Part shown: positions 1 through 64,000 of the stretch, piece after piece
Layout of the letters: every line of letters starts with the position of its first letter
How positions within the stretch are numbered: the stretch's first letter is position 1
Source of the DNA: Antitrichia curtipendula
Taxonomy: Eukaryota > Streptophyta > Bryopsida > Hypnales > Leucodontaceae
NCBI GenBank assembly: GCA_951230915.1
Contig: OX579637.1
Span: 26,288,001 to 26,352,000, forward strand
Direction of reading: 5' to 3'
Length of the DNA: 64,000 nt
Position numbers and translations under genes: made by a program
Notes under the pieces: generated by a model
The model's input: only the letters and a program-made list of their open reading frames with translations
Databases searched by the model: none
Told to the model about the DNA's origin: nothing

Positions 1-175
1 CAGGTACATGCCTCGGAGGTTCGGGTACAGGTTCGGGTACAGGCCTCGGAGGTTTGGGTAGAGGTTTGGTTACAGGCCTGGAAGGTTCGGGTACAGGCCT
101 CGGAGGTTCGGGTAGAGGTTTGGTTACAGGCTTGGAAGGTTCGGGAAGAGGTTTGGTTGCAGACCTGGGAGGTCG
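1..175. repeat. GC-rich minisatellite
   Basis: Degenerate tandem repeat built from variants of 'gaggttcgggtacaggcctc' with roughly 20-35-bp spacing, cut by the window edge. It has no stable open frame. Similar GC-rich low-complexity DNA occurs next to the presumed 5' regions of the giant-element genes (for example near 42550), so this may be the edge of another such region. Confidence 0.7.
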
Positions 176-1343
176 TCACTCTCGTTTGGCGGCGCAGCTT
201 CATTTTTCGTAACTTTGCAGGTTGTTCTCGTTTGCTGCGCAAATCACTAGGTTGTTGGGTCGATTCTTGAGTGTCGTTGTTGAAGTTGAATTACTTGTGT
301 GCTTCAATCTCTAGGTTCTAGGTTTTTGAAGTCTCTGTGAGTTGCACGAGAAGTGTGGTGCGCGAGAAGCCACCGAATTCAGAGAAGCTTGGTTCCTCGA
401 TCCCCATGGTGCATTCTCCAACCACACATTGTCTGCGATTTGGGGTGTGCGCGAATGGTTTGTGGGATTCGTGTGCTACGCGGAGGAGGTCGGTGTTGGT
501 GTGCTCAGTGTGCTGCGCGGAGAAGCTTCGCGGCGATTTTCCTTTCTTTTGCAAGTTTGCGGTTGCAATTGCGCGCTTCCTTCTCCTAGGTTGTGAGTTC
601 TCTACCTCATTTGTTCATGCTGTATTGGTCACGATATTATGTAAATGCTCTTGTGTTAGATTTGTTTAGGGTGTTTAGATGCAAGTGAAACTTTGTTGTC
701 AAAACTGAAGCTACAGATGTAAACTTTGAGCAAACTTGCTCAGGCTGGGGTGTATGTCTTGATGCAAGAACGAACGATTTTCTCCGATGTAACAAACTTG
801 ATTACAAACTTTGAGCGAACTTGCTTGTGCTATATCTGTTGATGCAAGAATTTTGTTCGTTGCGTGGAGAAAGTACTTGCTCAGGGTGTAGGGGTCAATG
901 CATGAATTCGGATTGTGGCTAGCCAGAGTTCATTCCTTTCGATGCTAAGGTTTTGAGGTATAGGGTGACTTCACAAGCTTGTCGTTTTCAAGATTTTCAA
1001 CTTCATCACTGTGTTGTGTTTCTGCAATCTGTAGTTTAGTTTTCACTAGTTTCTGTTACTTGTTCCTTGAATTCATGCAGTGTTTGTCCAAGTTCTCGTG
1101 AAATGTGACATCATTTCTAACGCTATAAGTCTTCTTGTGTGCAGATTTTGTAGTGCACAACAATTGAGCTGCCATTTAATTTTGTGTAGACGAAGCAGTC
1201 GAAGGTAAGAAATTCTTGCTTCCAAACTCTTTCAGTCTTTTCTGTTTGTTTTTGGTAGTTTACTTCATGCAATAGTTTTGGATCAGAACTTAGGGTTTTA
1301 AACTCGATATTCACAATCTAAAACAGTAACACCTGTTTGAAAC
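176..1343. other. Non-coding stretch, GC-rich then AT-rich
   Basis: Positions about 180-620 are relatively GC-rich and hold several short overlapping frames without family resemblance, which I regard as chance. From about 650 the DNA becomes AT-rich, with repeats of 'aactttgagc(a/g)aacttgc' around 725 and 805. The pattern of a GC-rich block followed by an AT-rich stretch and then palindromes resembles the region upstream of the transposase-like genes at 20.6-21.3 kb and 51.4-52.0 kb, so it could be a remnant of such a promoter/intron. That is inference. Confidence 0.4.
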
Positions 1344-1480
1344 GATGCTGGAGCCGGAGATAATTATCTTCGGACCGAGGATAATCGTGCTCGGATCGAC
1401 AATGGTTATCTTCGTCTCGAGCATAGCAATGCTGGAGCCGAAGATAATTATCTTCGGCTCGAGGATAATCATGCTTGGAA
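1344..1480. repeat. Cluster of E3-like palindromes
   Basis: Short inverted repeats such as 'gagataattatcttcgg' and 'tcttcggctcgaggata' lie back to back. Their arms (ATTATC(C/T)TCG ... CGAGGATAAT) match the E3 palindrome type seen at 32.4-32.8 kb and 62.7-63.9 kb. The cluster ends about 10 bp before the satellite array starts. It is probably a fragment of a fourth giant element. Confidence 0.6.
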
Positions 1481-1490
1481 TATTTTTGTG

Positions 1491-4400
1491 CATTCTAATA
1501 CTTGAGGGTGTTTATAACTAACTCAACTTTCTTCAAGTCACTTTCAGAGTGGAATTCTATGACATAAGATGTGGGTCGTCACTAAACTACGGGTCCGGTT
1601 TTATTCCCATTTTTTTTAATTCAGGAGAGGGTGGATTGAATGCTACACACAAATGAAATATTTTCGTGCATCCTAATACTTGAGGGTGATCACAACTTAC
1701 ACAACTTTCTTCAAGACACTTTCAAAGTGGAATCCTATGACATTAGATGTGGGTCATCACTAAATTACAGGTCCGGTTTAGTTCCTGTATTTTTTTAATT
1801 CAAGAGAGGGAAGATTGAATGCTACGCACAAATTAAATATTTTGGTGCATTCAAATACTTGAGGGTGTTTACAACTTACTCAACTTTCTTCAAGTCACTT
1901 TCAAAGTGGAACTCTATGACATTAGATGTGGGAGGCCACTAAACTACAGGTCTAGTTTAATTCCGATTTTCTTATTGTTCACGAGAGGGTGGATTCAATG
2001 CTATACAAAAATTAAATATTCTCTCGCATTCTAATACTTGAGGGTGTTTACAACTTATACAAATTTCTTCACGTCACTTTCAAAGTGGAATTCTATAACA
2101 CTAGATGTAGATCGCCACTAAAGTACAGGTCCAGTTTAATTCCGATTCCTTTAATATTCAGATGAGGGTGAATTCAATGCTATACATAAATTAATCATTG
2201 TCGTGCTCTCTTATACTTGAGGGTGTTTAAGACTTATACAACTCTCTTCAAGTCACTTTCAGAGTAGAATTCTATGTCATTAGATGTGGATCGTCACTAA
2301 ACTACGGGTCCGGTTTTATTCCCATTTTTATTTAATTCACGAGAGGGTGGATTGAATGCTACGCACAAATTACATATTTTTCTGCATTCTAATACTTGAT
2401 GGTGTCTACAATTTACACAACTTTCTTCAAGTCACTTGCAAACTGGAATTCTATAACACTAGATGTGGGTCGCCACTAAAGTGCAGGTCCAGTTTAATTT
2501 TGATTCCTTTAATATTCAGGTGAGGGTGGATTCAATGCTATACAGAAATTAATCATTCTTGTGCATTCTAATACTTGAGGGTGTTTAAAACTTACACAAC
2601 TCTCTTCAAGTCGCTTTCAAAGTAGAATTCTATGTCATTAGATGTGGGTCGTCACTAAACTACGGGTCCAGTTTTATTCCCATTTTTTTAATTCAGGAGA
2701 GGGTGGATTGAATGCTACGCACAAATTAAATATTTTTGTGCATTCTAATACTTGAGGGTGTTTACAACTTACACAACTCTCTTCTAGTCGCTTTCAAAGT
2801 AAAATTCTATGTCATTAGATGTGGGTCGTCACTAAACTACGGGTCCAGTTTTATTCCCATTTTTTTTAATTCAGGAGAGGGTGGATTGAATGCTACGCAC
2901 AAATTAAATATCAAGTGGAATTCTATGACATTAGATGTGGTATGCCACTAAACTATAGGACCGATTTAATTCCCCTTTATTTTTCTACTTGTGGATGGTT
3001 GAATGCTATGCACAAATTAAATATTATTGTACATTCCAATACTTGACGGTATTTACAACTTATACAACTCTCTTCAAGTCACTTACAAAGTAGAATTCTG
3101 TGTCATTAGATGTGGGTCGTCACTATACTACGGGTCCGTTTTAATTCCAATTTCTTTCTAATTCATGAGAGGGTGGATTCAATACTACGCACAAATTAAA
3201 TATTTTTGTGCATTCTAATACTTGAGGGTGTTTACAACATACACAACTTTCTTCAAGTCACTTTCAAAGTGGAATTCTATGACATTACATGTGCGAGGCC
3301 ACTAAACTAGAGGTCCAGTTTAATTCCAATTCTTTTATTATTCACGTGAGGGTGGATCAAAATTTAAATATTCTTGTGCATTCTAATACCTGAGGGTGTT
3401 TACAACTTATACAACTTTCTTCAAGTCACTTTCAAAGTGGAATTCTATGACATTAGATGTGGGTCGTCACTAAATTAAGCGTCTGATTTAATTCCTATTG
3501 TTTTTTAATTCAGAGAGGGTGGATTGAATGCTACACAGAATTTAAATATTTTTGTGCATTCTAATACTTGAGGGTGTTTACAACTTACACAACTTTCTTC
3601 AAGTCACTTTCAAAGTAGAATCCTATGACATTAGATGTGGGCCAACACTGAACTACAGGTCTGGTTCAATTTCCATTTTTTTTAATTCACGTAAAGGTGG
3701 ATGCAATGCTACGCACAAATAACATACTTTTGTGCATTCTAATACCTAAGTGTGTTTTCAAATTACACAACTTTCTTGATGTCATTTTCAAAGTGAAATT
3801 CTATGACATTAGATGTGGGCCGCAACTTAACTACAGGTGCGTTTTAATTTCCATTTTTTTTGTAATTCACGATTGGGGTGGATTCAATGCTACGCACAAA
3901 TTAAACATTTTTGTGCATTCTAAAAGTTGAGGGTGTTTATAGCTTTTACAACTTCCATAATGTCACTTCCAAAGAGGCATTCTATGAAATTGAATGTAGG
4001 CCGTCACTAAATTATAGGTTGGTTTAATTCCGATTTTTCATTATTCATGTGTGGGTGGATTAAATGCTACACAAAAATTACATATTTTTGAGCATTCAAA
4101 AATTTGAAGGTGTTTAAAGCTTATACAACATCCTTCAAGTCACTATCAAAGTGGAATTCCAGTACATTCGATGTGGGACGCCACTAAACTACAAGTCTAG
4201 TTTAATTCCGAGTCTTTAATTATTCACATGAGGGTGAATTGAATGCTACGCACAAATTAAATATTCTCTCGCATTCTAATACTTGAGGGTGTTTACAACT
4301 TATACAACTTTCTTCAAGTCACCTTCAGAGTGGAATTCTATGACATAAGATGTGGGCTGCCACTAAACTACACGTCCGGTTTAATTTCCAATTTTTTTAA

Positions 4401-7313
4401 TTCATAAGAGGGTGGATTCAATGCTACACATAAATGAAGTATTTTCGTGCATTCTAATACTTGAGGGTGATCCCAACTTACACAACATTCTTCAAGACAC
4501 TTTCAAAGTGGATTCCTATAACACTAGATGTGGGTTGTCACTAAGTTACAAGTCCGGTTTAATTCCTGTTTTTTTTTAATTCAGGAGAAGGAAGATTGAA
4601 TGCTACGCACAAATTAAATATTTTGGTGCAATCCAATACTTGAGGGTGATCACAACTTACACAACTTTCTTCAAGTCACTTTCAAAGTGGAATTCTTTAA
4701 CACTAGATGTAGGAAGCCACTAAACTACAGGTCCAGTTTATTTCCTTTTTTTTTAAATTTAGGGGAGGGTGAATTGAATGCTACGCACAAATTAAGTATT
4801 TTTGTGCATTCTAATACTTGAGGGTGTTTACAACTTACACAACATTCTTCAAGTCACTTTCAAAGTGGAATTCTATAACACTAGATGTGGGACGCCGCTA
4901 AACTACAGGTTCGGTTTAATTCCCATTTTTTTTAATTCATAAGAGGGTGGATTCAATGCTACACACAAATGAAATATTTTCGTGCATTCTAATACTTGAG
5001 GGTGTTTACAACTGACACAACTTTCTTCAAGTCATTTTTCAAAGTGGAATTCTATAACATTAGATATAAGACGCCACTAAACTACAGGTCCAATTTAATT
5101 CCGATTCTCTTATTATTCACAAGAGGGTGGATTCAATGCTACACAAAAATTAAATATTCTCTCGCATTCTAATATTTGAGGGTGTTTACAACTTACACAA
5201 CATTCTTCACGTCACTTTCAAAGTGGAATTCTATAACACTAGATGTGGGACGCCACTAAACTACAGGTCTAGTTTAATTCCGATTCCTTTAATATTGAGG
5301 TGAGGGTAGATTGAATGCTAGATAGAAATTAAATATTTTTGTGCATTCTAATACTTGAGCGTGTTTACAACTTACACAACCTTCTTCAAGTCACTTTTCA
5401 AGTGGAATTCTATGACATTAGATGTGGGACGCCACTAAACTACAGGTCCAATTTAATTCCGATTCTCTTATTATTCACAAGAGGGTGGATTAAATGCTAC
5501 GCAGAAATTAGGTATTTCTGTGTATTCTAATACTTGAGGGTGTTTACAACTTACACAACTTTCTTCAAGTCACTTTTCAAGTGGAATTCTATGTCATTAG
5601 ATGTGGGTCGTCACTAAACTACGGGTCTAGTTTTATTCCCATTTTTTTTAATTCAGAAGAGGGTGGATTCAATGCTACCCAAAAATTAAATATTCTCTCG
5701 CATTCTAATACTTGAAGGTGATTACAACTTACACAACATTCTTCATGTCACTTTCAAAGTGGAATTCTATAACACTAGATGTGGGACGCCACTAAACTAA
5801 AGATCTAGTTTAATTCCGATTCTCTTATTATTCACAAGAGGGTGGATTCAATGCTACACAAAAATTAAATATTCTCTTGCATTCTAATACTTGAGGGTGT
5901 TTACAACTTACACAACTTTCTTCAAATCACTTTTAGAGTGGAATTCTATGACATAAGATGTGGGCTGCCACTAAACTACACGTCCGGTTTAGTTTCCAAT
6001 TTTTTAATTTCATAAGAGGGTGGATTCAATGCTACACACAAATGAAATATTTTCGTGCATTCTAATACTTGAGGGTGATCCCAACTTACACAACATTCTT
6101 CAAGACACTTTCAAAGTGGAATCCTATTACACTAGATGTGGGCTGTCACTAAATTACAGGTCCGGTTTAATTCCTGTTTTTTTTTTAATTCAGGAGAAAG
6201 AAGATTGAATGCTACGCACAAATTAAATATTTTGGTGCATTCGAATATTTGAGGGTGTTTACAACTTACACAACTTTCTTCAAATCGCTTTCAAAGTGGA
6301 ATTCTTTAACACTAGATGTAGGAAGCCACTAAACTACAGGTCCAGTTTATTTCCTTTTTTTTTAATTTAGGGGAGGGTGAATTGAATGCTACGCACAAAT
6401 TAAGTATTTTTGTGCATTTTAATACTTGAGGGTGATCCCAACTTACACAACATTCTTCAAGACACTTTCAAAGTGGAATCCTATTACACTAGATGTGGGC
6501 TGTCACTAAATTACAGGTCCGGTTTAATTCCTGTTTTTTTTTTAATTCAGGAGAAAGAAGATTGAATGCTACGCACAAATTAAATATTTTGGTGCATTCG
6601 AATATTTGAGGGTGTTTACAACTTACACAACTTTCTTCAAATCGCTTTCAAAGTGGAATTCTTTAACACTAGATGTAGGAAGCCACTAAACTACAGGTCC
6701 AGTTTATTTCCTTTTTTTTTAATTTAGGGGAGGGTGAATTGAATGCTACGCACAAATTAAGTATTTTTGTGCATTTTAATACTTGAGGGTGTTTACAACT
6801 TACACAACATTCTTCACGTCACTTTCAAAGTGGAATTCTATAACACTAGATGTGGGACGCCGCTAAACTACAGGTCCAGTTTAATTCCAATTCCTTTAAT
6901 ATACAGGTGAGGGTGGATTTAATGCTATACGGAAATTAAATAATCTCTGGCATTCTAATACTTGAGGGTGTTTACAACTTACACAACTTTCTTCAAGTCA
7001 CTTTTCAAGTGGAATTTTATGACATTAGATGTGGGACGCCACTAAACTACAGGTCCAATTTAATTCCGATACTCTTATTATTCACAAGAGGGTGGATTCA
7101 ATGCTACACAAAAATTAAATATTCTCTTGCATTCTAATACTTGAGGGTGTTTACAACTTACACAACATTCTTTAAGTCACTTTCAGAGTGGAATTCTATG
7201 ACATAAGATGTGGGCTGCCACTAAACTACACGTCCGGTTTAATTTCCAATTTTTTTAATTCATAAGAGGGTGGATTCAATGCTACACAGAAATTAATCAT
7301 TCTCGTGCATTCT
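1491..7313. repeat. 178-bp tandem satellite array (left part)
   Basis: About 33 tandem monomers. Successive starts of 'cattctaatacttgagggtg' fall at 1491, 1669 and 1848, giving a period of 178-179 bp. Monomers are AT-rich and diverged by many substitutions; several variants (for example those with 'gggtgatcccaac') recur, showing block duplication. Short frames inside it recur because the monomer recurs and are not genes. The array stops mid-monomer at 7313 and resumes at 25630, because element E1 is inserted. The length is close to a nucleosome repeat, typical of plant pericentromeric satellites. Confidence 0.95.
6058..6771. repeat. Two-monomer higher-order duplication in the satellite
   Basis: The dimer from about 6058 to 6414 is repeated almost unchanged from about 6415 to 6771, an offset of 357 bp (two monomers). 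It includes rare shared variants such as 'gtgatcccaac', 'gacactttcaaag' and 'aatttaggggagggtg'. Neighbouring monomers are much more diverged, so this is a recent unequal-exchange event. Confidence 0.85.
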
Positions 7314-7342
7314 AATAAACGTTATATTCATTAAAATGAGAG
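7314..7342 (+). repeat. E1 left target duplication and inverted end
   Basis: AATA (7314-7317) is the target duplication. The inverted end occupies 7318-7342 and pairs with the complement of 25601-25625: the first 16 bases are identical, then AAA replaces TTT, then GAGAG... matches again, giving 22 of 25 identical. Confidence 0.92.
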
Positions 7343-7683
7343 GATTCCACTGAATTGGGAGCAGTTGAGACGAAGTAATTGGAATACAATGCGTTGAAAT
7401 AAAGTAGACATCAGTGTGAAACATATAATTAGTATCATTAACAAGTACAATATCAGCCTACTATTATGAAGACGGGAACACAATAATCAAACAATTGTGT
7501 CTTCCCTTGTACACTTGATTGATTAATACAATCACGTGATATTTTTCGGCGTAAACGCCTTGTAAAGTTTTATCACAGTGTACATAATTACTGCGAGTGT
7601 GATTCACTGCAGAATTGCAATGTAAGTAATTTGTGAGAGAGCTTGTATACCTCTAGACTACGACTCTACAATATGAATATGTC

Positions 7684-8319
7684 CTATATGTGCGACTTAC
7701 TCTTGAGCATCTCCATGGCCTTCCTAATCTCTGGCCCACGACTATATCCATTACTAGCCTGCTTGTACTCTCGTCGTGCCTGTCGCCTCTGTAGTTCTAA
7801 GAACTTTTGATCCCACCGGTCAAAAAATGGAGAAACGCAACTCTTGGTCGCCACTCCGCTGTGCGTTTTGGACTTTCTTACTCCCAGGGAAAGAGGTCGT
7901 GGCCGAGGAAATGAGGGCAAGTCCAATTTGACAGCAACCTTCTCTTTGCACAATTCACGTGGCACTTCTAACACTGGTGACAATGCTAACAATGGTGACA
8001 TGGCATTCTCGTACAATTTCCTCTGTGGTGCTCTGTCAGAGGCTGACGGTGACATCTGCGAAGCGAAAACACCTCTAGACTTTAATGGAGAAGGGGAGCA
8101 GGATTTAGGCAGATGAGGAGTTCCATTCGGAGGACTGTCTACCACACCATCCTCAAGAGGTCTAGCAGAATAATCCATCGTGGAGTTTGCTGTTGCCGCC
8201 GAGCAAAGGAAGTTCCTCGTGCTCAGAATTGCGTTTTGTCCATAGTCTAGGATGGAATCAGCCGACGCCGTACAAGTGAGGCTAGCATTCATGAGCGGAG
8301 ACGGGGGAAAACGTAAATT
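7684..8319 (-). CDS. E1 conserved 212-codon C-terminal exon
   Basis: It starts after acceptor 'tgttctcag' and ends at TAA/TAG-proximal sequence at 7684. It has exactly the same codon count (212) as the E2 exon 34413-35048. Conserved blocks are 'ASADSILDYGQ', 'LST(R/G)NFLCSA', 'DGVVDSPP', 'SCSPSPL(K/R)SR' and a basic tail 'GYSRGPEI(R/L)KA(M/L)E'. The rest is Ser/Pro-rich and poorly conserved. No known domain was recognised; the conserved short motifs suggest docking sites. It lies about 340 bp inside the left end of E1. Confidence 0.68.
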   Translation of the reverse strand, partial: NLRFPPSPLMNASLTCTASADSILDYGQNAILSTRNFLCSAATANSTMDYSARPLEDGVVDSPPNGTPHLPKSCSPSPLKSRGVFASQMSPSASDRAPQRKLYENAMSPLLALSPVLEVPRELCKEKVAVKLDLPSFPRPRPLSLGVRKSKTHSGVATKSCVSPFFDRWDQKFLELQRRQARREYKQASNGYSRGPEIRKAMEMLKSKSHI

Positions 8320-8700
8320 CTGAGAACAACACACAGTAAGAAACATTATCATTTGAGATCAACAGAGCAAATCCCATCATGGAATGCAACCTCAAATATC
8401 CTAGGCGAATGCAGCAGACTGCTTAACAAGTAAGATAACCAAGACTTGAAACCAAAACAGGAAGTCATATTCAAAAATCATATGAGAATATTTTATTTCA
8501 CGAGATAAATGTGCATACAGAGCATTACGAGTACGTGAATTAGTACGTGAGATATTGACTCAACTATCAGGTCGATGCGAGCTAAAGCGCACAAGAATGT
8601 ACATCTCTCTAATTATGTGCCTAATAGATCGGGCCGAGCTGAACTACACTATCGATACATACAGAGCACTATCCTATCGTAGACTCTTTGAAACTCGCAC

Positions 8701-9468
8701 TGCATTCAAGATGCTGTTGTATGTGCGACGACTTCGTTCGTCGCAGAGCATCCTCCTCCCAATCTTTTCTTTGTTAGTCTCCCGGAATGACTTCAGCCCT
8801 ATGTCTCGAGTGTTTGTCAGACGCTTGAACCACGGCAACAAGACGTCGAGCAGAAACGTGTCCTTTGCACCGTTTCCCTTGTAATTCCAAGAGTCCGGGA
8901 GAATGACATTCTCGGTCTTGTTCATCACGTGCTTCACTGGGCTGTCATGAACTGCAATTGTATTTTCATGGTTGAATTTTCCTCGGTATCCCTTGAACAA
9001 GGTACTCATGTTTTTGAGGAAGAGATCCTTACTCGTGCCCGATTCACTAAAAGTCCCGATGCATCCGAAATCATCTCTGTACTTTAGTTTTGTGCACGAG
9101 TCCTGTCCGAGAACGAACATGGGGTACTCCTGACCCTCAAATAGGTACAAGCAAACTTCTTCGGTGGTGGACTTCTTCATTGAGCTCCAAATAGAAACGA
9201 ATGCTATGCGTCCTAACTCACGGAGGAACTCAGTGCAATTTGGGCGGACCCAAACTGCCTTCAGTCCAACTAGTGTCGGAATGGTTGCCAAGTGCGGCTG
9301 CGTCGCATCACGGGCGTGAAAGTACGAGCCCTTGGACTTCACATCTTCACAGACACACAAAATTCTATTCAGGTCCAGGACAACGTTGAGCCACTTCTCC
9401 GACACCTTGGACGTCAATGGAAGGTCTACCTCCTTCGACTTTCCTCGAGGACATCAAGGATCCTCTCC
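8701..9468 (-). CDS. E1 FCP1/HAD-phosphatase-like exon (degenerate)
   Basis: This encodes a domain of the FCP1/NIF (CTD-phosphatase-like, HAD superfamily) type. Visible blocks: 'NVVLDLNRILC' (motif I, where active family members have DxDGT), 'FVSIWSS' (motif II), 'KDLFLKN' (motif III Lys) and 'IAVHDSPVKH' (motif IV, normally two acidic residues). E1 has Arg where E2 has Gly in motif I and His where E2 has Asp in motif IV, and both copies lack the second Asp of motif I. Phosphatase activity is therefore unlikely. TGA 9454-9456 breaks the frame five codons into the exon. The donor chosen at 8701 is conserved in E2 and keeps phase with the next exon. Confidence 0.72.
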
Positions 9469-9637
9469 CTGCTATCAAATGTACAAATGTGCAGCCAGTT
9501 ACTACGCTGCACTGACACATTTCGATACAATCTGGACATCATGGAAGAACTAAAGAGGACGACCTACTGTCCTAGTAAAAGAACAAAATGCAGTCACTAA
9601 GACTCTGAAAATTTAACCGACGAGAACGCAGAATTAC

Positions 9638-9771
9638 CTGCTCCTTTGGAGAAGTCTGTTGTTGAGCGGGTTCCGCCAACAGAATCTCCAAGAGCTCGGC
9701 GTCCGGAATAGAGGTGTCAGCATCCAGAGGTCCACGGGTTTCCACGGCGGCAGTGCTTGTATGTGGATTTT
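9638..9771 (-). CDS. E1 small linker exon
   Basis: Borders are acceptor 'ccctgttgcag' and donor 'ggagcag|gtaatt'. In the frame that feeds the HAD exon it reads 'ENPHTSTAAVETRGPLDADT' and on to 'QQTSPKEQ', low-complexity and acidic/polar. It sits where E2 has the exon 36225-36433, and both begin with two bases of a split codon and end on a codon boundary. The acceptor region is duplicated with a 32-bp period (9755-9779 and 9787-9811), so two equivalent acceptors exist. Confidence 0.55.
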
Positions 9772-9944
9772 CTGCAACAGGGATACGCTTGTATGTGGAT
9801 TTTCTGCAACAAGGAGAAGCATCACAGTGTAGTGAGTAAGCATGATTCAGGTCGAGTCGACCATATTTGCAGCGTTCCGGTATGTCCTCGATACAGATAG
9901 GGTACGATTTATCTATTCAGGTCAAGCCGATCTGATATACATAC

Positions 9945-11382
9945 CTTGAACATTGTCTTGTTGACTTTGTTGACCGCGTTCCGCCTAGCATTGGACTTCT
10001 TTCCAACCGGTGCGGCTTCTTTGGGATTTCTGGGTCTACCCATGATTTCCCATACCTTCCTCGCTCCGAGAATGTTCGTGGACCACGACGGCTTCATGTC
10101 AACGAAGTGATTCACTCGGTTGTAGTACGCGGAGATGGCTCGGAGCTTTTCACCATCTGGTGACCAGACCACGTAACACTCCCACTGCCGGAAGTGCTTC
10201 ACAATCTCTTCGTTCAGTCCTTTCGCCACCATCAACTTGCTTGCAGTTACGCTATGCTGACCGTTAATTATATAGAACTTCTTGTCCTTCAGGAGTGCCC
10301 AGTCTTCGGGTGATGGTTTTTCTGTCTGATCCACGGGCATGACACATAGTGTTTGTTTTGTTGACTTGTCAGGCATCTCCCACAGAAACGTCATGACGTC
10401 CTCGGCCAATCTCTGCTCATGGCTTCGAATGTTTAGATGTGCAGGTGCCTCGCTGAGCTGGTCGATGGGGATTGTTTTTTTCTCCTCCCTGTCGAAGATG
10501 TATGCGTCTGTGCAGTTTTTCCAGTACGCCTTGTAAGCAGCCGTGGAGGCGTCGTAATCATGTTTCCGCTTAGAGTCATACGCCACCGGTACATCAGTGA
10601 CCGCGGAGACGAAGCTTTGTTCTCCAACTGCAGATGCGCTTGCGTCCTTGTCGAATGGGACGATTTCGGACAGCGATGCCAGGTTGCTTTTCCTTCTGCC
10701 AGAAAGAGCTGCGCCCGTTTGCTTGCTCCTTCTCGTACCGCAACTCTGCTGCGTTCCTGGAGTTCCCATTGATCCCTGCCCTTCCACCGCGCTCGGACTT
10801 TCAGTGGAGACCGACCGTAGAGTCATGTCCTTGTGCTTTGCTTGGAGTTTGGCCTTCAGGACAGCGAAGTCGACAAAGAGAATCCGCAGTTTCGCGCACA
10901 AGCTCTTTCCGATCACAGTCCTCCCACTAGCCATCTTGAAGAAGCCTAGGTCGACTTTCTTCTCCAGTTCCGGTATCTCGGTTCTGTAGTCTGTTGGTTC
11001 TAGGGACCTTATGAAATGAGAGACGTTGAATTCTACAGTCGAGGAGTCTAGGACCAGGGTGAAGTGATACTGATCTTCCTCAGGTATTCCTGTCTGTGTA
11101 GTCTTGCAGTGAATTTTGATTATTGTTCCTAGGTCATGGACGACTTCCTTGATTTCTTTATTGTAGGATATTGGGAAGTATGGTTCCGTTTCTTTGTACT
11201 TCACGGTGAAGCATATGATGTTTCTGAAGGCTATCATGTTGAGACTCCAGTACTGAACCCTGTCTGGGTTTTGAAACTCCCAGTACTCCCCTTCTCGGTC
11301 AAAGTCGTCTCTGTCCTCCTCAACATTGATATTCTCGCACCTCTTGTAGAAGGCCTCAAGCTTTGGTATCTACTCATCCATC
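9945..11382 (-). CDS. E1 ParB-like domain exon
   Basis: The acceptor is 'ctctgtgcag' and the donor is 'ttcaag|gtatgt'. About 479 codons begin at ATG 11381-11379, with a TAG three codons later (E2 has CAG there); otherwise the frame is open. The key block is 'KFYIINGQHSVTASKLM', which resembles the G-Q-H-R/S signature of ParB/Srx-fold (DGQHR-like) domains. It is followed by 'YYNRVNHFVDMKPSW', identical in plan to E2. In bacteria such domains are DNA-partition nucleases or CTPases, or are fused to DNA methyltransferases; activity here is inferred only. The N-terminal half is paralogous to E2 ('GEYWEF...RVQ(Y/F)W') but otherwise unrecognised. The middle is Ser/Thr-rich and probably disordered. 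Confidence 0.72.
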
Positions 11383-11705
11383 CTGCACAGAGAATTCAAA
11401 TAGCACTTGTTGTCACAACACGGAAACCTAAGTTTCGTATAGATAGAGTAGAATAGATGGAATAGGTAGAAATTTTCAAACTTCTTTGGGTTAAGAAATG
11501 GTAGTTGTTTTTCGGAAGAGCTTACGTTTGGAATAAGCCTTCATCCGGAAACCAGTTTCCGATCCGGCCAGGTTAGGGTTTCCGGAAATGAATCGGAACG
11601 CCGCCACCTATGGACTAGGGATCCGACCTACGAGGCTAGGGGACACGCCTCGAGAACAGAACCCTAATTCGGTTCCAATCCGGGAACTGAAGGCGCTGTT
11701 CTGGC

Positions 11706-11712
11706 TATTTAA
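11706..11712 (+). promoter_or_regulatory. TATA-like box of the nested element
   Basis: TATTTAA lies 134 bp upstream of the ATG at 11846, followed by a CT-rich leader. This is the position expected for a promoter in a retroelement LTR or leader. Confidence 0.4.
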
Positions 11713-11845
11713 GGACCACCACCCGCCTTTCTCTCTTCATCTTTTGAGTTTCCCAACTCGTTCGCGCTTAGCTAGTTGAGAGAAAGTCTGGTGAGAGTGC
11801 GTTTACGGATAGCGAGAGGTGAGGCCAGTAGTTTCCGGGTTCCGA

Positions 11846-13801
11846 ATGGCGGAAAGTAGTAATCCGAGATCCGCGAGAGTGTCGATCATCGCCCGGATGG
11901 TCTGTCCGGCGATACCAAATGATCCGGAGGTCCGGAAGGAGTTGGAGGAGGATCTCCGATGGATGGGATGCGTAGGGCTGATAGAGAGACCCTGAAACTT
12001 GAAGAAAGATGAGTTGATTCAGGAACTCATTGATGGGACGGCGAATCAGTACGAGCTGACTGTGAGAGGACAGAGGAAGGGATGGACGGAAGACGTCTGG
12101 GCGGAGGTGTATCAGTTCCGGAAGTTTGGGAACGGCTTGGCTTCCAAGGCGGATAAGTTCGCAACAGGGAAGTTCCGGAATCCGCCCAACGCCAAGGAAG
12201 GCTATGCAATCGCGGACTGCATCAACGAGTGTCACCGAAGAGTATTGGAATTTATGATTCCGATACTCTATCCGGAAAAGCCGAGCCGGGTCACCGTAAC
12301 AGTGGCCAACACTATTTTCGGAAGCTTGGAGGAGAGGGCGGTGCACTGGGGAAGAGTTATCACGACAGTGGTCACCAAACTGGCGGACCACGTCAGCAAG
12401 GCTAAGTACAGCCCGATCTGCCCCTACCTTTTCCACTTGTACCATCATGGAGATGTACTGACGCCGGATGAGACCCTCATCTACAAAACCGGATGCGAAA
12501 TCCTCAAGTACGGATTGATGGATGAAGTCCAGGAGGATGTCCCAGTTTCGGAAGAGGAAGAGGAGGAACTTGAGGAGGACTGGATCAGGCGGAGGGGAAC
12601 CAAGCGGAAATCCACGGATCCGGGTTCAAGGGGGAAGCAGCCCGAGATGAACCCGGGGGAGCCGGACCAAGTTCCGGAGGAGAGAAGAAATTCCGGAAAG
12701 GAGTTCTTCGACGTGGGGGACCAGTGGATGGTGTAGGCGCGACTCCTACATGTGAGGCCGACCACGTTCATCCAGGAGGTCGCGGACAAGCTGAAGGTTC
12801 CGCCCGAGGAGATTATCGATGAGATCCGACGAAGGCCGGATTCGGATACGATCTGCCTGAAGGACGAGGAGATCCGGAATCTGGAGAAGACCCGGGATGA
12901 ATTCCAAGCCCGGACCAGTTGGGCGGAAGGGGAGTGTTCCTTGGCGAGACGGAATGAGAAGGACGCCCTCGGCATGGTTCGGAGTTTGCAGTCGCTGGTC
13001 ACCCAACTGGCGGATTTGGTTAACAAGGCGGCCCTTTACGACGTGCAGCTGGTGACGGATGGACACATCACCGGATCAAAGGTGGTGATGATCCTGATGG
13101 ACTTCCAGACGAGGATGGAGAGAGTCTTGAAGGAAATGCAGGCGTTGGTGGCTCGGGTGGATCCGGAGCAGGCGATGAATTTCTCATCATTTCCGGATCT
13201 GTCAACCAATCCGTACCTTCAGACTCCGGTGAAACATGTGGGCGAGAGCTCCATCCGCTCAAAATCAGAAGGACTTGGGTCACTTCTTAGGCCACACGAA
13301 ATTCCACAGGGATGGTTGGCGCAGCGGAGTCAAATCGCCGCGAAGATTCCGGTCCAAGATACTCCAACTCAGGCGGAAACACCAGTGGAAGCGGTAATCC
13401 ACGCACCAGTACATGGCGGAACTTCCGATTCCGTAAAACAGACACAGTCGATGGTGGATAACAACCTCATCAGGCGGATGGGGTTGGTGGCTAATCCGGC
13501 CCGGACAAGTCCCCAGGATTTTGTGCATATGCGCGAGACGGATGCACCAGAAGGAGAAGCACCAAAGGGAAAAGAAGCTCCCATCGACCTGGACGAGATG
13601 GAGGATGTAAACGAGATCGTGGATTCGGACAAGGACAACTACGAATCTGGATCCATGACGAAAACAGATGAAGATCTTCCGCCCCCTCCTAGGAAGATTC
13701 AAACTCGCGCGGCTCTCCGGTCGACTCTTGTCAAGGCCAACCCGAAGGAAGTTACGAATCAGGGCGGAAGTAGTTCAAAGAAGACGCGCCGCGGAAAGTA
13801 G
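11846..13801 (+). pseudogene. gag-like protein, two in-frame stops
   Basis: A single reading frame of about 651 codons runs from ATG 11846 to TAG 13799-13801, broken by TGA at 11993-11995 and TAG at 12734-12736. The N-terminal half is globular with conserved-looking 'KGWTEDVWAEVYQF' and 'YPEKPSRVTVTVANTI'. Then comes a Glu-rich stretch (residues about 235-250), a coiled-coil-like helical region around 'ERVLKEMQALVARVDPEQ', and an acidic/basic tail ending 'SSKKTRRGK'. No zinc knuckle or protease was seen. It resembles plant retrotransposon gag-region proteins in composition and length. The assignment rests on layout and codon style, not on a recognised domain. Confidence 0.5.
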
Positions 13802-14916
13802 ATAGGACGGATAGTTAGGATTTTTAGCTTTTAGTTTCCGGAACGGAATTTTCCGTAAGTGTGGGCCCATTTCTGGATTTTTAGGGATAGTTTTCGGTGC
13901 CGGGTATCTCGGCTTCTTTTGTAGTTGGTTAGCTTGATTTTCAGTTCCCTTTTTCCCTTTTTGTTTTGGGTTTAAATGGTGGGCAGGTCTGTTGCCCATT
14001 CATTCCCTCCTTATGCAATTTGAAGTTTCATTTCAATTTCCTCATTTCAAATCTGAGACACCGAGTATACTTTCCATGTGTTTAAGTATTTTTTTGGAGG
14101 ACTTGGGTGGTGTGTGTGTGTGTGTGTTTCCTTGGAGAGTTGTGAGGGACTGGGCAGGAGGAATCCGGATCCCATAATTGTTTGGAGTGAGATAGTAAGG
14201 GAGAATCTGTGGCGAAGTTAGGACGGATCTGTGGGACTTGTGCATTTAGAATCTTTAAAATACTGGAACAGTAATCCGATTGGAGTGTTGAGGGTGAGGT
14301 TCTGGAACTAGAAGTGGTTCCGTGCGGAATTAAGCAGCCGCCAAAGGGAAAACCCCGACTTACCGGAAGATCTGCCAACTACAGTGTCCCCTATTTTCTC
14401 TTAGAATTTCTCTTATGTTAAATCCGGATAAATTGTGTATCTGTCGTTGTAGTGGAGAGGAGAGTCCGGATTCTGTGTGACCTGCTTCCCGGATAGGCCA
14501 TCCGGAAAGCCGTGAGGAGACGGGAACCTACTTCGTAGCAACATCTAGTTCTATTGAGTGTCTTGGGTTGTTTTGTAGGTGTTAGAATATGTGATTGATA
14601 AGTGGTAGAGTCCCTGCCCCTTTAAAATGTAAAAGCGAACCCCCTAAAGGTAAAACAGGGGCATTACAAACCGAAGAGTTACTGTATCCGGATTACGGAA
14701 AAGGACGGATCCGGATTAGAAACCGGAAAGAAGTAAAGTTCCGGAAGAGGGAAAGAGAAGTTTTAGGTTCCCTTAGGGTGTTTTAGAGATAATCTGATTA
14801 AATCCAAATTCATAGCAACATAGTAGAGTCCCTGGGACGATTTTCCGTGTCATCTAACCATAATTGTGTGTTAAAGGTGCTTACCTCTAGATTACGCGTA
14901 CGACACTTGTTACAAT
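13802..14916. other. Non-coding tail of the nested insertion
   Basis: CCGGA-rich sequence continues to about 14760 without a credible gene. It contains a (TG)n run near 14110-14126 and a repeated phrase 'gtagagtccctg' near 14605 and 14823. This could be a 3' untranslated region or a decayed LTR. Confidence 0.4.
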
Positions 14917-15660
14917 CAGGTCGAGCCGAGCTGATTTGCTTTTGTCAATGTGTTTCTTATGGTTTTGCTTGTCTCCTACTTTTCTACGTTGTTTATTTCA
15001 GTCCAGAGTTGCCATGTAGTCTATGTATGCCCTTAATGCTGGGGACGTGTGATTCAGGTCCACTCGATCTAATGTGGGTTTTTCGGGGGTCTTCTACACG
15101 TGTTGTGAATGTTATCAAATTATATTCATCTGCTTGACAGGCATTCCATTTAAGCTTTCTCGGTTAGTGGCTTCGATATTTCTTACGCTTTGCCTTGTGA
15201 CTCTGGTGTGCTGGTTCAGATCGGGTCGACCTGAACTATCCTCTCAGGATCGTTTTCTTTGTGTCCTGTTATTTCTACTTTAGTTTATTGTCCCGGTCGT
15301 GTCGAGCTAAGTGCTAACCAGGGTAACCCTTTCTCTGTTTGCTCTGCGATCATCCGTTACTGGTGTGCTGTTTCAGGTCGATTCGACCTGAATGAACTAA
15401 GCTGCTTGGCTTTCTGGCTTTACTGTTTTCTATTGTTTTTCTATTTCAGGTCGGCTCGACTTGAAATATGTGGTCTTCTCGATTTTTGTCTTGATCTTTG
15501 CGTGGTTGGTTTGGTTTTCTGGTTTTATTTAGGGTTGTGACATCCTGCGTCCGTTCAGATCGGATCGACCTGAATGAACTTCTTAATTACTGTTATAATT
15601 TAGTTTGTTTTGTTTCAGTTGTCGTCTTGAACTGCTGTCGATCTGAACTGTAATCGATCT
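14917..15660. repeat. E1 palindrome field (left)
   Basis: At least eight copies of the E1 palindrome occur at about 14917, 15054, 15215, 15289, 15372, 15445, 15554 and 15628. Good copies read AGGTCGATTCGACCT (15372-15392) and AGATCGGATCGACCT (15554-15574). Several gaps are close to 73-83 bp. It lies upstream of the ParB-like exon on the minus strand, so it is probably in that gene's first intron. Confidence 0.88.
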
Positions 15661-16500
15661 AAACTGCGTATGGTTTTTATTTACCCCGATCCCGGAGCTG
15701 CATATCTACGAGTTTACCAAAATAAATCCCTTAGCCCTCTGTCTGCACTACTCCTAAACCCTAAGCCCTAAGCCCTAGGCGAGAACAGAACATGTACCCT
15801 AAGCAAACAATATGACCATACCTGCACAGAGGAAGCTGAACGTTTCGGAAATTCTTCGGAAGCATCCACAGGCCTTGATGTGTCGTCCTTGAACCTGCAC
15901 ATTCAGAGCACTAGTGGATTTCAGCTCTCGTCTTTCACTAAGTGGTATTGCTTCTATTGCACTGGAAAAGAACAAGTCACCTGTGTGCTAGTTTTCATGA
16001 AATAGGACAAACAATCTTCTAAACCCTAAACCCTTAATAAAAACCAGGGAAGGATATCATGGATTTACGGACTACAACCTCAATGAAATTCTGAATCGCA
16101 ACTTTTAAAAAAACTCAAATAACAATTTTTACAAGGCAAACATAATGCCAAAACCTGTGATGACAACACAAGCCTATTTTGCATTCCACCAACTCCCTGC
16201 TTTGCAACAACAATAATCTAAACCGAGAAGCTGACTGAAATCCAAGCAATTGCGCTGCAGGAGGTCCGCAACTTCAAAAAAAATCCAAAACGAAGCAATT
16301 GAAACCTTGAACCACTAAACCTAAACCGTAAACATAAAATCATGAATTCTACACCCAAAACCAAAAGCTCAATGAATGTAAGCAGGGTGCATGAAAACGG
16401 AAAACACCCGTAAGCAAATGGAAACCTTCACTACAAAAAACACCCAACTCCCGAAATGTAGAAACCAGTGCGCATGATCCAATACCTGACTTAATCTGAT
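15661..16500. other. Telomere-like runs and unassigned AT-rich DNA
   Basis: Degenerate CCCTAAA/CCCTAAG copies occur around 15743-15780 and 16019-16036. The rest is AT-rich with no gene seen. These runs mark the left edge of the repeat-filled core of E1. Confidence 0.6.
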
Positions 16501-17020
16501 TCAATTTCGAATTCGAAGGAGCGCCACCTAAACCCGAATCGCAAACCCCATGCAGCGACGCCGACAGCCTCAACCCCACGCAGCGACGCAGATAGCCTCA
16601 AGCCGAAATCGCAAGTCGAATGTTCAAATCGAAATCAAATGTTCAAATCAAAATCGCAAATCAAAATCGCAAGTCGAAAACCCTAAACTGCAAGTCCGAA
16701 CTCCTTCAAGCCGAATGTTCAAATCGCTGCACCGCGTGACAAAGCCGCAAATCGATGAAGGAAGGTGCTGGTCCTTCACTCGCTCAAGCACGGTGTGAGT
16801 TTCACTCGATCAAGCACGGCGTGAGTTTCACTCGCTCTCAAGCACGGCGTGAGAAACAGAAGCAAGAGGAGCAGCAGGAGAAAGCGTGAGAAACAGAAGC
16901 AAGATGAAACTGAGTGAAAAAGAAGGCAAGACAAAACGAAGCAATCGAAATCCTCGCAGCAAGGAACAAGCACAGTAGGAGAGAAAGCACGAAATGCCAA
17001 ACCCTACGACGATCCCATAT
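16500..17020 (-). promoter_or_regulatory. GC-richer block, presumed 5' region of E1 left gene
   Basis: This is a GC-richer island between the left palindrome field and the satellites, with short repeats ('aaatcgcaa(g/a)tc', 'cactcg(c/a)tcaagcacgg(c/t)gtgag'). Equivalent blocks occur at 42540-43100 in E2 and 33240-33480 in E3, always core-side of the palindromes. By position it may hold the promoter and first untranslated exon of the leftward gene. No frame here is convincing. Confidence 0.35.
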
Positions 17021-17040
17021 ACCTTGATTGCCCCGTAGCT

Positions 17041-17198
17041 ATACCCGGGAGAACAAACCCGGACCTGGGGAACAAACCTGGACCCACCAACAGTTAAGTT
17101 CCTCCCCCCCTCCAAGGATATACCCGGGAGAACAAACCCGGACCTGGGGAACAAACCCGGACCCACCAACAGTTAAGTTCCCCCCCCCCTCTAAGGAA
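17041..17198. repeat. 79-bp tandem duplication
   Basis: A unit beginning 'atacccgggagaacaaaccc' is present twice (17041 and 17120), each ending in a run of C followed by CT-rich sequence. Confidence 0.8.
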
Positions 17199-17220
17199 AA
17201 TCACAAGTTTTGAATACGGT

Positions 17221-18780
17221 ATGGCAACTTACACAAATACTGGATACATGTACGGTATGGGATACGGAAACAATACAAGTATGTATACGAGTTACACAAA
17301 TATTAGATACATGTACGGTATGGGATATGGAAACAATACAAGTATATATACGAGTATGGGATATGGATATGGGAGATTGTACTCATTCACAATTATCCCA
17401 TAAACCCACCCCTAAAGAATTATAAGAGGGGGGTGTAGGCAGTGTTTTTTTTTTCATTTTCCATGAAGTGGCAAAGTGGCGATATTAAATGTTATGGTGG
17501 TGCTCCAAGTTTCAACATTCATCCACGTATTGGATAGAAAATGTGATATTGCATATCTATAATTTTATTTTCATTCACAATGTGGCAATTTCATCCAAGA
17601 TTTTTCTTGAACTTAAAGTTTTTTGGCGATTTCATCCAAAATTTTACTAAAAATTTCCTATAGGCTTGGTGCTAATTAAAAAAAATTTGGTGCAATTGCC
17701 GGAAAAAAAAACATTGGATATGGGGTGGGGTGAAAAAATTAATTTTCAAATTTAAAAAATAATAACATTAAAATTTTAAAACTTAAATTACATTAAGGAG
17801 AGGCTGGGGTGAATAGTTCAACTTCAAAATCTATGTGCTCATTGTGCACAATCTCAAACAATGTCAGTATCGAGAAGATACTATTAATACAAATATCAAC
17901 GCCTAAAGAATTATAAGAGGGCATGTAGGGTGGGGTGAAAAAATTAATTTTCAAATTTAAGAAATAATAACATTAAAATTTTAAAACTTAAATTACATTG
18001 GGGAGAAGCTGGGGTGAATAGTTCAACTTCAAAATCTTAGAGCTCATTGTGTACAATCTCAAACAATGTTAGTGTCGAGAAGATACTATTAATACAAATA
18101 TCAACGAATTGGTGACTACAAAAATCATCCACTATGATCATCACATGTATTGAATACGATATGAAAACAAGTACAAATACAATATACATGTACGATATGG
18201 GATACAAGAATAATACAAGTATGTATTTGAGTGTGAGATATGTATACAAATATATATACAAGTATATGGATATGGATATGTATACAAGTATGTATACAAG
18301 TATGGGATATGGATACGGAAGATTGTACTCATTGACAATTATCCCATATGCCCACCCCTAAAGAATTATAAGAAGGCGTGTAGGGTAGGGTAAAAAAATT
18401 AATTTTCAAATTTAAGAAACAATAACATTAAAATTTTAAAACTTAAATTACATTAAGGAGAGGCTGGGGTGAATAGTTCAACTTCAAAACCTTAGAGCTC
18501 ATTGTGCACAATCTCAAACAATGTCAGTATCGAGAAGATACTATTAATACAAATGTCAACGCCTAAAGAATTATAAGAGGGCGTATAGGGTGGGGTGAAA
18601 AAATTAATTTTCAAATTTAAGAAATAATAACATTAAAATTTTAAAACTTAAATTACATTGGGGAGAGGCTGGGGTGAATAATTCAACTTCAAAATCTTAG
18701 AGCTCATTGTGTACAATCTCAAACAATGTCAGTGTCGAGAAGATACTATTAATACAAATATCAACGAATAGGTGACTACT
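17221..18780. repeat. Interleaved tandem repeats in E1 core
   Basis: A 63-bp repeat ('ttacacaaatact..gatacatgtacg', starts 17229 and 17292) is followed by four copies of a ~200-bp AT-rich unit. The phrase 'gaattataagaggg' or its variants recurs near 17420, 17905, 18363 and 18570, and 'ggtgaaaaaattaattttcaaattta' recurs near 17728, 17935, 18390 and 18595. Short frames rich in Tyr/Met (for example 18134-18361) are by-products of the repeat. Confidence 0.8.
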
Positions 18781-18789
18781 GAAATCATG

Positions 18790-20390
18790 CACTATGATCA
18801 CCGTTGGGATCAATCATTGGACTGGACTAAAGAATACGAGATGCACCCCTCAAAGGTGAAATAGTTGTACCGTATTTACTCTATTCTGAACCAAAAGTTT
18901 GGATCATTCAATTATTGCAGTGTGTACTGCATAAGACGTTCTACATCATGCATTTCATTACAAAGTTTAATTATGAGTTAAGAAATGTAAATGGTGAAAG
19001 AACTAAAAAAGAACTAATATATAAGACTATAAAGAACCTTTAGAAAATATTATTTAATTGATATATTTAAAAAAGGTTCCATAAATTCATAGTCTTTGCT
19101 CCGATTAATGTTCATCTTGTAGAATTAAAGTTCTCTAAACTTTTACATACGAATTCTATGAATTTAAACTAAAGATCCAAATAAGGTTACGAATTGCAAT
19201 TCTAATTATGAAATTTCAGGGGTCACGCACATTTTGGGGTACATTGTGAATAAATGAAAAGAAAACAATTGAACCAAGTGAACTATATCCTGTACTTTAG
19301 GACTCACACGTCCAAGCTCATGGAATTTTGACGTGAAACCATGGAAGAATGAATTGTGTAAGTTGCAAATGGGGTGAAGAGTTCGACTTCATGAAATGTT
19401 CGAGTTCATGCACATTTTGGGGTACATTATGGACAAATGAAAATAAAATAATTGAACCAACCATATCCTGTACTTTAGGACTCCCACGTCCAAGCTCATG
19501 GAATTTTGACGTGAAACCATGGAAGAATGAATTGTGTAAGTTGCAAATGGGGTTAAGAGTTCGGCTTCATGGAAATATTTAGTATCATGCACATTTTGGG
19601 GTACCCTATGAACAAAAGAAAAGAAAAGTTGAACCAACCATATCGTTTACTTTAGGGTATGTTTATGCCATTCCCAAAGTAACATGAACATGATCAATTT
19701 AATTTTTATGAATCGATTGTCTTTGCTTTATTCTCAGGTTCTACAATTTATTATTTTCATACTTTCATTTGTTGGTTTCATGGGTTGACACGTGTGGGGC
19801 CTGAAGTACTTGTTCTTTTTTTTATAATTTGCTCATAACATTTCTAATATAAGCATGATCAAAAATCTAATGAAGTAAGAGTCTTTGCCCCATTCGCAAT
19901 TTCTACAATTTTTTCCTTTCTTTCACATGTGAATTTTATGGGTTTACACTTGACTTTGGGTCTTGAAGTACATAATCCTAATTTTTTAATTTGTGCAAAG
20001 CTTTCCCAAAGCAACATGACAATGATCAAATTTAAATTCATGAATTCTAAGTCTTCTCTTTATTTGCAACTTCTAGAATTCTTTTCTCTTGTACTTCCAC
20101 TTATGAATTTTATGAGCTTTTAGGACTCGAGAGTCTAAAAGTACGTTGCTAGAGTAATATTTCTCACCTGAAGCATTTCCAGAAATGAGCATGATTCAAA
20201 AAATTTCGTAAAAGTGAAGTCTTTGCTCAATTTATAACTTCTGCAATTTCATTTTTACAATTAATGCAAAGAGATTTACTAAATGAATATTTTGTAAATA
20301 CTTGTAGGATTTAACAATTGAAAAAAATTCATTAAGGATGTACAAGAAAGTCCAAACCCTCCACCCTATTCCCTAAAGTTTACAAATATC
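18790..20390. repeat. Decayed ~180-bp satellite-like repeats
   Basis: 'cacattttggggtac' recurs at 19228, 19411 and about 19590 (spacing 183 and 179), each followed by 'ccaagctcatggaattttgacg' or its equivalent. From 19640 to 20330, older copies with 'cttctaca(a)tttttt' and 'atgaattttatg' phrases can be sensed at similar spacing. They look like diverged relatives of the 178-bp satellites elsewhere in the window. Confidence 0.65.
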
Positions 20391-20393
20391 TGC

Positions 20394-20422
20394 AAACCCT
20401 AAACCCTAAACCCTAAACCCTA
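20394..20422 (+). repeat. Interstitial telomere-like repeat (CCCTAAA)
   Basis: Four to five near-perfect CCCTAAA units close the right side of the E1 core. The same strand orientation is seen at the left edge (15743), so these are not a pair of inverted chromosome ends. Confidence 0.85.
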
Positions 20423-20599
20423 GAATTTCCCCAAAAAAAAAATTTTATGAAAAATTTAAAACTCCAGAGTTTCAGGGTGTTGACGAGCGAAGGGGTCTGT
20501 TCACCTTGGCCCTCAAAAAGGCAATTCCCACATTTGATGCTGCTGGAAGAAGTCTAAATTAAATAATTAACCTTCCTGCCTTTACGCCGACATATGCTT

Positions 20600-21290
20600 G
20601 TATGACTTTATATTATAAAGAACGAATCTGCAAAAACATGGAGCTAACTAAATTCAGTGGACTTTAGTAATGGCAGCAGCTGTCCGTGTGTTGTTAACCG
20701 CGAATAGTATGCATGCATCTAAGTCCAAGTACATGCCCGCTACTTTATGTATGACGTGGGTGATTTTAAAATTTCTGTACTCTGCTTCTCGCCCTCCCGT
20801 CCCCGCCAAAAAGTTATCGGATGTGTCCGACGTCCGGATTCGGGTGTTGTCTTTCACATTTGCTAGACTCTGCACCTCGGAGTGCAAGTTGTCTTTGTTC
20901 GTGGGCTATTGTTTCAGCATTGTTGATGAGAGTCATTCAAATATTGTGCATTCAGGGTGTTTGGTTACTCCGACGTTCAGTGCGATCTAAGGCGCTCGGG
21001 CTCCAAGTACGTTTTCAACGACTCAGTAGTTCCTTCGGAGGATTTCCATTCCATAAGTTATTGTACAGACGACGAGGATTCAGACTTTCGATCGTGCGCA
21101 GGATATGTTCAGTGTAGTAGGTCGATGCTCTTGTTTTTTGCGCTGATGGTTGTCTGTGAACGCATTAGATCGGTTCATAGTTTTATGAGGCACTGAAGGA
21201 GTCTGTGTGAATGTGGTCCCGATTTTATCGCCGTAAAATACAGAATGGGAAATCAGTGTTTCTTATCTAATACCTCCGTAAAGCCCAGGA
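20600..21290 (+). promoter_or_regulatory. Presumed 5' region of E1 transposase-like gene
   Basis: A GC-richer block precedes the palindrome field and the coding exon at 22072. Frames here (for example 20670-20990) show no family resemblance. By analogy with 51.4-52.0 kb (E2) and 62.1-62.4 kb (E3), it may contain the promoter and a non-coding first exon whose intron holds the palindromes. Confidence 0.35.
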
Positions 21291-21293
21291 ACA

Positions 21294-21975
21294 TTCAGGT
21301 CCAGGCGACTTGAATGGTGTGCAGTGTAATGTAATTTATAAGTTCTTCATATAGTAATTGGAACTCCAGTCTTCAGGCCTCTCGATCTAAATACTATGAT
21401 ATCCCATATGAAATAACAGGATAACCTCATCATTTTAGGTCGGTTCGACCTAAAACGGATTACACTAGTTCATTGGAAGATATGCTTAAAATATCTCAAA
21501 AGTGGTCCATATTGACATTCGTCTTTAACCGTATATTCTGCTGTCTAAAATGAGTATTAGGTCGACTCGACCTAAATGCCTTGAACTGGAATAATGGTTG
21601 TCACATGTGTTGAATCATACTTGAAACACATGAAGATGTGTCCTTTTCTATGTCAGGATTATAATTAGTTTTGCTATGAATGAGTCCTGTGTAACTGAAT
21701 ACTTTGATTTAGGTCGACCCGACCTGATAGTGAATCTCGTGGGATATACGGATTATGCTTGTCTCCTTATCGAGGGGGTTATCGTCTAGGTTTTAGTTCG
21801 TTGCTGGATGATGGCGTTCAGGTCGAGTCGACCTGAGTAAGAACGGTGAAGATGGATAGACTAAATGCTTATCTAGTTCTTCATTATACTGAGTATGCAT
21901 TGTCATTGTCACCGTTCTGGTATTTTCTTTCTCCGAGGTAGTTGCATATTGTGGACGTTAGGGTTGAGTCGATCT
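21294..21975. repeat. E1 palindrome field (right)
   Basis: Copies lie at 21294-21314, 21434-21454, 21556-21577 (AGGTCGACTCGACCT, perfect), 21711-21731, 21817-21837 and about 21961. They have the same sequence type as the field at 14.9-15.7 kb, although 6 kb apart, and unlike those of E2 or E3. They end about 95 bp before the splice acceptor of the transposase-like gene. Confidence 0.9.
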
Positions 21976-22071
21976 TACATTTTTCTTGTAAGCTTTAATT
22001 CTTATACTACATAAACTTTTCTTTGATCTTGTTGACTTACCACCTATTATACTGATCTCTTCCCAGATGCG

Positions 22072-24960
22072 ATGGATTCCTCGGCAGACGCAGTGGATAT
22101 GGTGGAGTCATCGGACGATGAGTACTATCCGCGAACTGAGGAATTCTTATTGTCGGAGTTGTTAGACGATGAACTCCAAAATGCGGATGGAGTGAATGCT
22201 GATGTCCCAGATTGTGAAGGTCTTCCACGTAGGCTTTGGAATACTCGGGTTGTGACATTGTACAACGAAGTCGGCCTTCTCGTTGGTCAAGGTACCTGCC
22301 ACAGTGTGAATTCTGACCTTGTCCTCGGTGTCAGTGGTCCTCTTGGAGACACTCATGTAGCAGTTCACATTTCCAAGACATTTTCTGAAGATGACTTGCC
22401 AAAAGAACGGGAGTGCTCGCTACTTGCTTGGCCTATTCATTTAGTCCATTGCCTTGGAGCTAGTCTACGTGATCATGAGGCTCGAGATAATTTCAATCGC
22501 CTCCAAGCGGCTCTCCTAAATCCACCATCTTCGACGTCTGCGCGCCCGTATACAAGTACCATCCGAAATCCGCCCCGCGAGACTACTGCACGAACAAAAG
22601 AACTACTCACTCAAGATTCCATCAACTTGGTGTCTAGCAAAATATGTTGTCGGCTGAATTGTGTTCAGTCATTCCCCAGGGATAAGATACGAGCCTTTCA
22701 TGAACGTACGTACCAGAATTCAACCTTCAAGCACAAAGCCTTTAGGAAAACGGAAGTGCATAGACAAACCCATCTTGACCAACGTGGAAGAAGAATGGTA
22801 ACAATTGAAGAGATACCGGTGTGCATGCGAGCGTGGATGCATATTTCAGGGGTCCCAAAATCCACCTTCTTCCGCTACCAAACGTACATGAAGGTCGGAC
22901 GGGAAGCAATGGAGCACGGCAACAAAGGATTGGTGAAGCCAAGAAAGCACACTCAACAAGCTACTGCAACATTGAAGTGCATCCTAGAGAAAGAGGCGGA
23001 TCACATGCCACATCGTACAAAGACACTGAAGTCGGGGGAAAAGGTTGTATCCATGATTCTCCCCTCCACCTTCCAATGGAAGGGCAAAATGAAAGAACTC
23101 AATGAAGCGAATGCTGCTTTTGGATTGAAGGAGGTCTCAATTTCAAACTTGAGCAAGATTAGATGTTCAGCGTTTCCAGAGTATGAGGTGAAGAAACCAG
23201 GGGACAATTTCGCACGGTGCGCTACTTGTGACAAATTGCAAGAGCTTAGGAGGCGTGCTCTTGCTAGGTCTGTCACTGCTTTGAAGTGGTCACGGAGGTT
23301 GGACAAACATCTAGCAATTGCTCGTGCTCATCGAGAGCTATACTATGCAAATCGCTACCGATCACTTACTTCACCTCATGAGTGCCTCACAATCATGCAT
23401 GACAAAATGGACCACGCGAAAACAGCTTGTCCAGTCTTCTCCCACAAGAGTAAAGATGTTGATGGTCTTATGAAGTTGCCTGTGTCTGTCACGGGCATGA
23501 TTGCGCATGGTCATGGAGATGTGCGTTATGCACATTATGGCTTGGATCTATTCCCAAAAGATTCAAACTACACCATTGGCTCCATGGCAAAGTTGTTGCG
23601 AGATTTGGAGTTGCCTCCCAAGTCTTCTTTCCGGCAGTTGCTTGTGGGTTTGGGGTCCACCAATTTGTTTCGTGCAGTGTTGAAGGGAGCTGAGATGTGC
23701 GAAAATTCACTTCCTTCTCCGCCAATCAACTTAGTTCCAGCAATGCCTTTGCCCCGTATTCTCAATGTGCAAATGGACAATGCCACAGGTGACAACAAGA
23801 ACAGATACGTTTTTTGTTTTTGGTCTCTACTTGTTGCGAACAAGATCTTTCGAGAAGTGTATGTGAACTTCATGATTGTGGGTCATACGCACGATGATAT
23901 TGATGCGTTGTTTGGAAGATGGAGCATGCTCTTGAAGAAGGAGAACTTCCCAACAATCCCGGCCCTCATGAAGTCCTTCATGGATGTGGAGTCCATTCCT
24001 ACTATCCCTCATCTCATAGAAGAGGTGCCCGATTTCAAGGGTTTCATTGCTGGTAAATGGATGGACGGCGATGAGATTCTCATAGGACACACAAGACCAC
24101 AACAAGTGAAGTTCTATCTAGATTCGACGAGTTGTCCAGTCATGAAGTACAAATTGAAGTGCACGGATGAAGATTGGTTGGGCAAGGATGGAGGAGGCAT
24201 TAAGTTGTGGAAAGAAGACGCTGAAGGGCGAAGTCAATGGCCGCGCGGTGTACCGTTGTTGGTTCCACAAAAGGCAATGAAAGGCGTGGAAGACATTGTG
24301 AAAGGTGTGTCTGGATTCGTGAAGTACTGGGAGAATCTATGCAATGCAGACGTCACTGGAGAATGTCGTAGACGGTACGAGCCAGTGGTGTGCTATGGGT
24401 ATGGTCTTAAGATTGCTCTGCAGGAGCCACTACCATTGTCCACTGTTTTGAAAGACGGGTTTTGGCCAACTACTCGGGTACAAGCAACAGAAGCAGATCA
24501 ATTAGACGAAGATGGCGAGGACCTTGAAGAATATGGTGTGGATGACGCTTATGTTGGGCCTTTGAGGGATTGCCCGCAACCATCCTTCAGGGTGGCGCGA
24601 GATCTCTACAAAGGGTACTTTGTTGCAGTTCGACCTGCGGATGGTGAAAGTCAACCAGTTTGGATTGCCAGGGCGTTGTCCGATCCGAACTGCAATCCTG
24701 AGAAGCCGAATTGTGTGCCCATTCAATACTTTTGTCCGACATCAAGGAATCAGGATGTTTGAGATTTCTATACAGGATGGGACAGTGAAAGAGGTCTACG
24801 TTGGAAGGTTGATGAAACCGAACCACCACTTTGGGAAGAAACAAACGCTTTGATGACAGCATGGAAGTCCCAGAACAGAAGAGATACTCGCGAGTGTAGG
24901 ATCAAGATTCCTACAGCTCAGATTGAAGTCATCAACCAAAGCTTGGCTTCATATACTTGA
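22072..24960 (+). pseudogene. E1 transposase-like protein, truncated by a stop
   Basis: The coding exon follows acceptor 'ctcttcccag' and starts at ATG 22072. 896 codons are open to TGA 24760-24762; homology to E2 continues in the same frame ('DFYTGWDSERGLRWKV') to about 24960, so about 65 C-terminal codons are cut off. E2 has a Gln codon where E1 has TGA. Zinc-ligand-like Cys pairs ('ICCRLNC', 'FARCATCD'), 'IMHDKMDHAKT', 'QMDNATGDNKNRYVF' and 'VGHTHDDIDALFGRWS' are all conserved, so the catalytic-looking core is present. It may still give a near-full product. Family discussion is under the E2 copy. Confidence 0.85.
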
Positions 24961-25578
24961 CATTCTGGAATATTACCCTCGAATTAGTTATAGTATGCTA
25001 ACTTCATATATTGGATATTTACTATTTTTTTGTCTTCAATTTTATTTATATATACCTACTATTACGTGTTTCCACATTCTCTTCTTTGGATATGTTATAT
25101 TATTTTATTTGCTTAATGTATGTCCAAAATGGATTTAGAAATGTAATGCGATTGAAAAAAAAGGGCAGTGGGTATAACCACTCTTTAGTTTGTTGACGTG
25201 TGAAGCACTTGTCACAATTTTGGATAGGGGGCCCGTTGGTTGTTACAACTTTCCTGCCTGCAAAGCTCACTTAGCAGTACCAAGTCATGTATCACTTTCA
25301 GTCACTCATAAGATTTCAGCGGGAATCAAACTCGGACTTCCTCAAGGAGATGAATCGCTTCTCACAACCAAACGTTCAGCTCATGACTTGGTGTTCAACA
25401 ATGGTTTTAGAATTCATTTATATGATCTTAAACAATAGTATAACCCAAACCTGATTGTATTTGGTGACAAAACTCTCATTTTAATGGAAATTACAATGTT
25501 GCAACTAACAAATGTCGCGATTCTCAACCTGAATTGCATACACTTAATATTTGGATTTTGAACATCTAAATGGACAAT
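24961..25578. other. E1 right subterminal region
   Basis: AT-rich with no gene. It contains 'ctctcattttaatggaaat' at about 25473-25491; E2 has 'ctcccattttaatggaaat' at the corresponding place (about 56637-56656), marking homologous right ends. Confidence 0.6.
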
Positions 25579-25629
25579 ATTATTTTGAGAGGTTCCCACA
25601 CTCTCAAAATAATGAATATAACGTTAATA
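25579..25629. repeat. E1 right end: hairpin, inverted end, target duplication
   Basis: A perfect 13-bp stem (ATTATTTTGAGAG, 25579-25591, with its complement 25601-25613) encloses a 9-base loop and overlaps the terminal inverted repeat 25601-25625. The target duplication AATA follows at 25626-25629. E2 has the same hairpin design at 56743-56777. No such hairpin exists at the left ends, so the two ends are distinguishable. Confidence 0.9.
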
Positions 25630-27660
25630 CTTGAGGGTGTCTACAACTTACACAACTCTCTTCAAGTCGCTTTCAATGTAGAATTCTATGTCATTAGATG
25701 TGGGTCGTCAATAAACTACGGGTCCAGTTTTATTCCCATTTTTTTTTAATTCAGGAGAGGGTGGATTGAATGCTACGCACAAATTAAATATTTTTGTGCA
25801 TTCTAATACTTGAGGATGTTTACAAGTTACACAACTCTCTTCAAGTCGCTTTCAAAGTAAAATTCTATGTCATTAGATGTGGGTTGTCACTAAACTACGG
25901 GTCCAGTTTTATTCCCGTTTTTTTTAAATTCTGGAGCGGGTGGATTGAATACTATGCACAAATTAAGTATTTCTGTGCATTCTAATACTTGAGGGTGTTT
26001 ACAACTTACACAACTTTCTTCAAGTCACTTTTCAAGTGGAATTCTATGACATTAGATGTGGGACGCCACTAAACTACAGGTCCAATTTATTTACGATTCT
26101 CTTATTATTCACAAGAGGGTGGATTCAATGCTACACAGAAATTAAATATTCTCTCGCATTCTAATACTTGAGGGTGTTTACAACTTACACAACATTCTTC
26201 AAGTCTTTTTCAAAGTGGAATTCTATAACACTAGATGTGGGACGCTGCTAAACTACAGGTCCAGTTTAATTCCGATTCCTTTAATATTCAGGTGAGGGTG
26301 GATTCAATGCTATACAGAAATTAATCATTGTCGTGCATTCTAAAACTTGAGGGTATTTACAACTTACACAACTCTCTTCAAGTAGCTTTCAAAGTAGAAT
26401 TCTACGTCATTAGATGTGGGTCGTCACTAAACTACGGGTCCAGTTTTATTCCCATTTCTTTTAATTCAGGAGAAGGTGGATTGAATGCTACGAACAAATT
26501 AAATATTTTTGTGCATTCTAATACTTGAGGGTGTTTAAAACTTACACAACTCTCTTCTAGTCGCTTTCAAAGTAAAATTCTATGTCATTAGATGTGGGTT
26601 GTCAATAAACTACGGGTCCAGTTTTATTCCCATTTTTTTTTTAATCTGGAGAGGGTGGATTGAATGCTACGCACAAATTAAATATTTTTGTGCATTCTAA
26701 TACTTGAGGATGTTTACAACTTACACAACTTTCTTCAAGTCATTTTTCAAGTGGAATTCAATGACATTAGATGTCGGACGCCACTAAACTACAGGTCTAG
26801 TTTAATTCCGATCCTTTTTTTATTCACAAGAGGGTGGATTCAATGCTATACAGAAATTAAATAATCTCTGGCATTCTAATACTTGAGAGTGTTTACAACT
26901 TACACAACTCTCTTCAAGTCGCTTTCAAAGTAGAATTCTATGTCATTAGATGTGGGTCGTCACTAAACTACGGGTCCAGTTTTATTCCCGTTTTTTTTAA
27001 TTCAGGAGAGGGTGGATTCAATGCTACGCACAAATTAAATATTTTGGTGCATTCAAATACTTGAGGGTGTTTACAACTTACACAACTTTCTTCAAGTCAC
27101 TTTTCAAGTGGAATTCTATGACATTAGATGTGGGACGCCACTAAACTACAGGTCCAATTTAATTACGATTCTCTTATTATTCACAAGAGGGTGGATTCAA
27201 TGCTACACAAAAATTAAATATTCTCTCGCATTCTAATACTTGAGGGTGTTTACAACTTACACAACATTCTTCAAGTCACTTTCAGAGTGGAATTCTATAA
27301 CACTAGATGTGGGACGCCGCTAAACTACAGGTCCAGTTTAATTCCGATTCTCTTATTATTCACAAGAGGGTGGATTCAATGCTACACAAAAATTAAATAT
27401 TCTCTAGCATTCTAATACTTGAGGGTGTTTACAACTTACACAACATTCTTCTAGTCACTTTTAGAGTGGAATTCTATGACATAAGATGTGGGCTGCCACT
27501 AAACTACACGTCCGGTTTAATTTCCAATTTTTTTAATTTAATAAGAGGGTGGATTCAATGCTACACACAAATGAAATATTTTCGTGCATTCTAATATTTG
27601 AGGGTGTTTACAATTTACACAACTTCCTTCAAGTCACTTCCAAAGTGGAATTCTTTTACA
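25630..27660. repeat. 178-bp tandem satellite array (right part)
   Basis: This continues the array interrupted at 7313: about 11 monomers of the same family and orientation. It breaks off mid-monomer near 27660, where the CCGGA-rich gypsy fragment starts. Confidence 0.93.
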
Positions 27661-27662
27661 TT

Positions 27663-30545
27663 CTACTATCGGAATTGAGAATCCGGAAAAATGACAATCA
27701 AGGGTGGAACTTCCGGTAGATCGAGAGGAACCTGTGCATAGAGTGTCAACCCAGAGTTCCACCAAAAACCGGGAAGAAAAATATAGGAATAGGGAATGGA
27801 GAGGAAGAGAAAGAGCCAGATACGGAGATAAGGATCTGAGTGATTCTGATCACTCGGTCCGGATAGAACCTATCCGACCCATAGTAGAATTAGAAAAAGA
27901 GGTGGGGCATTACGCTATTCCCATCAACATTAGCCAGGAGATACGGAAGAATCTAGGTTCGTCCGTCATGACGCCGGAACCAGTAGCACGGAAAGTCACC
28001 TTTGATGACATTCCAGTTTTCATCAATCCAAACCTAAAGGTGGAAGAGTATGATATTGTACAAGACATCAAAGATCAGAAGGCAAATGTGACCATTGGAT
28101 AGTTACTCCATGACAACATGAACTACCAAAGACTGATCCAAGAAGCCTGGATAAAGAGACGGAAGAGAAGATTGAAGCTACCCTCAGTTGCTGTCAACTT
28201 CTCAAGAGTGGAAGATTTTGGAGCATCGGAACTAGAAGTGGAAGTGGGAGGATGCATTGTTCCCAAAGTTGAAGTGGACGGCGGATCCAGAGTCAACCTC
28301 ATGTTGGAGGATACGGCTTTGGACCTCGGGTACACGGCTTTCCAGGCAACAACTCAGGTGTTACGGATGGCGGATCAGTCCCGAGTCCATCCGATCAAAA
28401 GACTGTCAAAAGTTTTGACCCGGATAGGAAAGGAGACGTATCTCCTAAACTACATAGTGATCTGGGTAACTAAGGGGAGACCTTTTCCTATGTTACTTGG
28501 AAGTCCATGGCTGTATACGGCTAGAGCCCTGGTGGATTGGGGAGCCAAGGAATTCGTGGTAGGGAAACCAGCTACCCGGATTCCTTGGAAACACGTAGAC
28601 CATATGGGAGAAACCAGTGAATCGGACGGATACACCATCGATTGGTCGGATCTAGAAGATTTTGATTTAGTCCCAAGTTATTTCACGTCTGTGACGGAAA
28701 CTGATTTTGAGTTTCTGGAACGTACCTTAGAAATTGCGACGGAAGAGCCCTTGGTCGAGGTTGCCAGTATACCACCAGAAGACAGGTCCATGGGAGAGAT
28801 GGATGTCCCACTCTCTTTTGATTGGATCCGGCAACAGATACTGGAAGGACATCTTCCAGCCATTGGGATGAACAGAACGGGACAAGAATCCTCGTGGAGC
28901 GACTTCCAGAGTGAAGTTGAGGAGACTTAACCAGAGCGGATCAAGAATATTGTAAATCCTTCTGACTATAAAAAAGTCGAAGTGGGATCCGGAAAATCCT
29001 TCTTCATGAGTAACTATATGTCGACGGAAGAGAGAAAAGAGTACGGGAAGACTTTGGAAGAATACTCGAACGTTTTTGCATGGGTTCCATCAGATCTGAG
29101 TGAAATCCCAGCTGAGCTGGGAGAACACAGGATTGATCTGGTGGAGGAAGCAGTTCCCATCCGGCAACGCCAGTACTGGCTCAATCCGCGATACTCCTTG
29201 ATGGTAAAGGAAGAAATCGACGCTTTATTGGAAGCCGGATTCATTTATCCGGTGCACAACTCCAAATGGGTATCTCCTATTGTTGTTGTCCCAAGAAAGC
29301 TGGACCGGAAGGCAAGATCAAGATCCGGGTATGTCAGGATTTCCGGAAGTTGAATACAGCAACCTAGAAAGACTACTTTCCCTTACCTTTCACGGATATC
29401 ATCCTTGATCATGTCTCCGGAAATGAGTGTTATAGTTTCCTCGACAGATTTTCCGAATACAATCAAGTCTTTATCCTACTTATGGACCAGTTGAAGATAA
29501 CATTCACTACAGAATGGGGAACTTTCGCTTTCACTCGGATGCCGTTTGGACTCTGCAACGCCCCGGGAACTTTCTAGCGATTGATGATGGATATTTTCTG
29601 GGATTTTCTACGACATTTCCTAGAAGTATTCATCACCAATTTTGCAATATTCAGTTCGAGGAGTCACACCTTGAGTACTTGAGGATGACCTTCCAGAGGT
29701 GTAGGGAAACTAATCTGAAGTTGCATCCGGGAAAATGCTTCTTTGGAATGGTTTCTAGAATCCTGTTGGGACATGTCGTCAGTCAAAAGGGATTGCAAGT
29801 GGACACGGACAAAGTCAAAGCCATGCTAGCGCTTGTAGCCCCAACTTGTGTCCGCGAAATCCGAGGATTTCTGGAATGTGTAGGATATTACCGGCGATTT
29901 ATTAAGGGGTACGCACTGAAGGCAACCCCTCTAACCCAACTGTTGAAGAAAGAGACGGAGTTTATCTGGAATCCAGAAAGGCAACATGCCTTTGAAAGCT
30001 TGAAGGCAGCACTGGTAAAGGTCCCTATATTGTCTTCACCGAATTGGTAGAAGGAATTCCATGTCACTCTGGACGCTTCCGGGTGGTGTTTGGGAGCTAT
30101 CCTTTGGTAGTATGATAATAGCCAAAGGGAATGCCCGATTTACTATTCCAGCAGACAGATGAGTCTTCCGGAAAGAAAATATAGCACCACAGAACAGGAA
30201 GCCCTGGTTGTCATTTACGCCTGCAAGAAGTTCCGGCATTACCTTCTTGGACACCCGATTGTGTTTCACACAGATCATGACTCGCTGAAATATCTGGTGA
30301 ATAAATCGGGTTTGTCCGGAAGGATAGCTAGATGGATATTGTTACACTAGGAGTTCAATTACAAGGTAATCGTAAAATCCGGAAAGTCCAACGGAAATGC
30401 AGATTTCCTCTCAAGGTACCGGGGGAAGACAGCACTCGAAGATGTTTACGCTGAGTTTCCAGATGAGTTTCCAGAAAGGCAGGAGGTTCATGTCTTCCAT
30501 CTCAAGAGGGAAAAGGAGTCGGATTTCCAAGACATCGTGACCTAC
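27663..30545 (+). pseudogene. Truncated Ty3/gypsy pol (protease, RT, RNase H)
   Basis: The fragment has no 5' or 3' LTR and no integrase. Order: a gag-pol linker (27704-28102), a retropepsin-like region (28118-28930, with 'VEVDGGSRVNLM' where active enzymes have D-[ST]-G, and 'LLGSPWL'), RT start ('IPVRQRQYWL'-type region at 29154 on, 'SKWVSPIVVVPRK'), RT palm around 29520-29650, RT connection ('ILLGHVVSQKGLQVDTDKV', 'FLECVGYYRRFIKGYA') and RNase H ('ERKYSTTEQEALVVIYACKKFRHYLLG' split around 30170). Frames break at TAG 28100, TAA 28928, near 29340 and near 29510. At the catalytic pair of the RT, 'VFITNF' replaces the usual two Asp. It abuts satellite on the left and E3 intron sequence on the right. 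Confidence 0.85.
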
Positions 30546-30551
30546 AAAATC

Positions 30552-30568
30552 ATCATCGATTCGATGAT
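30552..30568. repeat. E3 palindrome after the ParB-exon donor
   Basis: ATCATCGATTCGATGAT lies about 20 bp downstream (on the minus strand) of the donor at 30590, where E1 and E2 carry their own palindromes. Confidence 0.75.
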
Positions 30569-30590
30569 ACAATGAAATCGTACTACATAC

Positions 30591-32019
30591 CTTATAGTTT
30601 TCAAGACTGTAGACAGCTTTGTTTGAACGTCTTGCATTCTCTCCTATCTTCTCTGCTGGGTGTTTGTATGTTATCCAGATGTTGCGGCAGGCAATGATCT
30701 GGTTGCCCCAGGTTGGTTGGACATGGTTAAGATGATTCGTGCAGTTGTAAAATTTTGAAATGTTCAGGAGTTTAGTGTGATCCAGGGACCAAACAATCAC
30801 GGCATTCCAATGCTTGAGTTCGTTTTTCCGCTTGTCTCCATAGCCGGATACTTGAAGCTCTTTTGAAGCTGTAATACTGTGCTATCCATTGATAATTATG
30901 AAATTGTTGTCCTTGATGTCATCACATTTCTGTGGTTTCTTCATGAGCAACTGATTCTTCTTGTTGACCGGCGTCAGACAAACAATTTTTCGCTGCTTGA
31001 TGTCAATAAGCTGGACTAGCTCGTTCTTCACTGCCTCTGTGATGTCTTTCTATAGTGTCCAAATAACGAATTGGTCACTCCCAATATAGACATTTGTCAA
31101 TGTTCATGGGGATCGGATTTTGATTAAACAGAAAGCAGTCTTGATGCTCGGCCCAGAACTTAGACTGAATCATTGCGAATCTCTCAAAATCTGGGATGTC
31201 CATTGCGGCTGCCCCAGCTCCTGCCGAAAGACTTGTCAAAGTTGATCTTGAGCTTCCTGCTCCAATACCTAGACCAGCCAGACTTTTATTTCTTTTACGG
31301 CTCGACTCCGTTCCAGCAGTTTGCAAAGCAACTCTTTTCTGAGGCTCCGATGGCATTTGACCAGGCCTCCTTGCTCTTGTTTCCGACGCTTTCTGTGTCG
31401 GGTATTCATTTCCATGAGGCTGAACCTCAGACGCTGAACTTCTTTGTTGCGCACCTGTCCAACCAACATTAGGCTGCGTCTCAACATTCTCGAGTGCGTA
31501 GCGGTCAAGTGTCTGAAATATCAGGCGTAACATGGACGCATTAGACCTGGTAGTGTTGTCCTTCCAAGGAACATAGCCCATGTTGTCGAACTCTTCATTC
31601 AGGGACTCCATCTACGAACCTTCGAGAAAAGTCATGAGGTTAGCCAGGTCGCACTTTTTGTGACCAGAGTCGACGATTATAACTATAAAGTGACAATGGC
31701 TTCTATTTTTTCCATTGTCATCCACTTCACGGAGGCCAACAACCACGTAGTTGCTTTGGTGATCTTCGATGACCATGACCTTCTCCTTCAAGTTCCAAGT
31801 CATGTAGTTTGTTTTACCCTGGATTATGTATCTGAGGTAAACGTAGTTCTTCCATCGATTTACTCCAAACGTCCAAGTCTGGATGTGCTCTTTGAATTCC
31901 CAGAGTGTCCCAAATGTATCTGCCATTTCACCAATAAATGGTTCATTGTTTAACGGATTCACGAAGGGCTAAAGATGGTGTTGTGTTTGGGAGTAGTCGT
32001 AGTCTTCGGCCTTCTCCAT
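30591..32019 (-). pseudogene. E3 ParB-like exon, heavily decayed
   Basis: It is colinear with the ParB-like exons of E1 and E2. It runs from ATG 32019-32017 (after acceptor 'gacag') through 'LWEFKEHIQTWTF' and a Ser-rich middle to 'DNNFIIING', then TAG 30882-30884 in place of the Gln of INGQHS, then 'HSITASKE' and 'VIVWSLDHTKLLNISKFYNC', ending at donor 'tataag|gtatgt'. Further stops are TAG 31969-31971 and 31612-31614 and TGA 31075-31077, with a frameshift near 31070. Similarity to E1/E2 is much lower than between those two, so E3 is the oldest copy. Confidence 0.8.
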
Positions 32020-32423
32020 TCTTTCCTTATCTGTCAAAAGAGATGCACTTGTTTAGTGGAGACATTTCTTGTATTGGTTATAGATGATGTCATTCCTTTG
32101 GGAACGGGATCGTCGACTCGAGGATACAGAGTCTGTTGATGGGGGTAGAGTTTTCTCTTATCTATTTCAGTTATTCACTTTCTGCTCTCTTGCGATTGAG
32201 AGCAGTCATGCACTATGGATACTCTCTCAGTGGAGATTCTATTGTAATATTTTTTAGAATAGTTATTTGTCTATTTAGCTTGAGGTTATTTTGGCTGATC
32301 TTGTTTGTCTCATGGGTTTCTTGTTCCTGGTTAGTTAGATGACTCATTGTTTTATGAACTGTTCGCATTTGGCTAGGGGACAATTTAGATGGATATTTTA
32401 TTTCTTATGGTGAGTGCTTATCC

Positions 32424-32800
32424 TCGAGTTGAGGATCATTTCTGTTACTATCCTCGTGTCAAGGATGGTTCTTTTATTCTAGTCTACATTCTCTAGGTGA
32501 TGCCTGCATCGCGGACTACATTTTATTTTACTCGTGTTCTTTAGCTATCCTTGAGTCGAGGATGGGTCGGTGATTTATGTACATTATTTTCCAGAATTTA
32601 AGCGCTATATATACTTTGATATGATTTCATTTAAGGGTTCTAGTTCTGGAGACGACATCCTCGAGTCAAGGATGTCCTCATAGTGCTATCTTCTAGCGTT
32701 GTATCCTTGGCTCGAGGATATAGTCTAAGCTATACGATGCATTCTCGTGGCGACGGTAGGAAGCGTCACGGAGGAATGTCTATCCTTGAGGCAAGGATAG
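32424..32800. repeat. E3 palindrome field (left)
   Basis: Six or more copies of ATCC(T)CGAGTCGAGGAT type occur at about 32425, 32450, 32548, 32660, 32703 and 32781, for example 'atccttgagtcgaggat'. They share their type with the field at 62.7-63.9 kb, on the other side of E2. Confidence 0.88.
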
Positions 32801-32859
32801 TAGGTTTTTGGCTGAAAACTGTGATGGATAAATGCAAATACAACAGAAACCCAAATTTA

Positions 32860-33480
32860 GGATCCTAAACCCTAATATTGGTTTACATATATGCATACCT
32901 GGTATTTGACAGTCGTTCTAGACTCCTCACAATCTTCTGAAGTTTTAAAACAAAAATCCAACCTGAAATTAACGGCGAGTATGCATCAATAATTTGCAGA
33001 AATGGAAATTCCAATGACTCTACTAAATTTCAATTAATAAAACCCTTCTTGCATAACTGGAGAAGTATAAACCCGATTGTCACATGATTGTAAGACTTGA
33101 CCAAACACTTCCAAATAAACTAATTCCAAAAACAGAAGAATGTGACCAAGCTTAATTACTGAACTACCTTTGTAAACAAAACTACAACAACAAACTGAGC
33201 AAGCAAGCAAATAGAAAGTAAGAGAGAGCAGGGCAAGCATACTCGGGAATTCAAGTAACTTGCAGTCGCAAGACACAGCTCGAGGCTGAATCCTCGCAGA
33301 TTGCTGGTCCCCTGTCTCCACCTCCCGCCTTGCAGGTCCTATCGCCGAAGCCTCTAAACCCTTACGCCGCAACAAGTATAAACTCGAAATTCGCACCACT
33401 GCGCACTCACAACATTCGCACTACAACAAACTCGCACACAAATTCTCACAACAAATTTGCACCACCTCGCACTCAATCAC
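32860..33480 (-). promoter_or_regulatory. E3 core edge: telomere-like run and GC-rich block
   Basis: 'cctaaaccctaa' at about 32868 is followed by AT-rich DNA and, at 33240-33480, a GC-rich stretch with 'gctggtcccctgtctccacctcc'. A close match of the latter recurs at about 56872, on the far side of E2. By position it may be the 5' region of the E3 left gene. The plus-strand frame at 33330-33515 is not credible. Confidence 0.4.
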
Positions 33481-33513
33481 AGGGAATTCAAGTAACTCAC
33501 GGGGAATTCAAGT
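33471..33513 (+). repeat. 20-bp tandem repeat at the E2 insertion site (left half)
   Basis: The unit 'ggggaattcaagtaactcac' is present about twice before E2 and continues after it (56794-56836). E2 split this small array. The last bases, AAGT (33510-33513), are the left target duplication. Confidence 0.85.
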
Positions 33514-33535
33514 AACCTCATATTCGTTATTTTGG
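33510..33535 (+). repeat. E2 left target duplication and inverted end
   Basis: AAGT, then 'aacctcatattcgttatttt', matching the complement of 56768-56789 at 20 of 22 positions. Confidence 0.9.
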
Positions 33536-34412
33536 TAGTTTTCCAGTGAAATGGGAGTCGTATTCCAATGACATGGGAATCTTTGGAGTCATATAATTGA
33601 GAAACAATCGTGAATTTCAAGAATTCAGCACATGAAATGGAACGCAATTACATGTGAAACGAGTTTGTGAACGGAAAATATGGAAATGTCATCTACAACT
33701 TGCCATACGTAATACTACTCCTTCACAAATGTCATGACATGTACACGTAAATGATGGATGATTGCATTGCCCAACGAAATCCAAAAGAAACATAGCCTAC
33801 CGTTACACTCCTGGTATCTAAATATGACATCATCATTGCATGTGCAAGACACTACAAATAGATTACTTAGAAAGACAAATGCATGGTGAATTTAGAACGA
33901 AGTGGATGCTGAACTTTAACTTGGATCAGGGAACAAATAGTGAGGAAACAAATCATACGAACGCCACCTTAGGACTCTCAGAAATCACACTCCAGATGTT
34001 GCAATTCGGAGCGTCATTTATGAATGTCCTTAGAGCGACGTTTGGACGGTTTTATTTTTTCATCATTTGTTCCCAGATCTAGGTCAAAGTTGAGCATCCA
34101 CTTCATTCTTCAGTCACCATATCATCATCTGTTTAAGCTTCTAGTTGCATGACTACCACAAGCAATGAAGATATCATATTTTGACTACCCGGTTTGTAGA
34201 ATTCTAACAGTGTGCATAGCTCACATCTAGAGGATACCCAGGAAAGGATTCTGTAATATCCAGTAATGGACCTCACCACAATGTATATACTACCCCTTTG
34301 CTAGATATTTGGAAACATTTAGTTCTATAAAAAATCTATTCACATGTTTCTATATCTACAACATTAACTACTACTAAATCTACACTATTCAGTCATTTAC
34401 TAAACTAAGCTT
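33536..34412. other. E2 left subterminal, non-coding
   Basis: AT-rich sequence between the left end and the last exon of the leftward gene. I see no gene; it should contain the polyadenylation region of that gene. Confidence 0.5.
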
Positions 34413-35048
34413 TCAAGTACGAGGCGTACTCCTCAGCTTCTCCAACGCCTTCAAAATCTCTGGCCCACGATTATAACCTTCAGCAATTTTCTCGGCATGA
34501 CGCATGTGCTCCACCCGTTGCGCCTGTAACGATCTGAGCTCCCAGGAGTCCCAACTTGGAGTAGAACATTGACTCCGCGATGGCTCATCATGTTTCCTCT
34601 TTAATCCCAGTCCATATGATTGTGCACGTCGACGAGGAAGCGACGGCGGAACAACAAGAGCAAGAACAACTATATCACGTGGCTTCTCTAGGACATTGAG
34701 CTCCAATTCTGCAGCCGACATGGGATAGTTGGCGTCCCCGTATAGCCTCCTTTGCGTGCCCTTGTCCAAAGCTGTTGGAGACATTGATGAATTTTGATTA
34801 TCCCGTGAGCGCAAAGGAGATGGCGAGCACGAAACCGGCAGACGAGGCTTCCGATCTGGTGGACTGTCCACCACACCATCATCGATGGGCTTAACACAGA
34901 AATCCATACTGGAATTCAGTGTGGGTGCCGAGCAGAGAAAGTTCCCAGTGCTGAGTACTACATACTGCCCGTAGTCTAGGATAGAATCCGCAGAAGCCTG
35001 GCATGGGAGAACCTCGTTTGGCGCAGAGGGTTCTAACACACTCCCCAT
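34413..35048 (-). CDS. E2 conserved 212-codon C-terminal exon
   Basis: It is equal in length and phase to E1 7684-8319. It shares 'ASADSILDYGQ', 'NFLCSAPT', 'DGVVDSPPD' and 'SCSPSPLRSRD', and ends in 'GYNRGPEILKALEKLRSTPR'. It is open throughout. Function unknown; the short blocks are better conserved than the spacers, suggesting binding motifs. Confidence 0.68.
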   Translation of the reverse strand: MGSVLEPSAPNEVLPCQASADSILDYGQYVVLSTGNFLCSAPTLNSSMDFCVKPIDDGVVDSPPDRKPRLPVSCSPSPLRSRDNQNSSMSPTALDKGTQRRLYGDANYPMSAAELELNVLEKPRDIVVLALVVPPSLPRRRAQSYGLGLKRKHDEPSRSQCSTPSWDSWELRSLQAQRVEHMRHAEKIAEGYNRGPEILKALEKLRSTPRT

Positions 35049-35310
35049 CTGACACAAAAAAAGCATACATCAGAACCGGAACACACAAAACTGAGGAGTG
35101 CGCATACACCAAGAGGCCATCACACACATTCACAACCCATCGACGGATAGCAAAAAAACTTGCTACACAAATCAGCGCAACTCGTGCTGAAATGCAAAAG
35201 CCGTACACAATTTTAAACAGACGGATAAAACATACACTTCCGCTCGATTCGAGCTGAAAGACATACCTCCAGCCTTTGAGCTATATAACTCTACTAGAAC
35301 CTGACACCAC

Positions 35311-36078
35311 CTCCATGAGTTTGTCAAACTCTCGACGACCTCTTTCCTCGCATAGCATCCGCCTCCCAATTCTCCATTTCTTATCACTCCGGAATGACTT
35401 AAGTCCCACGCCGCGGCTGGCGTGCAACCCTTGGAACCAAGGAAGTAGGACCGCAAGGAGAAAATTGTCCTTGTCACCATTTCCTCGGTTACTCCAGGAG
35501 TCGGAGAGTACAACATTCTCTGGGTTGTTCAGGATGTGCTTACGAGGACTATCGTCCACTATAATGGTGTTGTCTGATGAAAAATTCCCTCGCGAGTCAG
35601 TGAACAACACGTCCATGTTCTTTAAGAACAAGTCCTTATCGGTTCCGGGTTCTTTATATGAGATCAATTTTCCAAATCTATCCCTGCACTTAACCGTCTT
35701 GTAGGAGTCTTGCCCAAGGATAAAGAAGGGCATCCCTCCGTCTCGGAAAAGGTACAGGCAAATGCCTTCAGTGGAGGGCTTTCTCATGGAGCTCCAAACA
35801 GAGACAAAGGCTATCTTCTCTAGTTCCTTCAGAAATGCGGAGCAATTGGGCCGGACGTAGACGGCTTTTGGCCCCACAATTGCGCCAACCATGGCGGAGT
35901 GTGGCTATGACTGATGGTTGAATTGCTTGGGGGACCCCTTGGACTTCCAATCCTCGCTGACACAAAGAATGCCATTGAGGTCCAAGACGACATTTATCCA
36001 CTTCTCCGCCGCCGCGGACCTCAATGGCTGATGGATGCCCTCCGATGATTCCTTACGAGCTAACAAAGGATTGAATTC
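35311..36078 (-). CDS. E2 FCP1/HAD-phosphatase-like exon
   Basis: The exon is 256 codons long, as in E1. Motifs: 'NVVLDLNGILC' (motif I with Asn in place of the second Asp), 'FVSVWSS' (motif II), 'KDLFLKN' (motif III) and 'IIVDDSPRKH' (motif IV with both Asp). The C-terminal part, 'GLKSFRSDKKWRIGRR(M)L', is also conserved in E1. A TAG at 35905-35907 replaces the CAG that E1 still has at this place. Plant FCP1-like proteins with DLNG exist and may be non-catalytic binders; a phosphopeptide- or polymerase-CTD-binding role is possible but unproven. Confidence 0.75.
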
Positions 36079-36224
36079 CTGCTAGCAAAAGGAAGAATGC
36101 ATTGCCAGTTACGACCGTGGAACTGGCACATTCTAGGCCTCACAGAAAATCATACGAAAGACGACCACCGCAAAACAAATGAAAAGCCTAGATAGACGAA
36201 GTGATTGGAGTAGATGGAATTTAC

Positions 36225-36433
36225 CTTCCTCGACGGGGAACCTGATGGCCGATCACGACCTTCACGACCAGATTGAGCATGATCGCGGACAGATCTGTCC
36301 TCACCTAATGCCACAGACTGGATGGGACTTGACAACAAGTCATTTTCGTACACGGGCCCTGGAGACGTAGGCGGTTGAGATTGTGCGGAGGGTGAATGAC
36401 AAACATCAGGAAAACTTGGAGGATTTGTGGGGC
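36225..36433 (-). CDS. E2 small linker exon
   Basis: Acceptor 'gaagcgtag', donor 'aggaag|gtaaat'. The open frame reads 'SPSAQSQPPTSPGPVYENDL' and on to 'RDRPSGSPSRK'. It is Ser/Pro/Arg-rich and probably disordered. It begins with two bases of a split codon and ends in phase 0, exactly like the E1 exon 9638-9771. Confidence 0.55.
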
Positions 36434-36676
36434 CTACGCTTCAAGATGTAGAAAAAGTTCTCAGTGAGAAATGTATATATTACACATTCGGTTTACAAAT
36501 TACAAAATTGAGTGCAACACTTCCAAAACTACGGTTGGCTCCACTAAATATGGAGCTCCGGAACAAAACAATACTGCCTCCAGGAAATGAATACTACAAG
36601 TCAAACTCTATCATACAGATCAGCTCGAGTCGGCTGAAACTACACAAGATGGCACAAGGAGATTATTGAGCACAAC

Positions 36677-37720
36677 CTGCTAGTGGATCACCGGTAGGTA
36701 GTGCGGCACCTCTAACTTCAACCTCGAAAGCATCCACGACCAGGTTGTGCCCAATTCCAACTCCTTCCGCGGTGATCTCCGTCGCTCCATGGTCGACAGG
36801 TGGGTGCTCCTGAGGTACATCGGGACTCCCTGACGATGGGAAGGGAGGATCGATATTCTCATCAATTGGAGGAGGGGGAATCGTAATGGGCGGGCTGGAC
36901 GGCAGAGGTGGAGAGGCCTGCGCCGCTTTGGAAGGGCTCGACGCATTGCTGATGTTTGAGCTAGACGGTTGCCCTTCCAACAGCAATGAGGGAGACCGGG
37001 ATGCGGGTGGCAGCGAGGCGAGTGGTTCGATTCCAACCTTGGCCAAAATATTTGAAGCATCTCTCTGTTCTACATGGCCAGCTCCCTATTATTTCTAGAT
37101 TCTTCCCGCATCCACTCCTGGCTAGTATTATGCATTTCCATGTTTGCCTGTCTTTCCTTGCTAGCGTCGGCTCTAATTTGAGCCAAGGCAAGCTCATTTT
37201 GCCTCTGCGTTAGCTCAGCTTGCTTCTGCATATTTGCCAGAGATTGCACACTCTGGGCTTGGAATTCGGCCATGCTCCTCATTGCGTTGGCAATCGACTC
37301 CCGCTTCCTCTTTTTCGCGAGGCGAGTAGATGGACTCGGCGTAACTGGCGTATGGGGCATCGGAGGCAGCATAGAAGAACCCGATGAAACTGGCACCTCC
37401 GAAGACAGACGACTGGTTGGTGTTTGGATATCGTCGATCCCAAAGGTGTCGTTGTAGTCCTCGTGATCGACCTCTTCTTCGCTCTCATCCTCCGTAAGAT
37501 CGACGACAGGGTCCGCCTTCTTCTTACGGGGAGAATCTTGACTCGCCCGCAGCTTCTTCTTCGAGGGCGAGGGCGCCGAACTTGGTCCTGCTCCGATGTT
37601 CACAGGGTACCCGCCTTCCAGAAAATCGGCCTTGTCTAATGTCATGGCCTTCATACAAATGTCCTCCCACCAGAACGACTGCTCTAACAATCCACAAGCG
37701 TAGACATCGACAGAGCTCAT
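36677..37720 (-). CDS. E2 linker exon (acidic, coiled-coil, Pro-rich)
   Basis: It starts 'MSSVDVYACGLLEQSFWWED', completing the methylase-like region. A Lys-rich patch follows ('SPSKKKLRASQDSPRKKKAD', possible nuclear signal), then 'VVDLTEDESEEEVDHED', which looks like a SUMO-interaction or acidic motif. Next is a Gln/Ala-rich helix ('QSLANMQKQAELTQRQNE') likely to be a coiled coil, then a Pro/Ser-rich tail. The frame shifts by one base around 37070, after 'RNNRELA'. The donor 'ctagcag|gttgtg' leaves one base, which the next exon completes. Confidence 0.6.
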
Positions 37721-37890
37721 CTGCAGGAGACAATTTCAATGGAGTTACATCGGCGAACACTCATTGCACTTCAACGCGCCGTGCGCTGAAACGAGGAACA
37801 ACATCTCGGGAAATTAACAACTATTATAGAACATGTGTACAGAGGAGCAGATCAGCGCGACTCGCGTTGATTCGCATTGGCGAGTCTTAC

Positions 37891-39237
37891 CATGGCAGCA
37901 CACGTCAACTTCCCTCCCGCGAATGCTGAATAGAAGCACATCCCCGGATTGCAGAACTTCCGGACAATCCACAGATAAAACTCCATGCGCAGCTCCGTGT
38001 TGTGTATCCGATATTCGAGCTCACTGTATGCGCGCGCCTTTGTATATCTGGCTGTCTCCGGACATTCAAATTCGTCCGGAATTTCCACGGGATTCACGTT
38101 TTTGGGGTTCTGGAGAAAGGTGAGCAAGACTTTCTTTGGTGTCCTGGCAGCGGCAATGTCACCAAGGCGGTCGTTCTTCCCTGGCGTGTATGTCGCAAAA
38201 TCCAGGGCATAGGTGTTCAGATCCTCATTCGTCTCCACAAATCTAAGAACCTGCACTTGCTCCTTCTCGTCAGAGCAAATGAATAGCCAAGCGGGGACCT
38301 CCTCAAGTGTCGATTTCTTCTTCTTCCGCATGGCTGCCATCGCTTCGACAAAAAAAGGGCTGTCCACAGTGGACGCATCCTTCTTCTCAATCCCGGGAAA
38401 ATTTCGGATGTCCATGACACCAAGAGACAGCCGCTTCACGGTCTCATCCGTCCATGATTGCACTGGCCACTGGTGATAATAGTTCTTAGCGAACTCGTAC
38501 GATCGATAGTGGCCGAATGCAGCGGGCTTCACGAACTTCTTCTTCTGCTCGAGGAACACCTTGAAGAACTGAAAAGCTTCGTCTGAGAGCTCGGAGCATG
38601 ACTTGTTCTTAGCACTCACAAGCTTCGCCTTCCCAAAGTACGCCTCTCCGGGTCTGTCGAGAAGGACATCCATGGTTGCCCTCGAGAAGAATCGATCTTT
38701 CTTGAAGGCTTTCCAGTTCTCCGTGATGATCTCGTTATTAGCATTCAGAAGACCAAGTTCGGGGTCGATTTGGTGAAGCTCTTTCTTCACAAGGTGCTTC
38801 CTCTTCCGTCTCTCTACCCATTCCTTCACGTTGTAGCAGTTCTCAAGCACGGACCAAATGGACTTAATCGTCACCTTGAGGTAGGAGAGGGTTCGCTTGG
38901 TACCCGTCTGGTTGAGAATGTGCTTTGCCAGTTTCTCCAGCTCGTCATAGCTCAGATTGCCCAAATGTTTAAAGAACTCCCGATTAAGTGCCAGCGTATC
39001 CGGATTCCAATCTTCCTTCACATTGAACAACTTATCCGTGTCGGGGTTGAGCAGTTGACCATGTGCTGCAGCGGAGATAACCTCGCTCCAGAGTTTGTAT
39101 ACATGCTCAGGAGCGGTGATGAGTTTTAGTTCATTTATCACTTTTAGCTTCTCCTCTTTCCCCTTTGTCTTTGATATCTTCAAGCTCTTATTTACTTCGA
39201 TCATGGAGAACCGCAACAAAATCGCCTTCTCGAATGC
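37891..39237 (-). CDS. E2 middle exon, ends in methyltransferase-like motif
   Basis: About 449 codons open after acceptor 'gggtgcag', ending on a codon boundary before 'gtaaga'. The intron before it is 144 nt, a multiple of three, so both spliced and retained forms stay in frame. It is mostly helical, charged sequence. Near the end, 'ELRMEFYLWIVRKFCNPG' leads to 'YSAFAGGKLTCAAM', continuing in the next exon. This resembles the C-terminal part of class beta N6/N4 DNA methyltransferases (PG...D.FAG.GTT..A). I did not find a DPPY/DPPW block, so the assignment is tentative and activity doubtful. E1 lacks this exon. Confidence 0.6.
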
Positions 39238-39381
39238 CTGCACCCAATTCCAGGAAATTATTGTCAGTACAAGCACTTCAGCTCGACCCGCGCTAATCTG
39301 CGGTGAGAATGACTCAACAGTTACAAAGCAGATAGGCACAAATCCATTGCAGATCAGCTCGAGTCGCGCTGAATGACAAAC

Positions 39382-40834
39382 CTGGAAAGCGTCTTTGTTC
39401 TTCCGATTTTCGACGGTTCGCTTGGTATTGGCTAGTGTATCGACCGACTGAACCTGAGCTGGATTCTTTGGTTTGCCCATGGCCTCCCAAACTGCCCGCA
39501 CTCCTAGAATATTAGTCGCCCACGACGGCTGAACGGCTATGAAGTGATTCACCCGATTATAGTACGCGGAGACAGTTCGCAGTTTCTCTCCGTCCAGGGA
39601 CCACACGATGAAGCAGTTCCATTTCCTGAAATGTTCTCGTTCTTCGTGGTCAACACCATTCTCGTCGTTGAACATAAACTTGCTTGCCTCAACGCTATGT
39701 TGTCCGTTAATGACGTAAAACTGTCCGGCTTTAATTTCTTCCCACGTCTCTGGTTTTTTGGTGAGACCGACGGGCATAGCGCAAAGTGTCTGCTTTGCAC
39801 TCTTGTCGGGGATGTTCAGCAGATAGGTCACGTTGTCTTCCACTATTCTCTGCTGCTTCGACCGAATGTTGAATGTCACCGGTGCGTCAATTAGCTGGGA
39901 GATGTCCACTGCCTTCTTCTCGTCAACTGCGAAGACATACGCGTCTTCGCATGTTCTCCAGTACTTCTGGTATGCCTCGTTGATGGCCTTGTAGTTCGGC
40001 TTTCTCTCCGTTGCCCGGGAGTGAGGAACATTTGCCATCTCCTCAACGAGGCTACCATCATGGACTTCAAATTGTTCCGAGGACTTCGTCTAAACTTTCT
40101 TTACAAAAGTCGAAACTACAGGCTTCTTTCCCTTCTCATGGGGCGTCTTGGGAGTTGTCTTCTGGGAGGATTTCTGGCCCCGACTGCTTCCCGAGTCCTG
40201 CTTGGTGGTTTTCTTCGAGCTCTGACTGACGCCTTGGTTGGCAACGTCCATGGTGATTGACTTTGGTTTATTTAATGAGTTCTGCATTTCATACTTCCCT
40301 CTCAACGTATCAAAATCCTTGAAGAGGGCCCGGATTTTTGACACAAGTTGCCTCCAGGCCAATGGCGTCCCGTTTGCATTTTTCTATTCTTTGTTGTCGA
40401 TTTTCTTCTCTAGTTCCTTGACATCTTGATGGAACGGCGTCGGATCCAGGCTACCAAGCAAGGGGGTCATGTTGAATGGAATCATTACGGAGTCCAGGCA
40501 AATGGTGAAGTGGTATTGATCATTCTTGTGGACGCCGTTCACAGCCGTGACACACTTGATTTTGATCACTGGATGGGTATCCGCCTCTACATCCTTCACT
40601 CTCTCTTCGAATGACAGGTTGAGAAAGACCTGCGCGTTCTTGAACATGTATGCGAAGCAGAACTCGTTTGAGAACGCGAGCATGATGAATCCCCAGAACT
40701 GCACTCTCTCTGGCTCCTTGAATTCCCAATATTCCCCTTCCATGAGAGATGTGTCCTCGCCGGTATGTTTCTCTTCTAGCTGCACCTCACATTTCTTGAA
40801 GTACATGTCGAGCGCCTCCATCTGATTCTCCATT
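39382..40834 (-). CDS. E2 ParB-like domain exon
   Basis: It begins at ATG 40833-40831 just after the acceptor, as in E1. The N-terminal part reads 'MEALDMYFKKCEVQLEE' and 'GEYWEFKEPERVQFW'; then TAG near 40382, a Lys/Ser-rich linker, a second TAG near 40091, and the ParB-like block 'GQFYVINGQHSVEASKFMF' with 'AYYNRVNHFIAVQPSWATNI' downstream. The Gln-His pair and its context are conserved with E1. It ends 'KDAFQ|gtttgt', and an E2 palindrome follows immediately in the intron. Predicted role: DNA binding or cleavage at palindromic sites, or priming of a linked methylase; this is inferred. Confidence 0.75.
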
Positions 40835-40953
40835 CTGCAATCTGCATGTATCCCATGATACAATTTGTTATTAGCAATTATTTCTGCTTTGCTTCTAATG
40901 ATTGCTCTACCAGTCACTGTATTCTCCTTGTTTCTGTGATCAGCATTTTGCTG

Positions 40954-41622
40954 TTCAGCGCGACTCGTGCTGAACTGCTGTATCCATGTGTTGTGCTCGT
41001 TGGTTCTATCTGGATCGTTTGTTACGTCTTGTATTATTCGGGGATTGATTTGTATGTCTTCTTTTTCTACCTCTCTCCTTCAGGTCTTTCTACTTTTGGG
41101 CGCTGTCTGCGCTAAACTGTTGCTTTGGGTTATATATTAGTGTTAATGGTTTGTGTTTTGGTTTCTGTGATGGAGTTGGAGTCATTCGCAGCTCTTTGCC
41201 ATTCAGCGCGACTCGCGCTGAATCGCTTCAGCGGTTTATAGTCTGGTTGCTTTCTGCTTTTTCCTAGATCCCAAGAAATGAAATTGAGATTGGACTATTT
41301 GCCTAGTCCTGTTACTGGTCTTTGTTTCGGTGTTCAGCATTTTTCAGCGCGAGGCGCGCTCAGTGGTTATCTCTGGATTTCGTGAAGCAGAGGATCTCTC
41401 TCTCGATTACCGAGATTGTGGTATTTCGTTTGACATTTAGAGTTTTCCTTTAGGTTTCGTTCGCGTCTGTTGTCATTCAGCGCGAGCCGCGCTGAATCGT
41501 CATGTATCATTTCGTGGAGAGACCCTGCACTTATACATTTGCAGCGCGAGGCGCGCTGAATGAACATATATGCTCGTCTGGGTTGGAGTATATTTGTCAA
41601 TTCAGCGCGGCTCGCGCTGAAA
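40954..41622. repeat. E2 palindrome field (left)
   Basis: Copies: 40954-40974, about 41108, 41201-41223, 41343-41363, 41475-41497, about 41541 and 41600-41622. The best are AGCGCGACTCGCGCT (41201) and AGCGCGAGCCGCGCT (41475). The central three to five bases vary as ACT, AGG, AGC or GCT, while the arms CAGCG...CGCTG stay fixed. Confidence 0.92.
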
Positions 41623-41639
41623 TGTCATGTTTGTTATTG

Positions 41640-42540
41640 AATTTTAAGTTCCGTATTTTAGGGTTTTGTTTTCATGGAAATAAGTACGGAGTTCGCGAAT
41701 ACATACCAGTTTGTCCGTGCGCAGATTTGGGGTTTGAAGATGTAATGCCTTTGCTACAAGCACCTTTTTTCCTTTGTCTTGCTGGTCTAGTTTAGGTTTT
41801 TGAGTGTCAGTCCTGAGAACAAATCCCATGCAATCAGTTAGAAATCGTAATGAAAATCTAAAATTAACAGGAACTTATCGGCAATAGAAAATTCTGCCAG
41901 TGATGGGGACAGATAGTAACATGCCCGTGATACAACATTCATGTTCACACATTGGATTATGCGTACACATTTTTGAAGTAAGGCACATCAGGAGTGAAAC
42001 TTAACAAAACACAATCTCAATTTTTGGAGTCATTGCAAAGCACTCTGATCACTCTTTCTCAAAGCAGTCACTTTTGTGAGACAGGAGCTCACATACTCAT
42101 TATCTGAGGTCACTGTACTATTGTTTTACAACATTGAACTAGCAAGAGCCGACATCGTAGCTAGGTACACACATGAAACAAAATTTTATCAGAATTCATC
42201 TGCAAACTAGAGACCCTGTCAATCTCGGTAGAATTGCAGTAGTGACAAATACTTCAATTTTCATATAAGGTACTCGGTAAGTACTTCGACGTCGACAAAG
42301 GTAACAGTTGGGAGTAGCATTCACACGCAGAGACGAACAAACCACACAAAGCATGTCGGAAGTAGACAAAATCATGCTTTAGAAGTTGTAAAACAATTTC
42401 AAAGCAGAACTGATACGAATACAAGCAAAACGCAAGCACTTGTAGAAGATCACAAGCAAAGAAGATCACAAGCAAACCACCAGCACAAATACGCACACAA
42501 GCAATCAAAAGCAGAACACAAACACTAATCTGCTGTCGCC
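41640..42540. other. Unassigned AT-rich stretch
   Basis: I see no gene or strong repeat here. It lies between the palindromes and the GC-rich block and is likely part of the first intron of the leftward gene. Confidence 0.4.
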
Positions 42541-43100
42541 TGCTGCAACTCGCCTCCGTGCTCGCCTCCGTGCTTGCCTCCGTGCTCGCCTCCACTCGCC
42601 TCCAGCTCATCTCCACTCGCCTCCAACCGCATCAAAGTCGCCTCTTGCAGCACGGGACCACGGCGCACAGACCACAACCACGTCAAACGCAGGTGGGAGA
42701 AAACGGGAGCGCGCAAATCCCTAAACCATCAGCGAACAAAGACCATGGAGACCACGGCGCAACATGCGATCAACGATCACGACGAAGAGGAAACCATGGC
42801 ACAACATGGAAGCAAGGAACGATCACGACGAAACGGAGCACAAGGGGAAACGCAGGGGGAAACGGAGCGCGCCAAACCCTAAACCCTCGCAGTGCACATG
42901 CCAAGTTTTTGACCCGCCACCTCGCCATCCGCCTGGCCACGTGGCGAGTTTTGGTTGGATGGACCAAAATTCCCAGACGCTGGCGGACCTCTCCACGCAC
43001 TTGCAACAAAAAACCCGCCACGCCACACCACGCCGCGCCCTCACTGCTGCAAGTGAAATTTGGAAGCTGATTCTGGAAGCTGATTCTGGAAGCTCATTCT
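42540..43100 (-). promoter_or_regulatory. GC-rich block, presumed 5' region of E2 left gene
   Basis: A 12-bp minisatellite of 'ctcgcctccgtg' (42548-42610) is followed by GC-rich DNA and a CCCTAAA pair near 42876. Long frames on both strands here come from base composition. It occupies the same place as 16500-17020 in E1. Confidence 0.4.
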
Positions 43101-43434
43101 ATAGCTTTGTTTTTTGAAAATTCTCCCACAAATCTTTCAAATTTCCTCTCACGAATTTCAATTTAGAAGAGTATTTGTTGAATGTACCATATTGATAACA
43201 ATTGTACAATCACAAAATTGAAAAAAAATAAATGTGAAGCCTTTCCACATACCACATGGTTGAATTTTAAATCTACGGAACATTTTAGTAACCAATATGT
43301 CAACATTCGTAGAAGTCAAAACTAATTTCGTAGCTATTTTAAAAATGAAAGGACTTTAGTGAAGCACTAAATTTGATTCTATATTTACTATAACTTCTTC
43401 AGATTCATTAAATCAAAATAAGGCAAATTCTATC
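43101..43434. other. AT-rich spacer
   Basis: No feature was seen before the 208-bp array starts. Confidence 0.4.
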
Positions 43435-44889
43435 GTGCTGATAAGTAGCATAAAGAATCATTGAATTTTAAATTTTGCTTGAAGGAAGTAAACAATCATT
43501 TTCCTAGCATCCATCCCCACATCATTTTGTTGAACCTTGAATGAAGCACATGATACTAGGCATGATCAGTTGTTCATGAAGAATAAACCCTAACTCTCTC
43601 TCAAAGCCTAATACCAATACTAATGCACCCTAAACCGGAACCGTGTTGATAAGTAGCATAAAGAATCATTGAATTTTAAATTTTGCTTGAAGGAAGTAAA
43701 CAATCATTTTCCTAGCATCCATCCCCACATCATTTTGTTGAACCTTGAATGAAGCACATGATACTAGGCATGATCAGTTGTTCATGAAGAATAAACCCTA
43801 ACTCTCTCTCAAAGCCTAATACCAATACTAATGCACCCTAAACCGGAACCGTGTTGATAAGTAGCATAAAGAATCATTGAATTTTAAATTTTGCTTGAAG
43901 GAAGTAAACAATCATTTTCCTAGCATCCATCCCCACATCATTTTGTTGAACCTTGAATGAAGCACATGATACTAGGCATGATCAGTTGTTCATGAAGAAT
44001 AAACCCTAACTCTCTCTCAAAGCCTAACACCAATACTAATGCACCCTAAACCGGAACCGTGCTGATAAGTAGCATAAAGAATCATTGAATTTTAAATTTT
44101 GCTTGAAGGAAGTAAACAATCATTTTCCTAGCATCCATCCCCACATCATTTTGTTGAACCTTGAACGAAGCACATGATACTAGGCATGATCAGTTGTTCA
44201 TGAAGAATAAACCCTAACTCTCTCTCAAAGCCTAACACCAATACTAATGCACCCTAAACCGGAACCGTGCTGATAAGTAGCATAAAGAATCATTGAATTT
44301 TAAATTTTGCTTGAAGGAAGTAAACAATCATTTTCCTAGCATCCATCCCCACATCATTTTGTTGAACCTTGAACGAAGCACATGATACTAGGCATGATCA
44401 GTTGTTCATGAAGAATAAACCCTAACTCTCTCTCAAAGCCTAACACCAATACTAATGCACCCTAAACCGGAACCGTGCTGATAAGTAGCATAAAGAATCA
44501 TTGAATTTTAAATTTTGCTTGAAGGAAGTAAACAATCATTTTCCTAGCATCCATCCCCACATCATTTTGTTGAACCTTGAACGAAGCACATGATACTAGG
44601 CATGATCAGTTGTTCATGAAGAATAAACCCTAACTCTCTCTCAAAGCCTAACACCAATACTAATGCACCCTAAACCGGAACCGTGCTGATAAGTAGCATA
44701 AAGAATCATTGAATTTTAAATTTTGCTTGAAGGAAGTAAACAATCATTTTCCTAGCATCCATCCCCACATCATTTTGTTGAACCTTGAACGAAGCACATG
44801 ATACTAGGCATGATCAGTTGTTCATGAAGAATAAACCCAACTCTCTCTCAAAGCCTAACACCAATACTAATGCACCCTAAACCGGAACC
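43435..44889. repeat. 208-bp tandem repeat, seven copies
   Basis: Unit starts ('gt(g)(c/t)tgataagtagcataaag') at 43435, 43643, 43851, 44059, 44267, 44475 and 44683, exactly 208 bp apart; the last unit has a 1-base deletion. Copies are almost identical, differing at only a few positions (gtg(c/t)tg, gaa(t/c)gaagc, ta(a)(t/c)acc). Each unit ends with 'caccctaaaccggaacc', carrying a telomere-like CCCTAAA. The homogeneity means very recent amplification inside E2. Confidence 0.97.
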
Positions 44890-45321
44890 CTAACCACAAG
44901 CAATCTCCCAAACCCAAAAACAGTACGGCAAACTTTTGGAAACCAAAAAATAATGGCCTGGCGCGCGAGCAGACAATGTGAGGAAGACGAAGTAGCACCT
45001 GAAGAAGGTGAGGTGACACCTCCGAGGGAATTGCACGAGTTGAAGGTGAAAAGTAATTTGCTGTCCCCACCACGAGATAAGATTTTCGTAAAAACTTACT
45101 CAGCGTCGGCGCTTGCGGGGCAAAATTCCGCCAGGACCAGATCCGCCATGCAACTCCTGAAGACCACCTAAAACCGCCAACACCCATCACCCTTTACTGG
45201 CATGTGCGCGGCCTCCAAATCACCGTAGCCTTCCCGAAATCACCTTAGCCTCGCCGAAATCACCGTAGCCTCACCGAAAGAGCGGACCCTGCACCAACCT
45301 CCTTACCCGGTACCCGACCTC
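44890..45321. other. Spacer with a doubtful small frame
   Basis: The frame 44953-45171 (72 codons, 'MAWRASRQCEEDEVAPEEGE' at its start) is acidic and has no recognised relatives; I would not call it a gene without expression data. 'aaatcacc(t/g)tagcct(c/t)' is repeated three times near 45220-45270. Confidence 0.35.
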
Positions 45322-45425
45322 TATACCCGGACACATAGTACCCCGAACTCTATACCCGGACCCATAGTACCCCGAATTCTATACCCGGACCCATAGTACC
45401 CCGAATTCTATACCCGGACCCCTAT
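45322..45425. repeat. 29-bp tandem repeat
   Basis: 'tatacccggaccc(a)tagtacc' with starts at 45322, 45351, 45380 and 45409. Confidence 0.85.
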
Positions 45426-45899
45426 AAATCCTAAACCCTAATACCCGGTACTATACACCCTTAAATACTCTAATCTTCTAGACAATGCCCTCCATATCAC
45501 ACCCCTCGCTTCTCACACTCAAAACCAAGGTTCTTAAATGAAATGTCGTAGTATCCAAATTGCCTTCACCCCTAAATGCTCAAGGTTGTTTTGGGGCTTT
45601 ATAAAATTTGTTTTAGAGTGAACAAAATGCCAACATTTTGATAAGTTGTATCAACTTTTTTTTAACTTTTATTGCATATTTTCATTCCACCATGTGCGAT
45701 ACCAGCATAAATTTTCTTTTGCAGATGTCAATATCAAAAGTGAAAGTTTCTTACAATTGTTTGACTTGGCTACCATTTACGTCTTTTAGGTTCTCCTGAA
45801 TCAAATTGAATATTGATATGGTGGGTTTAAAGGATTTGGTAATAATCAATAACATAATTTAAAAATAAATCTTTGAAAAAAAAAGGATAATAACTGCTA

Positions 45900-47350
45900 C
45901 TACTTTAAAAAATAGACTTTCTAAAAAACAAGTCATTCATATTTCAATTCAGTAAACAAAATAAATATTTATAGTGCAGACTTTCACGTAAGAATTTCAT
46001 GATTCTGGATATTTGTAATGATTAAAGTATAAGGTATAATTTAGGCGTATGTATTTTCATTTAAGACTTGTACATATTTAAGTCATTAAAGTGCAGCGGC
46101 CTTTTCATTCCCAATTTTTTCTAATTCAAATATAATGCATTTCAAAAGGCAACAATTTAAAAATTCTTGTGGAATCTAAATCATAAATGTAATTCCAACT
46201 TCTATAAAATGAAACTCAAGCATTCACGTATGAAAATGCATGACATTTTCAAATTTCAGTCATTCAAGTGCAGCGGCCATTTCATTACCAATTTTTTTTT
46301 AACTCAAAGATGATGGACTTCAAATGCAAATAATTTGAAATTATTTGTGGAATCTAAATCAGAGGTGTACTTTGAACTTCTATAAAATGGAATTTAAACA
46401 TTCACGTATAAAAATGCATGACCTTTTCAAATTTGAGTCATTAAAGTGCAGCGGCCATTTCATTCCCAATTTTTTTGAAGTCATACAAAAAACATGGATT
46501 TTAAATGGGAATAATTTGAAAATTCTTGTGGAATTTAAATTGTAATTGTAAGTCCAACTTCTTTAAGAAAGTTTTAAACACTTACAAATGAAGATGCATT
46601 AAATTTTTGTATTTGGGCCATAAAGAGGCCAAAGGCGATTTCATTCTCAATTTTATTTATTTCAAATATGATGCACTTCGAATGGGAATGATTTCAAAAT
46701 TCTTTTGGAATCTTAACCATAGGTGTAATTCCAACTTCTATGAAATGAAATTTAAACAATTACGTATGAAAATGCATGACATTTTCAAATTTGGACCATA
46801 AAGGGCCAGAAACCATTTCATTAATGATTTTTTCTAATTCAAAAAAAGATGGCATTCAAATGGTAATAAATTAAAATTTCTTATAGAATGTTGATCCTAA
46901 GTGTAATTCCAACTTCTCTAAAAAGAATTTAAACATTCAATAAGAGTGCATGACATTTTGAAATTTTGGCCATGAAGAAGTCATAGGCCATTTCATTCCC
47001 AATTTTTTTAATTCACAAAAAATACACTGCAAGTGGGAATAAATTAAAAACACCTGTGGAATCTACATTCTAGGTGTAATTCAACATTTCATAGAAATTT
47101 TTTTAACATTCACGTACACAAATGCATGACATTTCAAATTTGGCCATTAAAGTGCAACAGCCATGTCATTTCCAGTTTTAACTTATTTGAAGGAAAATGG
47201 ACTTTAAATGGAAATAAATTAGAAAATCTTGTATAATATAAATCGTACATGTAATTTAGAATTTGCGAAAAATAATTTAAATACTTACATTCGAAAATAA
47301 GGGACATTTTCAAATTTGGTTCCATAAAAAAGTTGGGGTCCATTTCATTT
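45900..47350. repeat. Decayed satellite flank (left)
   Basis: Diverged monomers of about 175-180 bp are recognised by recurring phrases 'gtgcagcggccatttcattcc(c)aattttttt', 'ccaacttct(a)taaaatg' and 'aaatgcatgacattttcaaattt'. They align with the homogenised core to the right and, more weakly, with the satellite at 1.5-7.3 kb. 45430-45900 is AT-rich and unassigned. Confidence 0.75.
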
Positions 47351-49700
47351 CATAAAAAATGCGCATGAATTAAATTTCATCAAAGATTATTCATCTGCAT
47401 GATATTTGCAACTTCTACATTTTTTTTCACTACGTCTGTAACGTGTAAATTTCATGACTTTGGATATTGGTCATTTACTAAAATACATGGCCAAGTTCAT
47501 TCGCATTTTTTATATGCACGTCGGGAATCATAAAAAATGCACATGAAATAAATTTCATCAAAGATTATTCATCTGCATGATATTTGCAACTTCTACATTT
47601 TTTTTTACTACGTCTGTAACGTGTAAATTTCATGACTTTGGATATTGGTCATTTACTAAAATACAGGGCCAAGTTCATTCGCATTTTTTATATGCACGCC
47701 GGGAATCATAAAAAAAGCGCATGAAATAAATTTCATCAAAGATTATTCATCTGCATGATATTTGCAACTTCTACATTTTTTTTCACTACGTCTTTAATGT
47801 GTAAATTTCATGACTTTGGATATTGGTCATTTACTAAAATACATGGCCAAGTTCATTCGCACTTTTTATATGCACGTCGGGAATCATAAAAAAAGCGCAT
47901 GAAATAAATTTCATCAAAGATTATTCATCTGCATGATATTTGCAACTTCTACATTTTTTTTCACTACGTCTTTAATGTGTAAATTTCATGACTTTGGATA
48001 TTGGTCATTTACTAAAATACAGGGCCAAGTTCATTCGTATTTTTTATATGCACGTCGGGAATCATAAAAAAAGCGCATGAAATAAATTTCATCAAAGATT
48101 ATTCATCTGCATGATATTTGCAACTTCTACATTTTTTTTCACTACGTCTGTAACGTGTAAATTTCATGACTTTGGATATTGGTCATTTACTAAAATACAG
48201 GGCCAAGTTCATTTGCATTTTTTATATGCACGTTGGGAATCATAAAAAAAGCGCATGAAATAAATTTCATCAAAGATTATTCATCTGCATGATATTTGCA
48301 ACTTCTACATTTTTTTTCACTAGGCCTTTAACGTGTAAATTTCATGATTTTGGATATTGGTCATTTACTAAAATACCGGGCCAAGTTCATTTGCATTTTT
48401 TATATGCACGTCGGGAATCATAAAAAATGCGCATGAATTAAATTTCATCAAAGATTATTCATCTGCATGATATTTGCAACTTCTACATTTTTTTTCACTA
48501 CGCCTTTAACGTGTAAATTTCATGACTTTGGATATTGGTCATTTACTAAAATACAGGGCCAAGTTCATTCGCATTTTTTATATGCACGTCGGGAATCATA
48601 AAAAAAGCGCATGAAATAAATTTCATCAAAGATTATTCATCTGCATGATATTTGCAACTTCTACATTTTTTTTTACTACGTCTGTAACGTGTAAATTTCA
48701 TGACTTTGGATATTGGTCATTTACTAAAATACAGGGCCAAGTTCATTCGCACTTTTTATATGCACGTCGGGAATCATAAAAAAAGCGCATGAAATAAATT
48801 TCATCAAAGATTATTCATCTGCATGATATTTGCAACTTCTACATTTTTTTTCACTACGTCTTTAATGTGTAAATTTCATATTGGTCATTTACTAAAATAC
48901 AGGGCCAAGTTCATTCGTATTTTTTATATGCACGTCGGGAATCATAAAAAAAGCGCATGAAATAAATTTCATCAAAGATTATTCATCTGCATGATATTTG
49001 CAACTTCTACATTTTTTTTTACTACGTCTGTAACGTGTAAATTTCATGACTTTGGATATTGGTCATTTACTAAAATACAGGGCCAAGTTCATTCGCATTT
49101 TTTATATGCACGTCGGGAATCATAAAAAAAGCGCATGAAATAAATTTCATCAAAGATTATTCATCTGCATGATATTTGCAACTTCTACATTTTTTTTCAC
49201 TAGGCCTTTAACGTGTAAATTTCATGATTTTGGATATTGGTCATTTACTAAAATACAGGGCCAAGTTCATTCGCATTTTTTATATGCACGTCGGGAATCA
49301 TAAAAAATGCGCATGAATTAAATTTCATCAAAGATTATTCATCTGCATGATATTTGCAACTTCTACATTTTTTTTCACTACGCCTTTAACGTGTAAATTT
49401 CATGACTTTGGATATTGGTCATTTACTAAAATACAGGGCCAAGTTCATTCGCATTTTTTATATGCACGTCGGGAATCATAAAAAAAGCGCATGAATTAAA
49501 TTTCATCATGGAGATTATTCATCTGCATGATATTTGCAACTTCTACATTTTTTTTCACTAGGCCTTTAACGTGTAAATTTCATGACTTTGGATATTGGTC
49601 ATTTACTAAAATACCGGGCCAAGTTCATTTGGATTTTTTATATGCGCGTCGGGAATCATAAAAAATGCGCATGAACTAAATTTCATCAAAGATTGTTCAT
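47351..49700. repeat. 178-bp tandem satellite, homogenised core
   Basis: Monomer starts ('cataaaaaatgcgcatgaa') at 47351, 47529, 47707, 47885, 48063, 48241, 48419, 48597, 48775, 48943, 49121, 49299, 49477 and 49657. All are 178 bp apart except one with a 10-bp deletion (48775-48942) and one 2 bp longer. Copies are nearly identical and decay on both sides, the classical pattern of ongoing homogenisation in the centre of an array. No coding content. Confidence 0.97.
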
Positions 49701-50760
49701 CTTCATGATATTTGCAACTTTTACCTTTTCTTGATGAAGTTTGTAACTTAACAATTCCATGAATTTTGATTTTGAATGTGTATTAAAATATCGGGCTACA
49801 TTTATTCTCGTTTCTTTAATTCCTATCGGGATTGATAAAAAGGTTTTGAGTTAAACTTCTTCAAAGTTCTTAATGTTATTGATGTTTAGAACTTCTACAT
49901 ATTTTTACACTAAACCTACTACATATAAATTCCATGACTTCTGGTATTGGTTGTGTACTGGGAAACAATGCCGACTTCATTCCCATTTTTTTAATTCCCA
50001 TTGGAATTCATGGAAATTGCTCATGAATTAAATGTTTGTAAATATTTATAATCTTTTAGATATTTAGAAGTCCTTCATTTTGTTAATTGTATGCTTCATA
50101 TACCAATGCCATGGCATTTGGTATCATGGAACAAGAGGTGTATTAAAACACAATGAGGCCAGAATTTATTCCAAATCATTTATTTCATGTCCTTGTTCAT
50201 TACAATTGTGCTCAAATTAAATATTTTATGAGATTCTTAATCTTTATGATATCTGAAACTTCAATATTTTTTGGTTTGAGCCCTGTACGTATCAATCCAT
50301 GACTTCTGGTATTAATAATGGTGTATTTAGTTTAGGGCCAAATTCTTTCCCTTTTCTTTATTCACATTGAAATTCATTGAAAGTGCACACAATTTTAATA
50401 ACTTCATTATGTTCACAACTTCTACATTTCTAGATTAAGCACTTTACGTACAAATTCATTAGCTTTTTATGTTGTATTATAATACAAAGCCTCGTTGATT
50501 CTTATTTTTTTACTATTCATGATGTAAAGATTAATTAACAATGAAGAACAATTGAAAATTTTAATAGATGTTGAATCTAGGAAATATTAACAACTTCTAC
50601 GTGTTCTTTTGTAATTTTTCACAAACGCATTTCATGACTTCTGCTGTTTGCAATGAATAAAGTTCGAGGCACAATTTAGACGCACATTATTGATTCCTCT
50701 ACATACATTATGTTTCATTCAAATTTGTGTGCATTAAAAGATTGTTATGAATGTACAGCA
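49701..50760. repeat. Decayed satellite flank (right)
   Basis: Diverged monomers show 'aacttctacattttt', 'caaattcatgactt(t/c)tgg' and 'cattccca(t)tttttt' phrases at about 165-180-bp spacing. Divergence grows with distance from the core. Confidence 0.75.
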
Positions 50761-50820
50761 ACATTTCTTTTGTCACCGCCTTCAACAATTTTGATGGCTT
50801 AGAAGTCGAAGGTCTGAGTT

Positions 50821-50893
50821 CTAAACCCTAAACCCTAAACCTTAAATCCTAAACCCTAAACCCTAAACCCTAAACCCTAAACCCTAAACCCCC
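50821..50893 (+). repeat. Interstitial telomere-like repeat (CCCTAAA)
   Basis: About ten CCCTAAA units, two of them degenerate. It marks the right edge of the E2 satellite core, as 20394-20422 does in E1 and 61600-61640 in E3. Confidence 0.92.
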
Positions 50894-50999
50894 AAACCTA
50901 GAATTTCGAGAATCTGAATCCTTAATTCTCTCCCATGAAAGTGGAATTCAGCGGGCATTTAATTTGTTCATTAATATATACTAATTTTTACAACACAGA

Positions 51000-51985
51000 A
51001 CTTATTCACAATTAAAGATAAAGGAAATTCCCGCACATAAATACCGAAATAGGCATTGTAGGACAGCTATTTTTCTTTGAGAATCAACTCAAAATTGCAG
51101 CTTTGTGATAATTAAGTATTGTATAAGCGACAACAACAGGTGCCGGCAGTTTCCTTGTAGTACTATAATAGTATTTCAGATTCTAATATGAAGCTATCAC
51201 CATTAATGGCGTAGCAGGCAATGCGAATTGGATGGGGATAAAGGAATGATTTGCAGCTATCTCAAGGTAAGGATGACAACTTCCCAATAGGAGAGAGCCA
51301 CCTTAGTCTAATAAAGTCAACGAGCATTTATGAAGGAAACCTTTGTCAGAATTTTGCCCATAACTTCAGTGGGACCACTGAATAAATCACGCTGTGGAGG
51401 ACGCTTTCTTGGTGTAAAGCTGCAAAGGCCACATTGATTCTCTGGACATCAGGAATTAGGAGGGAAGTTTTGAAAACATTCTCGCTCATTTGTTCCCGCC
51501 AGGAAATCGAGCGAGCTCCATCACCGTACTCGCGGACTTGCCATTTTCCCCTCTCTTCACCTGCATCGACTTCCTCGTACGCTGCTCTCTTCATTTGCGC
51601 GGTTGACTTGTATTGTTAGATTTCTATGAAGAGTTCAGAGTAGTATCGTTTTGTGATCGACTTGAAGTCGGGTTGTTATTGTCTTTTGCGTTGTTAGAGG
51701 AGGCACTTCACCACAGATTGTTACTTGTAAGCTATCATCGACTCATTATTGGAAGCTTGTCACTCACCAAGATAGACATTATTCATTTATTGTTTGACAG
51801 TGACGTTGTTTGATGAACTCTGTATTCCACTAAACCGCATTTCATGTCTTCATATATCGCACCGCCCGCATTGCAGACCGATTCGTAGACCGCTTCAGAA
51901 CCGCGTTCGTTTGATGTAAGATAGTCATCGAAATGGGCGCCCTGAATCCCGGAGATAGTAGCCAATAAAAATGACATTGAAGTTC
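51000..51985 (+). promoter_or_regulatory. Presumed 5' region of E2 transposase-like gene
   Basis: GC rises around 51480-51600 ('ttcccgccaggaaatcgagc' and onward). No convincing frame. A first untranslated exon followed by an intron carrying the palindrome array and ending at the acceptor before 53393 would explain the layout; RNA data would be needed. Confidence 0.35.
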
Positions 51986-51994
51986 CCTAATTTT

Positions 51995-53240
51995 ACGGAA
52001 TTGTAATTCAGCGCTGACCGCGTTGAATTGCAGCAGAGAATCGTCTATGATTTCAATACCTCTGAATTGCATTTCAGCGCGCATAGCGCTGAATTGCAAT
52101 AGAGGACCGACGACGCTAACATGGTTAACATATACCATACTACTGCATTTCAGCATGCTCAGCGCTGAATTACAATTGCGACCGGTCATGAATTGACGTT
52201 GAATATACACATTATTGCATTTTAATGCACATAGTGCTGAATGGCATTTGACACCGAGTACGAGTAAGATAATTATTATACATCATAGTATTGCATTTCA
52301 GCACGCTTAGCGCTGAATTGCATTTGGGAATTGAGCATGAATATCTGATTCATGTACATCATGATAATGGGTTTTAGCGCGTTTAGCGCTGAACTGCAGG
52401 GCTTGCGTAGATGGTCTGTATGAATCTTAGTATTGCGCATCAGCGCGCTTAGCTCTAACTGTAGTTCATTGCGTGTCTGAAGTGCATTGATCCAGTAATA
52501 CATAATATAGCATGTTCCTTCCCTAATTACAATGACGTATACCGTAGTACTGCAATTCAGCGCGCTCAGCGCTGAATTGCATTTGTGAACGGTCATGAAT
52601 AGACGTAGATTATACATAGTATTGTATGTGAACACACTTAGTGCTGAATGTCATTTGAAACCGACTATGCATAGATAATTAGTGTGCATCATAGTGTTGC
52701 ATTTCAGCGCGCTTAGCGCTGAATTGCATTTGCGAACGGTCATGAATAGACGTAGATTATACATAGTATTGCATGTGAACACACTTAGTGCTGAATGTCA
52801 TTTGAAACCGACTACGCATAGACAATTAGTGTGCATCATAGTGTTGCATTTCAGCGCGCTTAGCGCTGAATTGCAAGAGGGGGCCGACCTTGCATAGATG
52901 TACAGTATATATCCTAATATTGTACTTCAGCGCGCATATCTCTAAACTGCTGTTCATTGCGTGTGTGCAGTGCATTGTTCCATTGTTTCAGAATATAGCA
53001 TGTCTTATTCTTAATTTTAGTGACGTGCCATGATTGTTCTATTGACATGTTGTTTTTAAATAGTTTTTTGGATACTGCAGATCATTAGTCTTCGACGTAT
53101 CACACTACTAACTTGGTATTAGGCGCCAAATCGCGCCGTGAGGAATGACATATCTATTGATATTGTGTTGATTTATGATACGTGAACATTTCTGACTCTG
53201 GACTTTGAATGCGATTCAGCGCGGTTCGAGCTGATTTGCA
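51995..53240. repeat. E2 palindrome array (right), ~73-bp spacing
   Basis: Copies of TTCAGCGCGCTTAGCGCTGA type, with looser variants, lie at about 52008, 52074, 52150, 52225, 52297, 52373, 52440, 52555, 52629, 52699, 52775, 52848, 52926 and 53214. Most gaps are 66-78 bp. Compared with the left field of the same element, the arms CAGCG...CGCTG are the same but the centre is CGCTTAG or CGCATAG instead of CGACTCG. Confidence 0.9.
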
Positions 53241-53399
53241 CTACATGGTTGCTGTCATTACTGGACTCTTGACAACGTAGAATTGGGATTCTGATTCAGT
53301 GGTGTTCGTAATGCATTCTGCTCGACCCGGGCATAATTGTAACTCATAGGTATTCAATGTTTTTTACACGTTTATTGGAACAACTTTCTTGTCAGGTGC

Positions 53400-56244
53400 C
53401 ATGGCCTCAGAAGTCGACCCTGACGATGTAATGGAGGACTCGGACGAGGAACTCCAGATTCCTGAGGAATCGATTCAAGACATCCCTGATTGCGAAGGTA
53501 TTCCGCGTAAGCATTGGAATACAAAGTGCGTAACCTTGTACAATGAAGGTGGAGTACTTATTGGGGAAGGTACTTGCCATAGTGTAAACTTGGACTTGGT
53601 TCTAGGTGCTCATGGTCCTCTGGGCGACACTCATGTTGCAGTATTCATTTCGAGGACACATTCAAAAGATGACATATCTCATGAGCAAATTTACTCTTTG
53701 ATTGCTTGGCCTATTGAGCTTGTCCACTGCCGTGGGGCAAGCCTTCATGATCATGAAGCCAGGGATAGATTCAATTGTCGCCAAGTGAATCTTCTCAACC
53801 CACCGTCGTCGACTTCTAGCAGACCCTATTCAAGTATCCTCAGAAACCCTCATCGCGAGACTTCCCTGAAGTCGAAAAGTCTTCTTACACAAGTGTCCAT
53901 CAACGCAGTTTCTAGCAAGGTTTGCTGTGTCCGAAATTGTTTTCAGCCGTTTCCAAGGGAGAAGATTCGGGCCTTCCGTGAGCGCATGTACCAGAATTCG
54001 ACGTTTAAGCAGAGAGCCTTCATGAAGATGGACGTCCATAGACATAGTCATTGCGACTCTCGTGGAAAGCACATGGTGACGGTTGACAAGGTCCCGGTTT
54101 GCATGCAGGCTTGGAGACATATTGCTGGTGTCTCTGATACTACATTCTTTTGGTATCTGAAGGACATGAAGGGTCGTCGGGAAGCAAAGGACCATGGCAA
54201 TACGGGATTGGTGAAGCCAAAGAAACACACTGAACAAGCTACTGCTACCTTGAAGTGTCTCCTTGAGAAGGAGGCCGACCACATGCCACATCGTACTCGA
54301 ACTATGAAGTCGGGGGAGAAGGTCGTGTCCATGTGTCTATCGCCTACGTTTCAGTGGAAGGGGAAGATGAAAGAAATCAATGATACCAATGCAGCTTTTG
54401 GATTGCCTGAAGTTTCAATTTCAAATTTAAGCAAGATCAGATCCTCCAAATTCTCGGAGTATGAGGTGAAGAAGCCAGGGGACAATTTCGCTCGGTGCGC
54501 TACTTGTGACAAACTAAAAGAGCTGAGGAAGGGTGCTCTTGCTGGTTCTAAGACCGCTTTGATGTGGTCGCTGAAGTTGGACAAGCATCTTGCTATTGCG
54601 CGCGCTCACAGGGAGTTGTACTATGCAAACCGTTATCGATCGCATACTTTTCCGCACGAGTGCCTCACTATCATGCACAACAAGATGGATCATTCCAAAA
54701 CCGCTTGCCCAGTCTTTTCCCACAAGAGTAAAGACACTGATGGTCTCATGAAGTTGCCCGTGTCTGTCACTGGTATGATTGCGCATGGGCATGCTGATGT
54801 GCGATATGCGCATTATGGTTTGGATTTGTTTCCTCACGATTCAAACTATACCATTGGCTCTATGGCAAAGTTGTTGCGAGATCTTGAGTTGACACCGAAG
54901 TCTTCTTCTCGGCAATTGTTTGCGAGATTGCCGTCAACAAATTTGTTCAAAGCAGTTATGAAGGGTGCGGAGATGTGTGAAGCCTCGCTTGCCCCACCAC
55001 CAATTAACTTGGTTCCGGCATCACCGTTGCCACCTATTCTCATTGTGCAGATGGACAATGCCACTGGGGACAACAAGAATAGATATGTTTTTTGTTTCTG
55101 GTCTCTACTTGTTGCAAACAAGATCTTCCGTGAAGTATACGTGAACTTCATGATTGTGGGTCACACGCACGACGACATTGATGCACTGTTTGGAAGATGG
55201 AGTATGCAACTGAAGAAGGAGAACTTCCCTACAATTCCTGCACTTATGAAGTCGTTCATGGATGTGGAATCCATTCCCACTATCCCTCACCTTGTGGAAG
55301 AGGTGCCTAATTTCAAGGATTTCATTGCAGGTTCATTTGTGGACGGTGGTGACATCCTCGTTGGACACACTCGACCACAACAAGTGAAGTTCTACCTAGA
55401 TTCCACGGGATGTCCTGTCATGAAGTACAAACTATTGTGTACTGATGTCGACTGGTTAGGGGAAAACGGCACAGGCATTAAGTTGTGGAAAGAAGATGCT
55501 GAAGGAAAAAGTTTGTGGCCGGAAGGGGTACCATTGGCAGTTCCTCAGAAGGCAATGAAGGGCTTAGATGACATTGTGAAGGGTGTACATGGATTTGTGA
55601 AGTACTGGGAGGACTTGTGCAATGCAGACGTCACTGGGGAATGCAGGAGGCGCTATGAGCATGTGGTGCACTATTGGCGTGATGTGAAGGTTGCGCTGCA
55701 AGACCCACTACCTGCATCTACTATTTTGAAGGATGGTTTCTGGCCGACTACTCGAGTTCAAGCGACTCAAGAAGATGGGTTAGACGAAGACGGCGAAGAC
55801 CGTGAAGAATTTGGAGAAGATGAGGCCTACATTGGACCTTCACGGGGGCGCCCACAACCGTCTTTCAGGGTGATTCAAGATGTTTTTGATGGCTACTTCC
55901 TTGCGGTAAGGCCAACAGATGGTGACAGTCATCCAGTTTGGATTGCAAGGGCATTGTCTGATCCACATTGTAACCCTCGGGAACCAAATTGCGTGCGCAT
56001 TCAATATTTCCGTCCAACATCAAGAGATGAGGATGTTCAAAACTTCTACACTGGATGGGACAATGAAAGAGGTCTGCGTTGGAAGGTTGATGAAACCAAA
56101 CCACCACGTTGGCAGCATACAGACGCATTGATGACCGTGTGGAAGTCTAGAATTCAAAAAGATACCACAGAGTGCATGATCAAGATTCCTGCTGCTCAAA
56201 TTGAAGTCATCAAGCAAAGTTTGGCTTCAATTCCGTCGTCTTAA
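53400..56244 (+). CDS. E2 transposase-like protein, intact
   Basis: ATG 53400 lies in a good context (gccATGg), seven bases after the splice acceptor 'ttcttgtcag'; the upstream in-frame codons belong to the intron. About 947 residues end at TAA. Layout: acidic N-terminus; a ~100-residue domain ('PDCEGIPRKHWNTKCVTLYN', 'GEGTCHSVNLDLVLGAHGPL'); Cys pair 'VCCVRNC'; HTH-like stretch near 'AWRHIAGVSDTTFFWYLKDM'; zinc-like 'FARCATCD'; then an RNase-H/DDE-like core with 'LTIMHNKMDHSKT', 'IVQMDNATGDNKNRYVFCFW' and 'VGHTHDDIDALFGRWS'. These blocks match a widespread eukaryotic family of uncharacterised integrase-like proteins (I believe the Pfam DUF7869 group). The most likely acidic catalytic residues are the Asp of 'MDH', 'MDN' and 'HDDID'. 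It is well placed to mobilise E1, E2 and relatives. Confidence 0.88.
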
Positions 56245-56742
56245 ACGCGACGGTGGATTGTTGATTTTATGAGATTCTGAGTACATATTAGTAATATGTT
56301 ATTAAGTGTTATTTGGTTTTTAGATGTTTACAGTAATTATGCTTTCACATGTTTGTGGGATATAGATAATACTATTATATTTTATCCCAGATGTGAGTTA
56401 GGAGTTTCATAGGTGTTTCTGTGTTGATTTCCATGCGTGCAACTAGAGTTATGGATTTGTAGTAGTGAATATATGTTTTGGTAATGTATTTGCGATCTTT
56501 ATATCGCAAACACAATATATATACTGTATTAATATATTTTGTATTTACATTATTATGTTTACATGGTTGTGAATTGAATGTAGTTTATGACATGAAACAA
56601 TGCAATGTTTATTGAAGGACATGTATTGCTTGCAAGACTCCCATTTTAATGGAAATGACTAGTTTGAACTAATAAAATGAGTGATTATGGAGCTAAAGTG
56701 TAGGCCATTTTCATTCATTCATTGTGCCTTCAAAAGCCTAAT
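56245..56742. other. E2 right subterminal region
   Basis: AT-rich 3' untranslated and end region; no gene. 'ctcccattttaatggaaat' at about 56637 matches E1. Confidence 0.6.
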
Positions 56743-56793
56743 ATTATTTTGGGAGTGCCCCATAATCCCAAAATAATGAATATGACGTTAAAT
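56743..56793. repeat. E2 right end: hairpin, inverted end, target duplication
   Basis: A perfect 12-bp stem (ATTATTTTGGGA, 56743-56754, and its complement 56766-56777) has an 11-base loop and overlaps the inverted end 56768-56789, followed by AAAT. Stem sequences differ from E1 (GGGA versus GAGAG) but both arms changed together. Confidence 0.9.
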
Positions 56794-57240
56794 AACTCAC
56801 GGGGAATTCAAGTAACTCACGGGGAATTCAAGTAACGCAGCTTCGGGCTTTATGAGCTGGTCCCCTGTCTCCCACCTCCTGCCTCACAGATCGCCTCGCA
56901 GGTCGCCTCGCAGCTAGTGTCGTCCTAAACCCTTACGCAACACCCTCACGCTCTCTTACACTTACAAAATCCTCACGCCCTCCTGTATTCACAACATCCT
57001 CACGCACTCGCACTCCACACACGGCAGCTCGCAATTGCATGCAGAACACAAACACGCAAACACAAACTCACAAAATGCACTCCACTCACGACACGACACA
57101 CATGATTTCGGCAGAGTCCCCTCTTTGCGGCATAAGGAGGGAGACGACGGACCAAGGCTACGCCGAACCCTCACGCCCTAGGCTAGGTAAGTGCCGGGGC
57201 TGCTCCCTCTAGGTCTGGGTCTGGAGCCGAACCCGCGGCT
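56794..57240. other. E3 core resumed: 20-bp repeat and GC-rich block
   Basis: The 20-bp tandem continues to about 56836, then GC-rich DNA with 'gctggtcccctgtctcccacctcc' (about 56872), 'gcctcgcaggtcgcctcgcag' and 'cctaaacccttacgc', parallel to 33290-33365. No gene is supported. Confidence 0.5.
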
Positions 57241-60200
57241 CAGGAAGTAAGCCCATTTCCGATCACTTACGCATTTCAGCATTTGTGTAATTGAGCAATG
57301 GTGGAGGAGAAAATTTTCTCCAACGAGGAAATAGAAATAAGAAAGGTTGCCATTTTTGGTAATTTTTCATCACGTGTAGAATTAGTAAAAATTAAAGAAG
57401 TGAAAAAGTCAGGGTTTCCTATTTCCGATCAATAGGCAAGCCCATTCTTGATCAATGGCAACTTTATTAGGTGCCATTGTGTTATTCATTACAGAAGAAT
57501 CAAATAAATGGTCTATAAAGTTATGGTTACAAATAAATCAGTCTATTGATTGGAAATGGGAGGGTGATTGGAAAGAAGGTGGCTACCTTAACGAGACTCA
57601 GCAGCTCTAGGTCTGTGTGAGTCCCAACTTCTTCACCTAAGACTCAGAATTTAGTTTTGGATTTCTAATATATTTTGAGTGTAGTGAGTGTAGTTTTAGA
57701 TGTTAAAAGACCTAAAGAGTGTGTTAGATCAGAATCATTGTTGCACATACCAATACAGCCCCTAGTCACTTTATACTTAGTTTTTTCTAAATACACCTGA
57801 ATCCCGCATGTAAATAGGATAGAAACCCACATATTGAAAATAGTAAGCGTGTCAGTAGAATTGTCCGTTTGTCTATAACCATTTGTGCAATGAGACACAA
57901 ATTAGCTAAAATGGTCCATGGAAATCTTATGAGAACCATAATGTAAGAAACTCTAAGATAAGAACTTGTACATGTTCAAGTTTTTTGTTTAAAATTACCA
58001 AAATTGGCAATTTGAAAAAAATAGCTAAGCAATTCTTCTTGGACTAATTTTTGTGAATTGTTTTTCAAATTGAAGTTTCGGATTTCCGGTTTCATTTGTT
58101 TTTTATCTTTGCAGTTTGTATTACTTATTCGATCACTATTGTTTAATTAGGCTTCTTTATATAAACAATTCCAAATCAATTTTATCTTAAATAACATTCA
58201 AGTTCAATATTATCAATTTTTAAGTAGCTTACCTTAAATGAAAAGAAACCCTAAAATCAAAAAAATTATTTTTGTTAATGTAATGAATTCCTCTGTTCTT
58301 CACTCCTACAACTTTTCTTAAATAAAATCCAATTTTCAACTGAAAGCAATGGAATGGTTCTCATTTGCACATCAATTTATCATCTCTAGAAATTCAAAAT
58401 TTCAATTGTAGACATTTTTATTTCTTATGTCATTTTCATGATTTGAGGAGTGATATGTTTTTTTGGAATTAGTACAAGTCAGGTTCTTAATTTTTTTGTA
58501 GAGATTATTGGGTGTAAGAAAAAAAATATATAAATGTATTCATAAGCCCCCCATGATGGTTATCGTATTTGTTTACAAGTTCCACACGGGTTTTTTTGCA
58601 CCAATTTCATATGGAATCCATGACTTGTTATTTTATTGCCCCATAAAGTGTGAAGCATGCTTTTTTTTTTTTTAAGTTCACGTACAAACGTAAAAACAAA
58701 AGTCCATGAATTGAGTATTTTTTTGGATCATTCTTAGAAGAAAGAATGATTACTACTTTCACACGGGTTTTTTTTAAATGGCCTACACTAATTTCCTCAA
58801 AAGAAAACATTCTTGAAAATCTTTCATTTCACGCAAAAAGGTACGTGAAAATTATTAATTGAAGTTTTAAATACTTAAATCAACATGGGGGACTAATCAA
58901 CACATTCATATTTTTTTTTTGGCCTTCCAAATAGTCTATGCAAGCAAAGAAAGTTGGCCTATATTAATTCCCGTAAATGAAATCATTCATGTAAATCTTA
59001 TGTTTCACGTAAAAAGGTACCCTAAAATTACACACACGTCAAGTTCTAAATACTTAATGTAATCAATGAATAGGTTGTTTAAATGATTTCACATACTAAT
59101 AGAGAAATATTTATTGTTGACACCTTGTAATCTAAGTTTTGCTACTTCTACAAATACCCAGAGGAGTAGTATAGGGGTTCAAAGTCTAGGAAATAGTCAA
59201 ATAGTCTAATGTTTTGTGACTAGGGTCACTTGTAATTAAGATGGCAATGAGATTTACTATAATATTTCACAAACGTCAATGAATCATACATTCACTCTTA
59301 TGCCCATTTCATATAATTTGGTTGCCAGTTCGTTAATTAATGCTCTGGACGCAGGAAATGTCGTCTCGTTCCTTTCTAATGTGCTATGGTCATTTATAAT
59401 TATATATATAGAGATTACAGACAAATTCTTTAATTACTGGTTATTTTCTTTTACCAAGTCAATTTGACCAGTCCCTATTTATCTAGCTTAATTACTAGAT
59501 TACAATGAGTAACAAATCGGTCTCAGTTCATTGGCAATTTGTCTCTAACTAAATGCAAGAGGAATGACTGTATAATGCAACTCCATTTAGTTTCTTTTGG
59601 CACAACTCAAACAATTTGCCAGAAAGCAAAGATGTCAATCACTAAGGAACTCCCAATTAGTGAATTCGGTGACTCATCATGCTTAAGTCAATTTGACTCC
59701 TTCCATTGACTTTACAACTTTTCAATACTATAACATCACTAAGTCAATTTGTTCATAGTCAATTTTTTTTTTATTAATTACTTAAAACGTAATGGTTATC
59801 AGCTTTACATTTAAAATCTTCATTTCATATGAAAAGCTATCAAACTCATTACACAATCCACCTTGCAATTGTTGAAATGCAATTTTTTTTATAAGTAGAC
59901 ATCGCAAATAACTCCAAATCAACGCTTGCATGTTTAAATTTTCAACGGTGATAATCATGAAAACACTTTACTCTTTCCATTGGGACTATTTTCAAAGTAA
60001 ATGGATAAGTACAACTTTTTAGATCTCAATGGAAGTGAAGTTGGCAAGCTTTGTTCAAAGCTAGGAAATCAAGTAAAATTTGCAAACTTTACTCTTCCAC
60101 TAATGATACATACATGCTTATGAGGACCTCTCAAAAATCAAATATTTACCTTTTTTAGTGAAAAATAAAAGTTTCCAATAGTTAACCTTCAATACTGCCA

Positions 60201-61590
60201 TTGAAATTTTTTTAACCGGTCAAAGGAATTTAACGGCCCGTATCCAAATGAGCTTGAAATTTTGCAACCACCATATTTGGTCGCTCAGGCAGTAAGGGGT
60301 TAATTATAGACTGAAGATCCAACAAATCACTTTGTCAATTTGTCGGTCTAGCTTCTAAAACCGCAACCGCTCAGATAAAAGAGTGTTCGTCAATTTGATC
60401 TTCAGCAATTCCACGCTTAGGGTTTAGGGTATAGACAATTCACAAACAATCAAGTTGACACAGACAATTAAGGTAAACCTGCCTATGATAGGCAAAATAA
60501 CTAATTTGTCATGTTGCCATTACCAAAAAAATTCTGATTTTTTTTCATACAAAGACAAATCTAAGAAATGAAGGAAGCAACTAGAATTTTATTTTTTGGA
60601 GAAAGTATGAATTAGTTCTGAACTGTTCTGCCCAATTGGTCTAAGAGAATCTGTAGACTATACCAAATCAGCAAAAAGTGTTTCTATAATGGTCATCTTA
60701 CCACCTAAAGCAATCACTAGATTTTGTAACATGGCCTTGACATGAAGGAATAAAAAAAATAACTTTCTATGACAAGTTTACACTAGAAAGGTGTAAGTGT
60801 CCTATGACAATCAACCCTGTCTAAAAATCATTTAATGTAGTATTTGAATTGAGAGTTTTGGACAATAGAAACCTAAGTGTAGCCTTTATTAAACAATACT
60901 CAAAACTATAGGTCCAGATCAAAGTTCAATAAAAAATAAATAGGGGGGCAAAAAATCACTTGAACACACATCGTTAGTTATAGATACATTAAGTGATCTC
61001 CTTGTGATTATTTTAACACAATCAAAACCCACATCAAATAAAAAGAATCCAATCACTAGATTTCAAATATGCAAAACAAACATCTAATGCTACAAAGGAT
61101 TTGCAAAAGACAATTTGTATATTAAGCTTGAAAAATAGTTTTGTATGAATATGTGCAACAAGTGGACAAGCTAAGACTAGCAAAAAATTGAGAGAGAGAG
61201 GCAAAAGAGTTTTTCAACTATTTAACTTCGGCTCCAAAAATGATTCAAAAGCTCCAAGTCACTAAATCAATTTGCCCCTCTTCTAATCCCGACCATTTGC
61301 CTCCTTTACAATCTATTCACAATATCAAATTGCCTCTAACACTTTGCCTGCTTTAGATGGTCAAATAACCTTCATAGATATATTTTGTTGACGCTGGTTT
61401 TGAGTAATAATTAGTGCACAAATTATTGTGGAAAACCAATTAGGCGGCATACTTCCCGAATTTTCAACTAATTGATAATTTCTCAGCAAAAATAAATTTC
61501 AGTTCCTCTTTCTATTCTTCTTGTTCTTTTAAATAGATATTTTTATGTTACTAATCAGTATAAAAATATAACCCACAGCCCTAAAATTTA
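57241..61590. other. AT-rich stretch without recognised genes
   Basis: I examined the frames here (longest about 77 codons) and found none with family resemblance or conserved composition. Phrases such as 'tccatgactt' and 'aaattcaagt' hint at very old satellite copies around 58300-59000, but I could not establish a period. This would be the core of E3. Confidence 0.5.
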
Positions 61591-61599
61591 AATTAACCT

Positions 61600-61810
61600 A
61601 TGTACCCTAAACCCTAAATCCTAAACCCTAAAATCCGATTGAATACTTATCATGTGTAGGAATAAGCCTAAATCCTGAACCTTGAACCCTAGAATCCTAT
61701 AGAATGAGAAAAGAGTAACCCTAAACCCTAAAATTTACCTTCAAAACAGAATCCAGGTACCCTCAAATCTGAATTCTAAACTATAACTGCAACTGTAAAC
61801 CCTAAACCGT
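61600..61810 (+). repeat. Interstitial telomere-like repeats (CCCTAAA), degenerate
   Basis: 'accctaaaccctaaatcctaaaccctaaaa' style runs occur near 61607-61637, and more scattered copies to 61806. They sit just before the GC-rich block at 62.1 kb, as in E1 and E2. Confidence 0.8.
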
Positions 61811-62099
61811 TAAGCTTTCATTCAAAAAATTAACTATAAAAAAATACTAGAAAATGAATCTTTAGTTTCACCCATTGGAAGTTACGTGGATAGTGGGAAA
61901 TTATTCCAATTCCATAAAATCTGACCTCTAGTTGCACAAGAAGACAAGCGACTGCACTAATAGCCGGCGCGTATATCTGGACTTTGATTTTTTGGGTTTG
62001 GTACTAATGGAGCCGCATTTTGCATGGCCTAATTCTGACAGAAAGTGGTCCAAAAAGTGGAAATAAAGCAATGTCAGAGAAAGTGGATTTTTAATAACC

Positions 62100-62370
62100 C
62101 GTACATTCGGAGCAAATTCAAATTTTTGGAATCCGGCGCCCATATTTTCCCGCCCTTCTTCCTCTGACAGGTCCGTTGTGTCTCCTTGTCCAATTCAAGC
62201 CGGAGTTCCCCTTGCTTCTCCTCTGTAGCAACGTCACTTCTTCTCGTCGCGTTTCAGATGATTTTGTAGAGTTCCTGCTAATTGCTTCGCCAACTTCTTG
62301 CGGAATTTTTTTTATGACCGTGCTGCGGACTTCCGGAGAGTAAAGTGAGTAACTGCAGCAGGTGCACACG
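62100..62370 (+). promoter_or_regulatory. Presumed 5' region of E3 transposase-like gene
   Basis: A GC-richer block containing 'atattttcccgcccttcttc' lies between the telomere-like run and the palindromes. The minus-strand 83-codon frame here has no recognisable homology. Positionally it is equivalent to 51480-51600 in E2. Confidence 0.35.
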
Positions 62371-62699
62371 CTTGCTGTAGTTGCTGGAGACTATTCTTTG
62401 TAGACATAATGTACTTTTGGTATTGACTAGTTTGCGCATATAGTTCTGCAGGTGGTTTTGGACGTCTGATGCCCTCTACTGTCTTCAAGGATCGTGTTTT
62501 TTGCTAAAAAGAATAGTGAAATATAGGATCCTCATTGATTAATGTTGTACAAGGGGATGTTCTACCTCAGTCTGACTTCTATAACGTTGAAGTACGTAGT
62601 TTCCGATATATACGCCGATTTTTACGGAACTTTCATTTTAATACATATTCAATGAACAGTACATCCTTGTGTCGACGATAAGGATAGACTGTAGAGAAA

Positions 62700-63860
62700 C
62701 TAAATCCCGTGGATGTATCCTCGAGTTGACAATAATTCTTGAATCTAGCATGTCTTGTGATTATCGTCAACTCGAGGATATATAGGATATAATCAGAATT
62801 AGTAATGACTAGTAAAGTCTATCCTTGACTCAATAGTAGACCTTTACGTATGTTGATGCATGATGGGAAATATCCCCGAGTCGACGATAATATATTTGAT
62901 CTTATTATAAGAATTAGACGACCTATAATTTTGAGGATTTCTTGAATGTTATCTGTATTTGACGGGGTCTTCTCCACGGTAAACTGCGTGGATTATCTAT
63001 CCTCGAGTCGAGGATACGGCTTGAGGTGACCATATTTAATAGTTTACTTCCTGGACTGAATTGATGACAATTCTGAATCTAGAATGTTCTGTGTTTATCG
63101 CCGACTTGAGGATATATAGGAGATAATCGTAATTAGGAATGACCATCGAAGTCTATCCTTGACTCATTGATAGACGTTTACATATTTAGATGGACGATGA
63201 GCAGTATCCTCGAGTCGGCGATAATATATGACATCTTATTGTAGAAATTGAACGACCTATAATTGTGAGGATTTTACGAAAGTTGATGTATTTGACGGGG
63301 TCCTCCACATGGTAAAATGCGTAGATTCCGTATCCTTGAGTCGAGGATATTTTTCAATGTAAACCTATTCAGTAGTTTACTTCCTGGACTGTAGATATGG
63401 TTGGTCTTCTATAATAGTGAATTGTACAGAAATATAACAAAATCTTAGTGAACAAGTTTCCCATGTAACTGACACTCAAATGTGAAGACTTGTATCAGTA
63501 ACTTGAGGTCATAACTCCGATCATCGAGTCGACGATACCATGTAATTGAACAATTTCATTTACTTAATAATTATACAATACCTGTATTATTTACAGTCCA
63601 GGATGTAAACTATCTAACACTGTGAACGTAGATTCCTATCCAACAAATCGTATTGAAATATGACAGAATATTAATGGTTTTTGGTCAAGAAAATCATAAG
63701 AAAAGAATAGTATCAGTTATATCACCACAACATTCCGATCATCGAATTGACGATGCCTTCGAGTTGAGAGTCATTATTATAAAATATTGGTATCTCATTT
63801 GATCTAGTCTCTTTGTTAGAAAAGTATTATAGAACCTCTATCCTCGAGTCGAGGTCACAT
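62700..63860. repeat. E3 palindrome field (right)
   Basis: A dozen copies of ATCCTCGAGTCGAGGAT type: about 62719, 62767, 62820, 62874, 62998-63016 (perfect), 63098, 63156, 63207, 63331, 63520, 63739 and 63840. Parts are repeated with their surroundings: 62720-63010 and 63080-63360 are diverged duplicates, as shown by 'tttgacggggtc(t)tccac' in both. In E1 and E2 such a field is followed within about 0.1-0.2 kb by the transposase-like exon, so that exon should start soon after 64000. Confidence 0.88.
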
Positions 63861-64000
63861 TTTCCATTTACAGGATCATATAAGTATACGTAGATCTGAC
63901 GGTGACCAATTAGAATAATGAATTGATTGTCAAGAGAAGGGTCTAAATTCCAGAAATAAGGTAGCCTCTGTAGTGTTTATAATGACTGTTGTTATTGTGT

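Follow-up and report, generated by a model that had tools for sequence, protein, structure and literature searches.

Element anatomy and gene content

The window, by which we mean the whole 64,000-nucleotide stretch analysed here, is moss nuclear DNA, and the palindromes within it are real, carried by large DNA transposons bounded by terminal inverted repeats (TIRs) and 4-bp target duplications. Element E1 (7318–25625, forward strand; 18.3 kb; TIR AACGTTATATTCATTA) is inserted in a 179-bp satellite array between perfect AATA duplications at 7314–7317 and 25626–25629. Element E2 (33514–56789, forward strand; 23.3 kb; TIR AACSTCATATTC) sits nested in E3, and its duplications, AAGT (33510–33513) and AAAT (56790–56793), differ at one position; AGTG/AGTG is a further perfect 4-bp pair beside AATA/AATA. 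The left part of E3 (30411–33513) holds ParB-like gene fragments and the left palindrome field; its right part (56794–64000) runs past the window, beyond whose end it reaches a DUF7869 match at window coordinate ~64371. A left end of E3 was looked for and not found.

The elements combine a leftward module with a rightward DUF7869 gene, probably the transposase. The module comprises gene C, a NIF-like phosphatase, and the ParB-MTase, a protein in which a ParB fold is joined to a degenerate β-class DNA-methyltransferase fold. E1 carries gene C (7684–8352, reverse strand; 222 aa; no Pfam family matched), an FCP1/NIF-like phosphatase (8674–9417, reverse; Pfam NIF E = 6.7e-14), the N-terminal half of the ParB-MTase gene (9909–11237, reverse; C-terminal half deleted), and the DUF7869 gene (22072–24762, forward; 896 aa). 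The E2 counterparts are gene C (34413–35066, reverse), the phosphatase (35281–35892, reverse; E = 7.3e-12), a ParB-MTase gene of several exons (37070–40917, reverse), in which 37852–40038 is a single open frame reading through intron 1, and the DUF7869 gene (53389–56244, forward; 951 aa). Both phosphatases exceed the Pfam NIF cut-off of 21.8 bits, at 52.3 and 45.7 bits. E3 retains a ParB-like fragment (30411–31194, reverse) in which a palindrome stands where intron 1 would be.

Foldseek E-values of 0.002–0.04, together with a second-look aligner, assign to the ParB-MTase a ParB-N fold and the fold and motif order of a β-class DNA methyltransferase (IV before I); neither modelled protein had a Foldseek match at E ≤ 0.001. 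Pfam gave no hit to the ParB frames of E1 and E2 even at an E-value limit of 10. They point to a moss family of proteins with ParB and methyltransferase folds that went unrecognised in our Pfam and NCBIfam scans.

Palindrome fields, types, and core

At ≤3 mismatches to the 19–21-bp consensus, the window contains 11 E1, 17 E2, and 20 E3 matches, and three base shuffles contain none, bearing out the preliminary description in assigning one palindrome type to each element. Three E3-type matches at 1365–1449 fall outside all three elements and were excluded from the hand-picked E3 count. The hand-picked sites used from here on number 14 in E1, 21 in E2, and 21 in E3, so that the 15–25 copies first claimed hold for E2 and E3, with E1 slightly lower. 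Each exact string quoted in that description occurs once; most copies are imperfect.

Palindromes are spread over the intergenic region between the divergent genes, the introns, and the gaps between genes. In E1 they lie at 8566–9936 (8566, 9846, 9916), in a gene gap and near or in ParB intron 1; in a left field at 14915–15574 (14915, 15053, 15215, 15372, 15445, 15554), which a retroelement-like insert seems to have separated from the ParB gene; and in a right field upstream of DUF7869 at 21294–21837 (21294, 21434, 21556, 21708, 21817). Those of E2 span 35171–39373, with sites in the gap between gene C and the phosphatase gene (35171, and 35238 of a minor type), at 36619 (minor type), and in the ParB introns (37770, 37851, 39277, 39353), followed by a left field at 40954–41621 (consensus TTCAGCGCGANTCGCGCTGAA) and a right field at 52007–53235 (TTCAGCGCGCTTAGCGCTGAA), mostly within ~72/147-bp tandem repeats. 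E3 has left palindromes at 30550–32800 (the intron-position site at 30551 and a field at 32108–32781; consensus TATCCTCGANTCGAGGATA) and a right field of 13 sites at 62661–63859. Telomere-like AAACCCT repeats, which we take to resemble host promoter boxes, stand close to the right field in all three elements.

Left and right fields share their type, as first described, even across 30 kb in E3, where the gap arose because E2 inserted inside the element. The E2 right field departs from this pattern in its core: the arms are kept, whereas the core is mostly asymmetric (GCGC-GCTTA-GCGC versus GCGC-GANTC-GCGC). The strict purity proposed for single elements does not hold either, because a second, minor type, TTCAGCTCGA-N-TCGAGCTGAA, recurs at fixed positions in E2 elements; this type is degenerate at window positions 35238 and 36619 and better preserved in other copies. 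Nor is CGA(C/G)TCG a core common to all, since the palindrome of a distant clade, TCGTGGGATCCCACGA, is even and lacks it; in E1 the A of this core is among the two arm positions that vary most. What stands of the original observation is that three types occur, each in its own element and far above chance; the universal core and the purity do not.

Genome-wide distribution and co-diversification with the left module

Genome-wide counts covered the E1 and E2 palindromes. Exact E2 sites fell inside E2-clade elements in 15 of 15 cases, at 10 loci. Among the 50 E1 sites listed of 390, 42 lie ≤25 kb from an E1-clade ParB or DUF7869 match, for the other 8 no E1-clade gene is listed at that distance, and none of the 50 is near an E2 locus. 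The E1 and E2 types are associated with genes of the corresponding clade, the association that the preliminary description proposed to test; 51 of 2146 DUF7869 candidates and 95 of 856 ParB candidates were scored.

The palindromes differ by family, spacing geometry included, and co-diversify with the left module. ParB divides into a GGTCG and a GCGCG clade, and the E2 palindromes group with those of C173, as ParB does. The transposases of E1, E2, and C173 are mutually equidistant (74–77% identity), and we therefore conclude that palindrome type tracks the ParB/NIF/C module and not the transposase. In the left field, palindromes are the sole DNA alignable between E2 and C173. A prediction made for another family was borne out.

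These patterns bear on whether the palindromes could instead be internal sites of the DUF7869 transposase, like CACTA/Ac-type subterminal motifs, serving synapsis or transposition control. All 12 DUF7869 loci (10 + 2, including the contaminant contig L001) have palindromes in the 0.6–2.5 kb searched upstream, in a comparison that covered five E2-clade loci on the ParB side only, their DUF7869 gene lying beyond the stretch taken. Distances between DUF7869 proteins and between palindromes are likewise correlated (r = 0.68; 101 of 5040 permutations), which keeps the transposase among the possible readers. However, in E1 and E2 no site lies <1.2 kb from the left end or <3.5 kb from the right end, and the pairing of E2 with C173 in palindromes, as in ParB, is at odds with the equidistance of the transposases. 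We consider this explanation unlikely.

Less probable still is a host regulator or insulator that targets the palindromes and so gives the elements promoter activity. Sites at the divergent promoters and within introns would suit it, as would the AAACCCT repeats near the right fields of E1, E2, and E3; but selection by a host protein should lead to a single motif, whereas the motif here is family-specific down to its spacing, and exact E2 sites are confined to elements.

Candidate reader and relation to known systems

Our preferred reading, with about even confidence, is that the palindromes are putative dimer binding sites for element-encoded self-recognition, VANDAL/VANC-like in logic and built from other parts. 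A homodimeric protein, encoded by each transposon family for itself, would bind them. With sites at the divergent promoters, in introns, and between genes, the bound protein would mark the element's own copies, and it may regulate or de-repress them in trans, much like the VANC proteins of Arabidopsis VANDAL elements. The ParB-MTase, whose sequence diverges along with the palindrome, is the likeliest candidate for the reader. We infer protein binding, the identity of the binder, and anti-silencing or autoregulation as the outcome. The genome-wide results for E1 and E2 favour the earlier proposal of self-recognition sites diverging with their element; the common core, strict purity, and within-element covariation that accompanied it are not supported.

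The VANC literature gives the Arabidopsis VANC21 motif as 9 bp, YAGTATTAY, and the domains of VANC proteins as DUF1985/DUF287 (PMC5735166, PMC10398659). VANDAL elements resemble the moss elements in that their introns and intergenic regions collect short motifs specific to the family, motifs occur in tandem repeats, related elements differ in motif, and divergence is faster in the accessory protein than in the transposase. Unlike them, the moss elements have ~20-bp palindromes, an accessory protein with ParB and β-class methyltransferase folds, a DUF7869 transposase, and a 4-bp target duplication. Neither DUF1985 nor DUF287 is among the 25 of 27 weak families listed for 50 relatives.

Sola elements are alike in 4-bp target duplications, short TIRs, and presence in moss, a comparison made by description: Sola1 of Physcomitrella appears in a table (PMC9033089), and the Sola2 duplication is 4 bp and AT-rich (PMC3627910). 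The parts of these Sola descriptions at hand make no mention of palindrome fields or a ParB-MTase/NIF module.

The ParB-fold domain and multiple palindromic sites recall bacterial ParB/parS. There, parS sites are palindromic and in multiple copies but have one conserved sequence, not a family-specific one. ParB CTPases carry a GERR-type CTP-binding motif, whereas the corresponding region in the moss protein reads NGQHS in 26 of 29 rows, with NGQHN, NGQHC, and NGQYS once each.

The methyltransferase-like domain raises the alternative that the palindromes are its modification targets, for example through methylation within a GANTC core. CcrM, which recognises GANTC, is its best structural match, and perfect sites contain GANTC. 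The catalytic motif IV nevertheless reads D[LF]R, not [DNS]PP[YFW], in 23 of 23 homologues spanning it (DIR in the E2 gene), unlike CcrM, M.BceJIV, RsrI, and bdelloid N4CMT; only 4 of the 14 E1 sites keep GANTC intact, and the E2 right field consensus lacks it. We accordingly rejected a GANTC methylation code built on the CcrM match and regard modification targets as improbable. A CpG-protection signature was likewise rejected: with palindromes masked, CpG observed/expected ratios show no clear contrast between five palindrome fields (0.77–0.94) and elsewhere (0.62–0.94).

A role as recombination sites, or as hairpins or cruciforms formed by the DNA or its RNA, in place of protein dimer sites would fit the near-perfect dyad symmetry and the partly tandem-repeated right fields. 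We think it very improbable and rejected hairpin or cruciform function as the main reading, since in none of the three families do compensatory changes exceed those under arm shuffling (both-arm changes 3, 3, and 8 in E1, E2, and E3 versus 3.0, 3.2, and 7.1), a test of limited power that rests on few changes. The claim that both arms change together applies between families and not within them. Among E2 copies, arms are no less variable than flanks (π 0.087 versus 0.081, CpG mutability uncorrected; C173 and copies covering <80% of the region excluded, the latter at 1, 1, and 3 loci), giving no sign of purifying selection after insertion, and we discarded that proposal.

Returning to element-encoded self-recognition, its fullest form, in which our confidence falls somewhat short of even, is a co-diversifying lock and key in ~20-kb moss DNA transposons. 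The reader would be a fusion of two bacterial-type domains, a ParB fold and a pseudo-methyltransferase, encoded together with an FCP1-like phosphatase; it would recognise family-private dyad sites throughout the element's non-coding DNA and de-repress or mark only the element's own copies. Specificity would switch through letter changes in the half-sites and, in one distant clade, through dyad spacing too. It is as if each transposon had a private address system, legible to itself alone. If true, this would be a second, independently built transposon self-recognition code, in a lineage far from Arabidopsis and from entirely different parts. Transposases 74–77% identical accompany different palindromes and ParB proteins, which makes the co-change of protein and site specificity directly testable by swaps.

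Anatomy of the elements

The window is moss nuclear DNA, and the named relatives of its proteins come from Physcomitrium patens and Ceratodon purpureus. It is repeat-dense, containing 178–179-bp satellites, 208-bp satellites, and retroelement-like open frames, the last called by eye and with a weak aspartyl-protease match. Satellite arrays interrupt the elements or border them (1479–7317, 25626–27662, 46084–49729, and 43434–44889; 178–179 bp, or seven 208-bp units with 99% matches), and retroelement-like frames at 11999–13801 are inserted between the E1 ParB-MTase gene and the E1 left palindrome field.

Self-comparison of the window revealed one gene set in two copies, the DNA transposons E1 and E2. 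E1 (7318–25625) ends in AACGTYATATTC-type inverted repeats, carries a 4-bp AATA/AATA target duplication, and sits in a 179-bp satellite array. E2 (33514–56789) has inverted repeats of the same AACGTYATATTC type, with left end AACCTCATATTC, and a 4-bp AAGT/AAAT duplication with one mismatch; it is flanked on both sides by parts of the element E3, with a 20-bp repeat unit identical on either side. An element on contig C173 (stretch positions 2057 to 23633) measures 21.6 kb in its present state and has a perfect AGTG/AGTG duplication.

Genes C, NIF-like phosphatase, and ParB-MTase run leftward and DUF7869, the probable transposase, rightward; all four occur in the same order in E1 (ParB truncated), E2, and the copies on C173, C1, C9, and C5_33.13. 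Among the 11 E1/E2-clade copies that carry ParB and whose left side is visible, 10 have NIF, C5_19.74 being the exception. Given this common order, an E3 DUF7869 gene is expected past the window end, and a 172-residue N-terminal DUF7869 match (34% to E1) lies there. The NIF-type genes occupy 8674–9417 (E1) and 35281–35892 (E2); in the P. patens model P0008, the start of such a phosphatase is fused to a ParB-MTase gene. Just inside its left end, E2 has a 395-bp self-complementary stretch (33804–34198), also conserved in C173. A short hairpin involving the terminal repeat lies at the right end of both E1 (25578–25625) and E2 (56740–56789), and telomere-like AAACCCT repeats (20394–20422, 50821–50891, 61604–61632) precede the right fields of E1, E2, and E3 by 0.9–1.1 kb.

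Form, placement, and possible maintenance of the palindromes

The palindrome half-sites are TTCAGGTCGA in E1, TTCAGCGCGA in E2, and (C)TATCCTCGA in E3. The preliminary description held that both arms change together; that is so between families, but within a family both-arm changes number 3, 3, and 8 against 3.0, 3.2, and 7.1 expected. The two arms of a single site instead vary independently around the family half-site, which disfavors base-paired hairpins and fits a dimer reading each arm. Binding of element ends by a transposase does not fit the placement: The first 1248 bp of E1, the first 1657 bp of E2, and the last 3.5 kb of each are free of palindromes. None of the 21 E2 sites is wholly inside coding sequence and one spans an exon edge, with exon limits drawn from P. 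patens protein P0002 and intron 1 inferred, as the E2 frame reads through it.

Between E2 and C173, blastn-alignable DNA in the left field (40918–41680) is confined to short stretches centered on palindromes, and coding DNA is mostly alignable. Among recent E2 copies, arms are no more conserved than flanks (0.087 vs. 0.081). This pattern is consistent with postinsertion decay of single copies plus selection between families, although it is indirect as evidence of selection.

Genome-wide distribution and diversification

We counted the E1 and E2 patterns, each with a control pattern, across the whole assembly (400 Mb, 303 contigs). Exact matches to the E2 pattern number 15, spread over 10 loci, against none for the reversed control and a chance expectation of ~0.1 (16 fixed bases, even base composition assumed). 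E2-clade elements are present at all nine loci outside the window, with ParB identity to E2 of 90–96% in seven, 79–86% at C5_22.07, and 62–67% at C173; within the stretches examined, the sites share the same gaps, introns, and fields. The preliminary description had raised random spread as the refuting outcome; all exact E2 sites fall in E2-clade elements.

The E1 pattern occurs at 390 places (control 0); among the 50 listed, the nearest E1-clade ParB or DUF7869 match lies within 25 kb for 42, within 12 kb for 37, and within 5 kb for 25, the 25-kb zones covering 0.75 Mb of contigs C1–C3. None of these 50 falls near the three E2 intervals entered, and eight have no E1-clade gene neighbor in gene lists that are lower bounds.

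We also searched for palindromes with no preset consensus upstream of 26 ParB or DUF7869 loci; at 22 of them a palindrome family exceeded the best of 30 base shuffles, one marginally (ParB 89671, two sites). New types are TTYAGCGCG at C173; TTTAGCGC, with a different core, at a DUF7869 gene 9.5–12.4 kb left of the window; TTATCTTCG, nearest to the E3 type, at another 4.5–7.1 kb left; and TTTAGCTCG at L001. The last contig resembles moss DNA, carries a DUF7869 gene, and was binned with the cyanobacterial genome AVDCRST_MAG81; it is probably moss contamination of a prokaryote collection. Another pair of DUF7869 copies, which match each other at 87% and most others at 33–37%, have no upstream palindrome of standard geometry; an even palindrome, TCGTGGGATCCCACGA, occurs there in 6 and 8 copies, against at most 1 in 10 shuffles. 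Across seven types, half-site distance correlates with DUF7869 distance (r = 0.68; 101 of 5040 permutations as high), E3 distances coming from 140–170 residues.

E3-like palindromes of TATCTTCGGCTCGAGGATA type at 1344–1476, outside E1–E3, adjoin the 179-bp satellite array and are probably a fragment of another element. In the DNA stretch L018 (2072–3600), three units at 614-bp spacing, with TIR-like left ends and one E3-type palindrome each, are probably nonautonomous E3 relatives.

The candidate reader and the VANDAL/VANC comparison

DUF7869 proteins of E1, E2, and C173 are equidistant (77, 75, and 74%). ParB places E2 with C173 (61%) apart from E1 (41 and 45%), as do NIF and C, and palindrome type groups likewise. 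At C1:23.93M the palindromes are GGTCG and DUF7869 is 76% identical to that of E1, no closer than E2's. If the left module sets palindrome type, ParB there should be E1-like, a prediction set down before the test; it is 59% identical to E1, 43% to E2, and 46% to C173, as predicted. At a second such locus, C2:53.05M, the ParB N-terminal half is 58% identical to E1, compared over that half. ParB, NIF, and C are equally compatible with these data as the palindrome-linked protein. Because the ParB and methyltransferase folds are both dimeric DNA-binding types in bacteria, we favor ParB-MTase as the candidate reader.

The searches of open papers listed no description of this moss system, and VANC domains DUF1985 and DUF287 were not found when E1 and E2 ParB frames were compared with Pfam, nor among the matches listed for relatives. 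The moss elements match VANDAL/VANC logic. Passages of two Arabidopsis papers (PMC5735166; PMC10398659) report that VANDAL21 carries the motif YAGTATTAY, which VANC21 binds, in its introns and intergenic regions, that the targets of VANC6 carry different motifs, that VANDAL motifs arise in tandem repeats, and that the VANA transposase is better conserved than VANC. As in those passages, the moss transposase is more conserved than the accessory proteins: In best local alignments, E1/E2 identity is 77% for DUF7869 vs. 52% for ParB, 57% for NIF, and 46% for C.
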